DNA from: Segetibacter koreensis DSM 18137
GTDB taxonomy: Bacteria > Bacteroidota > Bacteroidia > Chitinophagales > Chitinophagaceae
Assembly: GCF_000374045.1 (NCBI RefSeq)
Contig: NZ_KB893321.1
Span: 14,466 to 78,465 of the forward strand
DNA: 64,000 bases
Direction: 5' to 3'
Shown piece by piece: positions 1 to 64,000 of the stretch (its first letter is position 1; each line of letters begins with the position of its first letter). Position numbers and translations under genes: made by a program. A model generated the notes under the pieces. That model made no database searches and was not told where the DNA came from. It was given only the letters and a program-made list of their open reading frames with translations.

Positions 1-648
1 GCCAAGTTGCGAATTTACGGTCGTAATACTGAGAGTACGACAAGCATTAATATGTCTGCATTTGGTTTAGATAATGATACCTGGGCTGAAAGTGTTATTA
101 CCTGGAATAATGCTCCTGTTGCATCCTCTGCAGCTTTGGGTGTGATTGGTGTTAGTAATCTCGCAAACTATTATGAAGTAGATGTAACGGGTTTTGTGAA
201 AAGCCAGGTTGCAGGTGATAAAATTGTAAGTTTTTTAATAAAAGATGCAGCAAACCAAAATAAAAATCTGCAATTTAATAGCAAAGAAAACCGCCAGAAC
301 TCACCTCAATTGCTTATTACCACTTCCACTGCCGGCATAGCTAACAAATCAATGAGATATAATACAGGTACTCTTGGTCTTGAAAATAATTTGAAAGTAC
401 CGACTGTTTATCCAAATCCTTTGCATAAAAGTTTTGATATTAAGCTTCCAAATAAATATGAAGAAGAGTTTACCGTACAAATTACGGATGAAATAGGTAA
501 AAGATACAACATCGGAAAACGTAAATTATGCCAGGGCGAGACAACAATACATGTGGATATCACAAATTTGTCTTTAAGGACAGGAGTTTACTTTCTCAGA
601 ATTCAATCTAAAACAAAATCAGATATAATTAAATTGATTCTACTATAG
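1..648 (+). CDS. C-terminal part of a T9SS-secreted protein with a CBM96/DNRLRE-like domain (5' end outside window)
   Basis: The reading frame is open from the first base, so this is the 3' end (215 codons plus stop) of a longer gene; an internal TTG at 7 is not a credible start. Residues ~1-105 resemble the beta-sandwich DNRLRE/CBM96 domain (LRIYGRN near the start, TWNNAP at mid-domain, then a Q-rich strand and SPQLLI), found in secreted polysaccharide-active proteins. Residues ~130-215 are a T9SS type A sorting domain: VYPNP, a central beta strand, TGVYFLRI and a terminal KLILL. The protein is therefore expected to cross the outer membrane by type IX secretion and be released or anchored on the surface. 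The catalytic part, if any, lies upstream and is not visible. Confidence 0.85.
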   Translation, partial: AKLRIYGRNTESTTSINMSAFGLDNDTWAESVITWNNAPVASSAALGVIGVSNLANYYEVDVTGFVKSQVAGDKIVSFLIKDAANQNKNLQFNSKENRQNSPQLLITTSTAGIANKSMRYNTGTLGLENNLKVPTVYPNPLHKSFDIKLPNKYEEEFTVQITDEIGKRYNIGKRKLCQGETTIHVDITNLSLRTGVYFLRIQSKTKSDIIKLILL

Positions 649-671
649 CAGAATAGGCGGTGTAAATAAGG

Positions 672-707
672 AGGCTGTCTCAACTTAATAAAGACAGCCT
701 TTTTTTT
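672..707 (+). terminator. Rho-independent terminator after the T9SS cargo gene
   Basis: A perfect 9-bp stem (AGGCTGTCT / AGACAGCCT) with an 11-nt loop is followed directly by a run of eight T. It lies 24 bases after the stop codon. Confidence 0.9.
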
Positions 708-1069
708 ACAGTATTCGTATAATCGTTTTTGCAAGAAATAGTATCTACAGTTTTTCTTAAGTTTGTGCAGGCATCATGGAGTAGTTTTTAGATAAAAAGC
801 ATAAAAAAATCTTACTAACATTTATCAGATAGACCCCAAATTAGTAAGTATTTAAAAATATATTTAAGATTTATTCGTAAAACATTGTTCGAGATCTTTT
901 AAATTAAAATTGTTACCAGAGCTAATAATCCTGCAGCTTTCAATATACACTTTGAGCTTTGCTTGTGACGCTCTGTTAGGGGGTAGCAATTCTATTCTGC
1001 TTTGTTTCATATTTATAGGTATATTAAGTTAAAAGCGACCTGGTTTTATAACAAAAGATCTTCAACGCA
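708..1069. other. Intergenic stretch with no gene seen
   Basis: AT-rich DNA between the terminator and the promoter box of the next gene. I see no open frame with coding character and no structured RNA. It probably carries upstream regulatory sequence for the TonB receptor. Confidence 0.5.
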
Positions 1070-1077
1070 TATATTTG
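1070..1077 (+). promoter_or_regulatory. Bacteroidota -7 box (TATATTTG) for the TonB receptor
   Basis: TATATTTG matches TAnnTTTG exactly and ends 18 bases before the ATG at 1096. It overlaps an in-frame TTG at 1075, which argues against that TTG being the start. No clear -33 TTG is visible. Confidence 0.5.
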
Positions 1078-1095
1078 CAACAGTGTAACAAAAAT

Positions 1096-3492
1096 ATGAA
1101 AAATTTTATTTTCCTTTTTTCTGTAAGTTTCCTAATAATTATCCCTTCTTTATCTTTTTCTCAATCTTCCGGAAAAGGAGTGTTAACAGGCACTGTTACT
1201 GATGAAGATGGGTACCCGTTAGCAGGTGCATCTGTTTTTTTTCATGATGTAAACACCGGAGCTATTACTGATGCAAAAGGTAAATACAGCACTGCGCCCA
1301 TCAATCGTGGAAATTATCTTGTTGAAGTTACTTTCCAGGGATATTCGTCAGTTATAGTACCCATTACTTTAAATGGCAATACCACACATAACTTTACTTT
1401 AAAGACAACTGCAGTAGAGCAGGAAGCAGTAACTGTAACTGGTGTGTCATCAGCCACCCGGTTAAGAAATTCTCCCCAACCCGTCTCTGTTGTTAAAAGA
1501 ACAGACTTGCTTCAAAACGCATCCACCAACCTGGTAAATGCATTGTCAAGGAAAGGGGGTGTGTCTGTAATAACCACTGGTCCTGCTATCTCAAAACCCG
1601 TTATTCGTGGCCTGAGTTCCAATCGTGTAGTTACCATAAACGATGGCATACGCCAGGAAGGCCAGCAATGGGGCGATGAACATGGAATAGAAATAGACGA
1701 ATACAGTGTTCAAAAAGCTGAAGTGCTAAAAGGGCCCGCTTCGCTCATGTATGGCAGTGATGGTATTGCAGGTGTTATTAATTTCATTACCAATCAGCCT
1801 GTTACTGCTGGTACGGTAAAAGGTAACCTTTTAGCAGCCTATAACGGCAACAACAACACCCAGGGATTTAATGGTAGCCTTGCGGGTAACCTTTTAAATG
1901 GCTTCAATTGGAATATGTATGGCAGCCTGAAGTCAGCGGGAGATTATGCAAATAAATATGATGGTCGTGTGCTTAATAGCCGGTTTAATGAAAAAAATTG
2001 GGGAGGTTATGTAGGTATCAATAAGTCGTGGGGTTATTCTCACTTGCTTGTAAGTAGCTTTAACCAGAAACTTGGCCTAACAGAAGGTGTAAGAGATTCT
2101 GCTACGGGAAAGTTCTTGTATCTGCCTGAGACACCGTATGAAGCAATAGCCACAGATGAATTATTGAAAAGCAAAGATTTTATTATTCCGTATCAACATG
2201 TACAGCACTTTAAGATTGCTTTAGATAATAGTATTGCATCTGGCAGAAACAGAATAGTTACCACTGTTGCCTTTCAACGAAACCAACGCCGTGAATTTGG
2301 CAACCCTGATGAACCTTCTACTCCTGGTTTGCATTTTGATCTTAAAACCATTAATTACAATTTGCAATATCAGATGGCTGCAAGACAAGGCTGGAAAACA
2401 ACTATCGGAGCAAATGGTATGTATCAACAAAATAGAAATCTTGCACAAGAAAAGTTGATACCTGAATATAATTTGTTTGATGCGGGGGTATTTGTTTACA
2501 CTACGAAAAGCTTCAATAAGCTGACATTCAGCGGTGGATTAAGGGGTGATATGAGAAAAATGGATATTAAAGGCTTGCAGGAAATGGGCCACTCAAAATT
2601 TACAGCTGCAAATAAAAATTTTGGAAATATAAGCGGCAGTGCAGGTGTAGCTTATGAAGCGTCAGATAAAGTAACGCTAAAAGCAAATATTGCGAGAGGC
2701 TACCGGTCTCCAAATGCTGCCGAACTCAGCAGCAACGGAGCGCATGAAGGAACCTACAGGTATGAATATGGCGATAATACTTTAAAAACTGAAAATTCAT
2801 TACAGTTTGATGGAGGGGTAGATATAATCAGCAGGCACGTTAGTTTTGGTATCAGTACTTTTTACAATCACATCAGTAATTATATTTATTACAGTCGCCT
2901 TGAAGCTGCAAACGGAGGTGATTCTTTAATAGTAAACAACGGAACAACGTTGCAAGCTTTTAAGTTTAGTCAGTCAGGAGCCTCACTTGCAGGTTTTGAG
3001 GCCAATTTTGATATACATCCACACCCATTAGACTGGTTGCATTTTGAGAATACTTTTTCTTACGTAGCAGGTACTTTCAACCGTTCTTTTGAAGGCAGCA
3101 ACAGGCTGCCTGCGATGCCTCCCGCACATTTACTTAGTGAGTTGCGGGCTAATTTTGCAAAGGTCGGTACTGTATTACGAAACCTTTATTTTAAAGCAGA
3201 GATGGACGCTACAGCAAAACAAAATCGAGTGTTTACCGCATACAATACGGAAACCCCCACTGCAGGTTATGCCTTGTTTGACATCGGTGCCGGTAGTGAT
3301 TTTAATACCAAAAATGGCAAATTATTTAGTCTATACCTTTCATTAAATAATATAACAGACGTGGCTTACCAAAGTCATTTGAGCAGGTTAAAATATACCG
3401 ATGTAAATAATGTAACCGGTAGACAGGGTGTCTTTAATATGGGAAGGAATTTTAATGTTAAATTAAACATCCCGTTCGATTTTAAGCAATAG
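1096..3492 (+). CDS. TonB-dependent receptor with carboxypeptidase-regulatory-like N-terminal domain
   Basis: A 798-residue outer-membrane receptor for energy-dependent uptake. The order is: signal peptide (1-23, ending LSFSQ), carboxypeptidase-regulatory-like beta domain (~30-110, typical of Bacteroidota receptors), plug domain (~125-230, with IRGLSSNRVVTINDGIR and LKGPASLMYGSDGIAGVIN), then a beta-barrel ending in an aromatic/hydrophobic strand. ATG 1096 is chosen because it gives a clean signal peptide and because the upstream TTG at 1075 lies inside a promoter box. The plug contains a His/Asp/Glu-rich stretch (QQWGDEHGIEID), a feature also seen in metal-type receptors, but the substrate cannot be assigned. 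There is no SusD partner. A terminator follows. Confidence 0.9.
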   Translation: MKNFIFLFSVSFLIIIPSLSFSQSSGKGVLTGTVTDEDGYPLAGASVFFHDVNTGAITDAKGKYSTAPINRGNYLVEVTFQGYSSVIVPITLNGNTTHNFTLKTTAVEQEAVTVTGVSSATRLRNSPQPVSVVKRTDLLQNASTNLVNALSRKGGVSVITTGPAISKPVIRGLSSNRVVTINDGIRQEGQQWGDEHGIEIDEYSVQKAEVLKGPASLMYGSDGIAGVINFITNQPVTAGTVKGNLLAAYNGNNNTQGFNGSLAGNLLNGFNWNMYGSLKSAGDYANKYDGRVLNSRFNEKNWGGYVGINKSWGYSHLLVSSFNQKLGLTEGVRDSATGKFLYLPETPYEAIATDELLKSKDFIIPYQHVQHFKIALDNSIASGRNRIVTTVAFQRNQRREFGNPDEPSTPGLHFDLKTINYNLQYQMAARQGWKTTIGANGMYQQNRNLAQEKLIPEYNLFDAGVFVYTTKSFNKLTFSGGLRGDMRKMDIKGLQEMGHSKFTAANKNFGNISGSAGVAYEASDKVTLKANIARGYRSPNAAELSSNGAHEGTYRYEYGDNTLKTENSLQFDGGVDIISRHVSFGISTFYNHISNYIYYSRLEAANGGDSLIVNNGTTLQAFKFSQSGASLAGFEANFDIHPHPLDWLHFENTFSYVAGTFNRSFEGSNRLPAMPPAHLLSELRANFAKVGTVLRNLYFKAEMDATAKQNRVFTAYNTETPTAGYALFDIGAGSDFNTKNGKLFSLYLSLNNITDVAYQSHLSRLKYTDVNNVTGRQGVFNMGRNFNVKLNIPFDFKQ

Positions 3493-3543
3493 CATTACGG
3501 GATTTAACCGCAAAGAATTTTGTTATTCTTTGTCTCTGTATAC

Positions 3544-3580
3544 AAGCCTTTATCACAAATTTGATGAAGGCTTTTTATTT
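3544..3580 (+). terminator. Rho-independent terminator after the TonB receptor
   Basis: A 12-bp stem with one G-U pair (AAGCCTTTATCA / TGATGAAGGCTT), a 6-nt loop and a T-rich tail (TTTATTTT). Confidence 0.85.
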
Positions 3581-3595
3581 TGTAATTTGCCTTAA

Positions 3596-4039
3596 ATGGA
3601 TATTACAATTAATACACCAGCCTTGTTTTTTCCAGCCATTAGCCTGGTTATGCTTGCGTATACCAATCGTTTTCTTGCTTTGGCAAGTGTAGTAAGAAAC
3701 CTTCACAGTCAGTACAATGATGGAGATAAAAAGCACAAAATACACGGGCAAATCAAAAATTTGAGATATAGGCTCAGGCTCGTTAAAAACATGCAGGCAT
3801 TTGGGGTGTTTAGCTTTTTAAGTTGTATTTTCAGTATGTATTGTATTTATATTAATAAAATGAAGTGGGCTGATTTTATGTTTGGTTTAGGTATGTTGTC
3901 TTTTATTGTTTCACTTATTATGTCTTTAATAGAAATACAGTTAAGCACGAAAGCGCTTGAACTGGAACTGAGCGATATGGGCGGTCTTGAAGATCCTACT
4001 GTTGTAGAATATTTGAAAAAAAAGTTTGAACGTGAATAA
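3596..4039 (+). CDS. DUF2721 family membrane protein
   Basis: 147 residues. The N-terminal ISLVMLAYTNRFLALAS and the following RNLH segment match the DUF2721 pattern. Three hydrophobic segments (~8-32, ~66-87, ~92-115) predict an inner-membrane protein, with a basic cytoplasmic stretch (~40-63) and a charged C-terminus (KKKFERE). The family has no established function. It starts just after the terminator of the TonB receptor and is probably its own transcription unit. Confidence 0.75.
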   Translation: MDITINTPALFFPAISLVMLAYTNRFLALASVVRNLHSQYNDGDKKHKIHGQIKNLRYRLRLVKNMQAFGVFSFLSCIFSMYCIYINKMKWADFMFGLGMLSFIVSLIMSLIEIQLSTKALELELSDMGGLEDPTVVEYLKKKFERE

Positions 4040-4257
4040 CAATTTGAGTTATTGCTTCCCATTAGCAAAACTTAGAAAAGCTGAATAGAAGTATGCGGAT
4101 GAACGAAATGTGTCGCAATGAAGGCCTCAAAGAGACGTAATGACGTTACCATAAATAACTAAAATAACAGAAACTAATAATAAACAGAACATTACCTTTA
4201 AAGTTTCATTACTACCATCCGTCATTTTCATATAATATTTATAGGAATTAATTACAT
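4040..4257. other. Intergenic stretch with no gene seen
   Basis: The phrase around 4110-4145 (cgcaatgaaggcctc ... gacgtaatgacg) looks like a decayed dispersed intergenic repeat, but no second copy is visible here. There is no open frame of note. Confidence 0.3.
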
Positions 4258-4265
4258 TATTTTTG
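4258..4265 (+). promoter_or_regulatory. -7 box (TATTTTTG) immediately before tolC-like start
   Basis: TATTTTTG fits TAnnTTTG and ends only 3 bases before the ATG at 4269. If used, the transcript would start at or next to the initiation codon, so the message would be leaderless. No good -33 element is seen. Confidence 0.35.
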
Positions 4266-4268
4266 TTT

Positions 4269-5687
4269 ATGAGGCAAATTGTTTTTTTTATGCTGTTACT
4301 ATCGATCGAAGGATTTGGGCAGGAAAAATGGAGTCTGCAACAATGCGTTGATTATGCTATGAAAAATAATGTGTCTGTAAAACAGTCAGATGTACAGGCA
4401 CGGCTTTCTGCAATAAACGCAAAACAAAGTAAAGCGACTCTCTTCCCAAGCATTACCGGTAGTGTAAACAGCAGCTACCAGCATGGTTTAACCACAAATC
4501 CTACTACTAACATACTGGAGAGCTCAAGTTATTTATCGGGAAGTATGAACCTGCAGGCAAGCTATACTATCTTTAACTGGAATGCACGAAAAAATACAAT
4601 TGCCGCAAATAACCTTACTTTAAAGGCTGATGAAATTGGAATTGATAAAGCTAAAAATGATATAGCCTTAACTGTTGCAAATGCTTTTTTGCAAGTAATG
4701 CTGCGCCGAGAGCAGGCAAGAATTAGCGAAGTGCAAATGAATCAATCAAAGTCCCAGCTTTCGAATACGCAGAAATTGGTAAACGCAGGAAGCCAGCCCG
4801 AATTAAATGCCATACAACTAGAGGCACAGTTGGCTAAAGACAGCTCTGCAGTGTTGCAGGCTAATGCACTTATAGAACAAGCTTTAACTAATTTAAAAGC
4901 TTACATCAACTATGACTTTTCCTTGCCTTTTGATATAGTAACCCCCTCTGTAGATGATATACCTATTGAGAATATTACTGACCTGCAGCCGGAAGCAGTA
5001 TATCAACTCGCTCTACAATCGCAACCTCTGCAAAAAATGTATAAAGTACGTATAGAAGCTGCCCAAAAACAGGTAAAAGCATCAAGAGGATATATGTATC
5101 CGGGTTTAGCTGCATTTGGTGGAATGAGTACACGGGTGATCAATGCACAGCGGCCGGTGTATGGTGTTTTTCCTGATCAGCCTGACGGCTCATATGTAAA
5201 AGTAAACGGAACGCAATACCCTGTGTATTCTCCTTCTTTTGGTGTGGTCAGTTATAGCGGAACACCTTTTTTAAAACAGTTAAACCAAAACTTCGGGCAG
5301 GACATTGGAATAGGAATAAATTTTTCAATTTTTAATAATTATACCAGCCGGTCACAATGGGAGAGGGCAAAGGCCAATGTAAACCAGTTGCAATTGCAGG
5401 AGGAGCAGGAAAATTTAAACCTCAGAACCAATATATACAACGCTTACCAGGATGCTTTTTCATCGTACCAAAAATACCAGGCCTCGCAACGAACAGTGGC
5501 GTATTCTCAAAAGGCTTTGGAAATATCTAAAAAGAGATTTGACATAGGATTGCTTGGGACGCTTGATTATATAATTACTCAAAACAACCTTTACCTTGCC
5601 CAGATAGATGAAGTGAGCAATCATTACGATTTTGTGTTTAAGATGAAAGTGCTTGAGTTTTACAAGGGACAGGGAATAAAATTATAA
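4269..5687 (+). CDS. TolC family outer-membrane efflux protein
   Basis: 472 residues. A signal peptide (ending near GFGQ) is followed by the typical WSLQQCVDYAMKNNVSVKQSD start of OEP repeat 1. Long amphipathic helices and a second OEP repeat end in RFDIGLLGTLDYIITQNNLYLAQ, the usual C-terminal helix pattern. TolC proteins are trimeric outer-membrane exit ducts that dock onto periplasmic adaptors. It is followed after 45 bases by an HlyD-type adaptor, so the two form a tripartite export pair. No inner-membrane pump is encoded next to them, so the pump must be elsewhere, perhaps the ABC system at 23-31 kb, which lacks its own TolC. In-frame TTG 4263 is a less likely start. Confidence 0.92.
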   Translation: MRQIVFFMLLLSIEGFGQEKWSLQQCVDYAMKNNVSVKQSDVQARLSAINAKQSKATLFPSITGSVNSSYQHGLTTNPTTNILESSSYLSGSMNLQASYTIFNWNARKNTIAANNLTLKADEIGIDKAKNDIALTVANAFLQVMLRREQARISEVQMNQSKSQLSNTQKLVNAGSQPELNAIQLEAQLAKDSSAVLQANALIEQALTNLKAYINYDFSLPFDIVTPSVDDIPIENITDLQPEAVYQLALQSQPLQKMYKVRIEAAQKQVKASRGYMYPGLAAFGGMSTRVINAQRPVYGVFPDQPDGSYVKVNGTQYPVYSPSFGVVSYSGTPFLKQLNQNFGQDIGIGINFSIFNNYTSRSQWERAKANVNQLQLQEEQENLNLRTNIYNAYQDAFSSYQKYQASQRTVAYSQKALEISKKRFDIGLLGTLDYIITQNNLYLAQIDEVSNHYDFVFKMKVLEFYKGQGIKL

Positions 5688-5732
5688 TTTTTTTCAAAAG
5701 AGTAAAGTAAACGAAAAACAGAAACTGTAAGT

Positions 5733-7133
5733 ATGAATAAAAAGCTGCTATGGATAATTATTGGGTTGATAGGAGTTATCCTGATATTGGTAGTGCTGAA
5801 AAAGAAGGGTGTTATCGGAAAAGAAGAGGGAATAAAAGTAACTGCAGAAAAAGCTGCTAACCGTACAATTATTGAAACGGTAAATGCGAGTGGCAAAGTT
5901 TATCCTGAAGTGGAAGTAAAAGTGAGTCCTGATATAAGTGGGGAAATTGTAGAGCTAAACGTAAGCGAAGGTGACAGCGTACGCAAAGGGCAGGTGCTTG
6001 CACGAATATACGCAGACATTTATAATTCGCAAAGAGACCAGGCCGCAGCAGTGGTTAATCAATACCAGGCCCAGGTGTTAAACTCAACTGCACAGTTAGA
6101 TGCGTTAAAAGCAACTATGGAACAGGCCGAAGTAACATATAAAAGGCAAAAACAATTATTAGAGGATAAAGTTATTTCCCGCGCAGAATTTGAACAGGCT
6201 GACCAGGCTATAAAAACGGCAAGGGCTCAATACAATGCGGCAGTTCAGGGTATAAAAGGATCAGAGGCTACGGTACAAAGCGCACGTGCACAATTATCCA
6301 GAGCTAATAAAGATGTCAGCCGTGCAACACTTGTAGCACCAATGAATGGAGTGGTAAGTTTACTGGCAGTAAAAAAGGGAGAAAGGGTAGTGGGAACAGC
6401 CCAAATGGCAGGAACAGAAATGCTGCGTGTCGCCGACATGAACGTGATGGAGGTACGTGTGAACGTTGGAGAAAATGATATACCAAAAGTTCAGTTAGGT
6501 GACAGCGCATTAGTAGAGGTCGACGCATATAATAACAGAAAATTTAAAGGCATTGTAACTAAAATTGCGAGCAGTAATACTACGGCTGCCCAGGCTACCA
6601 TATCTGCAACCAGTACCGAGGTTACTAATTACGAGGTGCATATACGATTGCTGCGCGATAGTTATCAGGATTTAATGACGGGAAACAGAGCAAAAAGTTC
6701 TCCCTTCAGGCCCGGTATGAATGCAAGCGCCGATATTCAAACCAAAACACATACTAATGTTTTAGCTGTTCCGATAAATGCTGTTACCACACGTGATAAA
6801 AAAGGAGACAATCCCAATGCCAGTAAAGACGATGAAAAAAATAGCAATAATAATGACAACAACAATAATAATGATAACAACACTTCACCTGTAAATATGG
6901 AGGATCTTGAAGAAGTGGTTTATGTAATACAAGCAGATAAAACAACTGTAAAAAAGGTAAAAGTAAAAACAGATATACAGGACATTAATTATATAGAGAT
7001 CACAGGTGGATTAAAGGCTGGAGATATGGTCGTAACGGGGCCATATAACCTTGTAAGTAAGACACTTAAAGATGGAGATAAGGTGAAGGTCGTACCCAAA
7101 GAACAGCTTTTTGAAGAAAAACCCGGAAAATAA
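5733..7133 (+). CDS. HlyD/RND-type periplasmic adaptor (membrane fusion protein)
   Basis: 466 residues. An N-terminal membrane anchor (~6-22) is followed by the first lipoyl half (ASGKVYPEVEVKVSPDISG, ~52-90), a coiled-coil hairpin (~97-195), the second lipoyl half (LVAPMNGVVSLLAVKKGERV, ~200-220), a beta-barrel (~235-345) and a membrane-proximal domain (~390-460). It bridges an inner-membrane transporter to TolC. Oddity: a low-complexity, Asn-rich linker (~354-388, with runs such as NNNDNNNNNDNN) interrupts the membrane-proximal region. It is the second gene of a tolC-adaptor pair. The pump it serves is not adjacent. Confidence 0.9.
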   Translation: MNKKLLWIIIGLIGVILILVVLKKKGVIGKEEGIKVTAEKAANRTIIETVNASGKVYPEVEVKVSPDISGEIVELNVSEGDSVRKGQVLARIYADIYNSQRDQAAAVVNQYQAQVLNSTAQLDALKATMEQAEVTYKRQKQLLEDKVISRAEFEQADQAIKTARAQYNAAVQGIKGSEATVQSARAQLSRANKDVSRATLVAPMNGVVSLLAVKKGERVVGTAQMAGTEMLRVADMNVMEVRVNVGENDIPKVQLGDSALVEVDAYNNRKFKGIVTKIASSNTTAAQATISATSTEVTNYEVHIRLLRDSYQDLMTGNRAKSSPFRPGMNASADIQTKTHTNVLAVPINAVTTRDKKGDNPNASKDDEKNSNNNDNNNNNDNNTSPVNMEDLEEVVYVIQADKTTVKKVKVKTDIQDINYIEITGGLKAGDMVVTGPYNLVSKTLKDGDKVKVVPKEQLFEEKPGK

Positions 7134-7181
7134 ACGGAATCATTAGATTGTATCTTGGCGTTTAAAATCAACACTCTTTTG

Positions 7182-7189
7182 TATGTTTG
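7182..7189 (+). promoter_or_regulatory. -7 box (TATGTTTG) for gpsA
   Basis: TATGTTTG matches TAnnTTTG and lies 21 bases before the ATG at 7211. A TTGG at 7155 could be the -33 element, although its spacing is slightly long. Confidence 0.5.
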
Positions 7190-7210
7190 TTTAACATTTA
7201 AAGTTTGTTA

Positions 7211-8209
7211 ATGAATTTTGGAATTATAGGAAGTGGAAGTTGGGCGACTGCGCTGGCAAAAATATTGACCGATAACAATAATTCAATCAATTGGTGGATA
7301 CGTAACGCAGGTACTATTCATCACCTGCAGCAGAGAAGGCACAATCCTCATTACCTCAGTTCTGCTTACTTCAATACATCATTATTAAAATTGAATGAAA
7401 ACATTGAAGAGGTTATTAAAGACTCTGATGTTTTGGTAATAGCGGTTCCATCAGCTTTTATCGAAAGTGCTTTTGAAACCCTGCCTCCTGGTAGTTTTAA
7501 AGGAAAAAAAATTGTATCTGCTATAAAAGGCATTTTGCCCTCATGCAATTTCTTGCTTAATGAATATTTGTATGAAAAATTCCAGGTAGAGCTTTCAGAT
7601 TATTATACTGTCTTAGGGCCGTGTCATGCTGAAGAAGTTGCGTCAGAAAAACTTTCTTACCTCACATTTTCTGGAATTGATGAAGAAATGGCCGCAAAGA
7701 TTGGTGAACATTTTCATACAGAATATTTAAATACTGTTGTTAATCATGATGTTGTTGGCGTTCAATATGCTGCTGTTTTAAAAAATATTTATGCCCTCGG
7801 TGCAGGAATCGCTCATGGTCTTGAGTATGGAGATAATTTTTTAAGCGTATATATTGCTAATGCAGCAAGCGAAATGGTTTCTTTTTTACAAAAAGCAGTT
7901 GGTGAAGGAGTTTGCAGGCAAGTAAATTACGCATCTTCTGTTTATCTTGGCGACTTATTGGTAACCTGCTATAGCTTATATAGCCGCAATCGTACTTTTG
8001 GCAATATGCTTGGCAAGGGCTACTCCGTACAATCAGCACAATTAGAATTGAACATGGTGGCAGAAGGATTTAATGCCAGCAAGTGTATTTTTAAAACAAA
8101 TGAAAAAGTAGGCGCAAAAATGCCAATTGCAAAAACGATATATGAAATTTTGTGGCAGCATATACCTGCGGCAAATGGTTTCAAAAACATTGAAGGTATT
8201 TTAATATAA
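7211..8209 (+). CDS. gpsA: NAD(P)H-dependent glycerol-3-phosphate dehydrogenase
   Basis: 332 residues, normal length for GpsA. It reduces dihydroxyacetone phosphate to sn-glycerol-3-phosphate for phospholipid synthesis, in the cytoplasm. The N-terminal Rossmann motif GSGSWATALA (7-16) binds the nucleotide. AVPSAF (79-84), SAIKGI with K106, and GPCHAEE (137-143) follow the family pattern. K191 in VLKNIYALGAGI is the expected catalytic lysine. RNRTFG lies in the C-terminal helical domain. I take ATG 7211 rather than the in-frame TTG 7205 because the protein then starts MNFGIIGSG, as is usual. It appears monocistronic. Confidence 0.95.
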   Translation: MNFGIIGSGSWATALAKILTDNNNSINWWIRNAGTIHHLQQRRHNPHYLSSAYFNTSLLKLNENIEEVIKDSDVLVIAVPSAFIESAFETLPPGSFKGKKIVSAIKGILPSCNFLLNEYLYEKFQVELSDYYTVLGPCHAEEVASEKLSYLTFSGIDEEMAAKIGEHFHTEYLNTVVNHDVVGVQYAAVLKNIYALGAGIAHGLEYGDNFLSVYIANAASEMVSFLQKAVGEGVCRQVNYASSVYLGDLLVTCYSLYSRNRTFGNMLGKGYSVQSAQLELNMVAEGFNASKCIFKTNEKVGAKMPIAKTIYEILWQHIPAANGFKNIEGILI

Positions 8210-8239
8210 AACAAACAGTTATTTTTTGTAATTTTATCC

Positions 8240-8347
8240 ATGCCTGTTTCCTTCACCATATTTGGCTCCTTCACCGCAGCGTTACTACTCGCTGTAGGAG
8301 CGGTAAATGTTATCAGGTTGATTGTAACAACAATACGCCATCTTTAG
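8240..8347 (+). CDS. Possible 35-residue hydrophobic small protein
   Basis: An ATG-to-TAG frame encodes MPVSFTIFGSFTAALL followed by a hydrophobic stretch and a basic tail (RLIVTTIRHL). This would be a single-pass membrane microprotein. A T-rich stretch (TATTTTTTG, one base longer than TAnnTTTG) lies just upstream. No family is recognised, and a frame of this length could occur by chance. Confidence 0.25.
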   Translation: MPVSFTIFGSFTAALLLAVGAVNVIRLIVTTIRHL

Positions 8348-8897
8348 CAGGTAATCCAAAACAAAGTTCAATAAAGGTTTGCAGGGACGCCAAGTAATCA
8401 ATCTTCTTTTTACTATTCTTATTTCAACTATTAAATCTTATAGCACTCTTAATATTGTTTGTTTTTTAAGGTTATAAGATTCTTTCTTTAAAAAATTAAA
8501 TAGTCTACCAATCAATTTTTCTTTTGTATTTTTTGTAAACGAATACTTTACACTAATTTTTTTCTAAGAACTAATCATTAAGCATTTCATTCTGTTAACA
8601 CAAACTGAGATTTATTTTAAAGCATTTCAAATTCAATGTCGGTGCAGCGAAACGAAGTCAAGAACTGCCTTTTTTAAAATAAATAAAACGTTAAATATTT
8701 TTTGTAATATTATTTTTAGTATTTAACTTTCAAACCAATTGCTTATGCCTCTTGCTATCTGCCCTGCACTAAGCCAAAATTACTCTTTTTGTGAGCCTAG
8801 GATTGTGCTGAAGTAATCACTGGTAAGGTTGCCGTAATATTATTTATTTAGAAATTATTGGAGATTAAATAAGAATATTTTTAACCAAAACAACGTG
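8348..8897. other. Long AT-rich intergenic region upstream of SusC
   Basis: About 550 bases with no convincing frame or structured RNA. Near 8640-8680, GTGCAG...CTGCC followed by six T can fold weakly and resembles a decayed intergenic repeat or a poor terminator. The rest is presumably leader and regulatory DNA for the SusC/SusD pair. Confidence 0.4.
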
Positions 8898-11800
8898 ATG
8901 CTTATGTTGGTAATTAGACAATTGCTCATCATCCCTCTTTTATTCTTTGGAACTTTGCTATTTGCTCAAAACCGTACAATTACCGGTACCGTATTGTCAA
9001 GGAGTGATAACAGTCCAATCTCTTCTGCCACTATAGCTGTTAAGGGAAGCACTAAAGGTGTTTCTGCTTCTTCCAATGGTAATTTTTCTATCAGTGTTCC
9101 GGCTGGCAAGGTGGTTTTGTCTGTAACTTCTGTTGGATTTACCCCAAAAGAAATAGAAGTTTCTCCTGATCAGAACAATATAAATGTAGCTCTGGAAGGA
9201 GAGTCAAGGCAATTGGAAGGGGTTGTTGTAACTGCTTTAGGCATTACAAGGCAAGCAAAAACTCTTGTATATGCCACTCAGACTGTAAAGCCCGCAGAGC
9301 TTACTGAAGCAAGAGATCCCAACAACATTGTGAATTCGCTGCAGGGTAAAGTTGCTAATGCAATGATTACACAAGGTTCTGGCGGCCCAGGAAGTGGGGC
9401 TCGTATTGTTTTACGTGGTAATCGGTCTATACAGGGAAGCAACAACGCTTTGATTGTTGTAGATGGTGTTCCTATCAATAATGGTACAAACAGTACAGCC
9501 GGAAGTGACTTTGGTTCGGTGCAGGGTTCGGATGGTGCTTCAAACATTAATCCCGATGATATTGAATCTGTTACTATTTTGAGGGGAGCATCTGCAGCAG
9601 CTTTATACGGAAGCCAGGCAGGAAATGGGGTTATTGTTATTACAACAAAAAAGGGTACAAAAGATAAAATTTCTGTTTCGGTTAATTCGGGTGTCGCTAC
9701 TGAAACTCCGTTTGCTTTACCTAAAGTGCAGAATGAATACGGACAAGGAAATGGCGGTAAGTTTGACAAAAGTTCCGGGGAAAGCTGGGGGGCAAAAATG
9801 ACCGGACAACCAGATAGTACTTTTTTAGGAACTGTCGCTCCTTACGCAGCCCAACCAAATAATATAAAAGATTTTTTCAGAAACGGGCTTAGTTTGAATA
9901 ATTCTGTTGGAGTATCAGGTGGAACCGAAAAAGTACAAACATATTTTTCCTATACAAATAATCTTATACAAGGTATTGTGCCGAAAAATGATCTGACGCG
10001 CCACACTGTTAATTTAAGAATTACAAACCAGATTAGTAAACGTTTCTCAACCGATGCCAAAATTACATATATAGCACAGGAGATTAAAAACAGGCCCCGG
10101 ACAGGTGAAGAGAATGCACCTGTTATTGATATTTACCAAATACCCAGAAATATAAGTACAGAGCAAGCCCAAAATTATGAATATTTAAATAACATTGGCT
10201 TACCAACCCCAACTCCATTCCCTTCATCTTTAACCTCTATTTATCAAAACGCTTATTGGGTAATTAACCGTACAGCCATTAATGAAACAAGAGACAGGGT
10301 TATGGGATTTGTCTCTGGTAAATATAAAATTACTGATTGGTTAAGCATTTCCGGCAGGGCTAACCTCGACAGAACTTTTGACAGAGGTGAAGAACAATAC
10401 TCCCAAGGTACTGTGCTTTGGCAGCAGTCCGGGGGAAATTATTCTAAAAACGAAATAATAGTTACGGCAAAATGGTTTGATGCCATGCTAGAAGGAAATA
10501 ATACAATTACCAAGGACCTGAAAGTCAATTATCGTGTTGGTGGTATTTTCCAGGATAATAAATTTGATGGAAATTATCAGGCCGCTGGTGGTTTGAATAT
10601 TACAAATAAGTTTAGCCTTAATTATGCTAAAAATCCTTCCGTAAGCGCAGGTTTCACGGAAGTTCAGACGCAATCTGTTTTTGGACAGGTGAATCTTTCT
10701 TTTAAAGATGCTATTTACCTTGATGCAAGTTTACGCAACGACTGGGACTCGCGGCTTCGCTTTCCACATACTTTCAGCTATCCTTCTATAGGTGTTTCTA
10801 CAGTGTTGTCAGACCTAATAAGCCTGCCAAAAGCTATATCATTCTTAAAAGGAAGTATAAATTATGCAGCAGTTGGTAATGGCGGAAAGTTTGGCTTATT
10901 AAATTCTGTTTACAATTATGGCCAGGGAGCGGGAAACGGTTTTTTAACCCGCAGTTCAACACTACCTATTCCGGAATTGAAGCCTGAAATTGTAAAAAAT
11001 CTGGAATTTGGGGTTGAAGCTCGCTTTGCAAGTAATCGAATTGGCTTTACTGCTACTTATTATAAAAGCAATTCAACAAATCAATTATTACAGGTTTCTC
11101 TGCCAGTTGCAACAGGATTTGCTCAACAATATATCAATGCCGGTAATATTCAAAACAAAGGGTTTGAATTAGTAGTGAATGGAACACCAGTAAAAAACAG
11201 GAACTTTAGCTGGGATGTAACATTCAATCTCGCCTTAAATCGCAGTAAGGTGGTTGCTTTAAGTGATCTGGTTAAGATTTTCTACCTCGGTGGTGGCTAC
11301 GGACGCTCAGCTACTCCCGTTATAGAAGAAGGCAAAGCATATGGCGACTTACTAGCGTTTAAATGGGCTACAAATGCACAAGGAAACCGAATTGTTACAC
11401 CTACAAATGACTCAGATGCAACGAAAGGTGGCAAACCTGTTCTTACTGCTGCGCAGGAATACATAGGCAATTTTAACCCAAAAGAAACAATTGGGTTTAC
11501 AAATACCTTTAACTACAAAGGATTTTCCTTACGGGTATTAATGGATGGCCGTATAGGTGGTACTATGGTTTCAGGAACAGAAATGAATCTGGCTTTTAGT
11601 GGTATTACGGATGGTACTCAATATAATCGTGAAGGAGGATGGAATTTAGGAGGAGTTGATGCTGACGGTAAACCGGTATCGAAAACAATCGGTGCACAGG
11701 ATTTTTGGCAGATCGCTTCTGGCAAACGGTATGGGGCAGGGGAGTTTTTTGCCTATGACGCAACAAGTTTCAGGGTAAGAGAAGCTTCATTGGGCTATGC

Positions 11801-12032
11801 TATTCCGGTTCCAGCCGCTGGTTTTATAAAAGCTGCAAAATTATCTGTTGTTGCTCGAAATCTATTCTGGTTGTACCGTGGAAGTTCTATTTTGGATATC
11901 CCTGGTATAGGAAAGCGCAAGATGTGGTTTGACCCCGATATGAGCTTAGGAAACGGCAATTACCAGGGTGTTGAGTATGGAACTTTACCTTCAACACGTA
12001 GTTTAGGTGTTAACCTGCAGCTTACTTTTTAA
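8898..12032 (+). CDS. SusC/RagA family TonB-linked outer-membrane transporter
   Basis: About 1044 residues, usual for SusC. The order is: signal peptide (ending LLFAQ), carboxypeptidase-regulatory-like domain (~25-105, with SATIAVKGSTKGVSA), a TonB-box-like segment (GVVVTALGI) before the plug, the plug (LRGNRSIQGSNNALIVVDGVPI ... DDIESVTILRGASAAALYGSQAGNGVI, split), then a 22-strand barrel ending in RSLGVNLQLTF. It imports a ligand captured by the SusD-like lipoprotein encoded 22 bases downstream. GTG 8895, ATG 8898 and ATG 8904 are all possible starts; the signal peptide is intact with each. No glycoside hydrolase lies beside it, so the ligand is unknown. Confidence 0.94.
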   Translation: MLMLVIRQLLIIPLLFFGTLLFAQNRTITGTVLSRSDNSPISSATIAVKGSTKGVSASSNGNFSISVPAGKVVLSVTSVGFTPKEIEVSPDQNNINVALEGESRQLEGVVVTALGITRQAKTLVYATQTVKPAELTEARDPNNIVNSLQGKVANAMITQGSGGPGSGARIVLRGNRSIQGSNNALIVVDGVPINNGTNSTAGSDFGSVQGSDGASNINPDDIESVTILRGASAAALYGSQAGNGVIVITTKKGTKDKISVSVNSGVATETPFALPKVQNEYGQGNGGKFDKSSGESWGAKMTGQPDSTFLGTVAPYAAQPNNIKDFFRNGLSLNNSVGVSGGTEKVQTYFSYTNNLIQGIVPKNDLTRHTVNLRITNQISKRFSTDAKITYIAQEIKNRPRTGEENAPVIDIYQIPRNISTEQAQNYEYLNNIGLPTPTPFPSSLTSIYQNAYWVINRTAINETRDRVMGFVSGKYKITDWLSISGRANLDRTFDRGEEQYSQGTVLWQQSGGNYSKNEIIVTAKWFDAMLEGNNTITKDLKVNYRVGGIFQDNKFDGNYQAAGGLNITNKFSLNYAKNPSVSAGFTEVQTQSVFGQVNLSFKDAIYLDASLRNDWDSRLRFPHTFSYPSIGVSTVLSDLISLPKAISFLKGSINYAAVGNGGKFGLLNSVYNYGQGAGNGFLTRSSTLPIPELKPEIVKNLEFGVEARFASNRIGFTATYYKSNSTNQLLQVSLPVATGFAQQYINAGNIQNKGFELVVNGTPVKNRNFSWDVTFNLALNRSKVVALSDLVKIFYLGGGYGRSATPVIEEGKAYGDLLAFKWATNAQGNRIVTPTNDSDATKGGKPVLTAAQEYIGNFNPKETIGFTNTFNYKGFSLRVLMDGRIGGTMVSGTEMNLAFSGITDGTQYNREGGWNLGGVDADGKPVSKTIGAQDFWQIASGKRYGAGEFFAYDATSFRVREASLGYAIPVPAAGFIKAAKLSVVARNLFWLYRGSSILDIPGIGKRKMWFDPDMSLGNGNYQGVEYGTLPSTRSLGVNLQLTF

Positions 12033-12054
12033 TTCTACTCATTAAAACATTTGT

Positions 12055-13644
12055 ATGAAAAAAATGAAAAAATTATTTAATATAAAATTTCCTTTTGCTC
12101 TTATTTGTTGCAGTCTCGTTTTAGCATCTTGCACCAAGAAGTACGAAGAAATTAATACCGACAGAAATACAGTGGCAACTGTTGGTGCTTCAGAATTGCC
12201 TTTCCTGTTTTCAAAAGCACAGGCAACAGCAATTCCGAATGTATGGAGTTACCAGGTTGCACAAAACCTTTTTGCTGATCAATACGCACAATATTTCGCA
12301 GACGTAGCAACTTACTTTCCTTCTGACAGGTTATTTATCAGGATGGATTGGGTTGGCGCCGCCTTCAATCCCATATACACAGATTTAGTACCCCAGTTGC
12401 AAACAATAATGCAAACAGCAGATTCCACATCTGCTGAATATGCTCTTGCAAATGTTGTATGGGTTCTTGGATTTCACAGGGTTACAGATTATTGGGGACC
12501 TATCCCTTATTTTAATGCAGGTAAGCCCGCAACATCAGTTCCTTACGACCCGCAGGATAAAATTTACGACGATTTTTTTAAAAGATTAAATGCTGCGGTA
12601 ACAGTCTTGAAAGGAAAAACAGAAGAGCAGGTCTTTGGAGGAAGTGCAGACCTTATGTATGGAGGAAATGTAAATAAATGGATTAAATTCGCAAATACGT
12701 TGAGGCTTCGTTTAGCAATGAGAATATCAAAAGTAGATCCGGAGCGTGCTAAAAGTGAAGGTGAAGCTGCAGTAGCTGCAGGTGTTTTGACAGCTAGTCC
12801 TGATGATGATGCTTATATACAAAGAAGTGAAAAGGGACAGGATTATAATGGCCTTTCCATTATGTCGGACTGGAATGAGTTTCGGATGAGTGCAGCGATG
12901 GAGTCTGTTTTAAAAGGTTACCAGGATCCGAGGATATCAGAGTATTTCCTGCCTGCGGTAAAAACAGGAACATATGAAGGGTTAAGAAATGGACTTACAT
13001 CAACACAACAAACTGAGGATATTAATAAGGCGGAATCAAATTCGCATGTTGGCCCACGCTGGACTAATCCTGATGTTTTTAAAGGTGGCAGGCCCGGTTT
13101 TCTTGCCACTCCTCAAAACGTAATGGCTACTGCTGAAGCTTATTTCTTAAGGGCAGAAGGTGCCCTGCTGGGATGGAATATGGGTGGAACTGCTAAAGAG
13201 TTATATGAAGCAGGAATTACTAATTCTATGAAGCAATGGGGGGTAGCTGATGCCACGGTAATTCAAAATTATATTAATAGTTTAAGTACCCCTATTCCAC
13301 CAAATGATTACTTAAATTCACCCGCTTTAGCAAATATTCCTGTAAAATTTGATGTTGCTGATGTAAACGTACAGGAACAACAAATTTTTCTGCAGAAGTG
13401 GCTTGCCATGTTTCCTGATGGGGCAGAGGCATGGGCGGACTATAGAAGAAGTCGCGTTTTGCCACTTTATCCTGTAGCAAATTCTGACAACCCTGATATT
13501 CCCGATCCCAAAAGTCAATGGATAAGAAGAATTCCATTCCTTCTTTCTGAAACACAAAATAATAAGGCAGCAGTTGATGCCGCTGTTCCATTACTTGGAG
13601 GACCAGACAAAGTAACTACTCCACTTTGGTGGGATAAGAATTAA
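12055..13644 (+). CDS. SusD/RagB family nutrient-binding lipoprotein
   Basis: 529 residues. A lipoprotein signal (SLVLASC) is followed by the TKKYEEINTDRN start common in SusD-like proteins. TPR-like helices follow, and the RVTDYWGPIPY segment typical of the family is present. SusD proteins sit as a lid on SusC and capture the ligand at the cell surface. The start is ATG 12055 or 12064 (both Met residues precede the same signal). It forms a two-gene unit with the SusC gene 22 bases upstream and ends at a strong terminator. Confidence 0.93.
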   Translation: MKKMKKLFNIKFPFALICCSLVLASCTKKYEEINTDRNTVATVGASELPFLFSKAQATAIPNVWSYQVAQNLFADQYAQYFADVATYFPSDRLFIRMDWVGAAFNPIYTDLVPQLQTIMQTADSTSAEYALANVVWVLGFHRVTDYWGPIPYFNAGKPATSVPYDPQDKIYDDFFKRLNAAVTVLKGKTEEQVFGGSADLMYGGNVNKWIKFANTLRLRLAMRISKVDPERAKSEGEAAVAAGVLTASPDDDAYIQRSEKGQDYNGLSIMSDWNEFRMSAAMESVLKGYQDPRISEYFLPAVKTGTYEGLRNGLTSTQQTEDINKAESNSHVGPRWTNPDVFKGGRPGFLATPQNVMATAEAYFLRAEGALLGWNMGGTAKELYEAGITNSMKQWGVADATVIQNYINSLSTPIPPNDYLNSPALANIPVKFDVADVNVQEQQIFLQKWLAMFPDGAEAWADYRRSRVLPLYPVANSDNPDIPDPKSQWIRRIPFLLSETQNNKAAVDAAVPLLGGPDKVTTPLWWDKN

Positions 13645-13660
13645 TTTCCGGTAAACAGTT

Positions 13661-13708
13661 ATGAAAGATTTCATCAAAGTAAACTCTTGATGGAATCTTT
13701 CATATTTT
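13661..13708 (+). terminator. Terminator-like hairpin closing the SusC/SusD unit
   Basis: A 17-bp stem (13661-13677 with 13687-13703) including one G-U pair, a 9-nt loop, and a weak T-rich tail (ATTTTCC). It lies 16 bases after the susD stop codon. Confidence 0.75.
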
Positions 13709-13849
13709 CCAAACATCAATAGGACCTGTGTTTAGTTCTCTGCCTCCCAGACTTTAAACTTTTTTAGTCCGAAAATTAAATTGTTTCATTGTTTATCTTT
13801 AAACATCTTTTATTTCTTCATAGAAATTTTTTAGGAGTAATAATAACTT

Positions 13850-16800
13850 ATGCTATCTCTTTTCCATAGAGCTTTTTTCTTGCTTATAATCATTGCATTT
13901 ACTGGTTGTAGAAATAATAACTCTTATTTGTTTACAAAGCTTGATAAAGATAAAACGGGAATAAAATTTCAGAATACACTATTTGAAGATGGACCATTAA
14001 ATGTGGCCAATTATATTTACTTCTACAATGGAAGTGGTGTTAGTATCGGTGATATAAATAACGATGGTTTACAGGACATCCTATTTACCGGCAATATGGT
14101 TAGAAACAGGTTGTACCTAAATAAAGGGAATTTTGAATTTGAAGATATTACTCAAAAAAGTGGGGTTGCTGAAAAACAGGGATGGTGTACAGGTGCAACA
14201 ATGGTGGATATTAACGGAGATGGAAAATTAGATATTTATATTTGTCGCAGTGCAGACATAAATCCCAGGATGAGGAAGAACCTGCTTTTTATTAATAACG
14301 GCAATTTAACTTTCAGTGAAAAAGCAGAAGAGTACGGGCTTGCCGACGCCGGTTATTCTACCCAGGCTTCTTTTTTTGATTATGATAAAGATGGCGATCT
14401 GGATTGTTTTATAATCAACCATTCACTGCAAAAATATACAGCAGGCATACAGGACAATGCAGATTTGCGTAAAGAATATAATCCTGATTTTGCCGACAAA
14501 CTTTATCAAAATAATAATAGTCATTTCATTGATGTTAGCCGGAAGGCGGGCATTGTATCCAATGTTTTTACTTTTGGTTTAGGTGTCTCAGTATCAGATA
14601 TAAATAACGACGGATGGCCTGATATATATGTCTCAAACGATTTTAATGAACATGATTATCTTTTCATCAATAATCGCAATGGCACTTTTACCGAATCCAT
14701 TTCTCAATGTATGGATGAAGTTTCACTCTATTCTATGGGTACAGATGCAGCAGATTTCGATAATGATGGGCTGATTGATATTGCCACTCTTGATATGGCG
14801 CCTGAAGATAATAAAATACAGAAAATGCATAGCGGCGCTGAAAACTTTGATAAATTTCAAAACTTGTTTAGTAAAGGCTTTTATTACCAATATAGCCGAA
14901 ATATGCTGCAGAAAAATAATGGTGATGGAACTTTTAGTGAAATAGGACAGTTAGCGCATGTTTCTAATACAGATTGGAGTTGGTCGGCTCTTTTTGGTGA
15001 TTATGATAACGATGGATACAAAGATTTACTTGTTACCAATGGTTATGTGAAAGATTATACTGACATGGATTTTTTAAAATATTCTGTTGATAGGGTAGTG
15101 CGCACAATGCATCATGATTCAGTAGATGCTATACCTGAATATATACGTAAAATGCCCACTTTGAAAATTCCTAATTATATTTTAAAAAATAATGGTAATG
15201 AAACATTTACAAAAACAAGCACGGAATGGGGGTTAGACGAGCCGGGGGTTTCATCTGGTGCAGCTTATGCAGATCTTGATAATGATGGCGACCTTGACCT
15301 GGTTATAAATAATTCGAACGATTATGCCAGCATTTACAAGAACAACAATGAAGCTATTTTAAAGAATAATTTTATACGGGTAAGATTACAAGGCAACAAA
15401 GAAAATGAAAGAGGTATTGGAGCTAAAGTAAAGGTTTTTTGCAGAGGTAATGAATACTACCAGGAGGAATTTCCCACTCGTGGTTTTCAATCTTCTGTAG
15501 ATCCGGTCCTCAATTTTGGCATTGGTAAAAATACTGCAATTGACTCGATCATTGTAATATGGCCAAATGATTCTGTTCAAAAATTTATAAGTGTAAAAGC
15601 TAATCAAATACTTACTGTTAAGATTGGAGATGCAAAAGAGAAATGGCGATATAATACTGTAATGAATAAAAAACGAGGTATTTTATCTGAAGAAACATTA
15701 TCGGAGGTACAGCATCGCGAAAACGATTTCAATGATTTTACTGTTCAATCTCTGTTGCCAAATTATCTTTCACGGCAGGGGCCATGTATCCAGGTTGCAG
15801 ATATAAATAAAGATGGACTCGAAGACTTTTTTATCGGTGGTGCAAAAAATGAATTATCAAAAATATTTATTCAAAACGCCAATAGCACCTTTACTATCAA
15901 AGAGGAACCTGCATTTCTAAAAGATGTTGCAAGTGAAGATGTTGCCGCTACTTTTTTTGATGCTGACGGGGATGGTGATAAAGATTTGTATGTAGGAAGC
16001 GGAGGGTATGAATTTGCAGAAAATGATCCGGCTTTGCAGGATAGATTATACATTAATGATGGTAAAGGGAATTTTACCAGGAAAGCAAACGCTTTACCTG
16101 ATATGCTTATAAGTACAGGGTGCGTTAAAGCCGGAGATATAGATGGAGATGGAGATGATGATTTGTTTGTAGGAGGAAGATTAGTGCCGGGAAAATATCC
16201 TGTTTCTCCAGAAAGTAAAATTTTATCAAATGATGGTAAGGGAATATTTACAGATGTAACGGCAAGCATCGCAAAGCCAATTCAAAAAATAGGAATGGTT
16301 ACTGATGCTGCGTGGATCGACATGAATAAAGATAACAAGCTTGACTTGGTGATTGTAGGTGAATGGATGCCGATAAAAGTATTTATAAATCAAAAAGGAA
16401 AATTCATTGATCAATCCTCCTCTTTTATCCACTTTAAAAGTACAGGTTGGTGGAACAGGATTAATGCGACCGATATGGATGGAGACGGTGATACTGATCT
16501 TATTGTTGGTAATTGTGGTATAAACACACAATTTCATGCAGATGAAAAAGAACCAATGACAATGTATTATAAGGATTTTGATAACAATGGTTCAATAGAT
16601 CCCGTATTGTGTTATTACATTGGCGGAGTGTCATATCCGGCTGCTTCACGCGATGATATCACAGAGCAGCTTCCCGGGTTGAAAAAGAAATTTCTTGAAT
16701 ATAAAGAGTATGCAAATGCCACCATTCATGATTTGTTTACTGAAGATCAATTAAAAGATGCAACTATATTAAAGGCGGAAACAATGCAAACTGTTTTTTT

Positions 16801-17158
16801 GGAAAACGAGGGCAGTACAGGATTTGTGCAACATAATTTGCCAATACAGGCACAATATGCACCTGTTTATGCTATTGCTGCTGCAGATGTAAATCATGAC
16901 GGAAAAAAAGATATCTTGATGGCTGGTAACAACACGTGGACAAGAATAAAATTTGGCCGTTACAGTGCTAACCACGGTATATTAATGATTGGCAATGGCA
17001 GAGGAAGTTTCAATTATTTGCCTCAACCAGCAAGCGGACTGAACATTAGAGGAAATGTGCGAAGCATGGAAGTAATTTCAGTAGGAAAGGATGTTGAAAT
17101 TATATGTGGAATAAATGATTCTGCGGCAAAAATTATTAAACAAAATAATCCTCAATAA
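13850..17158 (+). CDS. Large FG-GAP/VCBS-repeat lipoprotein with ASPIC/UnbV domain (CRTAC1-like)
   Basis: 1102 residues. A lipoprotein signal (IIAFTGC, Cys at ~20) is followed by many Ca-binding FG-GAP motifs of the DxNxDGxxD type (SIGDINNDGLQD, VDINGDGKLD, DYDKDGDLD, DFDNDGLID, DYDNDGYKD and others), which predict seven-bladed propellers. An ASPIC/UnbV module (~505-595, RVRLQGNKENERGIGAKV) lies mid-protein, followed by a second set of repeats. Proteins of this type often sit beside SusC/SusD genes in Bacteroidota and are thought to be surface or periplasmic binding scaffolds; no catalytic role is established. An AGGAG site lies 12-17 bases before ATG 13850. A CBM9-like gene follows after 21 bases. 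Confidence 0.88.
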   Translation: MLSLFHRAFFLLIIIAFTGCRNNNSYLFTKLDKDKTGIKFQNTLFEDGPLNVANYIYFYNGSGVSIGDINNDGLQDILFTGNMVRNRLYLNKGNFEFEDITQKSGVAEKQGWCTGATMVDINGDGKLDIYICRSADINPRMRKNLLFINNGNLTFSEKAEEYGLADAGYSTQASFFDYDKDGDLDCFIINHSLQKYTAGIQDNADLRKEYNPDFADKLYQNNNSHFIDVSRKAGIVSNVFTFGLGVSVSDINNDGWPDIYVSNDFNEHDYLFINNRNGTFTESISQCMDEVSLYSMGTDAADFDNDGLIDIATLDMAPEDNKIQKMHSGAENFDKFQNLFSKGFYYQYSRNMLQKNNGDGTFSEIGQLAHVSNTDWSWSALFGDYDNDGYKDLLVTNGYVKDYTDMDFLKYSVDRVVRTMHHDSVDAIPEYIRKMPTLKIPNYILKNNGNETFTKTSTEWGLDEPGVSSGAAYADLDNDGDLDLVINNSNDYASIYKNNNEAILKNNFIRVRLQGNKENERGIGAKVKVFCRGNEYYQEEFPTRGFQSSVDPVLNFGIGKNTAIDSIIVIWPNDSVQKFISVKANQILTVKIGDAKEKWRYNTVMNKKRGILSEETLSEVQHRENDFNDFTVQSLLPNYLSRQGPCIQVADINKDGLEDFFIGGAKNELSKIFIQNANSTFTIKEEPAFLKDVASEDVAATFFDADGDGDKDLYVGSGGYEFAENDPALQDRLYINDGKGNFTRKANALPDMLISTGCVKAGDIDGDGDDDLFVGGRLVPGKYPVSPESKILSNDGKGIFTDVTASIAKPIQKIGMVTDAAWIDMNKDNKLDLVIVGEWMPIKVFINQKGKFIDQSSSFIHFKSTGWWNRINATDMDGDGDTDLIVGNCGINTQFHADEKEPMTMYYKDFDNNGSIDPVLCYYIGGVSYPAASRDDITEQLPGLKKKFLEYKEYANATIHDLFTEDQLKDATILKAETMQTVFLENEGSTGFVQHNLPIQAQYAPVYAIAAADVNHDGKKDILMAGNNTWTRIKFGRYSANHGILMIGNGRGSFNYLPQPASGLNIRGNVRSMEVISVGKDVEIICGINDSAAKIIKQNNPQ

Positions 17159-17179
17159 CATACAGATCATACAATTATT

Positions 17180-17890
17180 ATGCGGATACCATTGACAATA
17201 ATCGCTCTGCTTATTTTAAATTATGTTACTGGCCAAAAACCCCAGGAACCTTTACTTGTGAGGCAATGCCATGATTTCGATGTGACGGGCAAGGGTGACA
17301 ATTTCGAATGGGGAAAGACCCGATGGAATAATTTATCTAAACTTGATTCTGGAGGCAAAAACTACGAAAGCAAATTTAAAATTCTGTATTCCTCCACCGG
17401 TATTTATTTGTTATTTAGTGGAAAGGACAACAAGATAACAACGAAATTTGACCAGGACTTTGAAAATCTTTTTGAAGGAGACGTGTTTGAAGCTTTTTTT
17501 CATACCAATACCAGGAGGCCAATTTATTTAGAATATGAAATCAATCAACTGAATAAGGAGCTGGTCTTAATCATCCCAAATTTTGGAGGAGATTTTTATG
17601 GATGGATCCCGTGGCATTATGAAAATGAACGACGAATGAAAAAGATGGTGTATGTAGATGGAGGAAAAATGGAAAAAAATGCGGTTATCAACAGTTGGCG
17701 TGCTGAACTGTTTTTTCCATATAAGCTATTCAATCCTTTAGAAAATCTTCCTCCAAAAAGTGGCACTATTTGGAATGCGAATTTTTACAGGCTGGACTAC
17801 GACAGCGGCAAAGGCATGAAGTGGTCATGGTCACCCATAAAAAATTCATTTCACGAGTTTGAAAAATTTTGGCCAATTAAATTTGAATAG
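17180..17890 (+). CDS. Exported carbohydrate-binding family 9-like protein
   Basis: 236 residues. The signal peptide ends near NYVTGQ, and the remainder is a single CBM9-like (DOMON-related) beta-sandwich: WGKTRWNNLS near the start, YSSTGIYLLFSGKD, EGDVFEAFF (the conserved acidic patch), EYEINQLN and a C-terminal MKWSWSPI/FHEFEKFWPI segment. Such stand-alone proteins are common in Bacteroidota; by analogy they bind sugars or haem-like ligands in the periplasm, but the function is unproven. It lies 21 bases after the FG-GAP lipoprotein gene, so the two are probably co-transcribed. Confidence 0.8.
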   Translation: MRIPLTIIALLILNYVTGQKPQEPLLVRQCHDFDVTGKGDNFEWGKTRWNNLSKLDSGGKNYESKFKILYSSTGIYLLFSGKDNKITTKFDQDFENLFEGDVFEAFFHTNTRRPIYLEYEINQLNKELVLIIPNFGGDFYGWIPWHYENERRMKKMVYVDGGKMEKNAVINSWRAELFFPYKLFNPLENLPPKSGTIWNANFYRLDYDSGKGMKWSWSPIKNSFHEFEKFWPIKFE

Positions 17891-18187
17891 CATACAAATT
17901 AACTCCTCATTTATTTCCTTAAAATTGCAATATAAGATTGGTTGAAAAAGTTTATCCCACTTTGTTTACTTAAAGGGTATTTAAAACTTTGTTGAATTCA
18001 ATATTGATACTTCACAGCATGCAAAAATTATTAGAAAAGCTTACATTGTGATTGTTATTTCTTATAACAAACTCCTCATGCACCTTTTGTAAAGGTTTTT
18101 TAAAAAAGGGCGGGGAGTTTGAAAAGAATAATTGTCTTTCAGATTTTTAATATAGTAGTTGATAAATATAAAAATGTAGTACTTATA
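17891..18187. other. Intergenic region before the SelA-like gene
   Basis: About 300 AT-rich bases with no gene or clear promoter box. An in-frame upward extension to TTG 18119 exists but would bury the twin-arginine signal. Confidence 0.4.
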
Positions 18188-19402
18188 ATGAAACGTAGAA
18201 ATATACTTAAAGGATTATCTCTGGTTCCTTTGACTGCTGCCGGTATAGGAAGCAGTTTGCCATTCTCTTCAGCTTTTGCTGCACCTCCACCTCCACCTAC
18301 CAAACGTGATCTTTTTAAAGAATTAGGTGTAACTCCAGTTATAAACGCAGGTGTAACCATGACGTTCTTGTCTGGCTCTCTCATGATGCCTGAAGTGCTG
18401 GAAGCTATTAACTCAACTGCTCATGATTTTGCAAACATGTACGAGCTACAGGATAAAGTAGGTGCAAAAATAGCTGAGATGTTGCAAGTTGAAGCTGCAA
18501 TGGTGACATCTGGGGCGGCTTGTGCAATGTTGTTAGGCACGGCAGCCGCAATTACAGGTACAGACCAAGAGAAGATAAAGCTAATTCCAAATCTACCGGG
18601 TCCCCGACCTGAGGTAATTATGCAAAAAACCCATCGTTATCTTTTTGACCAGGCGGTTAGTACTACGGGTGCAAAAATAGTAGAGGTGGAGGGGCCAGAA
18701 GAAATGGAAAAGGCATTTAATGCTAACACAGTAATGGCTTTGTTTTTCAACGCCGCAGAAAAATCGAGTGTCACTCATGAAGAGTTTTTGGCAATAGCTA
18801 AAAAGCACAAAATTCCTACATTTTTAGATGCAGCGGCTGACGTTCCCCCGGTTGAGAACCTTTTTAAATTTCAGAAGTTGGGTTTTGATATGATTACCTT
18901 TTCAGGAGGTAAGATGATTCGCGGACCCCAAAGCGCAGGTTTATTGTTTGGCCGCAAAGATTTAATTGAAGCAGCAAAGCTCAACCATAGTCCACACGAA
19001 GCACCTATAGGACGCCCAATGAAGGTGAATAAGGAAGAAATGTTTGGGATGTATGCTGCGTTGAAATCGTACCTCGAAAGAGACCACAAAAAAGAATGGA
19101 ACGAATGGCTTGACCGTTGTAAAAGAATTCAGGCACAATTAGAAACAATCGCATCAGTAAAAGGTGAGACCGTGGTCGATAAAGGACCTGCCAATGCCTT
19201 CCCAAGTCTTCACGTAACGTGGGATCAAACTAAAGTAAAGACTACTCCAAAAGACGTGTTGGAAGCATTAAAAAGCGGTACGCCAAGTATAGTAGCAAAT
19301 GGTAAAGACGACATGTTAAGTATTGGTGTTGTGTTGCTAAAGCCAGAGCAGGTCAATATTGTAGCACGCAGGGTAAAAGAAATTCTTCAGCAGGCAGTTT
19401 GA
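18188..19402 (+). CDS. Tat-exported SelA-like PLP-dependent enzyme
   Basis: 404 residues from ATG 18188. The N-terminus is KRRNILKGLSLVPLTAAG followed by a hydrophobic stretch, AFAAP and five prolines: a twin-arginine signal with RR at 3-4. The mature part is a fold-type I PLP enzyme of the SelA / D-glucosaminate-6-phosphate ammonia-lyase group: VTSGAACAM (phosphate-binding region, ~107-113), FLDAAAD with D214 for the pyridine nitrogen, and SGGKMIRGPQ with K242 as Schiff-base lysine. True SelA is cytoplasmic, so this is probably not selenocysteine synthase; an elimination or racemisation on an amino sugar or amino acid in the periplasm is more likely. Tat export fits an enzyme that must fold with its cofactor first. 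The extension to TTG 18119 is rejected. Confidence 0.82.
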   Translation: MKRRNILKGLSLVPLTAAGIGSSLPFSSAFAAPPPPPTKRDLFKELGVTPVINAGVTMTFLSGSLMMPEVLEAINSTAHDFANMYELQDKVGAKIAEMLQVEAAMVTSGAACAMLLGTAAAITGTDQEKIKLIPNLPGPRPEVIMQKTHRYLFDQAVSTTGAKIVEVEGPEEMEKAFNANTVMALFFNAAEKSSVTHEEFLAIAKKHKIPTFLDAAADVPPVENLFKFQKLGFDMITFSGGKMIRGPQSAGLLFGRKDLIEAAKLNHSPHEAPIGRPMKVNKEEMFGMYAALKSYLERDHKKEWNEWLDRCKRIQAQLETIASVKGETVVDKGPANAFPSLHVTWDQTKVKTTPKDVLEALKSGTPSIVANGKDDMLSIGVVLLKPEQVNIVARRVKEILQQAV

Positions 19403-19712
19403 TGAGTTAAAGACCTGCTGGATTGAAGATGCGTAGAATAAAAGCTGCACAAATAGTATAGTCCACCTTAAATATCTTTTATTATGAACTCTACCTTTAA
19501 AGAAGGAGAATGCGTTTCTATGTCTTTTCTTTTTGGTAGTTTCAGGCTGCTTTTTCTCCTTTGCCCGGTTGTCTTTAAATGCGTGCTGTAAATACCGCTG
19601 TCCTTCAATATGGAAACATTTTATTATGTAACAAATGAGTGCAATTTTAAAAGGAATCATTGTATTAATATTAATGAGTGAAAAGAGATTACCGGGAAAA
19701 TTCAAAAGATCT
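19403..19712. other. Intergenic region with no supported gene
   Basis: About 310 bases. A 35-codon frame (19484-19591) exists but shows no family resemblance. Possible upstream in-frame starts of the next gene (19635) fall here. Confidence 0.35.
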
Positions 19713-20642
19713 ATGTTTCAAAAATTAATGATTATCGTCGTGTCCGCTTTTTCAGTGATTGCATCTTCAGGTCAAACAACTTCTAATAAAGCAGCTATTA
19801 AAAAGAAAGGCGAATTGTATCGCATTAAAGTTCAAAATCAAATATTAGAAATTGATCCCTCGATTGGAGGGAGAATTACTTCGCTACAGCTTGATGGAAA
19901 AGAATTTTTAACTGGTAAATCTGTAAATGACTTCAACTGGGGATCTACTTTTTGGATAAGTCCTCAAAGTAATTGGGACTGGCCTCCTTCCGCGGAATTG
20001 GATAATAAACTGTATTCTGCAAAAATTGAAGCTAATGAATTGATAATGGTAAGCCAGAAAGATTCCCAAACAGGATTGGTAGTTACTAAAAAAATTTCTG
20101 GTAACAGCAAAGGCGGCTCTTATACTTTCAAATATCTTATCACTAATCCCACTAATAAAGTTCAGAAAGTGGCCCCCTGGGAAGTTACACGGGTACAAAC
20201 AAATGGTATCGCTTTTTTCCCATTAGGAAACGGAGAAAGGAGGGGCGGTTTAATTCCGCTAACAAGTGTACAAGATGGCATTTGCTGGTTTACCTATCAA
20301 AAAAGTAAATTGCCAGTTAAAGGCGACCGACAATTATATACTGACGGTGCTGAAGGGTGGTTAGCTGAAGTTAATGAAAACGTAATACTGGTAAAAAAAT
20401 TTCCTGACATACCATTAGAGAAAAATGCGCCAAAAGAAGGTGAGATTGAGCTATTTGCAAGCCCTGTTGAGCCTGGTAAAAGTTATGTTGAAATTGAACA
20501 TCAGGGAGCTTATGAAGAATTGCAGCCAGAAGCATCCCTGATCTGGATAGTTACATGGTATTTAAGAAAACTTCCTGCCGGGATAAAACCTGAAGCTGGA
20601 AATACCTCATTGTTGTCCTATGTGCGAAAGCTCGTCAAATAA
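19713..20642 (+). CDS. Exported DUF4380 family protein
   Basis: 309 residues from ATG 19713, giving a signal peptide (KLMIIVVSAFSVIASSGQ). The mature part has IDPSIGGRITSLQLDGKE, GSTFWISPQSNWDWPP and APWEVTRV, which match the DUF4380 pattern, a family with a galactose-mutarotase-like beta-sandwich fold. The role is unknown; by fold, sugar or aldose binding or epimerisation is possible. It lies between the Tat-exported PLP enzyme and a PQQ dehydrogenase, all likely periplasmic. An in-frame ATG at 19635 would add 26 residues that spoil the signal peptide, so the shorter form is preferred. Confidence 0.78.
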   Translation: MFQKLMIIVVSAFSVIASSGQTTSNKAAIKKKGELYRIKVQNQILEIDPSIGGRITSLQLDGKEFLTGKSVNDFNWGSTFWISPQSNWDWPPSAELDNKLYSAKIEANELIMVSQKDSQTGLVVTKKISGNSKGGSYTFKYLITNPTNKVQKVAPWEVTRVQTNGIAFFPLGNGERRGGLIPLTSVQDGICWFTYQKSKLPVKGDRQLYTDGAEGWLAEVNENVILVKKFPDIPLEKNAPKEGEIELFASPVEPGKSYVEIEHQGAYEELQPEASLIWIVTWYLRKLPAGIKPEAGNTSLLSYVRKLVK

Positions 20643-20678
20643 CTTTAATCAATTGCAGGAACTGACATATTCATATTG

Positions 20679-22862
20679 ATGAAAAAGAACAAGAAAAGAT
20701 TGTTGCTGTTAACTCTGCCTGCTATCATACTTGCAACTGCTTGTAAGAAAAAAAACCAGGACTGGAGTATTTATAAGGCGGATAATGAAAGCAGTAGTTA
20801 TTCTGATCTAAATCAAATCAACAAAGACAATGTTCAGCAATTAAAAGTAGCATGGAAATTTACTCCGGATGATGCTGTGGAAGGAGCAAGATTTGGCAGT
20901 AGTGAGTGCAACCCGATAGTAATAGACGGAGTAATGTATGCTTCCTCTGCAAGGCATAGAATTTATGCAATAAATGCAGAAACTGGCCGACAAATATGGG
21001 CTTTTGATCCTTTTAACGGAGGTGACGGAGGCGGCGTTTGCCGCGGTGTTACTTATTGGCAAGACGGAAACGACAAAAGAATACTCTTTACCGCCGGAGA
21101 TAATCTTTTTGCTGTAAATGCGGAAACAGGAAAGATAATACCTGCTTTTGGAAAGGATGGAAAAGTAAGTATGAATGTTGGGATAAGGGATGATCCTAAG
21201 GTTATTTCTATAAAACCAACTTCACCTGGCATTGTGTACAAAGATCTGTTGATTGTTGGCAATGAAGTTTCAGAATTGTACGGAGCGCAGCCCGGCTACA
21301 TCAGGGCATATAATATAAGAAATGGAAACCGCGAATGGACGTTTCATACTATTCCAAAACCTGGTGAACCGGGTTATGAAACGTGGCCAAAAGACGCTTG
21401 GAAATATGCAGGCGGAGCAAACGATTGGTCAGGTATGAGCCTCGATATAAAGCGCGGTTTGGTTTTTCTTGCCCTTGGTTCTCCTACCTATGATTTTTAT
21501 GGTGCAGACCGTAAAGGCGAAAATTTATATGGAAATTGTGTAGTTGCGCTTGATGCTGCGACAGGCAAACGTAAGTGGCATTTTCAAACTATTCATCACG
21601 ATTTGTGGGATTATGATTTACCTGCTCCTCCCAATTTGGTTACTGTGATTAAAAATGGTAAAAAAATAGATGCAGTAGCACAAACCTCTAAAATTGGCTT
21701 TTTGTATGTATTAAACCGTGAGACAGGAGAGTCGTTGTTTCCGGTTGAAGAACGAAAAGTTCCTTCTTCAGACGTACCGGGCGAGGAAGCGTGGCCAACC
21801 CAACCTTTTCCCTTAAAGCCTAAGCCATACGCCCGCCAGTACATGACCATTGACGATCTTAGTAATTTTTCTCCGGCCGCTCATGATTCGTTAGTGAAGA
21901 TATTTAAGGGTTTAAGATACGATGGATTATTTACTCCTCCCTCTACCAAAGGCTCTCTTAACCTGCCCGGGACGATTGGCGGCTCAGAATGGGGAGGTGC
22001 GGCGTATGATCCCGCAACAGGTGTGCTGTATTTAAAATCAAATGATTCGCCTGAAATAGATATTCTTCAAAAAATTGAGGAAGCAAAAAAAAGTGAAGAC
22101 GAAACAGATTTTTATAGCGGAGGAATGGCAATTTATAAAACGTATTGTGTTAGCTGTCATAGGGAAGACAGAAATGGGGAGGAACCTTTTTATCCGTCAC
22201 TGGTCAACCTGCAAAAAAGAATGACAAAAGACCAGGTGCTTAATAAAATAAGGCAAGGTGGTGGGAAGATGCCACCATTTGCAAGTATTATCAAAGGTCA
22301 TGAAGAAGCCATTATTGCTTATTTGTTTGAAAATAAAAATAAGAAGCTTTCCCAGAAGGAATCTGATTTGTTAGAAATTAAAAACAACAAATCAGCCATA
22401 CAAAGAGATAAAAGTGGCAGTGCAAAAAAAGATACTACTCCTACTTATCTAAACCTGACTGCATATTCCCAGTTTGAAGGAACAGACGGTTATTCAGCGA
22501 TCAGACCGCCATGGGGAACGCTTAATGCGATCAACCTGAATACTGGTGAGTACGAATGGAAAATACCGGTAGGCAACTACCCAGAATTGCAAAAAAAGGG
22601 AGAACCTGTTACAGGTACATCCAGTTCTCCGGGTCCGATTGTCACTTCGGGCGGTCTTGTTTTTTTGGGAGGTACCAGAGATAATAAATTTTTTGCTTTT
22701 GACAAAACCAATGGAAAACTATTGTGGGACTTTACTCTTCCTGCAATTGGCTCTGCCACGCCATGTACATATATGGTGAAAGGTAAACAATATGTAGCGT
22801 TATCAGTAAGGGGAGATAAAGGAGGCCCCGCGGGATATATCATCGCATTTTCATTACCATAA
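20679..22862 (+). CDS. PQQ-dependent dehydrogenase lipoprotein with internal cytochrome c domain
   Basis: 727 residues. A lipoprotein signal (IILATAC) precedes an eight-bladed quinoprotein propeller: W-motifs such as AINAETGRQIWAF, ALDAATGKRKWHFQ and NLNTGEYEWKIP. A haem-c domain is inserted at ~475-545 (CVSCH, Cys490 to His494, with MPPF as likely axial Met). This matches the membrane-free glucose/polyol quinoprotein type that oxidises sugars or alcohols in the periplasm and passes electrons to cytochromes. No pqq synthesis genes are in the window, so the cofactor may be scavenged or made elsewhere. It starts 36 bases after DUF4380 and is the last gene of the set. TTG 20676 directly precedes the chosen ATG. 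Confidence 0.9.
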   Translation: MKKNKKRLLLLTLPAIILATACKKKNQDWSIYKADNESSSYSDLNQINKDNVQQLKVAWKFTPDDAVEGARFGSSECNPIVIDGVMYASSARHRIYAINAETGRQIWAFDPFNGGDGGGVCRGVTYWQDGNDKRILFTAGDNLFAVNAETGKIIPAFGKDGKVSMNVGIRDDPKVISIKPTSPGIVYKDLLIVGNEVSELYGAQPGYIRAYNIRNGNREWTFHTIPKPGEPGYETWPKDAWKYAGGANDWSGMSLDIKRGLVFLALGSPTYDFYGADRKGENLYGNCVVALDAATGKRKWHFQTIHHDLWDYDLPAPPNLVTVIKNGKKIDAVAQTSKIGFLYVLNRETGESLFPVEERKVPSSDVPGEEAWPTQPFPLKPKPYARQYMTIDDLSNFSPAAHDSLVKIFKGLRYDGLFTPPSTKGSLNLPGTIGGSEWGGAAYDPATGVLYLKSNDSPEIDILQKIEEAKKSEDETDFYSGGMAIYKTYCVSCHREDRNGEEPFYPSLVNLQKRMTKDQVLNKIRQGGGKMPPFASIIKGHEEAIIAYLFENKNKKLSQKESDLLEIKNNKSAIQRDKSGSAKKDTTPTYLNLTAYSQFEGTDGYSAIRPPWGTLNAINLNTGEYEWKIPVGNYPELQKKGEPVTGTSSSPGPIVTSGGLVFLGGTRDNKFFAFDKTNGKLLWDFTLPAIGSATPCTYMVKGKQYVALSVRGDKGGPAGYIIAFSLP

Positions 22863-22951
22863 TTCCGGTTATCTCTCAATAGTAATTAAACGCTCATTGT
22901 CGAATAGCATTTTAGGTATAGCGAATACCGTTTTACAGGTCACTTTTAAGA

Positions 22952-25315
22952 CTATTCACTTCTCAGGCTCTTAACAGGATTTGCAACTGCAGCTTTTACT
23001 GCCTGGAAACTTATTGTAAGCAAGGCAATAAAAATTGCCAAAAGACCTGAAAGACCGAATGTCCACCAGCTTATTTCAATTCTATAGGGATATGTCTGTA
23101 ACCAGTTGTGCATGGCCCACCATGCGACAGGAAAAGCAACAAGGCATGAAATACCAACCAGTTGTAGAAAATCTTTGGACAGTAGCCCCGCAAGGGCGCC
23201 TGTAGTTGCACCAAGCACTTTTCTGATACCAATTTCTTTTGTCCGGCGTTCTGCGGTATAAGCAGCTAAACCAAACAAACCGAGACAGGAAATAATTATT
23301 GCCAGTGCAGAAAAGACCCAGGACAACTTTCCAATAAGAGTTTCTGTTTTGAATAATTTGTGAAATTGTTCATCAACAAATTTGTACTCAAAAGGATAAC
23401 CTGGTTCATGTGTTTTTATAACGTTTTCTACTTTGGCCAAAGCACCGGCGAGATCTGTTTTTGCCTTGAAACGGATATTTAAAAAGTTGACATTTGCAGT
23501 ATCCGGAAAAAGTATCAAAGGCGCACTTGAAGAATACATATCGTTGTAGACGAAATCATCTATTATTCCAACAATTGTATATTTTTGGTTGCCTCCGTCT
23601 CTGGTTATTAGGCTGCCTACGAGGTCTTTTTTCCCTATCAGTTTAGCAAGCGACTCATTAATAATGATATTATTGCTGTCAGCAGCAATATCAGCATAAA
23701 AATCTCTACCGGCTTTCAGCTTCATTCCCAATGTAGAGATATATTCCGGGCTAACGCCTTCTACAGTTATTAATATTTGTTTATTAGGATCTTTTCCCTG
23801 CCAGGCAAAATCTCCCGTATTACTGCCTAGTTGTAGAACGTAGTCATTACTTAAACCTACATTTTGCACAGCTCCTGTTGATATTAGATCATTTTTAATG
23901 GAGTTAAAATGCTCTTTCATTTTACCCTGCAAGTTCATATAAACAAGTCCCTCTTTATCATAACCCAACTGCCTGTCTTTTATATGATTTATCTGCTTAT
24001 AAATAATTATTGTTCCGATAATAAGAATGATGGAAATCGAAAATTGCACAACCACCAATCCCTTTCGAATAAAACCTGCACTTGCGTTGGTTTTTATTTT
24101 TAATCCCTTTAAAACCACCACAGGATTGAATGAGGATAGGTAAAAAGCGGGATAGCTGCCGGCAATTATTCCGCAAATGAAAGCGATAGCAAATAATCCC
24201 GCCAGATGCAGGGGATTTTGTAAGTTGAGTGATAGTTCTTTGTCGACAAGGCCATTAAAGCCGGGAAGGGCAAAGGCAACAATTGCAATCGCCAACAAAG
24301 CAGAGAGAAAAGACATAATCAAGGCCTCACCTATAAACTGGCTCATCAGCATTCCTTTACCCGCGCCCATTACTTTACGCACACCGACTTCCCTTGCTCG
24401 CTTTTCGGAACGGGCGGTTGCCAGGTTCATAAAATTGATGCAGGCAATAATTAAAATAATCCAGGCAATAATACTAAACAGGTTTACATATTTTATTCTT
24501 CCGCCATCTTCTATACCGTTTACAAAATTGTTATAAAGCCTCCATTTCCTCATAGGAAAAATAAAAAGCCTGGAGTTGGCTTCAGCATCTTTCGATTGTA
24601 TATAGCCGTGTAATCGGGCATTTACAGCCTCTAAATTTGTTGAAGGTTGCACTTCTACATATGTCACAATACCATTGTTACCCCATTTTTGCAACCATGT
24701 ATTTTGATCCTCATATATTTTAAATGGAGCGAGCCAGTCGAATTTAAATGAAACATTTTCGGGCAAGTCTTTTATTACACCTGTTACCACGTACTCATGT
24801 TCGTTATTTACTTTAAGTGTTTTTCCTATAACATCTGTTGATCCAAAAAATTTATCAGCCATTTTTTTTGATATGACAACAGAGTGCAATTGTGCAAACG
24901 CATCTGATGCATTGCCTTTTATAAAATGCAATTGCAGCATTGAAAACAGGTTAGAGTCTACATAATTGCCCTGCTCATAAATAGATTTGTCTCCCAATGA
25001 AAAAAGTAATTTGTTGCCCCAGGTACAACGTGCAGTATTTTTTATTCCCGGAATTTCACTTTTCATTGTTGGCGCCAGTACACCGGGTGTAGCATCGAAT
25101 GTGTAAGTTGTACCATCGTAAGTCTGATTATTCTTCACAGAATACAAATAATCCTTCTTCGGAAAAGAGTCATTGAATGTTAACTCATCCTCAACCCATA
25201 AAAAAATTAGGGCGGCACAAGCTATGCCTGTGGCTAAACCAAAAATATTTAAAAAGCCATAAGTTTTATTTTTCCAAAGATTGCGAAATGCTGTTTTAAA
25301 ATAGTTCTTAAACAT
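22952..25315 (-). CDS. FtsX/MacB-type ABC transporter permease (copy 1, promoter-distal)
   Basis: 787 residues from ATG 25315 (MFKNYFKTAFRNLWKN). The architecture is duplicated: TM1, periplasmic MacB-PCD domain, three TM helices (FtsX, ~285-400), then a second TM, MacB-PCD and FtsX set (~430-787). Typical motifs are NLATARSEKRAREVGVRKVMGA and AERRTKEIGIRKVLGA, the coupling helices that contact the ATPase. It lacks its own ATPase domain. MacB-like permeases act by mechanotransmission on periplasmic substrates rather than by classical transport. It is the last of three paralogues in a row but has its own 274-base upstream region with a tandem operator. An in-frame extension to 25351 is less likely because the family starts at this Met. 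Confidence 0.9.
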   Translation of the reverse strand: MFKNYFKTAFRNLWKNKTYGFLNIFGLATGIACAALIFLWVEDELTFNDSFPKKDYLYSVKNNQTYDGTTYTFDATPGVLAPTMKSEIPGIKNTARCTWGNKLLFSLGDKSIYEQGNYVDSNLFSMLQLHFIKGNASDAFAQLHSVVISKKMADKFFGSTDVIGKTLKVNNEHEYVVTGVIKDLPENVSFKFDWLAPFKIYEDQNTWLQKWGNNGIVTYVEVQPSTNLEAVNARLHGYIQSKDAEANSRLFIFPMRKWRLYNNFVNGIEDGGRIKYVNLFSIIAWIILIIACINFMNLATARSEKRAREVGVRKVMGAGKGMLMSQFIGEALIMSFLSALLAIAIVAFALPGFNGLVDKELSLNLQNPLHLAGLFAIAFICGIIAGSYPAFYLSSFNPVVVLKGLKIKTNASAGFIRKGLVVVQFSISIILIIGTIIIYKQINHIKDRQLGYDKEGLVYMNLQGKMKEHFNSIKNDLISTGAVQNVGLSNDYVLQLGSNTGDFAWQGKDPNKQILITVEGVSPEYISTLGMKLKAGRDFYADIAADSNNIIINESLAKLIGKKDLVGSLITRDGGNQKYTIVGIIDDFVYNDMYSSSAPLILFPDTANVNFLNIRFKAKTDLAGALAKVENVIKTHEPGYPFEYKFVDEQFHKLFKTETLIGKLSWVFSALAIIISCLGLFGLAAYTAERRTKEIGIRKVLGATTGALAGLLSKDFLQLVGISCLVAFPVAWWAMHNWLQTYPYRIEISWWTFGLSGLLAIFIALLTISFQAVKAAVANPVKSLRSE

Positions 25316-25359
25316 AAAATGCGATTTATACTCAAAAAAAATGGTAGTCAAAGTGTTCT

Positions 25360-25376
25360 TTCAAACATAAAACCAA
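25360..25376 (-). promoter_or_regulatory. Candidate promoter of permease copy 1 (TATGTTTG, or a sigma-54-like TTGG-N10-GA)
   Basis: On the minus strand the sequence is TTGGTTTTATGTTTGAA. It holds a perfect TAnnTTTG box (25362-25369). It also fits GG-N10-GA, close to the sigma-54 GG-N10-GC spacing. It lies ~45 bases before the start codon and ~50-90 bases downstream of the tandem 17-bp boxes. Which sigma factor uses it cannot be decided by eye. Confidence 0.35.
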
Positions 25377-25426
25377 TTTCATAAGTTATTGACTGTTAAT
25401 TAACTTCTTTAAAAAATGGTTGTAAT

Positions 25427-25466
25427 TGTTCTATTTTGATACAAAAAGCTGTTCGTTTTTGGTACA
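25427..25466 (-). promoter_or_regulatory. Tandem 17-bp operator pair upstream of permease copy 1
   Basis: Two boxes, TGTTCTATTTTGATACA (25427-25443) and TGTTCGTTTTTGGTACA (25450-25466), share TGTTC, TTTTG and TACA and lie 23 bases apart start to start. The same box occurs twice, 22 bases apart, in front of the HlyD gene at 33012-33050. The natural candidate to bind them is the response regulator encoded at 33157. Confidence 0.65.
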
Positions 25467-25589
25467 CGTGTAAAGTGATAAATTATTGAAAGTGTGGTGA
25501 AGGCAAAATTTTTAATAACTACTTCCTTACACATTGTGATGAAATTAGTTTTAGACACTTGTTTTAATTCTTGCAACTAAAATCTCCTG

Positions 25590-27971
25590 CTATTCCGTTC
25601 TTAAACTGTTTACAGGATTTGCAATCGCAGCTTTCAAGGCCTGGAAACTTACGGTAAATAAAGCAATGGCAACGGCAGAAAAACCAGCAAATACAAACAC
25701 CCATACGTTAACACTTGTATGATAAGCAAAGTCCTGAAGCCACTTATACATGAAGTACCAGGCCAGAGGAGCCGCTATGGCAAATGATATAATAACAAGC
25801 TTTAAAAACTCTTTTGATAACAGGTTTACAATGCCGGACACGGAAGCGCCTAATACTTTTCGTATACCTATTTCTTTGGTACGCTGAACAGTACTGTAGG
25901 AGGCGAGGCCGAGTAAGCCAAGACAGGAAATAATAATGGCCAAAATGGCAAAATTTAGAAAAAGCCTGCCAAACCTTTCTTCACCACGATACTGCTTATC
26001 AAAAAATTCATCTAAAAAATAATAACTGAACGGGCGGTTTGGAATTAGCGTTTTCCATTTATTTTCTATTGCTGATATAGTCGCCGGCAAATTCGCAGCA
26101 GATACATTTACAGAAACAAGATTAGAACCTTCAGGCACGATACGCATACTTAATGGTTTGATAGGTTGTTGTAGAGACCGGAAATGAAAGTCTTTCATCA
26201 CGCCTATTATCTTTCCTTCTCTGCCCCATTGTTTGAAGCGTTTTCCGATTGCCTGCTCAGGAGAGCTATAGCCAAACATTTTTACAGCGGCTTCATTTAA
26301 TACCATCGCCTGCGTGGTATCAGTCATGAAGTCTTTGGAAAACGCTCGGCCTGCGACCATTTTTATTTTAAACTGATTGATGTAATCAAAGTCTACAAAG
26401 TACAAATCAAGGTTGGCTATCTGCAGTTCACCTTTTATATTTTCAATTTCTGAGTAAGCCGCCGGATTGCCCCCGCCGGGAACGCTGGAGGAAGTGGCCG
26501 TTGACTTTACAGAAGGAATGCTTGCTACTGCCTGCTGGAAAGCCTTTTTTGCAGGGTCTCCGTTAGTATCAATTATCATCATTTGGTCTTTACTAAAGCC
26601 GAGGTCCTGGTTTCGCATGTACTTCATTTGGTTGTAGACAACAATTGTTGCTATAATCAAGGCAATAGATATGGTAAACTGGGCAACAACCAAACCTTTT
26701 CTTAGCAAAATTCCTTTAGTACCTGTAGCAAACCGGCCTTTCAAAACAATAATTGGTTTAAATGAGGTTAGGACCAATGCCGGGTAAATTCCCGCTAATA
26801 AACCAATACCGATAGATGCAAGAAAAAGCTGAAACACGTGATACATATTGTGAAAAATGCCGGTGCTAATGGTTTTGCCAGCTAACTGGTTAAATAAGGG
26901 CAGGAGCAAGGCGGAAAAAAGAATAGTCAGCAAAAAGGCAATAAAACATAACATGACAGACTCTCCAATAAATTGCCATATCAATTGAAACTTGTCAGCT
27001 CCGGCTACCTTTCTTATTCCAACTTCTTTCGCTCGTTCGGCCGCTCGAGCAGTGGTAAGATTTATAAAATTAATACATGCAATTAAAAGGATAAATACTG
27101 CAATAATGGAAAATATGTAAACATTGTAAATATTACCGGTCTTGCTACCATCACGGGTTGAACGGAGGTACACGTCTTTTAATGGTTCAAGAAACAGGGT
27201 AGGGTACATTTGTATTTTTTTCATCTCCGTACCATTCCGTCTTTCAAGAAATCCCGGAAATTTGGCCTCCAACGCTTTTGCATTACTACCGGGTTTCAAT
27301 AATAAATATGCAGAAGCCCCATAGTTGCCGTATTGACTATCTATCCCGGGAGCAAACTTTTGGGTAATCGTCGCCATTGACAGCACTACATCTGCTTTTA
27401 TGTGCGAATTTTCCGGTATGTCTTTCATTACTCCCGTCACCTTAGCTGGCAGTCCATCTCCTGTAACTAATAAAGTCTGACCAATTGGGTCTGTTTTACC
27501 GAAATATTTTTTTGCAGCTGTTTCAGAAAATACAATACTCAATTGTTCTTTTAATGCGGTTTGAGGGTTGCCTCTCAATAAGTTGAAATCAAAAACATGA
27601 AAAAAAGCCGAATCAGCATAAATAGTATTTTCTTCCTGGAATTTTTTGTCTCCTTTTCGTATTAAAAGATTGTCGCCCGATATGCGAACAAATGATTCTA
27701 CTTCAGGAAATTCGTCCTTTGTATTTGGTGGTACGGCCCATGAAGGACCGCTTGCATTAATTACTTCAGTAGGTGTTTTAATGTCAGCTACTATCCTGTA
27801 GATGCGGTCAGCCTTAGTATGAAATGTATCATAACTTAATTCAAAAGTTACATATAGGTAAATCAGAAAACAAGCGGTCATGCCTATGGCAAGGCCGATA
27901 ATGTTGATAAAAGTGAAAGCTTTATGGCTCCACAGTTTACGAAAAGCAACTTTTAAATAGTTTTTTATCAT
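25590..27971 (-). CDS. FtsX/MacB-type ABC transporter permease (copy 2)
   Basis: 793 residues. It starts MIKNYLKVAFRKLWSHK and has the same duplicated TM / MacB-PCD / FtsX layout as its two neighbours. Coupling-helix motifs are TTARAAERAKEVGIRKVAGA and STVQRTKEIGIRKVLGA. Hydrophobic segments are at ~20-43, ~285-305, ~335-400, ~425-447 and ~670-785. There is no ATPase domain. It starts 87 bases after the stop of copy 3, probably in the same transcript as the ATPase gene. It is clearly paralogous to copies 1 and 3 but diverged, so this is an old duplication and not a recent repeat. The substrate is unknown. Confidence 0.9.
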   Translation of the reverse strand: MIKNYLKVAFRKLWSHKAFTFINIIGLAIGMTACFLIYLYVTFELSYDTFHTKADRIYRIVADIKTPTEVINASGPSWAVPPNTKDEFPEVESFVRISGDNLLIRKGDKKFQEENTIYADSAFFHVFDFNLLRGNPQTALKEQLSIVFSETAAKKYFGKTDPIGQTLLVTGDGLPAKVTGVMKDIPENSHIKADVVLSMATITQKFAPGIDSQYGNYGASAYLLLKPGSNAKALEAKFPGFLERRNGTEMKKIQMYPTLFLEPLKDVYLRSTRDGSKTGNIYNVYIFSIIAVFILLIACINFINLTTARAAERAKEVGIRKVAGADKFQLIWQFIGESVMLCFIAFLLTILFSALLLPLFNQLAGKTISTGIFHNMYHVFQLFLASIGIGLLAGIYPALVLTSFKPIIVLKGRFATGTKGILLRKGLVVAQFTISIALIIATIVVYNQMKYMRNQDLGFSKDQMMIIDTNGDPAKKAFQQAVASIPSVKSTATSSSVPGGGNPAAYSEIENIKGELQIANLDLYFVDFDYINQFKIKMVAGRAFSKDFMTDTTQAMVLNEAAVKMFGYSSPEQAIGKRFKQWGREGKIIGVMKDFHFRSLQQPIKPLSMRIVPEGSNLVSVNVSAANLPATISAIENKWKTLIPNRPFSYYFLDEFFDKQYRGEERFGRLFLNFAILAIIISCLGLLGLASYSTVQRTKEIGIRKVLGASVSGIVNLLSKEFLKLVIISFAIAAPLAWYFMYKWLQDFAYHTSVNVWVFVFAGFSAVAIALFTVSFQALKAAIANPVNSLRTE

Positions 27972-28058
27972 TGGGGGTGTTTTTGTAATTAATGCGTTTT
28001 TTGGTTTTTCATGACAATACGTTTTGTTTCAATAGCTGCCTCTTAAAATGGCATTTTA

Positions 28059-30485
28059 TTATTCTGTTCTCAAATTTTTTACGGGATTGGTGGTGGCTGC
28101 TTTAATAGCCTGGAAACTAATGGTAGCGAAGGCGACTATTGCTGCAATACAAGCGGCAACAATAAATACCCAAACCGGAATGTTAATACGATACGCGAAG
28201 TCTTCCAGCCATTTGTTCATTGCGTACCAGGCAACCGGAAAAGCAATAACAGCAGCTACTAACACCAGTTTTAAAAAGTCTTTAGACAATAAACCTACAA
28301 TTGTGCTTACACTGGCTCCTAATACTTTGCGTATGCCTATTTCTTTTATCCGTTGAGTAATTGTAAATGCTGATAAACCAAACAGACCAAGACAGGCGAT
28401 TAAAATGGCAATGCACGAAAAAATAGTGAAAATAGTGCCTTGCCTCTTTTCTGAGTCGTAGAGCTTAGAATATCTTTCATCAACAAAATTGTATTGATAA
28501 GGTATTTCGGGTAAAAACTTTTTCCAAGTTCTTTCAATATGAGCTAATGCAGCAGGAACATTACCTGTGATTTTGATAGAAATATTTCCGTAAGCGCCTT
28601 GGTTAGTGCCTTCAAATAAGACAACAGGCAGTATGCGTTGGTGTAAGGATTCAAAATGAAAATCATTAAAAACTCCTGCTAAAGTTCCTTTCCGTCCGCC
28701 ATATTGAAATTGTTTGCCAATGGCTTCTTCATTCGACTTTAGTCCTAATGCTTTTACAGCAGCTTCATTAATAAGAAAAGAGGACGTATCAAAATTAGTA
28801 TCTTTATAAAAGTTTCTTCCCGCAACTATTTTAATTCCGTAGGCAGGTAGAAAATCTGCATCTGCACGAACAAGTTTTATGTCAGCTTTTGTAGGTGCGA
28901 GGGAATCTCCACGATTTATCTGAGAGCCATTTGCATCTAACAGGCGGCCAGTGGGAACGCGGGACGAAAGTCCTACTTCTTTGATATTTGCATTGGCTAA
29001 TAACTCTGTTTTAAATGCCTGGTAATTATCATTTAGCCCGGCATTATTATTAATCTGCAAAACGTGATTTTTGTCAAAACCCAACGATTTATTTTGAATG
29101 AAATGTAATTGCTGAAACACAATTCCTGTAGCGATAATCAGAATGATAGAGATTGAAAATTGAAATACAACCAAGACCTTTCTAAAGGAAACATTTGCTC
29201 CGCCGACTTTTAAAATGCCTTTTAATACTTTAATAGGTTGAAAAGATGAAAGAAAAAGCGCGGGATAAATGCCAGCAACTATTCCCACGATAAATGGTAC
29301 AAGTAGCATCACCAGTATTATGTACGGGTTTAATAGACTTCCTAAAACAAGTTTCTGGCCTGACAGGTCATTTAGCCACGGAAGGGCTGACCATGTTAAT
29401 GCAAAAGCAAGTATAGTTGCAACACACGATACAAATACGGACTCACTTAAAAATTGAGCAATTAATTCTCCTTTGCGTGCACCTGCAACCTTTCGTACAC
29501 CAATTTCTTTTGCCCTCAACACAGAACGTGCAGTCGAGAGATTCATGTAGTTAATGCATGCAATCAGCAAAACAAATAAAGCAATAGCTGAAAAAATGTA
29601 AACTCTTTTTATATCGCCATTTATCTCAACTTCGTCATCTTTATGAGAATAGAGATGAATGTCGGTCAGCTTTTTTAGGTTTAAAACTGAAAAATCAGAA
29701 GTTTTAAATTTAGCCGGACCATCATCACGAATATACCTGTCCTGGAAAGCAGGAAACTGGGCTTCTAATTTTTTTGGATTGTAGCCTGGCGGTAACAGCA
29801 GGTAGGTTAAAAAAGAATTGTTGCTCCAGTTTGTTTTAAGATTTTTTTCTCCATAAATAGCTGTGTCTTTTAAGGTGTTGAAGGATAACATAATTTCGGG
29901 ATGAAAATGTGCATTTGGCGGTAAAGATTTGTAGATGCCTGTTACTTTAAAATCAAATTGGTTATTAAAACGGATGACTTTATTCATCGGGTCATCATTA
30001 CCAAAATATTTTTTTGCTGTTTCTTCCGTAAGCATCACAGAATAAGGATTATATAAAGCTTTGGCTGGATTGCCTCTTGTTACTTTAAAATCAAAAACGT
30101 CAAACAGGTTTTCATCAGCAAAAAACACATCTTTTTCATTAAAGATTTTATCTTCAAATTTCAATGGAGTTGTTCCGAAAGGTAGTAGCCGGGTTACTTT
30201 TTTTATTTCTTTAAAATCATTCTCCAGCAATGGGCCAAAGGGCGGCGCAACACTTCCCAACTCCAGGGAAAGCATCTTGGTTTCGGGGTTAAGAAAAGTT
30301 CTCTCTACACGATAAATATTCTCCGCATTTTTATTGTACCTGTCATAGCTTAATTCATTTAAAATATATGTAGTTATAAGCAGGCAGCAAGTCAGGCCGA
30401 CCGAAAGCCCAAACAAATTAATGAAAGAAATAAATTTGTATTTCAGCAGGTTACGTACGGCAATCTTCAGGTAATTTCGTATCAT
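28059..30485 (-). CDS. FtsX/MacB-type ABC transporter permease (copy 3, promoter-proximal)
   Basis: 808 residues. It starts MIRNYLKIAVRNLLKYK, with the N-terminal TM at ~20-42, a periplasmic MacB-PCD region, an FtsX block with LSTARSVLRAKEIGVRKVAGA, and a second half ending in an FtsX block with TITQRIKEIGIRKVLGAS. It is the permease nearest the ATPase gene (56-base gap), so it is the most likely primary partner. Together with the adaptor at 31504 it would form a MacAB-like assembly whose outer-membrane component is not encoded in this operon. Confidence 0.9.
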   Translation of the reverse strand: MIRNYLKIAVRNLLKYKFISFINLFGLSVGLTCCLLITTYILNELSYDRYNKNAENIYRVERTFLNPETKMLSLELGSVAPPFGPLLENDFKEIKKVTRLLPFGTTPLKFEDKIFNEKDVFFADENLFDVFDFKVTRGNPAKALYNPYSVMLTEETAKKYFGNDDPMNKVIRFNNQFDFKVTGIYKSLPPNAHFHPEIMLSFNTLKDTAIYGEKNLKTNWSNNSFLTYLLLPPGYNPKKLEAQFPAFQDRYIRDDGPAKFKTSDFSVLNLKKLTDIHLYSHKDDEVEINGDIKRVYIFSAIALFVLLIACINYMNLSTARSVLRAKEIGVRKVAGARKGELIAQFLSESVFVSCVATILAFALTWSALPWLNDLSGQKLVLGSLLNPYIILVMLLVPFIVGIVAGIYPALFLSSFQPIKVLKGILKVGGANVSFRKVLVVFQFSISIILIIATGIVFQQLHFIQNKSLGFDKNHVLQINNNAGLNDNYQAFKTELLANANIKEVGLSSRVPTGRLLDANGSQINRGDSLAPTKADIKLVRADADFLPAYGIKIVAGRNFYKDTNFDTSSFLINEAAVKALGLKSNEEAIGKQFQYGGRKGTLAGVFNDFHFESLHQRILPVVLFEGTNQGAYGNISIKITGNVPAALAHIERTWKKFLPEIPYQYNFVDERYSKLYDSEKRQGTIFTIFSCIAILIACLGLFGLSAFTITQRIKEIGIRKVLGASVSTIVGLLSKDFLKLVLVAAVIAFPVAWYAMNKWLEDFAYRINIPVWVFIVAACIAAIVAFATISFQAIKAATTNPVKNLRTE

Positions 30486-30541
30486 CAGGAGCGGTTTTAT
30501 CAGTAAGAGAAAAGCAGATAGCAGAAAAGCAATACTTCTGC

Positions 30542-31219
30542 TTACACCATTATGTTTTCAGTAACCGTTTGTCCGTCGAGCATGCGTATAATGCGGTGGC
30601 TATAGCGTGCATCATGTTCACTATGGGTTACCATTACAATGGTTGTTCCCTGTTCGTTAAGGTCTGTAAGCAGGGCCATTACTTCATTGCCGTTAGAGGA
30701 ATCAAGGTTACCTGTAGGCTCATCCGCAAGTATAAGTTTAGGATTGTTTACCACAGCACGGGCAACTGCCACACGTTGTTGCTGACCGCCCGACAACTGT
30801 TGCGGATAGTGATTTCTGCGATGCATAATTTGCATTTTATCCAATACAGCTTCTACCCGTTGTTTTCTTTCCGGTGCTTTAATACCAAGATAAATAAGTG
30901 GAAGCTCTACATTTTCAAAAACAGTCAGTTCATCGATGAGATTGAAGCTTTGAAAAACGAAACCGATATTTCTTTTCCGGAGCTCAGCCCGTTTGCGTTC
31001 ATTAAATTTTGCGACTTCTATTCCGTTAAAAAGGAAGCTGCCATCATCAGGATCATCTAATAACCCGAGTATGTTTAGTAAAGTAGATTTGCCGCATCCC
31101 GATGGACCCATTACTGCAACAAATTCTCCTTCTTTTACTTCAAAAGTTAATTTATTAAGTGCTACGGTCTCAACATCTTCGGTACGGTAAATTTTTTCGA
31201 GGTTCTTAATCCTGATCAT
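30542..31219 (-). CDS. ABC transporter ATP-binding protein (LolD/MacB-like)
   Basis: 225 residues, a single nucleotide-binding domain. Walker A is GPSGCGKST (38-46), the Q-loop is Q90, the signature LSGGQQQRVAVARA starts at 142, Walker B is LILADEP (162-168), and the H-loop is H199. It belongs to the MacB/LolD/FtsE group that pairs with FtsX-type permeases. It is the only ATPase gene for three permease genes in this run, so it probably energises all three. It lies between the adaptor and the permeases in one minus-strand operon. Confidence 0.94.
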   Translation of the reverse strand: MIRIKNLEKIYRTEDVETVALNKLTFEVKEGEFVAVMGPSGCGKSTLLNILGLLDDPDDGSFLFNGIEVAKFNERKRAELRKRNIGFVFQSFNLIDELTVFENVELPLIYLGIKAPERKQRVEAVLDKMQIMHRRNHYPQQLSGGQQQRVAVARAVVNNPKLILADEPTGNLDSSNGNEVMALLTDLNEQGTTIVMVTHSEHDARYSHRIIRMLDGQTVTENIMV

Positions 31220-31256
31220 ATTTTGTAGATTTTTTAGGTTGAAATATATGTATTGG

Positions 31257-31454
31257 TTAGTTTAAACGGAAACTAAAAATGTTAAGCGGATGAATTTCAG
31301 TATTAACGTCATCCTGTAAAGCTTTTTCTTTTTCGCAAATATTAATATTGGTAATCTTCAAAGCTTTTCTGTGTAGGTAACAGGACCCAGGTGTAGCAGA
31401 AATGAAGCCTTCAAAACATGTTATCAATATTAAGTATGTAAGCAGCTTTTTCAT
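31257..31454 (-). CDS. Possible 65-residue exported protein of unknown function
   Basis: From ATG 31454 the frame reads MKKLLTYLILITCFEGF, a plausible signal peptide, followed by ~45 residues with Cys at two positions and no recognisable domain. It fills the gap between the adaptor and ATPase genes (49 bases after the adaptor stop, 37 before the ATPase start). This position is where an outer-membrane TolC gene might be expected; whether this is a real small gene or a remnant cannot be told. A longer in-frame start at 31487 is possible. Confidence 0.35.
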   Translation of the reverse strand: MKKLLTYLILITCFEGFISATPGSCYLHRKALKITNINICEKEKALQDDVNTEIHPLNIFSFRLN

Positions 31455-31503
31455 AATTGTATGGTTTGATTTGTTCCTGGTAGTCAAATGTTTTCAGAAC
31501 CTC

Positions 31504-32769
31504 TTATTGCGAGTTTCCTTTTTTCAAAACCAGCTCCTGCATGGTGCCATAATTCTCATAGCTAGATGTTACCACTTTGTCTCCCGACTTCAGGCCTTGC
31601 AGCACTTCATAGTAATCAGGGTTTTGCCTGCCTAATTGTATATCCACCTTATATGCTACATTTCCATTTTCCGCAACTTTAAATATCCAGTTGCCACCTG
31701 TCTGTTGAAAAAATCCGCCCTTGGCAAGTAGTATGGCCTGCGTTTCATCACCAAGCGCTAAACGTATTTGTAAGGTTTGACCTCTGCGGATACCCTGCGG
31801 TACTTGCCCTACAAATTCCATATCAACCTGGAAACGGCCATTAGTAACCTGCGTATACACTTTCTTTATTTTAAGTCTATATGTTTTATCTGATAAAGTA
31901 AAATCGCCTGTCAGACCTGGAAATATTCTTGATATATAGTGCTCATCAATATCGGCTCTCACTTTGAAGCCGCTGGTAATATCTAACTGACCCAGTCTTT
32001 CACCCTTGTTTTTGTTTTGCCCAATCTCAGCATCAAGCGATGTTAACTGGCCATCCACAGGAGCACGCACTATCAGGTCACCTACTTTTTTGCGCATAAC
32101 ATTCAATGCATTTTGTGAACCTTCGTATGACTGCCTTGCCTGTGTCAACTGCTGGGTGTTGGAGGTAGAGTCCTGTTTCAAAATTTGTTTTGTCAGGTCT
32201 TTCTTTTGTGCATAGTAATTAAAATTGTTCTCCGCCTGTTTAAACTCCTGCAGACCTATCGCTTTCTGCTCATACAGGTGTTTATCTAGGTTGTAAATGC
32301 GTTCTGCTTCCTTCAGCTGGCTTTCCACATCGGTCATCTGGTTCAGTTTGTTTACCGTATTCTGCTGTGCTGCATTCCGTGATATCTGCATTTGTGTAAG
32401 CAGGTTATATACGTTGGTTTGCTGCGTTACTAGGCCAAGTTCGAGGTCGGTATTGCTAAGGCGCAAGATTGGTTGGCCTTTCTTCATCATTGTACCATCA
32501 TCCACATATTTTTCTTCTACGCGACCACCTTCAGTAGCATCTAAATAAATGGTGCTTATTGGCATAACAACTCCGTTTACAGGTATAAACTCCTGGAAGG
32601 GTCCTTTCTTAATTTCTGATATTGTCAGCCGTTCTGTATCTACATTTAGCCTGCTTTTGCCCGATGTAAAATAGAGGCTTCCGGCTATCAATCCTGCAAC
32701 AGCAATAATTCCTACAATAGTTGCTATTCTTTTACTGTTCCACTTTTTTTTCTTAATAACTCTGTCCAC
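31504..32769 (-). CDS. HlyD/MacA-type periplasmic adaptor of the ABC system
   Basis: 421 residues. A basic N-terminus and TM anchor (~14-33) are followed by the first lipoyl half (GVVMPISTIYLDATEGG), an extended coiled coil rich in Gln and Asn (~110-225), the second lipoyl half (VRAPVDGQLTSLDAEIGQ), a beta-barrel (~265-345) and a membrane-proximal domain. It is the first gene of the minus-strand export operon, divergent from the two-component genes. Two 17-bp operator boxes lie ~245-280 bases upstream of its start, a distance typical of enhancer-type sites. Confidence 0.9.
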   Translation of the reverse strand: MDRVIKKKKWNSKRIATIVGIIAVAGLIAGSLYFTSGKSRLNVDTERLTISEIKKGPFQEFIPVNGVVMPISTIYLDATEGGRVEEKYVDDGTMMKKGQPILRLSNTDLELGLVTQQTNVYNLLTQMQISRNAAQQNTVNKLNQMTDVESQLKEAERIYNLDKHLYEQKAIGLQEFKQAENNFNYYAQKKDLTKQILKQDSTSNTQQLTQARQSYEGSQNALNVMRKKVGDLIVRAPVDGQLTSLDAEIGQNKNKGERLGQLDITSGFKVRADIDEHYISRIFPGLTGDFTLSDKTYRLKIKKVYTQVTNGRFQVDMEFVGQVPQGIRRGQTLQIRLALGDETQAILLAKGGFFQQTGGNWIFKVAENGNVAYKVDIQLGRQNPDYYEVLQGLKSGDKVVTSSYENYGTMQELVLKKGNSQ

Positions 32770-33011
32770 TTTCTAAAGTATTATTATTTAAATGTTTACT
32801 AAATTCAAAGCTTTAATTTTTTAGTCATCTTTAGTTACAAATGCTCATCTCCGCTTGTGTCACTCACTTGTACTGCATCTTTTCAAGGCAACTTTTCCTA
32901 AAGCTCTTTTTAGCTCTAAAAAATCAAATCTGAATAAACAATCTTTAATAGTGTGCCGATTCTGTAACTTGCTGATACTCAAATTTCTATTATTCTTTTG
33001 TGTGCTTACAA

Positions 33012-33050
33012 TGTTCGTTTGTGTTACAATAAGTGTCCGCTTTTGATACA
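33012..33050 (-). promoter_or_regulatory. Tandem 17-bp operator pair in the divergent region
   Basis: TGTTCGTTTGTGTTACA (33012-33028) and TGTCCGCTTTTGATACA (33034-33050) are exactly 22 bases apart start to start, about two helical turns. They share TGTyCG, TT, TG and TACA with the pair at 25427-25466. They lie between the divergent adaptor gene (minus) and the response-regulator gene (plus), so they could control both. I found no convincing sigma-54 -24/-12 element nearby. Confidence 0.7.
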
Positions 33051-33106
33051 CCTGTCCCTACCTTATTTTCTTTAAAAAATTCATAATCATAGTTTTATAT
33101 TTACGG

Positions 33107-33114
33107 TATGTTTG
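33107..33114 (+). promoter_or_regulatory. -7 box (TATGTTTG) for the response-regulator gene
   Basis: An exact TAnnTTTG match 42 bases before ATG 33157 and 57 bases after the second operator box. It suggests that the two-component genes use the housekeeping sigma factor. Confidence 0.5.
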
Positions 33115-33156
33115 TAGTACCTATAAGCCAAACGAAAAACAGGAAACAAAAACGAC

Positions 33157-34515
33157 ATGCTGCTTAAAAATGCTTCTATATTAGTTATTGATGATGACCT
33201 CGATGTATTAACCGCTGTAAGGTTACTTTTGAAAACTGAAGTGAAAGAAGTTTTAACAGAAAAAAACCCTGAAAATCTTCGTTCCATTTTAGCAAAGCAA
33301 TCATTTGACCTTATTATGCTCGATATGAATTTTACGAGCTCTATAAATACCGGTAATGAAGGTTTATTCTGGCTAAAAAAAATTAAAGAATTTAAATCTG
33401 ATGCGGCGGTAATTATGATTACTGCTTATGGAGATATTGACCTTGCTATCCGCTCTTTAAAAGAAGGCGCAGCTGATTTTGTAGTAAAGCCATGGCACAA
33501 CGAAAAATTGTTAACTACTATAAAAGAGGCTTTAAATAAAAAAACAAATGGAAAAGCAAATGAAGTTCCTTTAAAATTTGAGTCTATAATAAACAGGGAG
33601 CTTCTTGGAGAATCTCCAGTAATGCAGGAAATATTTTATAAGATACAAAAGATTGCTCCGACAGATGCCAATATTTTAATACTGGGAGAAAACGGAACAG
33701 GAAAAGATTTAATTGCAAAAGCCATTCACCAGCAATCGCTAAGAGCAAACAAACCTTATATAAAAGTGGATGTTGGCGCATTGACCGAGACTTTATTTGA
33801 AAGCGAATTATTTGGTCATAAAAAAGGAGCTTTTACAGATGCAAGAGAAGACCGCGCCGGAAGATTTGAAGCAGCAAACGGTGGAACACTTTTCCTGGAT
33901 GAAATTGGAAACATATCGTTGCACCAGCAGGCTAAGTTGCTGAGTGTGTTGCAAAACAGGCAGGTGATGCGGTTGGGAGATAATCATGCTGTGCCGATAG
34001 ATATTCGTTTGGTTTGTGCTACCAACGTCCCCTTGCAGGAATTAGCGAATGAATCGCGGTTTAGAAAAGACCTCATCTATAGAATAAATACTGTGGAAAT
34101 CATGGTTCCACCGTTGCGACGAAGGGGAAATGATATTATTCTTCTGGCAAATCATTTTAGTAAATTTTATTGCAATAAATACTTAAAACCCTGCGCGCAG
34201 TTCGACCAGAGTGCAATAGATAAATTACTGCATTATAATTATCCCGGCAATGTAAGAGAGTTGCAGTATACAATAGAAAGAGCTGTAATAATGGCTGAAG
34301 GAGAAGTGCTTAAAGCAAGTGATATCATCTTTTCTCCGATAGAGACTGTAAGACCGGCAGATGAAGAACCAGTGGAATTAAACCTGGGCTCGGTAGAAAA
34401 AAATACAATATTAAAAGTGATAGAAAAACATAACGGAAATATATCTAAAGCGGCAAAAGAGCTTGGTCTCACTCGTACTGCTTTGTATCGGAGATTGAGT
34501 AAATACGATATTTAA
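33157..34515 (+). CDS. Sigma-54-type response regulator (NtrC family)
   Basis: 452 residues. The receiver domain (1-125) has acidic pocket D12/D13, phospho-acceptor D56 (LIMLDMNF), T89 and K111. The AAA+ domain (~150-380) has Walker A GENGTGKD (177-184), GAFTDA (224-229) and Walker B GGTLFLDE (242-249). The C-terminal Fis-type helix-turn-helix (~430-452) is NISKAAKELGLTRTALYRRL. It should activate sigma-54 promoters when phosphorylated by the kinase encoded next. The sigma-54 contact loop reads GAFTDA instead of the canonical GAFTGA. It is divergent from the ABC export operon, with operator-like repeats in the intergenic space. Confidence 0.93.
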   Translation: MLLKNASILVIDDDLDVLTAVRLLLKTEVKEVLTEKNPENLRSILAKQSFDLIMLDMNFTSSINTGNEGLFWLKKIKEFKSDAAVIMITAYGDIDLAIRSLKEGAADFVVKPWHNEKLLTTIKEALNKKTNGKANEVPLKFESIINRELLGESPVMQEIFYKIQKIAPTDANILILGENGTGKDLIAKAIHQQSLRANKPYIKVDVGALTETLFESELFGHKKGAFTDAREDRAGRFEAANGGTLFLDEIGNISLHQQAKLLSVLQNRQVMRLGDNHAVPIDIRLVCATNVPLQELANESRFRKDLIYRINTVEIMVPPLRRRGNDIILLANHFSKFYCNKYLKPCAQFDQSAIDKLLHYNYPGNVRELQYTIERAVIMAEGEVLKASDIIFSPIETVRPADEEPVELNLGSVEKNTILKVIEKHNGNISKAAKELGLTRTALYRRLSKYDI

Positions 34516-34603
34516 AAGTAGATGGTAGGGTGTAAAATATTAATGATATGCCTAGCAACAATCCGCCTTCATCTATACCTTAAACCTTTGACCTCATTTG
34601 ATT

Positions 34604-35947
34604 ATGATTTTTAAAAACATGGAATGGCGTATATCAATAAGAGTATTACTAATGTTTGCAGCGCTTATCGCCGAATCTTTTTTTCTTGTAAAAGGCTGGC
34701 TTTTGCCTGCAGCGTTGTTGTCACCTGTTATTATTTACAGTGTAGTAGAGTTTTTCCGCTTTCATCGCGAGGCGCAGGTCGAGTTGAATCAATTTGTAGA
34801 ATCGATTCATTACCGCGATTTTTCTAGAAATTTTGATGTAAAGCATGCGCCTGCAGACCTTCAGATATTGCGAAAAGGTTTCAATGAAATCAACAGTACT
34901 TTTAAAGTAATCAGTAAAGAAAAGGAAACTCAGTACCAGTATTTACAAAAAATACTGGAGTTGGTGGATACGGGGATACTTTCTTATAAGCATGAAGGCG
35001 GTGAAGTGCTCTGGATGAATGAAACACTAAAAAAAATGCTGGGCTTGCCTTATTTAAAAACTATTCATTCGCTAAGTAAACGTGATGAAGATCTGTACCA
35101 ACAGGTTATTTCACTAAAACCGGGAGAAACTAAAATTGCTACGGCACATTCTGATAGAAAATCTTTTAAAGTGTTATTATCTGCAACCGCTTTTCAAACC
35201 GAAGGAGAAAAGTTTAAACTGATAGCTTTTCAAAATGTTGATGAAGCGTTAGATGAAACGGAGTCAAAGGCGTGGCAAAAATTACTGAGCGTAATGACAC
35301 ATGAAATCATGAACTCTATTGCGCCCATATCTTCCCTTGCCGATACTCTAAAAAACAGGCTCGAAGAATCTGTCAGCGATTTACATAATAATGGAGGAAG
35401 TGTTGATGACCTGAAACTTGGTATTGAGACAATTAAGAGAAGGAGTGAAGGGCTACTAAAATTTGCTGAAACGTATCGTAACCTCAATAAGATTACTACC
35501 CCAAATCTTAAGAAAATATACGTGCGCGATCTTTTTGAGAATCTCTACAGCCTGATGGAACCCACGCTCGATCAAAAGAACATAGAAATGGAAATAGTGT
35601 TGAAGGATACGGATTTAATACTGGAAGCCGATACAAGTCTTATTGAGCAGGTATTGATTAATTTGTTAGTAAATAGTATAGATGCTGTGAAAGATCAGCC
35701 GGAACCAAAAATATTATTAACTGCGGACATGAATGCAAATAAAAAAATTACCATCAAAGTTGCCGACAACGGCGCCGGCATGAGCAAAGAAGTTCTGGAC
35801 AAGATTTTTATTCCCTTTTTTACTACTAAAAAGAGTGGTAGCGGTATTGGCTTAAGCCTCTGCAAGCAGATAATGATGCTTCATCATGGAAATATTCATG
35901 CTCAATCCATTGAGGGTAGGGGAACTACTTTTGTATTACAATTTTGA
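34604..35947 (+). CDS. Sensor histidine kinase, partner of the upstream regulator
   Basis: 447 residues from ATG 34604 (TTG 34598 and ATG 34619 are alternatives). Two hydrophobic helices at ~8-30 and ~34-50 have almost no periplasmic loop, which suggests sensing within the membrane or cytoplasm. A PAS-like region (~110-215) precedes the phospho-acceptor H233 in MTHEIMNSIAPI. The ATPase domain has the N-box INLLVNSIDAV, DNGAGM, and FTTKKSGSGIGLSL as G2. The family resembles NtrB-like kinases paired with sigma-54 activators. It lies 88 bases after the regulator gene and ends before a bidirectional terminator. Confidence 0.92.
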   Translation: MIFKNMEWRISIRVLLMFAALIAESFFLVKGWLLPAALLSPVIIYSVVEFFRFHREAQVELNQFVESIHYRDFSRNFDVKHAPADLQILRKGFNEINSTFKVISKEKETQYQYLQKILELVDTGILSYKHEGGEVLWMNETLKKMLGLPYLKTIHSLSKRDEDLYQQVISLKPGETKIATAHSDRKSFKVLLSATAFQTEGEKFKLIAFQNVDEALDETESKAWQKLLSVMTHEIMNSIAPISSLADTLKNRLEESVSDLHNNGGSVDDLKLGIETIKRRSEGLLKFAETYRNLNKITTPNLKKIYVRDLFENLYSLMEPTLDQKNIEMEIVLKDTDLILEADTSLIEQVLINLLVNSIDAVKDQPEPKILLTADMNANKKITIKVADNGAGMSKEVLDKIFIPFFTTKKSGSGIGLSLCKQIMMLHHGNIHAQSIEGRGTTFVLQF

Positions 35948-36048
35948 TAAGAGTTTGTAAGCTTTTAGTAAACTTTGGCAGAGATATAATAACACGTCTT
36001 GGTAGCCAAAATACTGTGTGTTTATTAATCTCAATTTTGCTTTATATA

Positions 36049-36081
36049 AAAAGCCGTTTCGGTTTTAATGAAACGGCTTTT
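36049..36081. terminator. Bidirectional terminator between kinase and DUF1080 genes
   Basis: A perfect 12-bp stem (AAAAGCCGTTTC / GAAACGGCTTTT) with a 9-nt loop; T- and A-runs on the two sides serve both convergent genes. Confidence 0.9.
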
Positions 36082-36104
36082 ATTTTAGTGACTTCTTGTT
36101 ACTG

Positions 36105-36701
36105 CTAAAGTTCCTTTATCTTAACATCTTTCCATCTTACCTTTATGCCGCCACCCGCGTGTATTTGCAGGGCTATAAAACCTTCACCTTTTCCTATCTT
36201 CTCGTCTTTTAGATATACCATTTTATGACCGTTTAGCCATGTAGTTACTTCATCCCCGTCTACTTTTATCTTCATTTTGTTCCATTGTCCTGGTTTTAAA
36301 ATCTTTTCATCTTCAGGCTTTGGTTTTATAAGCCACTCTCTTCCGTATGATTCGTATATTCCTCCTGTAAAAAGATTAGGTGGAGCAACTTCTACCTGCC
36401 ATCCGTTTATTTTTGTTCCTTCAATACTGGATCGGAAAAATACACCGCTGTTTCCGTTTGCTTCCTGTTTAAATTGAAGAGTGAGAATAAAATTTTTGTA
36501 AGGCTTATCTGTAGATAGATATCCATATTGTTTATCGGGGCCGCTTTCACAAATCAGTTGACCATTTTCAACATACCATTTTTCAGTCCCATGTATTGTC
36601 CAGCCCGTCAGGTCCTTCCCATTAAAAATAGACTTAAATGATTGGCTAAAAAGTAGCGTTGTTGTAATGCAACATAATAGAAATAAAGAAAGTTTTTTCA
36701 T
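36105..36701 (-). CDS. Exported DUF1080 (3-keto-disaccharide hydrolase-like) protein
   Basis: 198 residues. The signal peptide ends LLFSQ. A single concanavalin-like DUF1080 domain follows, with the hallmark FNGKDLTGWTIHG start, YLSTDKPYKNFILTLQFK, NSGVFFRS (active-site region) and the WKDVKIKEL end. Relatives have been reported to cleave 3-keto-glycosides after oxidation of a sugar at C3. It stands alone here, convergent with the kinase gene, so the pathway context is missing. Confidence 0.88.
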   Translation of the reverse strand: MKKLSLFLLCCITTTLLFSQSFKSIFNGKDLTGWTIHGTEKWYVENGQLICESGPDKQYGYLSTDKPYKNFILTLQFKQEANGNSGVFFRSSIEGTKINGWQVEVAPPNLFTGGIYESYGREWLIKPKPEDEKILKPGQWNKMKIKVDGDEVTTWLNGHKMVYLKDEKIGKGEGFIALQIHAGGGIKVRWKDVKIKEL

Positions 36702-36934
36702 GTAAAATTTTTAATGAATGTTTTGAAGTAATTTTTGGAAATTAAGACAATATTACTCAGATTAATACTATTTTAAGCTTTCTCTAAAAAAAAATTGTAT
36801 TTCTCTTGCAAGCCCTTTAAATGTTTTGTATATTTCTTTCGTAGAATGTTAACTGTTTGAGGTTTAATCGTTTTTAAACATTTTCCTTCTTGAATGACCA
36901 ATATAATTGAAGACTAACCTTAAAAACAAATCTT
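36702..36934. other. Intergenic, no gene seen
   Basis: AT-rich DNA between divergent genes, presumably containing both promoters. No exact TAnnTTTG box was found by eye. Confidence 0.35.
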
Positions 36935-37234
36935 ATGTACATCATTCGTGACATTTTTCAACTCAAGTTTGGACACTTCCGGGATGCGAAGGCATTGCTG
37001 TCAGAAGCAACCAAAAATAACCTCTTACCCAACGCGCAAAATGTAAAAGTACTTTCAGATTTCACCGGTGATTCTTATCGTTTAATATTAGAGGAGCAAT
37101 ATAATTCCCTTGCTGAGTATGAGCAATCTTTAACCACGAGCATGAAACAGGAAGCCTGGCAAAATTGGTATTCCCGGTTAAAAGATCATATTCTTTCTTC
37201 TCACAGGGAAATATTGAAAGAAATAGACGTTTAA
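36935..37234 (+). CDS. Small 99-residue protein, NIPSNAP/dimeric alpha-beta barrel-like
   Basis: It starts MYIIRDIFQLKFGHFRDAKALL and continues with alternating beta and helix predictions: a strand at ~3-10, a helix ~14-27, strands ~37-43 and ~48-56, and a helix ~60-90 with conserved-looking W residues. The pattern is that of a ferredoxin-like dimeric alpha-beta barrel, as in NIPSNAP-type proteins. No catalytic residue is obvious and no signal peptide is present, so it should be cytoplasmic. It stands alone upstream of the second SusC. The assignment rests on pattern only. Confidence 0.55.
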   Translation: MYIIRDIFQLKFGHFRDAKALLSEATKNNLLPNAQNVKVLSDFTGDSYRLILEEQYNSLAEYEQSLTTSMKQEAWQNWYSRLKDHILSSHREILKEIDV

Positions 37235-37420
37235 TTATTTCTCTCACAATTAATCACAGATTAATCCAAAGTAGAAATGGATTCAACTATAAATAAGAAA
37301 ATTAAAGTTGACCTCTTTACAACGAGAAGATTGTAAAATACGAATTTTTTCATCTTAAAAATTGATATCAGTCCTTTCTTATAAATTACTAGTTAACAAA
37401 TAGATAATAATAAGGACACA

Positions 37421-37448
37421 TTGCCGAAATATTGCGCCCATAGTTTTG
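37421..37448 (+). promoter_or_regulatory. Promoter of the SusC-phosphonate locus (TTG-N17-TAGTTTTG)
   Basis: TTG at 37421 and TAGTTTTG at 37441-37448, separated by 17 bases, fit the Bacteroidota TTG / TAnnTTTG consensus well. The predicted start of transcription is ~20 bases before ATG 37475. An in-frame TTG at 37421 is the -33 element and not a start codon. Confidence 0.65.
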
Positions 37449-37474
37449 TAAACATCTTAAAAAACAATCCTAAT

Positions 37475-40400
37475 ATGAGGTATTTCAACCCCCTGAGACT
37501 GCTATTGTTGTGCCTGATAACAATTCAGATCTTCACATCTCCCTTATTTGCTCAAAACAAACTTGTAAAAGGCAAAGTTGTCGATTTAGCTTCCCAAAAT
37601 CCTGTGGCAGGAGCTACTGTTTCTGTAAAAAATAGCAGTAAAGCAACCTCCACCAACGAGTTTGGAGAATTTTCAATTAATGTTCCCGCTAACGCAGATT
37701 TGATAGTGAGCAACGTAGGTTTTGAAAATGCAACAGTAAAAGTGACTGGTAATTATTTGACCATTCAGATTTCATCCTCAACAACGCAGTTAAACGATGT
37801 TGTTGTTACTGCGCTTGGCATACGAAAAGAAACAAAAAGACTGGGATACTCGGTTCAGGAAGTAAAAGGTTCTGATTTGCTTAAAGCGAGAGAACCCAAT
37901 CCGGTCAATGGTCTGGCAGGCAAAGTAGCGGGTCTTAACGTTGGCGTAAACCAAGAATTGCTGTCTAATCCGACAGTATTGTTGCGTGGTTCTCCACTCA
38001 ATTTTTATGTTGTTGATGGTATTCCAATTAACTCCGACACCTGGAATATAAGCCCTGATGATATAGAGAGTTATACAGTGTTAAAAGGGCCTACAGCCGC
38101 CGCTTTATATGGAAGTCGGGGTATTAACGGCGCTATATTAATAACCACTAAAAGAGCCGCTAAGAACAAAAAAGGGTTTACTGTAGAGTTTAACACAAGC
38201 AACCAGTTTAACAGAGGCTTTATCGCTAATCCAAAAGTGCAGAATGAATATGGAGGCGGAGAAAAGCAGCAATATGCCTTCGGAGATTATAACAGTAATG
38301 GTAACTCTGTTGATGGTACTAATGACGAAGACTATGATGTGTGGGGGCCAAGACTTGATATCGGGCTGATGCTGCCGCAATATGATGGCAAGTATGATCC
38401 TACACAATATTTTACTTATAAATTTGGCGACGGATCTGTTCACCAGAGTCATATACAACCTACTCCATGGGTTTCGCGCGGAAAGAATAATCTGAATAAT
38501 TTTTTAAGGACCGGTTTTCTTACAAAAAATAATATCAATTTCTCAGCCCTTTCAGACCGTTCAAACCTGCGTATGTCTGTATCAAATTCCTACCAAACCG
38601 GCATTACGCCAAATACAAGTTTAAATACAGTCAATTTTAATGTTATTGAAAGTTATGATGTCAGTGATAAATTTAAGATCGAGGGCAATATCAATTACAA
38701 CAGGCAGTTTACACCAAATATTCCCGATGTAACGTATGGCCCAAACAGTATAATCTATGATGTTGACATTTGGACCGGTGCTGACTGGAACGTATTGGAC
38801 CCAAGTATCAGAAACATTTGGCAGCCCGGTAAAGAAGGTATACAATCGATGTTTGTTGAGTACAAGCGATACCAGAACCCATATTTTATGAGTTACGAAT
38901 GGCTGAGGGGACATTACAAAAATGACTTGTATGGCTGGCTGGCTTTTACCTATAGGTTTAATAAGAACCTGAGTATGTTGCTTCGTTCAAATGTGACAAC
39001 GTATAACGTATTAAGAACTGAAAAACAACCGTGGTCGGCGCATCCTTACGGCGATGAACACAATCACGGCAACTACCGCGAAGACCGCCGCGACCTTTGG
39101 GAAAACAACACCGAGCTATTATTAAGCTACAATAAGGAAAATCTGGGAAATTCAGGATTTTCGATTAACGCAAATGCAGGCGGAACCGGCCGTAACATGA
39201 AATATGGATCAAGCTATACCAGCACCAACCAACTGATTGTTCCCGAGGTTTATACTTTTGCAAACTCCTATTTGCCCGTCAGAGCTTATTCTTATGGCGC
39301 TAACCTTTTAATGCTTAGCGCTTACTATTCTGCCGATATTACCTATAAAAAATATTTCACTGTTTCCACTACAGGCCGTGTGGATAAAACTTCTGCGTTA
39401 CCATCTGGTCGCAATGCTTTTTTCTATCCTTCGGTATCATTGAGTTCAGTGATTTCTGATTATATCAATTTTCCAAAATTTATCTCTTTTCTTAAAATCA
39501 GAGGAAGTTTTGCCAATGTAAAAGACGGTGGTACATCTCCTTATATCGGTGCTTCGTTCCAATCACTGGGAGCAAGCAGCCCGGTTGGATATGGAAACAG
39601 TTACTACACTCCGTATGACGGGCCGGTATATAATCTTTCCAAACCATTTTATTCGACCGGATACACCTACAATAACCAAACGGGTGCTACAGCTCCAAAT
39701 TATTCAATAGATCAAAACATCAAACCCTCATCGCGCAGCAATTACGAGTTGGGCGGCGATATTCGCTTTCTCCATAACCGGTTAGGTATAAGTGCAACCT
39801 ACTTTCAATATAAAGACGGTCCCGCTATCTCTAACCAGTTCGTATCAGAAACCAGCGGTTTGAGTTATTTTACAACAAACGGAGCAACAACAAAAAGAAC
39901 AGGAGCCGAGCTGTCATTGCTGGGAACAGCCATCCAGACAAGGAACTTTAGCTGGAATATTTTAGCTAACTGGTCAACGTATAAAGAGGTATTTTCGGCA
40001 TTTGCAGGCGGAGCAAAAGAAGTATCTAATGGTACAGGATATCCGTACAAAATTGGCGATCGTGTAGATCAGCTGTATGCAAGTGTAGAAGCGAAAACGC
40101 CCGATGGCAAAGTGATTGTTGACGAATCTGGTTTCCCGATTTATTTGCCAAAAGCGCAGAAGTTTGGTCACAGCGACCCCAACTGGGCCTGGGGGGTTAA
40201 CAACAGGTTTAGCTACAAGTCTTTTAGTTTATCTTTTCAGTTTGATGGTATGGTTGGTGGAACAATCGGAGACTATGTGAAACGTAAACTTACAGAAGGC
40301 GGCCGGGGCGAAAATACCGTAACAGGTGTAATAGGACAAGCACGTTTGTATGAATCGCAGCACTGGGGCGATCCAGGGTATGAGGGAGCTGTTATAAATG

Positions 40401-40843
40401 GTGTACCTATAATGAGTGGCGACCAGGTGCAAGTGGTAGGGGGAGCAAGTAACATTGCTTATGACCCTGTCACAGGCGTCATTACAAATGGAAAGACTTT
40501 GCAGTTTACTCCAAACAAAACAGCTACCCATTGGATGCAGGATTACGTAAGTAGTTTTTACAACGATGCGGAACATACAAGTACGAGTAAAACTTACGCG
40601 AAACTCCGCGAAGTTGTATTCTCTTATTCTCTGCCTGCAAGACTGTTTCAAAAAAGCTTTATCAGCAAGATCGACGTTTCTGTCGTCGGGCGAAACCTTC
40701 TGTATTTCTTCCACAAGGGCTTTTATGATATTGATGTTGACCAATTTCCGGGAAGAACACAATTTAATGGCATCTCAAGAGAGCAGACATTGCAAACGCC
40801 AACGACCAGAAGTTATGGCTTTAATGTCAACGTAATGTTCTGA
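37475..40843 (+). CDS. SusC/RagA family transporter heading the phosphonate locus
   Basis: 1122 residues. Signal peptide (TSPLFAQ), carboxypeptidase-regulatory-like domain (~28-105), TonB-box-like DVVVTALGIRKE, plug (VVDGIPINSDTWN ... YTVLKGPTAAALYGSRGINGAI, split) and a long barrel ending in TRSYGFNVNVMF. It is an outer-membrane importer working with the SusD-like lipoprotein encoded 43 bases downstream. What sets it apart is the unbroken co-directional run into phosphonate catabolism genes (42.5-49.8 kb), suggesting that the ligand is a phosphonate-bearing molecule too large for porins, such as an aminoethylphosphonate-decorated lipid or glycan. That is inference from position. Confidence 0.94.
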   Translation: MRYFNPLRLLLLCLITIQIFTSPLFAQNKLVKGKVVDLASQNPVAGATVSVKNSSKATSTNEFGEFSINVPANADLIVSNVGFENATVKVTGNYLTIQISSSTTQLNDVVVTALGIRKETKRLGYSVQEVKGSDLLKAREPNPVNGLAGKVAGLNVGVNQELLSNPTVLLRGSPLNFYVVDGIPINSDTWNISPDDIESYTVLKGPTAAALYGSRGINGAILITTKRAAKNKKGFTVEFNTSNQFNRGFIANPKVQNEYGGGEKQQYAFGDYNSNGNSVDGTNDEDYDVWGPRLDIGLMLPQYDGKYDPTQYFTYKFGDGSVHQSHIQPTPWVSRGKNNLNNFLRTGFLTKNNINFSALSDRSNLRMSVSNSYQTGITPNTSLNTVNFNVIESYDVSDKFKIEGNINYNRQFTPNIPDVTYGPNSIIYDVDIWTGADWNVLDPSIRNIWQPGKEGIQSMFVEYKRYQNPYFMSYEWLRGHYKNDLYGWLAFTYRFNKNLSMLLRSNVTTYNVLRTEKQPWSAHPYGDEHNHGNYREDRRDLWENNTELLLSYNKENLGNSGFSINANAGGTGRNMKYGSSYTSTNQLIVPEVYTFANSYLPVRAYSYGANLLMLSAYYSADITYKKYFTVSTTGRVDKTSALPSGRNAFFYPSVSLSSVISDYINFPKFISFLKIRGSFANVKDGGTSPYIGASFQSLGASSPVGYGNSYYTPYDGPVYNLSKPFYSTGYTYNNQTGATAPNYSIDQNIKPSSRSNYELGGDIRFLHNRLGISATYFQYKDGPAISNQFVSETSGLSYFTTNGATTKRTGAELSLLGTAIQTRNFSWNILANWSTYKEVFSAFAGGAKEVSNGTGYPYKIGDRVDQLYASVEAKTPDGKVIVDESGFPIYLPKAQKFGHSDPNWAWGVNNRFSYKSFSLSFQFDGMVGGTIGDYVKRKLTEGGRGENTVTGVIGQARLYESQHWGDPGYEGAVINGVPIMSGDQVQVVGGASNIAYDPVTGVITNGKTLQFTPNKTATHWMQDYVSSFYNDAEHTSTSKTYAKLREVVFSYSLPARLFQKSFISKIDVSVVGRNLLYFFHKGFYDIDVDQFPGRTQFNGISREQTLQTPTTRSYGFNVNVMF

Positions 40844-40886
40844 TCATTTTTATTAAGTATTAAAATATTAAATAGTAGATATTTAT

Positions 40887-42479
40887 ATGAAATCTTTTAA
40901 AGTAGTTTTTATACAGGTAGTTGCAATCGTAGTGCTATGCACAGGCTGCTCCAAAAAATTTGAGGATTTTTCTCAAAATCCCAACCAGCCCATACCGGGC
41001 AAGGTTCCTCCGGGTATTTTGTTGAAATCTATACTAAATGACCTCGTTGTTTTTCCCGGCGGCGATGCAGACAAGCAATGCCAGTTCATTTGTTCTAATT
41101 ATGTCTATTATGGAAACAACCAGTATTGGAGTGGTAGCGCCGCGTTAAATTACGGTGATCTAAACAATACAATAGCTATGGAGTCTGAAGCAAGAAGGCT
41201 GGCAGGTTCTGACAATAATCCTTACCACGCGCTCGGCCTTTTCCTGCGTGCCTTTTACTTTGTTAATATGACAGAAAAAGTAGGAGATATTCCGATGACG
41301 GAGGCTTTGCAGGGACTTGCTAATACTACACCAAAATATGACAGCCAGAAAGATGTTTTCAAACAATCATTGCTTTGGCTTGATTCTGCAAATACATTGC
41401 TTGCTGATCAAATCAATAATGGCTTCCTCGAATTCTCAGGCGATTTCTATTATAACGAAAGAATAAACTCGCCATTATCACCCCGCGACGCATTGATCGA
41501 GTGGCAAAAAGTGGTAAATAGTTATAAACTCCGTGTGTTGATCGAATTAAGCAAGAGGACAGATGATGCTGAATTAAACATTCCGCAGCAATTTGCTAAT
41601 ATTTACAATCATCCTGATACCTACCCGATTTTCACCGGCATGGCCGATAACCTTCAATATGTTTACAACAGCACTTATAATTATTATCCCGACAATATCA
41701 CTAATCTTGGAAATAACCAGCTACGTTTAAATCTTGCAGCAACTTTGGAAACTACGCTTGGACAATTGCATGATCTGCGTTGTATGGTGTTGGGCGAACC
41801 TGCCCGAGGCCTAGGATTCAGCGATACTTCCTATCAGTCTTTTGTCGGCGCACCATCCGGTATGGATTTAAGTACTATGAATGCGCTAATCAATTCTGGT
41901 TTACTCGATTCTAAATTGTCATTATACAATAGGAATCACTTCTACTCAGGTCTGACTGGCGAGCCGACCTACATTCTTAGTTACCCCGAAGTGTGTTTTT
42001 GCATTGCAGAGGCGATGAACAGGGGTTGGATAACAGGAAATACCGAAGAATGGTATAAAAAAGGAACTACCGCTCAATTTTCTTTTTACGGAATAGTAGA
42101 TGGTGTTAACACGGTTATACTTCAGGCAGCATCGGGTAAAGAAACTCCTTATACTGTTCATTTTAGCTTTAATGATTATTTTAACCAGCCGGCAGTAAAG
42201 TATGCAGGTGATAATACTACCGGGTTAAGTCAAATTCTCCTGCAAAAATATTTGGCTTACGCACGAAATTCTGGTTACCAGGCTTATTATCAATGGCGTA
42301 GAACAGGAGTTCCGGTTTTCAATGCTGGTCCGGGAACAGGAAATGGTGGCGTAATTCCATTACGTTGGCAATATCCTACTAATGAAATAACAGCAAATGG
42401 CGAGAATCTAAAAGCGGCGTTGCAGAGCCAATACGGAGGTAGTGACGACATCAATGCCAAAATGTGGCTAATTAAGTAA
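40887..42479 (+). CDS. SusD/RagB family lipoprotein of the phosphonate locus
   Basis: 530 residues. A lipoprotein signal (IVVLCTGC) is followed by SKKFEDFSQNPNQP, the usual SusD N-terminus, TPR-like helices and the MTEKVGDIPMTEAL segment that corresponds to the conserved DVPY-type motif. The C-terminal part has an aromatic-rich surface (QAYYQWRRTGVPVF). It captures the ligand for the SusC encoded upstream. It ends 49 bases before the PhnZ-like gene with no terminator between, so co-transcription is likely. Confidence 0.92.
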   Translation: MKSFKVVFIQVVAIVVLCTGCSKKFEDFSQNPNQPIPGKVPPGILLKSILNDLVVFPGGDADKQCQFICSNYVYYGNNQYWSGSAALNYGDLNNTIAMESEARRLAGSDNNPYHALGLFLRAFYFVNMTEKVGDIPMTEALQGLANTTPKYDSQKDVFKQSLLWLDSANTLLADQINNGFLEFSGDFYYNERINSPLSPRDALIEWQKVVNSYKLRVLIELSKRTDDAELNIPQQFANIYNHPDTYPIFTGMADNLQYVYNSTYNYYPDNITNLGNNQLRLNLAATLETTLGQLHDLRCMVLGEPARGLGFSDTSYQSFVGAPSGMDLSTMNALINSGLLDSKLSLYNRNHFYSGLTGEPTYILSYPEVCFCIAEAMNRGWITGNTEEWYKKGTTAQFSFYGIVDGVNTVILQAASGKETPYTVHFSFNDYFNQPAVKYAGDNTTGLSQILLQKYLAYARNSGYQAYYQWRRTGVPVFNAGPGTGNGGVIPLRWQYPTNEITANGENLKAALQSQYGGSDDINAKMWLIK

Positions 42480-42528
42480 TTTTATTTACTTCGGCCTGTA
42501 AATTCAATTTTTGATCTAAAATATTCAT

Positions 42529-43122
42529 ATGCTTCAAAAAAAAGTCATACCTAAAGGGGCAGACGTTTCTGCAGAAATCAATGATTTATTTATTAAGTAT
42601 GGTGATGAAGACTACGACGGAGAACCTGTATCGCAGGCATCTCATATGATACAATGCGCAATGCTTGCCATGGGAGAAGGTGAGGTTGAACTGACGATCG
42701 GAGCTTTTTTACACGATATCGGCCATTTATTAAAACATAGGCAGGAAACTGAAGCGATGGGAAATTTCGGAGTAGTTAACCACGAAGGTATCGGAGCAGC
42801 TTATCTCCGTGAAAGAGGATTTTCAGATAGAATATGTGCGGTTGTAGCTAATCATGTAAATGCTAAGCGGTACCTGGTTGCTACAGATAAGACTTATGCG
42901 GAAAAGTTATCACCTGCAAGTCAGGAAACCTTAAAGTGGCAGGGCGGTCCTATGACAGACAAAGAGGTGAAAGCTTTTAGAAACCACTCATTTTTTGACG
43001 ATATCATTAAAGTGAGATTGTGGGATGAAAAAGCTAAAGACACTCAAGTAAAAATGTTGCCTTTGAGTTATTTTATAAATCTCATCGCTAACTATTTAAA
43101 AAGTAGAAAAGAAACAGAATAA
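42529..43122 (+). CDS. phnZ: PhnZ-like HD-domain mixed-valent di-iron oxygenase
   Basis: 197 residues. PhnZ cleaves (R)-1-hydroxy-2-aminoethylphosphonate with O2 to glycine and phosphate. The metal ligands recalled for PhnZ align with constant offsets: H39, H62-D63, H85, H109 and D166, with H66 in the HD motif as well. The substrate-site pair Tyr and Glu of PhnZ matches Y29 and E32 (DYDGE), and the lysine after the HxxxK pattern is K113. Segments such as AYLRERGF and QGGPM are shared with PhnZ. The usual hydroxylase partner PhnY* (Fe/2-oxoglutarate) is not in the window. It is the first catabolic gene after SusD. A different HD-oxygenase substrate is possible but less likely given these residues. 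Confidence 0.85.
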   Translation: MLQKKVIPKGADVSAEINDLFIKYGDEDYDGEPVSQASHMIQCAMLAMGEGEVELTIGAFLHDIGHLLKHRQETEAMGNFGVVNHEGIGAAYLRERGFSDRICAVVANHVNAKRYLVATDKTYAEKLSPASQETLKWQGGPMTDKEVKAFRNHSFFDDIIKVRLWDEKAKDTQVKMLPLSYFINLIANYLKSRKETE

Positions 43123-43206
43123 CAGTTATAATTATTCGGCAGTCAAAGCGACTTAAAATATCATTTAACAAAATAAAACCCTTAAAGTACACTTAAGAAC
43201 CTTTCA

Positions 43207-44445
43207 ATGAATATTTCTAACAATCCATTTTCAGCAAATGGAATAAATTACTCTCCCGCAGAAAAACCTATAGTTGTCATTTGTATTGACGGCAGTGCGG
43301 ATGAATATCTTGATACAACGATGGCTTTTGATCGCATGCCCAATTTAAAGAAAATGGCAACAAGCGGGTATCGAGGAATGGTCCGCGGAGCATTACCTTC
43401 TTTTACCAATGTGAATAATTCTTCAATCGTAACAGGCGTTTCTCCGGCTGTCCATGGTATCAGTGGAAATTTCTTTTATGATGCTGACAAAGACCAGGAG
43501 GTAATGATGAATTCTGCAGAGTACTTGCGTGCAGAGACTTTGCTTGCAGCAGCTTCTAACGCAGGAAGAAAAGTGGCCGTAGTAACTGCCAAAGAAAAAC
43601 TTCGCGATATTCTTTCGCATAAAATGAAAGGCATAGCTTTCTCTGCAGAAAAGGCAAACCAGGCAAAAAGAGAAACACACGGCATAGACAATGTGGAGGA
43701 AGTAACAGGTCATAAAACCCCAGCCATTTATAGCGGAGATGCAAGCTTGTTTGTACTGAGGGCAGGCATAGCATTAATAGAAAAAGGATTAGCAGATTTT
43801 CTGTATCTTTCTCTTACTGATTACATGCAACACACCTATTCCCCGGAAGCAGAGGAATCTCTTGCTTTTTACGAGGCAATGGATACAGAAATAGGCAAGC
43901 TTTTGCAACTTGGCGCTATTGTAGGAGCAACGGCAGATCATGGCATGAATTCAAAAATAAAACCTGATGGATCGCCTAATGTGTTGTTTGTTGAAGACAT
44001 GCTTGAAGAAAAGTTCGGAAATGGTTTTCGCGTTATTTGCCCCATTACAGATCCTTACGTAAAGCATCATGGGGCTCTGGGTTCTTACGTAGTTGTGCAT
44101 ATAAACGATAAATCTATTATTAATGACGTAAAGAATTGGCTGGCCATACAGCCGGGCATCACAGAAGTACATGATAAAGTAACTGCGACGCGTTTATTGG
44201 AACAACCCGAAGATCGTACCGGAGATCTCGTGGTTTTATCAGCAAGGGATGTTGTTGTAGGTCGAAGGCCGCAATACCATGATCTGTCCGCGCTGGATAG
44301 CACTCTACGGTCGCATGGAGGCCGCTATGAAGAAATGGTTCCTATGATCATTTCCCATCCTTTAAATGCTGCTTATAAAATAAAAGCAGCGGCAGACCCA
44401 CGCAACTTCGACATTTTTGATTTCACTATAAATGGAACAAATTAA
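43207..44445 (+). CDS. phnA: Phosphonoacetate hydrolase
   Basis: 412 residues, alkaline phosphatase superfamily. It hydrolyses the C-P bond of phosphonoacetate to acetate and phosphate using two zinc ions. Expected ligands are seen: D28 (CIDGS), nucleophile T67 (SFTNVNN), D205 and H209 (LTDYMQH), D244-H245 (TADHGM) and H370 (LRSHGG). HGISGNFFYD is also characteristic. There is no signal peptide, so it acts in the cytoplasm, unlike the exported phosphatase-fold enzymes at 49.8 and 52.6 kb. It lies 84 bases after phnZ and 11 before phnY, the enzyme that makes its substrate. Confidence 0.93.
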   Translation: MNISNNPFSANGINYSPAEKPIVVICIDGSADEYLDTTMAFDRMPNLKKMATSGYRGMVRGALPSFTNVNNSSIVTGVSPAVHGISGNFFYDADKDQEVMMNSAEYLRAETLLAAASNAGRKVAVVTAKEKLRDILSHKMKGIAFSAEKANQAKRETHGIDNVEEVTGHKTPAIYSGDASLFVLRAGIALIEKGLADFLYLSLTDYMQHTYSPEAEESLAFYEAMDTEIGKLLQLGAIVGATADHGMNSKIKPDGSPNVLFVEDMLEEKFGNGFRVICPITDPYVKHHGALGSYVVVHINDKSIINDVKNWLAIQPGITEVHDKVTATRLLEQPEDRTGDLVVLSARDVVVGRRPQYHDLSALDSTLRSHGGRYEEMVPMIISHPLNAAYKIKAAADPRNFDIFDFTINGTN

Positions 44446-44456
44446 TTTATAAAAAT

Positions 44457-45932
44457 ATGGACGTACAAGAGAAAACAATTGATGTGGCCGGCGCTGCAGC
44501 GAGTCAAAGTGAATCTGCACTGCATTTACATTGCTATGTAGCAGGTAAAGGCGTAGATACATCAAAATATTTGTCTGTTCATAGCCCTTATGATAACAGG
44601 CTTGTTGGAACTGTAGCGTTGGCGGGAATTAAAGAAACGAACGAAGCAATTGAAGCCGCATTGGAGGGAGGAAAAACATTAAGCCGTTATGAACGATACA
44701 CCGTTCTTGATAAAACACGGCAGCTGTTAATGAAGCGAAAAGAGGAAATCGCTCAGCTGATAAGTGCAGAATCGGGATTATGCATTCGGGAGGGCAGATA
44801 CGAGATTGGTCGTGCACACGACGTGTTGCTGTTTGCCGCTATGGAATGTTTAAAAGATGATGGGCAAGTCTTTTCATGCGATATTTCTCCAACAGGTAAA
44901 ACAAGAAAAATATTTACGGTGCGTGAGCCACTAAAACTTGCTGTTGCTATCACGCCTTTTAATCATCCGCTTAACCAGGTGGCACATAAGATAGCTCCAG
45001 CAATTGCATCAGGAACGCCGGTGATTTTGAAACCCTCCGAAAAAACTCCACTTACTGCCATACGTTTAACCGAAATGCTTTATGAAGCAGGGTTGCCTCC
45101 ATACATGCTGAGCGTACTGCTTGGTCCTACCACAGAAGTGGCAGAGCAATTGTTAAAAGACGACCGCATAGAGCTTGTTTCATTTACAGGAAGTGTGCCG
45201 GTAGGTAAAAAAATAGCCCAGACGGCAGGATATAAAAAAGTAATCCTTGAACTAGGCGGTAATGATCCATTAATCATCCTTGAGGATGCAGATTTAGAGC
45301 TTGCTGTAACATTAGCCGCGGAAGGATCTTTCAGAAATTCGGGGCAACGTTGTACTGCGGTAAAACGGATACTGGTACAGGAAAGCATACGTGAAGAATT
45401 TACCAAACGTTTTGTCGAAAAGGCAAAAGAATACACGTGCGGTGATCCGTCAGATCCTGACACGAGAGTGGGAACCGTAATAGATGAGCGGGCTGCCGTT
45501 TATCTTGAAGAAGTAACAAAAAAAGCCGTTTCCCAGGGGGCGAAAATATTGCTGGGCGGAAAGCGAACCGGCGCTTTAATGGAACCGACAGTTATCGCAG
45601 ATGTACCGAGAGATGCACAAATGATAGTGCAGGAATCATTCGGACCATTAGCTCCGATATTAGGTTTTAAAGATATAGATGATGCTATCAGTTTATCAAA
45701 TTCTACCGCATACGGTTTGTCATCGGGTATTGTTACCAATAATATGCAAAATGCTATTCGATTTATAAAAGAATTGAAAGTGGGAACAGTAAACATTAAT
45801 GAAGTTCCGGGGTATCGTATCGAGAATTCTCCTTTCGGCGGAATAAAAGACTCCGGCTTAGGTATCAAAGAAGGAGTGATCGAAGCAATGAAATGTTTCA
45901 GTTTTGTAAAGACATTTTCAATGCCGTGGTAA
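44457..45932 (+). CDS. phnY: Phosphonoacetaldehyde dehydrogenase
   Basis: 491 residues, aldehyde dehydrogenase superfamily. It oxidises phosphonoacetaldehyde to phosphonoacetate with NAD+. Catalytic N169 (TPFNH), E265 (ILELGGND) and C299 (NSGQRCTAVKR) are present, plus the FTGSVPVGKKI nucleotide-binding region and the ESFGPLAPI segment. By sequence alone it is a general aldehyde dehydrogenase; the specific name rests on its place between phnA (11 bases upstream) and the later phnW. This is PhnY of the PhnW-PhnY-PhnA pathway, not the unrelated dioxygenase PhnY*. Confidence 0.88.
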   Translation: MDVQEKTIDVAGAAASQSESALHLHCYVAGKGVDTSKYLSVHSPYDNRLVGTVALAGIKETNEAIEAALEGGKTLSRYERYTVLDKTRQLLMKRKEEIAQLISAESGLCIREGRYEIGRAHDVLLFAAMECLKDDGQVFSCDISPTGKTRKIFTVREPLKLAVAITPFNHPLNQVAHKIAPAIASGTPVILKPSEKTPLTAIRLTEMLYEAGLPPYMLSVLLGPTTEVAEQLLKDDRIELVSFTGSVPVGKKIAQTAGYKKVILELGGNDPLIILEDADLELAVTLAAEGSFRNSGQRCTAVKRILVQESIREEFTKRFVEKAKEYTCGDPSDPDTRVGTVIDERAAVYLEEVTKKAVSQGAKILLGGKRTGALMEPTVIADVPRDAQMIVQESFGPLAPILGFKDIDDAISLSNSTAYGLSSGIVTNNMQNAIRFIKELKVGTVNINEVPGYRIENSPFGGIKDSGLGIKEGVIEAMKCFSFVKTFSMPW

Positions 45933-46052
45933 TCGAAACAGCGTCGCTATTAAAATACATACAAGAAGTATAGTGCGGATGTAATCGACATTCTTTTATC
46001 ACTTTTGTTTTTTTGGGTTTCCTTTCAAAAAATATATTCTACCGTAAATAAT

Positions 46053-47285
46053 ATGCCGCATATTGAGGAAAGAAGTGATGTTGTAGTTGTGGGAGGTGGC
46101 ATTTTTGGTAATGCCATTGCTTATTATTATACACGTGATAATCCAGGTAAAAAAATTGTTGTTCTTGAAAGAAATGAACTCTGTAATGCTGCTACTAGCC
46201 GCGCTGCTGCTTTAATTACAAAAGTCAGAGCTAAAAAACATTTCGTTGCCTTATCACTTGAAACGTACAAGGTAATCCCTGAAATGGAGCGGCAATTGGG
46301 CGAAAGTATGGATGTAAAATACGTTGGAGTTATGCACGTCGCGGCAAGTGAACCAAGTGTAACAGCTTTGGAAGAATTGATGAAAGTGGCCGAAGAATTT
46401 GATCAGCCTGCATACTACATCAGCAATGATGAAGCACATAAGAAATCGCCATGGCTAAAAGCCGATGACGCCGAAAAAATTGCTTTTATGCCGGGTGAGG
46501 CCTATTGTGATCCTTATCTTTTGGGAACTTTTTTCTCGCGCTGTGCGAGGCTTCAGGGTGCAGACATCAGGCAAGGTATCGAAGCAACAGAAGTAGTCAT
46601 GGATGGTGATACTGCAGTCGGAGTTGAAACGACACAAGGTGTAATTTATGCAGATGCAGTCGTCATTGCAGCAGGGGCATGGTCGCCGGTATTAGCTGCG
46701 CGGGCAGGAATTGGATTGCCGATGGCGCCCGTGCGAAGCCAATATTGGATAACTGAACGAAATGCTATTTTTCCTGTCAACTCGCCTATTGTTTTAATAC
46801 CTGATGCACAAACCTATGCAAGACCGGAAGGAGGCGGCCTGTTATTTGGGATCCGCGAGTCAAAGTCATTTAGCGTTTCACCAAAACAAATTCCTAATGA
46901 CATCAGTCATTTTTGTTTCAGCCCTGATAAAGGAATGACAGACCTGTCGGAAATGATTGATCAACTTGCACGCTTTTTTCCAAAAGCCCATGACATTGGT
47001 TTAAAACATTATATAGCCGGATTTTCCGGATATACGCCTGACAATAATCTTTCTATGGGTAGAGCCCCGGGAAAAAACAATCTGCTGCTGGCAACAGGTT
47101 GTGCAGGTGCAGGCATATCAGTTTCCGGTGGGGTAGGTTTAGCCTTTGCAGAAATGGCAGCAGGAAGAGATAATCCCTTTAATTTTTCTTATTTTAATAT
47201 AAATCGTTTTGGGTCAATAGATCCGTTTTCTAAGGAATGGTTGCAAAAATGCGCATCGGCCAGATCGAATAAGAAAAGTGGGTAG
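46053..47285 (+). CDS. FAD-dependent amine oxidoreductase (DAO family) of the phosphonate cluster
   Basis: 410 residues from ATG 46053. The Rossmann motif VVVVGGGIFGNAIAYYY (~9-25) and VLERNELCNAATSRAAALI place it in the glycine/sarcosine oxidase-like DAO fold. The C-terminal NLLLATGCAGAGISVSGGVG is the usual FAD-contact end. There is no signal peptide. FAD oxidoreductases recur in phosphonate clusters, and related enzymes are reported to demethylate N-methyl-2-aminoethylphosphonate to AEP, which would feed PhnW; that role is inferred here. A 120-base gap precedes it, and the transporter gene follows after 75 bases. An extension to TTG 46005 adds 16 residues unlike the family. Confidence 0.82.
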   Translation: MPHIEERSDVVVVGGGIFGNAIAYYYTRDNPGKKIVVLERNELCNAATSRAAALITKVRAKKHFVALSLETYKVIPEMERQLGESMDVKYVGVMHVAASEPSVTALEELMKVAEEFDQPAYYISNDEAHKKSPWLKADDAEKIAFMPGEAYCDPYLLGTFFSRCARLQGADIRQGIEATEVVMDGDTAVGVETTQGVIYADAVVIAAGAWSPVLAARAGIGLPMAPVRSQYWITERNAIFPVNSPIVLIPDAQTYARPEGGGLLFGIRESKSFSVSPKQIPNDISHFCFSPDKGMTDLSEMIDQLARFFPKAHDIGLKHYIAGFSGYTPDNNLSMGRAPGKNNLLLATGCAGAGISVSGGVGLAFAEMAAGRDNPFNFSYFNINRFGSIDPFSKEWLQKCASARSNKKSG

Positions 47286-47360
47286 TGAAGGATGATTTCC
47301 TGTTGTATAAATAGCCCTCTAATGCTATAAAATGTACTTCATCAATTAATTATCAGAAGC

Positions 47361-48671
47361 ATGAATAAGGTTCAACAAGTACTTCTGCGTTCAAAAAGCA
47401 TTTTCATTGTCTGGAGCATGATTGCTGCTTTTGGTACTTACTTCTGCATGTATGCTTTTCGAAAGCCCTTTAATGCAGGTACGTACCCCGGTCATGAATT
47501 AGGACACATTGACTACAAGGCTGTTTTAATAGTTGCCCAGGTAATCGGATATATGTTATCAAAATTTATTGGCATTAAAGTCATTTCGGAGCTTAAACCA
47601 TCGAGGCGGAAATCGTTAATCATCGGTCTTATTCTTTTTGCCGAAATCGCTTTACTATTATTTGGTCTGATACCACCACCTTACAATTTTATTTGTTTGT
47701 TTTTAAATGGACTGCCATTAGGAATGGTTTGGGGAGTTGTATTCAGCTATCTTGAAGGCCGTCGTTTTACTGAAGTACTGGGCATGGGCCTTAGTATCAG
47801 TTTGATCATTTCTTCCGGATTTCTTAAAACCATTTACTTTTATATTCATGCTTTGGTGCCTTCAATAAGCGAGTTTTGGATGCCTTTTGTAATGGGATTA
47901 CTATTTCTGCCACTCTTTTTATTTTTTGTGTGGATGCTTTCAGTAATTCCTGCGCCTAATCAGGAAGATATTGGATTGCGTAAAGAACGTTTGCCAATGA
48001 CGAGCCAGGACAAAGGAAAGGTTATCAGCCAATTTGGAAGTGCCCTTTTTGTCCTCATCATTGTGTATACCTTTCTCACAATGCTAAGGGATTTTCGAGA
48101 TAATTTTTCTGTTGAGATTTGGAACGAGATGGATCCGGCATGGAATAAAGATGTTTTTGCACAAACAGAGACGATGGTGGGTTTAATTGTATTAATTGTA
48201 ATAGCTTGCCTATCAGCAATCAAAAGTAAGGCGGTTGGTTTTTGGTTTACTATGCTTTTAATATTTATAGGTGTCGCGTTAAGTGGCGTTTCAACTTTGT
48301 GCTTTCAGCTTCATTGGATAACGCCTTTTTACTGGATGCTTTTATTAGGCGTGGGTTTATTTTTCGCTTACATTCCTATACAAATTGTTTTATTTGAAAG
48401 AATGATAGCACTGTTTAGTATTAAAGCAAATGCGGGTTTCTTTGTTTACATGTGCGATTCGATAGGGTACCTCGGGAGTGTAGGATTGCTTTTTTATAAG
48501 GAGTTTTTTGTAAAAAGTATGAAGTGGACAAAAGTTTTAATGCAATTTTCCTACCTGTTATCTGTTGTTTCGATGATACTGTTGATATTATCTGCTTTCT
48601 TATTTTATAAACAATATTACCTAATTGCACAAAATGCCTCAAAGATCAAACCAGCGGTGCAGGTAGTATAA
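47361..48671 (+). CDS. DUF5690 family MFS-like transporter, candidate aminoethylphosphonate permease
   Basis: 436 residues with about 12 predicted TM helices. The start AAFGTYFCMYAFRKPFNAG is the hallmark of DUF5690, a Bacteroidota MFS-like family; loop motifs such as GLPLGMVWGVVFSYLEGRR support an MFS fold. Between the FAD oxidoreductase and phnW (15 bases downstream), it is the only inner-membrane transporter in the phosphonate cluster, so it is the best candidate to carry AEP, N-alkyl-AEP or phosphonoacetate into the cytoplasm. Substrate specificity is inferred only from position. No PhnCDE or PhnSTUV ABC importer is present. Confidence 0.8.
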   Translation: MNKVQQVLLRSKSIFIVWSMIAAFGTYFCMYAFRKPFNAGTYPGHELGHIDYKAVLIVAQVIGYMLSKFIGIKVISELKPSRRKSLIIGLILFAEIALLLFGLIPPPYNFICLFLNGLPLGMVWGVVFSYLEGRRFTEVLGMGLSISLIISSGFLKTIYFYIHALVPSISEFWMPFVMGLLFLPLFLFFVWMLSVIPAPNQEDIGLRKERLPMTSQDKGKVISQFGSALFVLIIVYTFLTMLRDFRDNFSVEIWNEMDPAWNKDVFAQTETMVGLIVLIVIACLSAIKSKAVGFWFTMLLIFIGVALSGVSTLCFQLHWITPFYWMLLLGVGLFFAYIPIQIVLFERMIALFSIKANAGFFVYMCDSIGYLGSVGLLFYKEFFVKSMKWTKVLMQFSYLLSVVSMILLILSAFLFYKQYYLIAQNASKIKPAVQVV

Positions 48672-48686
48672 TGACAATGTAATAGA

Positions 48687-49823
48687 ATGATCATGCAAAC
48701 AAAAAAAATACTTTTTACCCCCGGGCCACTAACAACTTCTAAAACAGTAAAAGAAGCGATGCTCGAAGATATGGGATCGAGAGACGCTGCCTTTATAACA
48801 GCAGTAAAGGAGATCAGAACAGAGTTATTACGACTCGCGCATGTATCGAAAGAAGAAGGCTATGAATGTGTGATTGTACAAGGCTCTGGTACTTTCGGAA
48901 TAGAATCAGTTATAAGCAGTGCAACAGGAAAGGATGATGTACTATTGGTGTTAGCGAATGGAGCTTATGGAGAACGCATAGTAAGTATGGCAGCTATTCA
49001 TAAGTTAAATCACCAGGTTTTGCGATTTAGTGAAGATGAGATTGTAAGCCCGGAAGCTGTACAACAATATTTAAAAGAGCATCCGGAAGTAACAAAAATA
49101 GCATGTATTCATAGTGAAACCACTACAGGCTTATTCAATCCGATTTTTGAAATTGGCCTTGTTTGTAAACAACACAATGCCGTATTCATTGTTGACGCTA
49201 TGAGCAGTTTTGGAGGTGTAGAAATGGATATGAAGCAGATGAATATCGATTTTCTTGTTTCCTCTTCAAATAAATGTATTGAAGGTGTACCAGGTTTTGC
49301 ATTTGCTTTGTGCAAAAGGCAAGAGCTGGAAAAGGCCAAAGGACAGGCAAGAACGCTAAGTTTAGACCTGTATGCGCAATGGGAAGGATTGGAGAAAAAC
49401 GGCCAGTTTAGATTTACTCCGCCTACACTTAGTATAATGGCTTTTTTGCAGGCATTGAAAGAATTAAGGGAAGAAGGCGGAGTTGAGGCACGTGAACAAC
49501 GATATAAAAAAAATAAAGAAATTTTAGACGAAGGTCTCCTCGATATTGGTTTTAAACATTATTTGGCGCCGGACATTCAAGGTCACATCATCACTTCCTA
49601 CCTTTATCCCCAAGATCCTAAATTTAATTTTGACCGCTTTTACAATAAGCTAAATGATCTCGGTTTTATCATTTATCCGGGCAAGTTAAGCAAAGCAGAT
49701 GCTTTTAGAATCGGAAATATCGGCCAGATTTTTCCAGCTGATGTCCATGATTTGATAAAAGCCATAAAAGCGGTTTTAGCAGAAGAAAATATTATGATAA
49801 AAGAACATTCATTAAATGCCTGA
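48687..49823 (+). CDS. phnW: 2-aminoethylphosphonate--pyruvate transaminase
   Basis: 378 residues, class V aminotransferase fold. It converts 2-aminoethylphosphonate and pyruvate to phosphonoacetaldehyde and alanine. The N-terminal ILFTPGPLTTS and MGSRDAAF are the family signature. VQGSGTFGIE binds the cofactor phosphate, D170 (FIVDAMSSFGG) contacts the pyridine nitrogen, and K196 (SSSNKCIEGVPGF) is the Schiff-base lysine. No phosphonatase PhnX gene is nearby, so the product must go to PhnY and PhnA, both encoded upstream. A second Met two codons in (48693) is an alternative start. The gap to the next gene is 22 bases. Confidence 0.94.
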   Translation: MIMQTKKILFTPGPLTTSKTVKEAMLEDMGSRDAAFITAVKEIRTELLRLAHVSKEEGYECVIVQGSGTFGIESVISSATGKDDVLLVLANGAYGERIVSMAAIHKLNHQVLRFSEDEIVSPEAVQQYLKEHPEVTKIACIHSETTTGLFNPIFEIGLVCKQHNAVFIVDAMSSFGGVEMDMKQMNIDFLVSSSNKCIEGVPGFAFALCKRQELEKAKGQARTLSLDLYAQWEGLEKNGQFRFTPPTLSIMAFLQALKELREEGGVEAREQRYKKNKEILDEGLLDIGFKHYLAPDIQGHIITSYLYPQDPKFNFDRFYNKLNDLGFIIYPGKLSKADAFRIGNIGQIFPADVHDLIKAIKAVLAEENIMIKEHSLNA

Positions 49824-49845
49824 AAGCCCACACTCTTAAAACACC

Positions 49846-52554
49846 ATGAATAAAATCCCCCATATCTTTTTTTTCTTTCTTTTTGTTTACTCTTCGGCAA
49901 ATGTGTTTTCTCAAAGAGAAGTGAAAGTACTGACGGTACCTGCGCACATAGCTTACACACATATTGATAAAGATGGTAAAACTGTTTTACCTAGCGGACG
50001 GTATCTAACACCTGCCGGGCAAACGATACAGATAACACACGATCCGTTCGGAATGGCAGTTTCACCCGACGGCACAAAAACGGTTACACTCCATAACGGT
50101 GTCTTTACTATCATTAATAATTCAACGTTAGAAAATACAAGGGTTCCAAGTTATGACAATAGTATTCCTTCACCGTTATCGAAAGGTTCTTTTCTAGGTG
50201 TTGCTTTTTCTCCGGATTCTAAAACAGTTTACCTAAGCGGTGGAGACAATGGTGCAGTGATTATTTATGATATTGAAAAGTTACAACGATTAGACTCCAT
50301 TTCATTAAATGGTAAAATTGATACTACAGATTTTGAAGATAGCTTTACCTCGGATTTGTTGCTTAATGAAAATAATAATGAGTTGCTTGTTTTAGACAGG
50401 GGGAATTTCCGGTTAGTACGTATTGATTTAAATACAAAAAAGATAACCTCTTCGGTTAAAACCGGTCGTCAGCCTTTTGGCCTCGCCCTTAGTCCTGATC
50501 ATACAACAGCTTTTGTCGCAAATGTTGGTATGTATGATTATCCTCTTTTGGGAGGTCTTACAGAAAAAAATCAAGATAGTTTACGAATTCCTTTTCATCC
50601 TTACGGTGATAATACAAAAGAGTCAATAAGTGGATATAATTGGAATGGAGAGAATATACCCGGCCTGGGAAGTCCTTTAGCTCCAGAAGCAATGAGTGTA
50701 TATACTATTGACCTTGCTTCTAATAAAGTGATAGATAGATTTAAGCCCGGACATCAAATAGGGCAAATGGTAGAAGATGCAGAAGTTATAGGCGGGGCAA
50801 GCCCTAACTCAATAGCTGTAGGCAGTAAATATGCTTATGTAAGCAATGCAACAAACGATAACATTTCTGTTATTGATTATAAAAACCATAAGATTATTGG
50901 TCATATTCCTATAAAAACTGATAGGCGCATTGACCATTACCGTGGTACTTTGCCTTTTGGCATTGCATTAAGCAAAGATGAAAAAACTTTGTATGCAGCA
51001 CTGTTAGGTTTTAATGCTGTTGCAGTAATCGATTTGGAAAAAAAGGTTACCAAAGGTTTAATACCGACAGGGTGGGGGCCGGCAAGGGTACAATTAAGTA
51101 ACGATGAAAAGGAACTATATGTCATTACTTGCCGTGGTTATGGGGCAGGGCCGAATGGAGGTAAAGATTTTGTAGCACCTGTTCAGGGAACTTACATTGG
51201 AGATATTCAATTGGGAACATTTCAAAAAATACCAATGCCGGATAGACAGCAATTGGCAGCTTATACAAAGCAATCTATAGACAATACTTTTGTTCAGGTC
51301 CGCATGAAAGATGACGTAAAAAATCCATTGCCTCTTTTGCCAGCCGGAAGGAATACTCCTATAAAGTACGTGGTATATATTACCAAAGAAAACAGAAGCT
51401 ATGATGAAGTGTTGGGACAGTTAACATCAGGTAAAGGAGACTCGACACTTGCACGTTTTGGTGCAGGGGTAAATATAAATACTAAAACTGACACTGTAAG
51501 AAATGTAGATGTAGGGCCAAATCATTTAAAAGTAGCGAAGGAGTTTGCCTTCAGTGATAATTTTTATTGCGACAGTGATGCTTCTATTCACGGTCATCAT
51601 TGGATGATGGGAGTAATTCCCAATGAATGGGTAGAAGCAAATTCGAGTGTAGATAAAACTGCGAAAATATTTTCCAAAGCGCCAGGGCGTCGATATCCTG
51701 GCTCTACAGGCAGTATGGATCCGGAAGATTATGCGGAAAGAGGCGGCTTGTGGGAAGCTTTGGAGCGGAGCAAAGTATCTTTTTACAATTTCGGCGAAGC
51801 CAACGAAACAGCGCATGTCCGAGAAGAATGGATGGATACTGCAACAGGCGCTGCCCATGCAGTAATGGTGCCTATGCAAAAGGCTTTATGGTCAAGAACA
51901 AGTCATGATTATGCAGGATTTAACACCAATATTCCTGACCAGTTCCGTATGGATCAATTCGAAAGAAATTTTACAAAAATGTGGTTAAAAGGTAAATCAA
52001 AAATGCCACAACTTGTTACTATGCAGGTGCCCAATGATCACACAGCCTCGCCAAGACCAAACGACGGTTATCCCTATATTCACTCCTATGTTGCAGACAA
52101 TGACTTGGCTGTAGGAAGAATATTACATTTTCTTTCAAGAACTCCTTATTGGAAAAACATGCTGGTAATTATAACAGAAGATGATCCACAGGGCGGGGTA
52201 GATCATATAGATGCACACAGAAGTATTTTAATGATGGCAGGTCCTTATGTAAAAAGAGGATATACCTCTCATACTCATGCTAACTTCGGTTCAATTCTTA
52301 AAACTATTTACAATATTCTTGGCGTCCCTTATGTAAACCAGTATGATGCTACAGCTTCCCTGTTACAGGACTTTTTTACAAACAAGCCAGACTTTCGGCC
52401 TTATACTTTAGTAATGCCAAGTAAAAGTGTTTTTGATCCCGCTGAGGCAATGAAACGTTACAATAAAGATATTGATTGGAGAAAAATAATGAAAGGTCCT
52501 GAAATGGATGATGAAGATGAACTTCGTGAAAAGCATTACGCTCCGGCCAACTAA
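49846..52554 (+). CDS. Exported bifunctional YncE-like beta-propeller / phosphoesterase-family protein
   Basis: 902 residues. A signal peptide (ending NVFSQ) precedes a YncE-type seven-bladed propeller (~40-440) with repeats like FGMAVSPDGTKT, GVAFSPDSKTVYLSGG and FGLALSPDHTTAFVAN. A phosphoesterase domain of the acid phosphatase/phospholipase C type (PF04185-like, ~495-830) follows, with KENRSYDEVLGQ near its start, SIHGHHWMMG and ITEDDPQGGVDHIDAHR. Metal ligands of the alkaline phosphatase superfamily are thus present. It acts in the periplasm or at the surface. Following phnW by 22 bases, it may release phosphate or a phosphonate head group from the imported ligand; that is inference. Confidence 0.85.
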   Translation: MNKIPHIFFFFLFVYSSANVFSQREVKVLTVPAHIAYTHIDKDGKTVLPSGRYLTPAGQTIQITHDPFGMAVSPDGTKTVTLHNGVFTIINNSTLENTRVPSYDNSIPSPLSKGSFLGVAFSPDSKTVYLSGGDNGAVIIYDIEKLQRLDSISLNGKIDTTDFEDSFTSDLLLNENNNELLVLDRGNFRLVRIDLNTKKITSSVKTGRQPFGLALSPDHTTAFVANVGMYDYPLLGGLTEKNQDSLRIPFHPYGDNTKESISGYNWNGENIPGLGSPLAPEAMSVYTIDLASNKVIDRFKPGHQIGQMVEDAEVIGGASPNSIAVGSKYAYVSNATNDNISVIDYKNHKIIGHIPIKTDRRIDHYRGTLPFGIALSKDEKTLYAALLGFNAVAVIDLEKKVTKGLIPTGWGPARVQLSNDEKELYVITCRGYGAGPNGGKDFVAPVQGTYIGDIQLGTFQKIPMPDRQQLAAYTKQSIDNTFVQVRMKDDVKNPLPLLPAGRNTPIKYVVYITKENRSYDEVLGQLTSGKGDSTLARFGAGVNINTKTDTVRNVDVGPNHLKVAKEFAFSDNFYCDSDASIHGHHWMMGVIPNEWVEANSSVDKTAKIFSKAPGRRYPGSTGSMDPEDYAERGGLWEALERSKVSFYNFGEANETAHVREEWMDTATGAAHAVMVPMQKALWSRTSHDYAGFNTNIPDQFRMDQFERNFTKMWLKGKSKMPQLVTMQVPNDHTASPRPNDGYPYIHSYVADNDLAVGRILHFLSRTPYWKNMLVIITEDDPQGGVDHIDAHRSILMMAGPYVKRGYTSHTHANFGSILKTIYNILGVPYVNQYDATASLLQDFFTNKPDFRPYTLVMPSKSVFDPAEAMKRYNKDIDWRKIMKGPEMDDEDELREKHYAPAN

Positions 52555-52606
52555 ATAGGAAGTAACCAGTACTAATTTTTTCAAAAGGAAATCTCGTATT
52601 TTTTAT

Positions 52607-53866
52607 ATGAATAAATCTTTCAGCTGCATTTGTATATTATTGTGTTTTTCAAATTCATTATTATTTGCGCAGGGCAAACAAAAAAAAGTAGTTTTTATTA
52701 TAGCGGACGGTATACCTGCGGATGTGGTAGAAAGGGTTCATACTCCTAACATTGATCTCATTGCAAAAGAAGGTAAATATATGCGTGCCCATGTGGGAGG
52801 TGAAAAAGATGATTACTCTCAAACACCTACTATATCAGCGGTTGGATATAATAGCTTGCTGACCGGTACATGGGTCAACAAACACAATGTCTGGGATAAT
52901 GATATAAAAGAGCCAAATTATAATTATTGGAACATTTTTCGGTTTTTTAAGAAACAATATCCTGATAAAAAAACAGCCATTTTCTCAAGCTGGACGGATA
53001 ACAGAACCAAACTTATAGGTGATAGTGTTGCTGCTGCTGGAAACATTCATCCTGATTATCGTGCCGACGGTTATGAATTGGATACTATGAAGTTTCCGCA
53101 CGATGAGGAAAGCGACTACATGCACCAGATTGATGAAACCGTAACGAACGCAGCAAGTGATGCTATAAAAAACAAAGCGCCAGACCTGTCATGGGTTTAT
53201 CTTGAATATACAGACGATATGGGTCACAAGTATGGAGACAGCAAAAAGTTTTATAATGCTGTAAGTATTTTAGATACACAAATAGGTAAAATATGGCGTG
53301 CTGTACAATACAGAAGAAAACATTTTAATGAAGATTGGCTAATTGTCATTACAACAGACCACGGGCGTAATGAACAAACAGGTAAAGACCATGGCAGTCA
53401 AACGCAGCGGCAACGAAATACATGGATAGTAACTAATTATCACAATCTTAATAATTATGCTCAATACTATCGTCCTGGTATAGTTGATATAATGCCATCT
53501 ATTGCACGTTTTATGAATCTCAATATTCCATTAGAAAGAGCAAGAGAAATAGACGGCATTTCGTTAATAGGTAAAGTTTCGGTGGCAGATGTTCGGGTAA
53601 ATTATTTTCAAAATAACCTTGACATCACGTGGAAAGCATTGGAGAAGGAAGGAAAAGCAAAAATATGGGTTGCCATTACTAATCATTTTCGGGAAGGCAA
53701 ACCTGACAAGTACCTGTTGGTGGGAGAGGTGCCGGTCAGCAATGAGCAGATTACAATAGACGCGAGCAAACTAAAATCTTCCTTTTATAAAGTTGTTGTA
53801 GAAGGGCCCTTTAATACAGCCAATAAATGGTTTGTAACGGACGATAAACAAACGTTATCAAAATAA
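52607..53866 (+). CDS. Exported alkaline phosphatase/phosphodiesterase family protein
   Basis: 419 residues. The signal peptide ends LLFAQ. The alkaline phosphatase superfamily core has KKVVFIIADGIPAD (metal D), AVGYNSLLTGTW (nucleophile region, in place of the more usual TNP), YTDDMGHKYG (metal D and H), ITTDHGRNE (D-H pair) and KDHGSQTQ (last His). The pattern resembles nucleotide pyrophosphatase/phosphodiesterase-like enzymes, and the substrate is unknown. It is 52 bases after the phosphoesterase gene and is the last gene of the co-directional phosphonate run. A C-terminal beta-rich domain (~320-415) may bind substrate. Confidence 0.85.
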   Translation: MNKSFSCICILLCFSNSLLFAQGKQKKVVFIIADGIPADVVERVHTPNIDLIAKEGKYMRAHVGGEKDDYSQTPTISAVGYNSLLTGTWVNKHNVWDNDIKEPNYNYWNIFRFFKKQYPDKKTAIFSSWTDNRTKLIGDSVAAAGNIHPDYRADGYELDTMKFPHDEESDYMHQIDETVTNAASDAIKNKAPDLSWVYLEYTDDMGHKYGDSKKFYNAVSILDTQIGKIWRAVQYRRKHFNEDWLIVITTDHGRNEQTGKDHGSQTQRQRNTWIVTNYHNLNNYAQYYRPGIVDIMPSIARFMNLNIPLERAREIDGISLIGKVSVADVRVNYFQNNLDITWKALEKEGKAKIWVAITNHFREGKPDKYLLVGEVPVSNEQITIDASKLKSSFYKVVVEGPFNTANKWFVTDDKQTLSK

Positions 53867-53901
53867 GAAATAGAACCATTTAAGGGAAATTTTAGGGAGT
53901 A

Positions 53902-54504
53902 TCAATTCAATAGCTTCCCAAGATTTTCAAAAGTTTCGTACGGACCTTTTGTTATAAACATATTGGTTACAGGGGCAGGAACATTTCCGGAAGGGTCCAT
54001 TTTTAAATAATAACTAATACTTATTTTATTGTTTCCAACATATTTTACATCCCAGGTACTGCTAAAAAACTGAAGCCGTACAACCCCTTTTTGTATGGGA
54101 AAAGCACCGGGTTCCCCCGAAGCTACCACCTTCAACGTATTTTTGGCTGGGTTTAGATTAAAGCGCATACGTACAGCAATATCGCGATTACTTACGGGCC
54201 ATGGCAACTCAGTTTCACTGTAATACAGAATTTCGTTTCCACTGATTTGCCTGATTGGGTAAGACTGCTTCGTACTATACACCCATTCTTTGTTTTTTCC
54301 TACATCGCGAAGTATGTTTACCAGCTTTTGTAATGTACCTGCAAGAACCGCTTCTACTTTTATAGATTTATATTTTGATTCACCTTCCGTTGCTGTGTAC
54401 ACTTTTATGCCGTTTTTATCTTTAGTAAGCTCCCAATTGGTTTGCCCATAAGAAACATTGGTAATAGCAACAAAAAAGAATAATATAGCTGTTTTTACAT
54501 TCAT
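53902..54504 (-). CDS. Exported START-domain protein
   Basis: 200 residues. The signal peptide ends VSYGQ. A START-type lipid-binding fold follows: NWELTKDKNGIKVYTATE start, KSIKVEAVLAGTLQKLVNIL, EWVYSTKQSYPI, SETELPWPVSNRDIAVRMR and FITKGPYETFENL at the end. START domains bind lipids or hydrophobic ligands; the bacterial exported forms have no established role. It is convergent with the alkaline phosphatase-family gene (35-base gap) and outside the phosphonate transcription unit. Confidence 0.82.
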   Translation of the reverse strand: MNVKTAILFFFVAITNVSYGQTNWELTKDKNGIKVYTATEGESKYKSIKVEAVLAGTLQKLVNILRDVGKNKEWVYSTKQSYPIRQISGNEILYYSETELPWPVSNRDIAVRMRFNLNPAKNTLKVVASGEPGAFPIQKGVVRLQFFSSTWDVKYVGNNKISISYYLKMDPSGNVPAPVTNMFITKGPYETFENLGKLLN

Positions 54505-54751
54505 AGTTCTGTTAGTATCCTATTTGCTTGTTTTGATACTTATTTTATCCATTAACTTATAAACTTTAAGTAAAGTTTTCTTAAGTATTGCAAAAATTAT
54601 TTAAAACCTCTTGAAAGGTAAGCTTCAATCTGAGTAACATGAAGTTAAAAAAAGCTAAACAAGCTTTTCCTGCAATTGTTCAGTGCAACACTTTTGCTGA
54701 ACCGAATTTTTTTAATTGAAAGAATTTATTTTTACCAGTAAATTCGTCTCT

Positions 54752-55300
54752 ATGAGCATAGACATAGACCAGTTGGAAATAAACGTAAATCTTCATGCGC
54801 TTCGTCCCGAATTTTTAAACTCTGAACTCCATTATGTTATTGCACAAAACGAAAATTCTTTTCGTTTTGTAACCTGGCACGAAGAGCCAGAAGAAAACGA
54901 GGAAAAGTTCTATTGTTTTTTAACGGAACAGGATTTTCTTATTCCGGCAGGTAATGTTTTGATTAAGGAGAGTTATATGCTTAGAGAAGATTCTATTTAC
55001 CCTCCCGCATCAAATTATATGGATTTTATCGAAAGTATAGAAACTCTTGAACCAGGTGGCGCAGCAAAACGTATCAGAAGATTTTATGACGAAGACATAG
55101 ATAAAATAAAAGAAGGCCTCGAAGAAAAGTATGAAACAGTAGAGAAGCATGTAGTTACGAGTAAGCAGGGACAACATTTGTTATTTTTAATTGATAATGT
55201 TGAGATATCAATATCTGCAACCATGGTCTATTTTCGTTACAAAACTCCGTTTAATGAAAGCCACTACAAACATGTGAAGGAAGAAAATGAAGAGAATTAA
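54752..55300 (+). CDS. Unrecognised 182-residue protein
   Basis: From ATG 54752 it starts MSIDIDQLEINVNLHALRPE. It is acidic, with beta-strand-rich N-terminal and C-terminal parts and a charged helix (~105-125). No domain is recognised, and there is no signal peptide or TM helix. A TATTTTTA near-match to the -7 box lies just upstream (~54725), which supports this start over in-frame TTG 54716. It ends 5 bases before the convergent CvpA-CAP gene's stop. Confidence 0.6.
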   Translation: MSIDIDQLEINVNLHALRPEFLNSELHYVIAQNENSFRFVTWHEEPEENEEKFYCFLTEQDFLIPAGNVLIKESYMLREDSIYPPASNYMDFIESIETLEPGGAAKRIRRFYDEDIDKIKEGLEEKYETVEKHVVTSKQGQHLLFLIDNVEISISATMVYFRYKTPFNESHYKHVKEENEEN

Positions 55301-55305
55301 ACTCT

Positions 55306-56262
55306 TTAATTCCTGAAATTTTGTGTAATCATTAATCCATATATGCCTCCGTCTACAATACCGATCCCTACTCTTCGAAACAGCGGATTAAGGATATTTT
55401 TACGATGGCCGGGAGAATTCATCAAACCACGATGGCAAATAGAAAGGGTTTGACCTAGTGCCAGGTTTTCGCCGGCAGCCAGGTATTTTATATGTGCTTC
55501 TTTCATTCTGTCAAAAGGAGACAAACCCTCGGGCGTTACATGTGAGAAATAACCTCTTGCAAACATGTCTTTTGAATGCTCCCGGGCTACTGCGAGCATT
55601 TCAACATCAGGTTTTAAAATAGGCAAGCCTGCTTTTTGCCTTTCTTTGTTTACCAGGACCAGCATCTTAGCTTCCAGATCTTCGCGGATTTTTGGATTTG
55701 CGTCTTTGAACGGCAATGCAATCAACTCTTCCGACTCCGGGTTTATTCTTATTTTGCCGAACGGTTTATTTACAATTTCATTTAAAAGCGGCGAGAGTTT
55801 TTCGTCGAGCCAGTCCACCTTATCATACATTTTATTCGCCAGCTTGCTGTTTTCTGATAAGGCAGATAAACGTTCGGAAAAAGGAACTGACAATAAAAGG
55901 GCAGCAACAATAAATGCCCATACAAGACCATTAAAAGCACCTGGCACTATACCCATTATTCGGTTTACAGTATTTTCATGAGAAGATTCTGGTATTGATG
56001 ATAGAAGAAAGTTGGCTATAAATGAAAAAATTATACGGGCAACAACGAGTGCGATTATAAAAGAAAGAGGAACCCTCCACATGCCTAAAGAAGGTATGAC
56101 TTTATCTAAAATCGAAGCAAAAAACGGGTATAAAAAAAACGCTGTTAAAAGCCCGGCAGCCAGCATAAATAGTTGGAGCATGCCTGTTATGAAGCCTTTT
56201 TGAAAGCCGCTAGAAATGTTGAGAAGTAAAATAAGTATAAGAAATATATCAATAACGTTCAT
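55306..56262 (-). CDS. CvpA-CAP fusion membrane protein
   Basis: 318 residues. The N-terminal half (~1-130) is a CvpA-family membrane domain with four TM helices (MNVIDIFLILILLLNISSG, then GFQKGFITGMLQLF). The C-terminal half (~190-318) is a CAP/SCP domain: LVNKERQKAGLPILKPD, AREHSKDMFARGYFSHVTPEG, AAGENLALG, SPGHRKNIL and the GIYGLMITQNF end, with the conserved His and Glu residues. CvpA proteins are linked to colicin V export and envelope stress, and CAP domains to cell-surface functions. The CAP domain should lie in the periplasm. Confidence 0.87.
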   Translation of the reverse strand: MNVIDIFLILILLLNISSGFQKGFITGMLQLFMLAAGLLTAFFLYPFFASILDKVIPSLGMWRVPLSFIIALVVARIIFSFIANFLLSSIPESSHENTVNRIMGIVPGAFNGLVWAFIVAALLLSVPFSERLSALSENSKLANKMYDKVDWLDEKLSPLLNEIVNKPFGKIRINPESEELIALPFKDANPKIREDLEAKMLVLVNKERQKAGLPILKPDVEMLAVAREHSKDMFARGYFSHVTPEGLSPFDRMKEAHIKYLAAGENLALGQTLSICHRGLMNSPGHRKNILNPLFRRVGIGIVDGGIYGLMITQNFRN

Positions 56263-56456
56263 AACAATTGGTCTGACAGATTTGATGTAGCTATCACAAA
56301 ATATAGTGCCGAAAATTTATTTTATAGAGAATGCTGACTTACAAAATATAGAAAGTAAATAGTACTAATGAGAGCTGCATCGACCAAGTTAAGTCAAGAT
56401 GAGATAGGGGACTAATTATGATTTTAAAATAAATTTTTAATTTTCGTATAGTCAAT

Positions 56457-56464
56457 TACTTTTG
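56457..56464 (+). promoter_or_regulatory. -7 box (TACTTTTG) ahead of the cobalamin riboswitch
   Basis: An exact TAnnTTTG match ending 7 bases before the predicted start of the riboswitch. Transcription would begin at the riboswitch's 5' edge. Confidence 0.55.
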
Positions 56465-56470
56465 TCCCCG

Positions 56471-56662
56471 ATTGGTTCCTGCATTTTGTTTGTTCGAAAT
56501 CAGGATTAAAAGGGAAGCCGGTGTAAGTCCGGCGCTATCCCCGTAGCTGTAAAGTCTGCATTCCAAAACCTGCTTAAGGAGATGGAAAAATTCAACTTGT
56601 AACCACTGTTCGTTTCGAATGGGAAGGAAGTTGAGTTTGCGACAAAGCCAGAAGACCTGCCT
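56471..56662 (+). ncRNA. Cobalamin (B12) riboswitch
   Basis: The conserved cobalamin-aptamer core is present: GGGAAgCCGGTGtAAgTCCGG followed by CCCCGTAGCTGTAAA, an intervening variable arm, and the closing GCCAGAAGACCTGCC (B12 box, 56647-56661). It lies directly upstream of a BtuB-type receptor gene and should repress it when adenosylcobalamin is plentiful. It also shows that reading frames starting upstream of 56781 are not real starts. Confidence 0.95.
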
Positions 56663-56780
56663 TTCAAAAAAATATTTATCATCGGGCTTTCGGGCGAAAA
56701 GCAGGAGATGTGATTGTCTTGTGGCAAAGACCTTTTCATTCTCATTATTTCTTATTCCGAAGGTTCATAGCAAAAAAACT

Positions 56781-58706
56781 ATGGCCAAAAAACTACTTAC
56801 AACAGTATTTATTTTTGCAGCACTTACTGCAACTGCACAAACTGACACATTACAGGGAAGCCAGTTAGACGAAGTAGTTGTAACGGCAAACAAATATCCT
56901 CAAAAACAAAGCACTACAGGTAAGGTTATCACTGTCATTACAAAAGATGAAATTGAAAAAAGCAACGGAAAAACACTGCCTCAATTGCTAAACGAACAGG
57001 CTGGAGTAACAATAAATGGCGCACTGAACAATCTGGGCGCAGTGCAAACTGCATATGTCAGGGGAGCTGCATCTGGTCGTACTTTAATTCTTTTAGATGG
57101 CGTTCCGGTCAATGATCCTTCTATGATAAATAATGAATTTGATCTAAATCTTATTTCGCTTGATAATATTGACCGGGTAGAAATTTGTAAAGGTGCTCAA
57201 TCTACTTTGTACGGTTCAGACGCTGTGGCTGGAGTTATTAATATCATCTCTGTAAGAGAAGATGTGAATAAACCTTTTAATGTAAAAGCAACCCTGGGGG
57301 GAGGTAGTTTCCGGACTTTTAAAGGAAGTTTTCAATTGTACGGCAAGAAAGACCGGCTCACCTATTCCGTTAGGCATAGCAGGTTAACAAGCAGTGGTTT
57401 TTCGTCAGCTTATGATAGTACCGGCTCAAGTAATTTTGATAAAGATGGCTATGATGGAAATGCGACTAATGCACAGGTAACATTTAAGGCATCTGAAAAT
57501 TTATCTTTAAAATCATTTCTATTATATAGCGCTTACAAGGCGGATATAGATGCCGGGGTTTTTAGTGATGAAAAAGATTATACAATTGACAACAGATCTT
57601 TGACGACCGGCGTAGGATTTTCTTATAAAAAAAGTGTAATTGCGCTAAATGGTACTTATCAGTACAGTAATCAAAAAAGAAATTATTTTAATGACAGCCT
57701 TTACCGGACAAGTATCATTTTTGAAGATAACAGGTACAATGGTAAAACTGATTTTACAGAATTATACGCAAGCATAAAACTTAATAATGCAGCTACATTA
57801 CTGGCAGGTGCCGATTACCGGTTTTCATCTTACAATCAATTCTATTCGTCGGTCTCTACTTATGGCCCTTATACTGCACCACCTTTTGACTCATCTTTGC
57901 ATCAAAAGGCTGTTTATGCTTCATTAAATGTAAGCGCACTAAAAAACAAACTCAACATAGAATTGGGAGGAAGAGTAAACAAACATTCGAGATATGGAAC
58001 AAACGGTACTTACACTTTTAATCCTTCGTATACCATCACAAAAAATGTAAGAATGTTTGGAAGCATAGCAAGCGGATTTAAAGCTCCCACATTATACCAA
58101 TTAAGTATTAATGAAGCTTTGCAGCCTGAAAAATCGGTAAACTATGAAGCGGGAATTCAATTTAGCAACAAGATTTTTACTAGTCGTGTAATCTATTTTT
58201 ACCGGAAAATTGATAACGGTATCGACTATAATTATATCACTTTTCAATATTTTAATTATGTGAAACAAATAGTTAACGGTATTGAGATGGAAGCGACTGT
58301 AAAGCCTGTTAAGCAATTAACCATCACAAGTAACTACACGTGGATTGCTTCACAGGAAACGACGCAGAACCGTGCAACCAATAAAGACACTGTTACTTAT
58401 GCATATTCTTTAAGGCGGCCCAAACACAGCCTTAATTTAAATGTTGGATGGCAACCAACCGGGCATGTATATTTCTCAGTGACAGGAAAATATGTAAGTA
58501 GCCGGTTTGATGTTGGAGGTTATCAAATGCCGGATGTTTTATTAAAAGATTATTTTATAGTCGGAGCACACGGAGAACTTACTGCAAATTCTCATGTTAG
58601 GTTCTTTGCAGATGCTCAAAATCTTTTCAACCAAAAGTTTTTCGATATAAGAGGCTATAATTCTATTCCGGCATTATTCAACGGGGGAGTAGTGTTGAAC
58701 TGGTAA
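56781..58706 (+). CDS. btuB: BtuB-type TonB-dependent vitamin B12 receptor
   Basis: 641 residues from ATG 56781, right after the riboswitch. A signal peptide (AALTATAQ) is followed by a TonB box (LDEVVVTANKYP), plug domain (~40-150, with RGAASGRTLILLDGVPVNDP and ICKGAQSTLYGSDAVAGVINI, split), then a 22-strand barrel ending GGVVLNW. It carries no N-terminal carboxypeptidase-like domain, unlike the SusC proteins here. The assignment to cobalamin or a corrinoid rests mainly on the riboswitch. It appears monocistronic, with a terminator downstream and a minus-strand gene beyond. Confidence 0.93.
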   Translation: MAKKLLTTVFIFAALTATAQTDTLQGSQLDEVVVTANKYPQKQSTTGKVITVITKDEIEKSNGKTLPQLLNEQAGVTINGALNNLGAVQTAYVRGAASGRTLILLDGVPVNDPSMINNEFDLNLISLDNIDRVEICKGAQSTLYGSDAVAGVINIISVREDVNKPFNVKATLGGGSFRTFKGSFQLYGKKDRLTYSVRHSRLTSSGFSSAYDSTGSSNFDKDGYDGNATNAQVTFKASENLSLKSFLLYSAYKADIDAGVFSDEKDYTIDNRSLTTGVGFSYKKSVIALNGTYQYSNQKRNYFNDSLYRTSIIFEDNRYNGKTDFTELYASIKLNNAATLLAGADYRFSSYNQFYSSVSTYGPYTAPPFDSSLHQKAVYASLNVSALKNKLNIELGGRVNKHSRYGTNGTYTFNPSYTITKNVRMFGSIASGFKAPTLYQLSINEALQPEKSVNYEAGIQFSNKIFTSRVIYFYRKIDNGIDYNYITFQYFNYVKQIVNGIEMEATVKPVKQLTITSNYTWIASQETTQNRATNKDTVTYAYSLRRPKHSLNLNVGWQPTGHVYFSVTGKYVSSRFDVGGYQMPDVLLKDYFIVGAHGELTANSHVRFFADAQNLFNQKFFDIRGYNSIPALFNGGVVLNW

Positions 58707-58852
58707 AATATTTTAGTTACACAAGTAAGATAGGAGCAGAATGGCAATAGCTTAACATGCTGTTACTATTCTTTCGCAACGGTAGAGATGCTTTTAAATT
58801 ATTCAGGATAATTTTAAAACTAACACAGTTTGGAGAATTAAATATGCAATAA

Positions 58853-58879
58853 AAAAGCTCACCGGTAAGATGAGCTTTT
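58853..58879. terminator. Bidirectional terminator between btuB and the phosphorylase gene
   Basis: A 9-bp stem AAAAGCTCA / TGAGCTTTT with a 9-nt loop; A- and T-runs lie on the two sides. It serves the two convergent genes. Confidence 0.8.
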
Positions 58880-58898
58880 AAACAAAAAAATTACTTAT

Positions 58899-60554
58899 TT
58901 AATAACTGTAAATCAGTTCATAATATTCATCAGCCATACGGTTACTGTCAAACTTGAACCGTACATCTCTCATACCATTCTTCGTGATTTGTCTCCAGGT
59001 ATCTCTTTTGTCGTAATATATCGGTAAAATCTGATTTTGTAGAATCTCGTACAATTGGTTTAAATCGTATTCATCCTGCTCCAATACGTGCAGCTTATGG
59101 TAATCTGCCTGCGGAACAACAAATCCGTTGTTGCCGTGATTAATAAATTCTGGAATCCATCCATCATCGGTACTAAAGTTAACTGCTCCGTTCATGCAGG
59201 CCGTCATGCCACTTGTTCCTGATGCTTCTCTGGGAACCCTGGGGTTGTTGAGCCATACATCTGCCGCCTGTTTAAGGCGTTTACTTAAACCAAGTTCATA
59301 CCCGATCAGTACTGCTACATTTTTATATCCTTTGCTTAAATGCACGAGGTTATTAAAATCAGAAATTGCAGGATAATCAAGTGGGTAAGGTTTGCCGGCC
59401 CATATTATCTGTACCGGGTATTTTGTATTGCTGGTTAACTTTTTAAATCTTTCAAGATCTCTTGTTATAAGATCTGCTCTTTTATAACCTGCAAAACGAC
59501 GTGCCCAAACAATGGTAAGAACATTAGGGTCAAATAGTTTTCCGGTTTGATCAGCAACAATTTCAAATGCTCTTCTTTTCAGGTGTTTTTTCCTGTCATC
59601 AAAAAGCACATCATTGCCCTGCTCCATATAGTTATACAATTGCTTATCGGCCCAATACTTCCAGTTCTGAGCATTTGTAATAGATATAATGGGACAAATA
59701 TTTTCGTAGTGTTTCCACATAGCGCGGCTCACGTGCCCGTGAAGTTCAGAAACTCCGTTTGCTATTTTTGCCAATCGCAAAGCTACCAGCGAATGGTTAA
59801 AAGTCTCATCTGTTATACCTGTTACTCTTCGTACTTCATCAAGGCTTAAACCGCAGAAGTAACTCATATTGTTGCACAGGTAAATATCATGTTTCTCATT
59901 ACCTGCTTCTTCAGGAGTATGAGTGGTAAAGACCAGGTGTTCTCTAACTTTTTCTACGCTTTTAAACTTATTAAGGAGGTAGAAAGCTGCAGATACTCCA
60001 TGTGCTTCATTTAAATGGTATTTGCTTGGGTTGAAATTAAGTTCATCTATCAATTTTGCACCGCCAACACCAAGCAAAATAAATTGCGCAAGTTTTGTCG
60101 ATACATTTCCATCATACAGCCTATGACAAATTGTTTGAGAAATATAGTCGTTTTCAGGAAGGTCGGTAGATAATAGGAATAGGGGAGCACTGTTAAAGAC
60201 AGTAGGGGGAAGATAATAAGCTTTAACCCATACCGGTGCATCATGAATTAAAATCTGGTATTTTATTCCGGTGTCTTCCAGGTAGCTGTTTATTTTTTCC
60301 ATCCATGTTACCTGCAGTGTCTGGTCCTGGTTGCGGGCCTGGTCATAGTATCCATATTTCCATAAGATCCCGATTCCAATGAGATTTTGACGTAACTCAT
60401 AAGCACTGCGTAAATGTGAGCCGGCTAAAAAGCCAAGACCACCACTGTATATTTTTAATGGCTGATGAATCGCAAACTCCATTGAAAAGTAAGCTACACG
60501 TTTTGCATAGCGTTCATCAACCTGGTAAGGAACAGAGTAATTTCTAAAGTTCAT
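58899..60554 (-). CDS. Alpha-glucan phosphorylase-like protein (GT35) lacking the PLP lysine
   Basis: 551 residues, the short form. GT-B features: the N-terminal RVAYFSMEFAIH and IYSGGLGFLAG, the FTTHTPEEAGNEKHD loop, WARRFAGYKRADL, and a C-terminal EASGTSGM..NGAVNFS segment. In GT35 phosphorylases the residue after SGM is the lysine that carries PLP; here T451 occupies that position (codon ACG at 59202-59204). If so, PLP could not form a Schiff base and ordinary phosphorolysis is doubtful. The same substitution may be common in Bacteroidota relatives, which I cannot check. Glycogen or starch metabolism is the expected context; no glycogen genes adjoin it. Confidence 0.8.
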   Translation of the reverse strand: MNFRNYSVPYQVDERYAKRVAYFSMEFAIHQPLKIYSGGLGFLAGSHLRSAYELRQNLIGIGILWKYGYYDQARNQDQTLQVTWMEKINSYLEDTGIKYQILIHDAPVWVKAYYLPPTVFNSAPLFLLSTDLPENDYISQTICHRLYDGNVSTKLAQFILLGVGGAKLIDELNFNPSKYHLNEAHGVSAAFYLLNKFKSVEKVREHLVFTTHTPEEAGNEKHDIYLCNNMSYFCGLSLDEVRRVTGITDETFNHSLVALRLAKIANGVSELHGHVSRAMWKHYENICPIISITNAQNWKYWADKQLYNYMEQGNDVLFDDRKKHLKRRAFEIVADQTGKLFDPNVLTIVWARRFAGYKRADLITRDLERFKKLTSNTKYPVQIIWAGKPYPLDYPAISDFNNLVHLSKGYKNVAVLIGYELGLSKRLKQAADVWLNNPRVPREASGTSGMTACMNGAVNFSTDDGWIPEFINHGNNGFVVPQADYHKLHVLEQDEYDLNQLYEILQNQILPIYYDKRDTWRQITKNGMRDVRFKFDSNRMADEYYELIYSY

Positions 60555-60772
60555 AATGTTTTTTTTCTTTCAGAAAAGTGTGCAATATTAACGGAAAATA
60601 TTTAAGTTTATTTTTTCACTATTTTCAACAATATTTATGCAAGATCTAAAGAGGTGTAATAATTGAAATGATTTTGGAGGGAAAATACTTAAAATAATTA
60701 CGTCGATAAGTAGAATCTCATTGCCTGTTGTTTTATAAACAGACGTAATTATATAAAAAAAGTTGCTTTTAA

Positions 60773-61741
60773 TTATTTCTTTTTTACCGATGTTTTTGGC
60801 TCTTTCTTTTTTATATAAGTATCATTAAAAAAACACTTTATTCCTCGATAGTTGCCACAACTACCGTTTTCTTTCACTTTTACTTCATTGCTTTTAAATG
60901 TAAAACTAAGAGCACAAGGATCTCCACTTCCGCTGTATGCCGCTTCTTTTTCAGACACCATATGTAAAGAGCCTTTCAATTCGCCTCCACAGGGTTCATC
61001 TTTACTTTCACCTTCAAAATGAACAAAAAACAGGTATTCACCTGCCACTTTACCGTCTCTTATAAATAATACATTTTTCTTGCCTTTCGTGTAGTCACCG
61101 CTATATTTGTATTTTTTTGGAAAGGTGTCCAAAGGGTTTATAACTCCACCTTTTTCTGTGCGGTCTTCATTTGTTTCGGTAAGAACTGTAGTAAAAACGC
61201 CGGCATTGTTATAAGCGTAAATTGTTCTTTTATAAAAAATATCGTTTTTTAATGTCCATTCTTTATTTATAACCACCGATAGTTTTTTGTCTATAGATGC
61301 GGTGTTAAGAATATCATCTTTGTTACTGATAACCAGAGGAATGGATGCGGTAAACTTTTTCTTATCGTACACAAATAAGTACACTACAGACTGATTTTTA
61401 TCTTTCACAAACGTGGCGAAATAAGTTTCCTTTCCTTTCTGCCCTATTTTACCAATAGGGTAAATAGATAGTTTACGGCTTTTGCCGAATGGATTATTAA
61501 AAATGGTATCCGGAACAAATTGGGTGAAAAGGGCGTAGCCAATGGTGTCAGTTTTTGCTAAATCAGTCATATTAGTATCCGTAACTGAAAAGGGTAATTT
61601 TAGTTCTTTAAAAGCATTAATGAATTGGCTAGAATCAGAACCTGTCTCCACTTTATTAACCTTATCAACGTTACTGCTTTTGTTGTTTTTGCAAGCAGCA
61701 ACACCTATTAATATGATTACCGTTACCAGGTACTTCCTCAT
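60773..61741 (-). CDS. Unrecognised lipoprotein
   Basis: 322 residues. A lipoprotein signal (ILIGVAAC, Cys ~17) is followed by a Ser/Asn-rich linker and a beta-rich body. The C-terminal half has several Cys residues (EPCGGEL, GDPCAL, SCGNYRGIKC), likely forming disulfides, and ends in a Lys-rich tail. No family is recognised. It stands alone on the minus strand, divergent from the mntR-like gene with a 129-base gap that holds an inverted-repeat operator. Confidence 0.6.
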   Translation of the reverse strand: MRKYLVTVIILIGVAACKNNKSSNVDKVNKVETGSDSSQFINAFKELKLPFSVTDTNMTDLAKTDTIGYALFTQFVPDTIFNNPFGKSRKLSIYPIGKIGQKGKETYFATFVKDKNQSVVYLFVYDKKKFTASIPLVISNKDDILNTASIDKKLSVVINKEWTLKNDIFYKRTIYAYNNAGVFTTVLTETNEDRTEKGGVINPLDTFPKKYKYSGDYTKGKKNVLFIRDGKVAGEYLFFVHFEGESKDEPCGGELKGSLHMVSEKEAAYSGSGDPCALSFTFKSNEVKVKENGSCGNYRGIKCFFNDTYIKKKEPKTSVKKK

Positions 61742-61825
61742 TTAATTTTATTTTAAGAAAAAATAAAATTAATCATTAATAAAATAAATGAACAAACGAA
61801 ATTAATTGGCGAAAGAATAAATATT

Positions 61826-61855
61826 CTAAAAATAGTTTTTAGATTTGCCTAAAAA
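61826..61855. promoter_or_regulatory. Metal-regulator operator-like alternating inverted repeats over the mntR promoter
   Basis: Three 7-bp half-sites alternate: CTAAAAA (61826-61832), TTTTTAG (61836-61842), CTAAAAA (61849-61855). The second and third enclose ATTTGC. The shape recalls DtxR/MntR boxes (TTAGGN..CCTAA type). The middle half-site overlaps the promoter's -7 box at 61840. Confidence 0.55.
61840..61847 (+). promoter_or_regulatory. -7 box (TAGATTTG) for mntR-like gene
   Basis: An exact TAnnTTTG match lying inside the inverted repeats and 23 bases before ATG 61871. Confidence 0.5.
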
Positions 61856-61870
61856 TAAATTTAAACGCTG

Positions 61871-62563
61871 ATGAATTTCTCAACAAGTGAGGAAAATTAT
61901 ATTAAAGCAATTTATCACCTTCAACAGGCAAATAATTTAGTTACTACTAATGAATTGGCGACTGAGCTAAACACCAAGGCGGCTTCTGTTACAGATATGT
62001 TGAAAAAACTTAAAACAAAAAAAATGCTTCATTATGAGCCCTACCAGGGCTTTACATTAAGTAATGAAGGAAAAAAAGTTGCTTTAGGTATTGTGCGCAA
62101 GCACCGCCTGTGGGAATATTTTCTTGTAAACAAACTCGAATTTGGCTGGGACGAGGTACACTCAATAGCAGAAGAACTGGAACATATACATAGCCCTGTG
62201 CTCATAGAAAAGCTAGACGCCTATTTAAGTTATCCAAAATTTGACCCGCATGGAGACCCAATACCTGACATAAATGGTAAAATGGAAACAACAAAGCAGA
62301 TAAATCTTACCGACCTGGAACTTAACGCTAAGGCAGAAGTGAGCGCCGTAGGCAGTCAGTCAAGTGAGCTACTTGAATTGTTAAGGCATAAAAATATAGG
62401 TATCGGAACGGTACTGGAAGTAATCAGGAAATTTACTTTCGATAATTCTATTGAGATTGTGATTAAAAAAAATCCTCCGTTTTCTATCAGTCACCAATTG
62501 GCACAAACTTTATTTGTAAAACCTTTATATGTATCAGCAACAGACGGAAGCATCACTAAGTGA
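61871..62563 (+). CDS. DtxR/MntR family metal-dependent transcriptional regulator
   Basis: 230 residues. The N-terminal winged helix (~1-70: STSEENYIKAIYHL, VTTNELATELNTKAASVTDMLKKL) is followed by a dimerisation and metal-binding domain (~72-140: H78, H97, E101/E104, H105, and FDPHGDPIP with Asp where DtxR has Cys) and a C-terminal FeoA/SH3-like domain (~150-225). With Mn or Fe bound it should repress its operon. It overlaps the Nramp transporter gene by 35 bases, strongly implying metal-controlled co-expression. The name MntR is likely, but Fe or Mn specificity is not proven. Confidence 0.9.
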   Translation: MNFSTSEENYIKAIYHLQQANNLVTTNELATELNTKAASVTDMLKKLKTKKMLHYEPYQGFTLSNEGKKVALGIVRKHRLWEYFLVNKLEFGWDEVHSIAEELEHIHSPVLIEKLDAYLSYPKFDPHGDPIPDINGKMETTKQINLTDLELNAKAEVSAVGSQSSELLELLRHKNIGIGTVLEVIRKFTFDNSIEIVIKKNPPFSISHQLAQTLFVKPLYVSATDGSITK

Positions 62564-64000
62564 AGTTCACGAAAGTATAGATGTAACAAAAGAAAAAAAA
62601 GGGTGGAAAAGATTATTAGCATATTTGGGTCCGGCTTACCTGGTTAGTGTGGGCTATATGGATCCGGGAAATTGGGCGACAGATTTAGCAGGCGGGGCAC
62701 AATTTGGCTATACCCTTATATGGGTTTTGCTGATGAGCAATCTTATGGCACTGCTATTACAAGGTCTCAGTGCACGTTTGGGCATCGTAAGACGAATGGA
62801 TCTTGCACAGGCCAACCGCGAAGTGTATCCGTCGTTTATAAATTTTGCTTTGTACCTTTTGGCTGAACTCGCTATTGCGGCATGTGATCTCGCAGAAGTT
62901 CTCGGTATGGCTATAGGCATACAATTACTTACCGGCTTACCTCTGATCTGGGGTGTTTCTATAACTGTTCTCGATACTTTTCTGCTTTTTTATTTACAAA
63001 AGCTAGGTATGCGTAAGATGGAGGGATTCATAATTGGCCTTGTAGCAATTATAGCCTTTTCATTTCTAGTTCAAATGGTGTTCGCAAAGCCACAATTGGG
63101 TGAACTCATTCACGGTTTTATCCCCTCAATACCTAATAGCGAAGCATTATACATTGCAATTGGAATTATTGGTGCTACCGTTATGCCTCACAATCTGTAT
63201 CTGCATTCCGCATTGGTGCAAACCAGAAAAATAGCCAATACAAAGGCTGCGATAAAACAGGCACTTAAGTTCAATAGGGTTGATAGCGCGATTGCGCTTA
63301 ATGCTGCTTTTTTTGTAAACGCTGCCATTCTTATTCTTGCGGCTTCTGTTTTTTTTAAATCCGGTAACACACAGGTTGCAGAACTTAAGGAAGCACACCG
63401 GCTTTTATCACCATTGTTAGGAAACAGCCTTGCTCCCGCCTTATTTGCCATAGCGTTGATAGCTGCAGGCCAAAGCTCTACAATTACTGGTACATTGGCA
63501 GGCCAAATAGTTATGGAAGGTTACCTTAACCTTCGTATAAATCCTTTAGTAAGAAGATTAATAACACGTGCACTTGCTATTATTCCTGCAGTTTTATGCA
63601 TTCTTATATTGGGCGAAGACAAGGTTGATAGGTTGTTGGTTTTAAGCCAGGTAGTTTTGAGCTTGCAATTAGGTTTTGCAATTATTCCGCTTATCCATTT
63701 TGTGAGTGACAAAAAGACCATGGGTGAATTTGTAATAAAATGGCCAATAAAACTCCTTTCGTGGTTGATAGCCGGCGTTCTTATCTACCTAAATGTCAGA
63801 ATGGTGGTAAACGAGATCAATAAAGCTTTTTCTTCTGATATTAATATTGGTTGGCTAATGCTGATAATAGTATCAGTAGTGTTTTTTATAGCATTGTTTT
63901 TATTAATGACAGCTTTGCCATTAATAAAAACAAGAAGAAAAACAGAAACGGCAAGACTGCATGCAAACGCTGCTGTTTTACAAAAGTTTACTATTCCGCA
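62529..64000 (+). CDS. mntH: Nramp (MntH-type) divalent metal transporter, 3' end outside window
   Basis: 490 codons are visible; the frame runs off the window end. It is an H+-coupled Mn/Fe importer of the inner membrane. From ATG 62529 there is a short cytoplasmic tail, then TM1 with DPGNWATD (D45, N48 as metal ligands), TM6 GATVMPHNLYLHS (A216 and M219, the latter marking true Mn/Fe Nramp proteins) and several further TM helices (about 11 in all). The last visible residues (RRKTETARLHANAAVLQ) enter a soluble region, so this may be one of the longer forms with a C-terminal extension. Its start lies inside the regulator gene, overlapping by 35 bases. Confidence 0.9.
   Translation, partial: MYQQQTEASLSEVHESIDVTKEKKGWKRLLAYLGPAYLVSVGYMDPGNWATDLAGGAQFGYTLIWVLLMSNLMALLLQGLSARLGIVRRMDLAQANREVYPSFINFALYLLAELAIAACDLAEVLGMAIGIQLLTGLPLIWGVSITVLDTFLLFYLQKLGMRKMEGFIIGLVAIIAFSFLVQMVFAKPQLGELIHGFIPSIPNSEALYIAIGIIGATVMPHNLYLHSALVQTRKIANTKAAIKQALKFNRVDSAIALNAAFFVNAAILILAASVFFKSGNTQVAELKEAHRLLSPLLGNSLAPALFAIALIAAGQSSTITGTLAGQIVMEGYLNLRINPLVRRLITRALAIIPAVLCILILGEDKVDRLLVLSQVVLSLQLGFAIIPLIHFVSDKKTMGEFVIKWPIKLLSWLIAGVLIYLNVRMVVNEINKAFSSDINIGWLMLIIVSVVFFIALFLLMTALPLIKTRRKTETARLHANAAVLQKFTIP

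Follow-up and report, generated by a model that had tools for sequence, protein, structure and literature searches.

SusCD systems are textbook importers of glycans, and the polysaccharide utilisation loci of the Sus type are headed by a TonB-dependent SusC and a SusD lipoprotein that precede a catabolic gene row. On the catabolic side, the PhnW-PhnY-PhnA route converts 2-aminoethylphosphonate (AEP) via phosphonoacetaldehyde into acetate and phosphate, and PhnZ releases glycine and phosphate from 1-hydroxy-AEP. Here we describe a gene row of Segetibacter koreensis DSM 18137 (Chitinophagaceae) that starts like a polysaccharide utilisation locus. None of its ten proteins matched a glycoside hydrolase or lyase family (Pfam, E 0.001), and in place of CAZymes it carries phosphonate enzymes.

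The idea that SusCD and phosphonate enzymes go together is not new. One clause of Lidbury et al. (2021, PMC8115612) states that low-phosphate-induced SusCDs of Flavobacterium have phosphonate-degrading enzymes beside them, so a preliminary description of this DNA overstated the case in calling a phosphonate-dedicated version a novelty. The PusCD phosphate utilisation systems (PUS) of that paper also encode SusCD with phosphoesterases, and the locus studied here likewise has SusCD co-located with organophosphorus enzymes. However, it comes from another bacterial family, its SusD belongs to PF12771 whereas PusD1 and PusD2 (the two compared out of six PusDs) are PF07980/PF14322 proteins, and, as far as the available text of that paper goes, an entire clade equipped with complete C-P-cleaving modules and with DUF5690 is seen only here.

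Clusters with PhnW, PhnY, PhnA and a PhnZ homologue resemble the cytoplasmic part: PhnZ accompanies 24 of the 75 phnWAY clusters in one survey (Zangelmi et al. 2021, PMC8154272), and phnY-phnA has been noted in Bacteroidetes (a 2025 paper, PMC12366243). In the accessible portions of both papers these clusters are described without an outer-membrane SusCD, and the word "TonB" does not occur. The FAD oxidoreductases PbfB, PbfC and PbfD recur in AEP clusters and convert N-methyl-AEP to phosphonoacetaldehyde, PbfD1 being annotated as TIGR03364 (Zangelmi et al. 2023, PMC10590968; "SusC" and "TonB" are absent from the text as available). For the transport step, AepXVW, AepP and AepSTU have been described (Murphy et al. 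2021, PMC8316502); in contrast, DUF5690 proteins have no assigned function and a predicted fold of the MFS type. In searches of an open-licence collection of papers without preprints, we found nothing beyond the clause in PMC8115612 to connect a clade of SusCDs with phosphonates; the term DUF5690 was absent, and we found no printed account of the dedicated lineage, of the modularity of its back ends or of the arginine R280 discussed below.

Gene order and content of the locus

The analysed stretch, hereafter the window, comprises 64,000 nt (GCF_000374045.1, contig NZ_KB893321.1, positions 14,466-78,465, forward strand). The features considered are the following:

36702..37474, + strand: upstream region, with a small NIPSNAP-like ORF at 36935-37230 that is not the HTH-cupin regulator found in relatives
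37475..40843, + strand: SusC-type TonB-dependent outer-membrane transporter with plug and CarboxypepD_reg_2 domains (TIGR04056, 413 bits, cut-off 368; TIGR04057, 51.5 bits, cut-off 46.2)
40887..42479, + strand: SusD-like_2 surface lipoprotein, member of the phosphonate-linked SusD clade, with R280 (PF12771, 192 bits, cut-off 27)
42529..43122, + strand: PhnZ-like HD-domain oxygenase (TIGR03276, 196.4 bits, just under the cut-off of 214.6)
43207..44445, + strand: PhnA phosphonoacetate hydrolase (TIGR02335, 500 bits, cut-off 408)
44457..45932, + strand: PhnY phosphonoacetaldehyde dehydrogenase (TIGR03250, 672 bits, cut-off 636)
46005..47285, + strand: FAD-dependent amine oxidoreductase, likely start ATG at 46053 (PF01266, 193 bits)
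47361..48671, + strand: DUF5690 membrane protein, candidate inner-membrane aminophosphonate permease (PF18943, 513 bits, cut-off 25)
48687..49823, + strand: PhnW 2-aminoethylphosphonate:pyruvate transaminase (TIGR02326, 471 bits, cut-off 401; NF010006, 489 bits, over cut-off)
49846..52554, + strand: exported PF04185 enzyme (phospholipase C/acid phosphatase superfamily) that also has beta-propeller matches
52607..53866, + strand: exported NPP-like enzyme of the PF01663 phosphodiesterase superfamily (NPP structures, 6e-7)

All ten genes of 37475-53866 are co-directional open reading frames. The order given in the preliminary description, SusC, SusD, PhnZ-like, PhnA, PhnY, FAD amine oxidoreductase, DUF5690, PhnW and two exported phosphoesterase-superfamily enzymes, agrees with both the frames and the family matches. 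Its small gaps and lack of a terminator were also borne out: the gaps are, in order, 43, 49, 84, 11, 72, 75, 15, 22 and 52 bp (range 11-84), and of 16 terminator-like sites on both strands (15.4 expected by chance), the six on the + strand each lie within a gene. A sigma-70-type promoter scan stayed near chance (58 matches, 51.6 expected). When the region before SusC was scanned with a Bacteroidota promoter pattern, the strict form matched nowhere and a relaxed form matched once, at 37421; the SusC open frame has an alternative TTG start at 37421. G+C is 37-43% in the locus versus 33-41% in the rest of the window, and base composition gives no strong sign of a recent arrival. Among the largest repeat families listed, those in the locus are all imperfect and no longer than about 30 bases.

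With both family models above cut-off, the first gene qualifies as a SusC/RagA transporter. The adjoining SusD-fold lipoprotein (lipobox LTGC, judged by eye; solved homologue 3mx3, 1e-46) completes a SusCD complex. PhnW, PhnY and PhnA all exceed their curated cut-offs, and the AEP hydrolytic pathway phnWYA is thus complete. PhnA aligns with structure 1ei6 at 6e-110, with the motifs DG, TN, TDYxQH, TADHGMN and RSHGG in common. In phmmer searches the PhnZ-like protein aligned best with PhnZ structures (4n71, 8e-41; TmpB, 8e-27). Its residues Y29, E32, H39, H62, D63, H85, H109 and D166 are invariant across nine aligned proteins; presumably they are the di-iron HD metal-site set.

The FAD oxidoreductase reached no equivalog cut-off (best 112 bits versus 257), and its nearest solved relative is dimethylglycine dehydrogenase (2e-30). 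As a candidate PbfD it was rejected, scoring 57.6 bits with TIGR03364 against a cut-off of 285.1, and the genome has no PbfD at E 1e-60; we infer a role like that of PbfB, PbfC or PbfD. Each of the two exported enzymes has an N-terminal Sec-type signal with SQ or AQ at its end, as judged by eye rather than by a signal-peptide program.

SusCD and phosphonate genes in relatives

To compare relatives, we used 112 neighbourhoods, each chosen for a relative of the window SusD (the SusD-first set), and counted co-directional core phn genes up to 10.5 kb from SusD; loci found only via PhnA are excluded from these counts. At least 148 SusD matches besides the window were listed, and the neighbourhoods of 106 were examined, 6 of these via another route. 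Those left out included partial, contig-cut matches of high identity (e.g. G203:C13, G043:C425, G193:C43, G206:C235 and G178:C47) and many below 36% identity; of ten matches outside the family, six were examined.

The adjacency of SusC/SusD and phn genes that the preliminary description proposed to look for in relatives is conserved. At 42% identity or more, phn genes were present in 47 of 57 loci (42/48 where at least 4 kb downstream exists), against 9/23 at 36-42% and 2/32 below 36% (Fisher P 7e-13 for the highest versus the lowest class, relatedness not corrected). None of 20 control loci of PF07980 SusDs in the same genome, taken from 36 matches, had phn genes. Because of these comparative tests, we regard the co-occurrence as more than chance. 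Starting from PhnA instead, we found SusCD in the gene row of phnA-phnY in 13 of 41 named loci. Of the ten misses among the 57, four (L114, L119, L120, L149) are cut by contig ends, three (L134, L138, L143) carry a gene of the phosphodiesterase type without any phn gene, L144 has DUF5690 and the HTH-cupin regulator, L162 has no marker and L125 none within 6 kb.

The back ends vary. The 57 closest loci contain PhnZ in 39 cases, PhnX-like genes in 30, PbfD in 30 and PhnA in only 5, and phnA is therefore dispensable to the association of SusCD with phosphonate genes. In the SusD tree (quick method, leaving out 2 of 126 rows, both shorter than 430 aa), a clade of 76 rows with SH-aLRT 96, four of them identical repeats, holds 63 of the 70 phosphonate-linked SusDs, the other 7 lying outside. 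Its rows are labelled phn (48), phnA (15), phosphodiesterase or DUF5690 only (6), PLC (1), none (3) and contig-cut (3), and the phn-or-not label requires 12 changes on the tree. C-P-cleaving modules are exchanged behind this clade.

An arginine, R280, marks the phosphonate-linked SusDs at the sequence level, being present in 68 of 70 and in no NPP-linked SusD; the column was chosen post hoc out of 104 conserved ones. An arginine also occupies it in the distant, marker-less SusD of L204 as well as in L252, L125, L162 and L169. Its state changes few times on the tree, and its tracking of phn genes does not amount to many independent events. The AlphaFold2 model of the window SusD, built from 14 sequences, is too poor (pLDDT 54) to place R280 in a pocket.

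An HTH-cupin regulator directly precedes SusC in 23 of the 58 phn-linked SusD-first loci and PhnA in five loci without a SusCD match. It is weakly PuuR-like (43 bits versus 211), and tblastn found no copy in the window.

Of 81 PbfD genes, 79 had a DUF5690 gene no more than 15 kb away, as did 8 of 16 PhnA genes. For 24 PbfD loci, no SusD neighbour was among the matches listed. No PbfD, PhnA or SusD lay within 15 kb of 34 of the 124 DUF5690 genes, SusD being counted among the matches listed, and neighbourhood counts that rest on SusD are at-least values. In Foldseek, ranks 1-4, 6 and 7 for the predicted fold were SLC37A4/G6PT and GlpT (TM 0.64-0.67), rank 5 was NorA, and further MFS carriers scored similarly. 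Because of the linkage to PbfD and a modelled fold that ranks nearest the organophosphate antiporters, we propose DUF5690 as a candidate aminophosphonate permease of the inner membrane. By sequence profile, kinship with OPA carriers was rejected (hhalign probability 0.2 against five OPA-type proteins), and no PDB profile matched. Separately, the invariant RKxF of helix 1 resembles the RKNF of GlpT helix 1, a lead only.

Proposed route and alternative readings

From what was observed (the genes, their order, the SusCD-phn linkage, the clade-marking arginine and the DUF5690 linkage), we read 37475-53866 as an outer-membrane-to-cytoplasm phosphonate utilisation locus, with a probability of roughly 0.7. 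The recurrence of this pairing across dozens of related genomes suggests that one branch of SusCD surface pairs is devoted to phosphonates. SusD and SusC, energised by TonB, would capture and import a phosphonate-bearing ligand, perhaps a phosphonolipid or phosphonoglycan as the preliminary description suggested, with SusD as the putative binding protein, and the exported alkaline-phosphatase-superfamily enzymes may release the esterified head group (AEP, N-methyl-AEP or 1-hydroxy-AEP). DUF5690 would carry the head group across the inner membrane. In the cytoplasm PhnW, acting on AEP, and the FAD oxidoreductase, probably acting on N-methyl-AEP, would yield phosphonoacetaldehyde, which PhnY and PhnA would turn into acetate and phosphate, while the PhnZ-like oxygenase would convert 1-hydroxy-AEP to glycine and phosphate. 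The genes of the locus are probably co-regulated. Weighing against this reading are the missing HTH-cupin regulator of the window, the close loci that lack phn genes, the 12 label changes and 7 outlying rows of the tree, a glycoside hydrolase gene in L063, the differing PF01663 subgroup of most relatives and, for DUF5690, the negative profile comparison and the 34 genes lacking such neighbours.

Part of the neighbourhood data would suit a general organophosphorus scavenger (PUS), with SusCD taking up phosphodiesters (for instance lipid head groups or nucleic acids) and with phosphonate catabolism as one outlet among several. On the deeper SusD branches (<36% identity), NPP-type genes adjoin 12 of 32 and PC-type phospholipase C genes 8 of 32; a tyrosine-phosphatase-family gene stands beside 7 of the 23 loci at 36-42%; and phn or phosphoesterase-type genes occur near 93 of all 112 loci (GDPD in 5). 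The expression data in the available text of Lidbury et al. (2021, PMC8115612) point the same way. Yet the cytoplasmic genes found in the clade encode phosphonate enzymes, tracked by R280, and we consider such a scavenger unlikely. It is very improbable that SusCD imports a glycan and the phn genes merely hitch-hike on a shared mobile or hot-spot region. The locus is indeed patchy (none of three congeneric genomes has PhnA at E 1e-30 or a SusD match at E 1e-40), and the row of L063 ends in a family 2 glycoside hydrolase gene, consistent with a glycan; the exchange of back ends on the SusD tree also agrees with hitch-hiking. Against this, the window cluster is free of glycoside hydrolases, the control SusD loci have no phn genes, and the linkage persists in Chitinophaga, Paraflavitalea, Ilyomonas, Limnovirga and Ferruginibacter, the gaps staying tight at a median of 12 bp across 240 marker genes.

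SusCD might also be a high-affinity port for free AEP or another small phosphonate, with the exported enzymes acting on unrelated phosphate esters. The weakly PuuR-like regulator and PhnW suit small-molecule sensing, and 11 of the 57 close loci, some of them contig-cut, have no phosphoesterase-type gene within 6 kb. However, free AEP is small enough to pass porins, and such genes do lie within 6 kb of the other 46 close SusDs, which makes a port of this kind improbable. In line with the exported phosphatase-superfamily enzymes of the preliminary description, phosphoesterase-type genes recur in relatives' loci, but mostly as a PF01663 subgroup different from the window's two enzymes; the recurrent 358-aa PF01663 protein had no solved relative at E 0.01.

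Returning to the phosphonate utilisation locus, we put forward only tentatively, and with some doubt, a wider reading. A separate SusCD lineage across Chitinophagaceae and other families of its class may have evolved for phosphonate-bearing surface polymers or lipids, e.g. those that soil amoebae and other protists have (lipophosphonoglycan, phosphonolipids). In that case R280 would recognise the phosphonate, DUF5690 would be the missing inner-membrane aminophosphonate carrier, and C-P-cleaving back ends would have been swapped behind a constant front end.

Three features of the locus lend themselves to sharp tests: a single arginine, a single DUF, and a gene pair whose removal should separate the use of free from that of conjugated phosphonate. 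If the proposed reading is true, a phosphonate-devoted clade would add a nutrient class to SusCD systems, DUF5690 would gain a candidate function, and Bacteroidota would gain access to the reduced-phosphorus cycle independently of the known AEP transporters.

The phosphonate locus and its enzymes

The window, which lies on contig C8 of a near-complete, 6.1-Mb genome, holds the following features:

37475-53866 (+): ten genes, for SusC, SusD, a PhnZ-like HD oxygenase, PhnA, PhnY, an FAD amine oxidoreductase, a DUF5690 membrane protein, PhnW and two exported phosphoesterase-superfamily enzymes
36935-37230: short ORF resembling NIPSNAP (20.0 bits against a cut-off of 22.3), a short distance 5′ of SusC
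8895-17158: second SusC/SusD pair, then an FG-GAP/ASPIC-UnbV protein
33157-35947 and 28059-32769: sigma-54-type response regulator and histidine kinase, adjoining an HlyD-type protein; by eye, an ABC ATPase and an FtsX-like permease lie near
55306-56262: fusion protein of a colicin-V-production membrane domain and a CAP domain

The preliminary description of the ten genes as a closely spaced, terminator-free row on one strand was accurate: the gaps measure 11-84 bp, and no terminator-like site was found in them on the + strand, the totals for the window being at chance level. In profile scores PhnA, PhnY and PhnW exceeded their curated family cut-offs. The HD protein reached 196 bits against the Phn-HD cut-off of 215, but its residues 19-192 (of 197) align with solved PhnZ and retain what we take to be the metal-site residues. 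The FAD enzyme exceeded the cut-off of no equivalog model; its closest solved structure is dimethylglycine dehydrogenase. No glycoside hydrolase was found among the ten proteins, and one was seen in one relative's row, that of the neighbourhood L063, which a GH2 gene closes. The second SusD (12055-13644) matches mainly PF12741 (414 bits), and no phosphonate or phosphoesterase-type genes were found beside it. The locus is patchy, since three congeneric genomes gave no PhnA match (E 1e-30) and, among the matches listed, no SusD match (E 1e-40).

Linkage of SusCD with phosphonate genes

The conserved adjacency of SusCD and phn genes that the preliminary description called for was recovered both when starting at PhnA and when starting at SusD. 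Among 41 named PhnA-first loci (five titled as other phyla, one without a phylum in its title, several on short contigs), SusC and SusD share a row with phnA and phnY in 13, adjoining phnA or lying a few genes 5′ of it; Chitinophaga, Paraflavitalea, Ilyomonas, Limnovirga and Ferruginibacter are included. The SusD-first sample comprised 112 neighbourhoods selected for holding a SusD relative: 106 among the family matches listed (100 + 6) and six of the ten matches outside the family. Core markers were PhnA, PhnY, PhnW, PhnZ, PhnX-like proteins, PbfD (TIGR03364) and the FAD enzyme of the window's type, counted up to 10.5 kb away on the same strand; the marker thresholds and the 10.5-kb and 15-kb reaches are our own choices. 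A core marker was present in 47/57 loci whose SusD is at least 42% identical to that of the window (42/48 where the sequence continues for 4 kb or more downstream), in 9/23 at 36-42% and in 2/32 below 36%, and in none of 20 control loci that hold a PF07980 SusD in the window's own genome, taken from 36 matches. The contrast between the highest and lowest tiers gave a Fisher P of 7e-13, a statistic that ignores kinship. Outside the family, a PhnZ-like gene was within reach in five of six loci, L252 having no core marker. At E 1e-60, SusD matched in 18 of 395 phylum genomes, eight in the family and ten elsewhere in the class.

An HTH-cupin regulator (HTH_3 + Cupin_2) lies directly 5′ of SusC in 23 of the 58 phn-linked SusD-first loci and, in five loci where no SusCD match was found (L048, L052, L056, L068, L071), directly 5′ of PhnA. 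This arrangement suggests that the two kinds of loci belong to one regulon. No copy was found in the 64-kb window; the NIPSNAP-like ORF occupies the position that the regulator has in many relatives.

DUF5690 (PF18943) is encoded by 124 genes in 111 of 244 family genomes, including all 89 that hold PbfD or a strong PhnA. It lies within 15 kb of 79/81 PbfD genes and 8/16 strong PhnA genes, and a SusD relative is equally close to at least 57 of the former and at least seven of the latter, window counted. Among the matches listed, no SusD was near 24 PbfD and nine PhnA genes, some of them close to contig ends, and 34 of the 124 DUF5690 genes had no PbfD, PhnA or SusD nearby. The best Foldseek matches of the predicted model (pLDDT 87.6) include two organophosphate antiporters, human G6PT and E. 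coli GlpT, with other MFS carriers close to them. Sequence-profile comparisons found no kinship to OPA-type carriers and no PDB profile match. For transport across the inner membrane, DUF5690 is the strongest candidate.

The SusD clade and its relatives

In a tree of 124 SusD sequences (two of 126 rows were omitted as short), the window SusD falls in a 76-row clade (SH-aLRT 96, quick search) with 48 rows labelled phn, 15 phnA, six phosphodiesterase or DUF5690 only, one phospholipase C, three markerless and three contig-cut; four rows are identical repeats. Another seven rows with the phn label (L027, L042, L043, L044, L175, L203, L208) are not part of this clade. The phn-or-not label needs 12 changes over the whole tree and therefore more than one origin or loss. 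As read from the sequences, PhnA-type and PhnZ/PhnX-like/PbfD-type back ends are exchanged behind related SusCDs, because the phnA label needs seven changes (shuffled mean 18; 0/500 shuffles as low). The most frequent row 3′ of SusD is a PF01663 enzyme, PhnZ, PhnX-like, DUF5690 and PbfD; four PhnX-like proteins scored 182-206 bits on TIGR03351 (cut-off 219).

L203 and L208 represent a distant third SusCD lineage; their rows hold a protein that weakly resembles metallo-beta-lactamases, a PF01663 enzyme, PhnX-like, DUF5690 and PbfD. Some phosphonate SusCD loci have a second, non-Sus TonB-dependent receptor (L054:6336-8582, L129:10484-12553, L154:14371-16395). A Parapedobacter phnA locus (L060:4927-9956) has no SusCD beside it; a phospholipase C of the PC type, an alcohol dehydrogenase resembling HpnZ and a carrier resembling GlpT are found there instead.

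At the alignment column of residue 280 of the window SusD, chosen after the fact, arginine occurs in 68/70 phn-labelled SusDs, the exceptions being L203 and L208, which have Glu. R280 is found in 0/12 SusDs with NPP neighbours, in 1/9 with PLC neighbours (L163, which lies within the clade), in 7/8 rows whose sole marker is a phosphodiesterase-type gene or DUF5690 and in 4/21 markerless rows (L125, L162, L169, L204). The sister group contains a fully supported ten-row branch without R280 (L170-L174, L176-L179, L181) and an eleventh row, L252, with it. A contact between R280 and phosphonate is conjecture; the predicted SusD structure was too poor to place the residue.

Phosphonate or phosphoesterase-type neighbours accompany 93 of the 112 SusD-first loci versus 0/20 controls. 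For this reason the SusD lineage looks like an organophosphorus branch, with phosphonate as the apparent speciality of the window's clade. In the deeper branches (<36% tier), NPP-type genes adjoin 12 and PC-type phospholipase C genes eight of 32 SusDs. Tyrosine-phosphatase-family genes occur in seven loci of the 36-42% tier (blastp) and in several of the ten-row sister branch; those 3′ of SusD in L172 and L177 are PF13350. SusCD adjoins an exported PF01663 enzyme of NPP type, a relative of the one encoded by the last of the ten genes, in L182, L183, L185, L186, L188-L192 and L210-L212, and a relative of PC-type phospholipase C (query PF04185 + PF05506) in L163, L184, L193, L195-L198, L201 and L202.

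Known systems and the proposed route

The preliminary description regarded a dedicated phosphonate SusCD system as new. Judging from the accessible portions of Lidbury et al. 2021 (PMC8115612), which reports enzymes of phosphonate degradation next to SusCDs that low phosphate induces in Flavobacterium, the kind of system is already known in outline, although PusD1 and PusD2 there are PF07980/PF14322 and the window SusD is PF12771. The phnY-phnA pair was likewise known in Bacteroidetes (PMC12366243, accessible part). In the accessible portions of the openly licensed literature we found no clade of SusCDs with conserved linkage to complete C-P-cleaving modules, no marker arginine of such a clade and no mention of DUF5690 as membrane partner of these modules.

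Gene content points to a route in which SusCD would probably take up a phosphonate-bearing ligand, exported alkaline-phosphatase-superfamily enzymes would free its head group, and DUF5690 would carry this across the inner membrane. PhnW and the FAD enzyme would each make phosphonoacetaldehyde, which PhnY and PhnA would convert to acetate and phosphate; PhnZ would handle 1-hydroxy-AEP. According to the accessible parts of the sources, PbfC and PbfD oxidise N-methyl-AEP (PMC10590968), protist and invertebrate glycans are modified by AEP and N-methyl-AEP (PMC6994554), and Acanthamoeba has a lipophosphonoglycan (PMC3964302). From these reports, glycans and lipids of protists are plausible candidates for the ligand.
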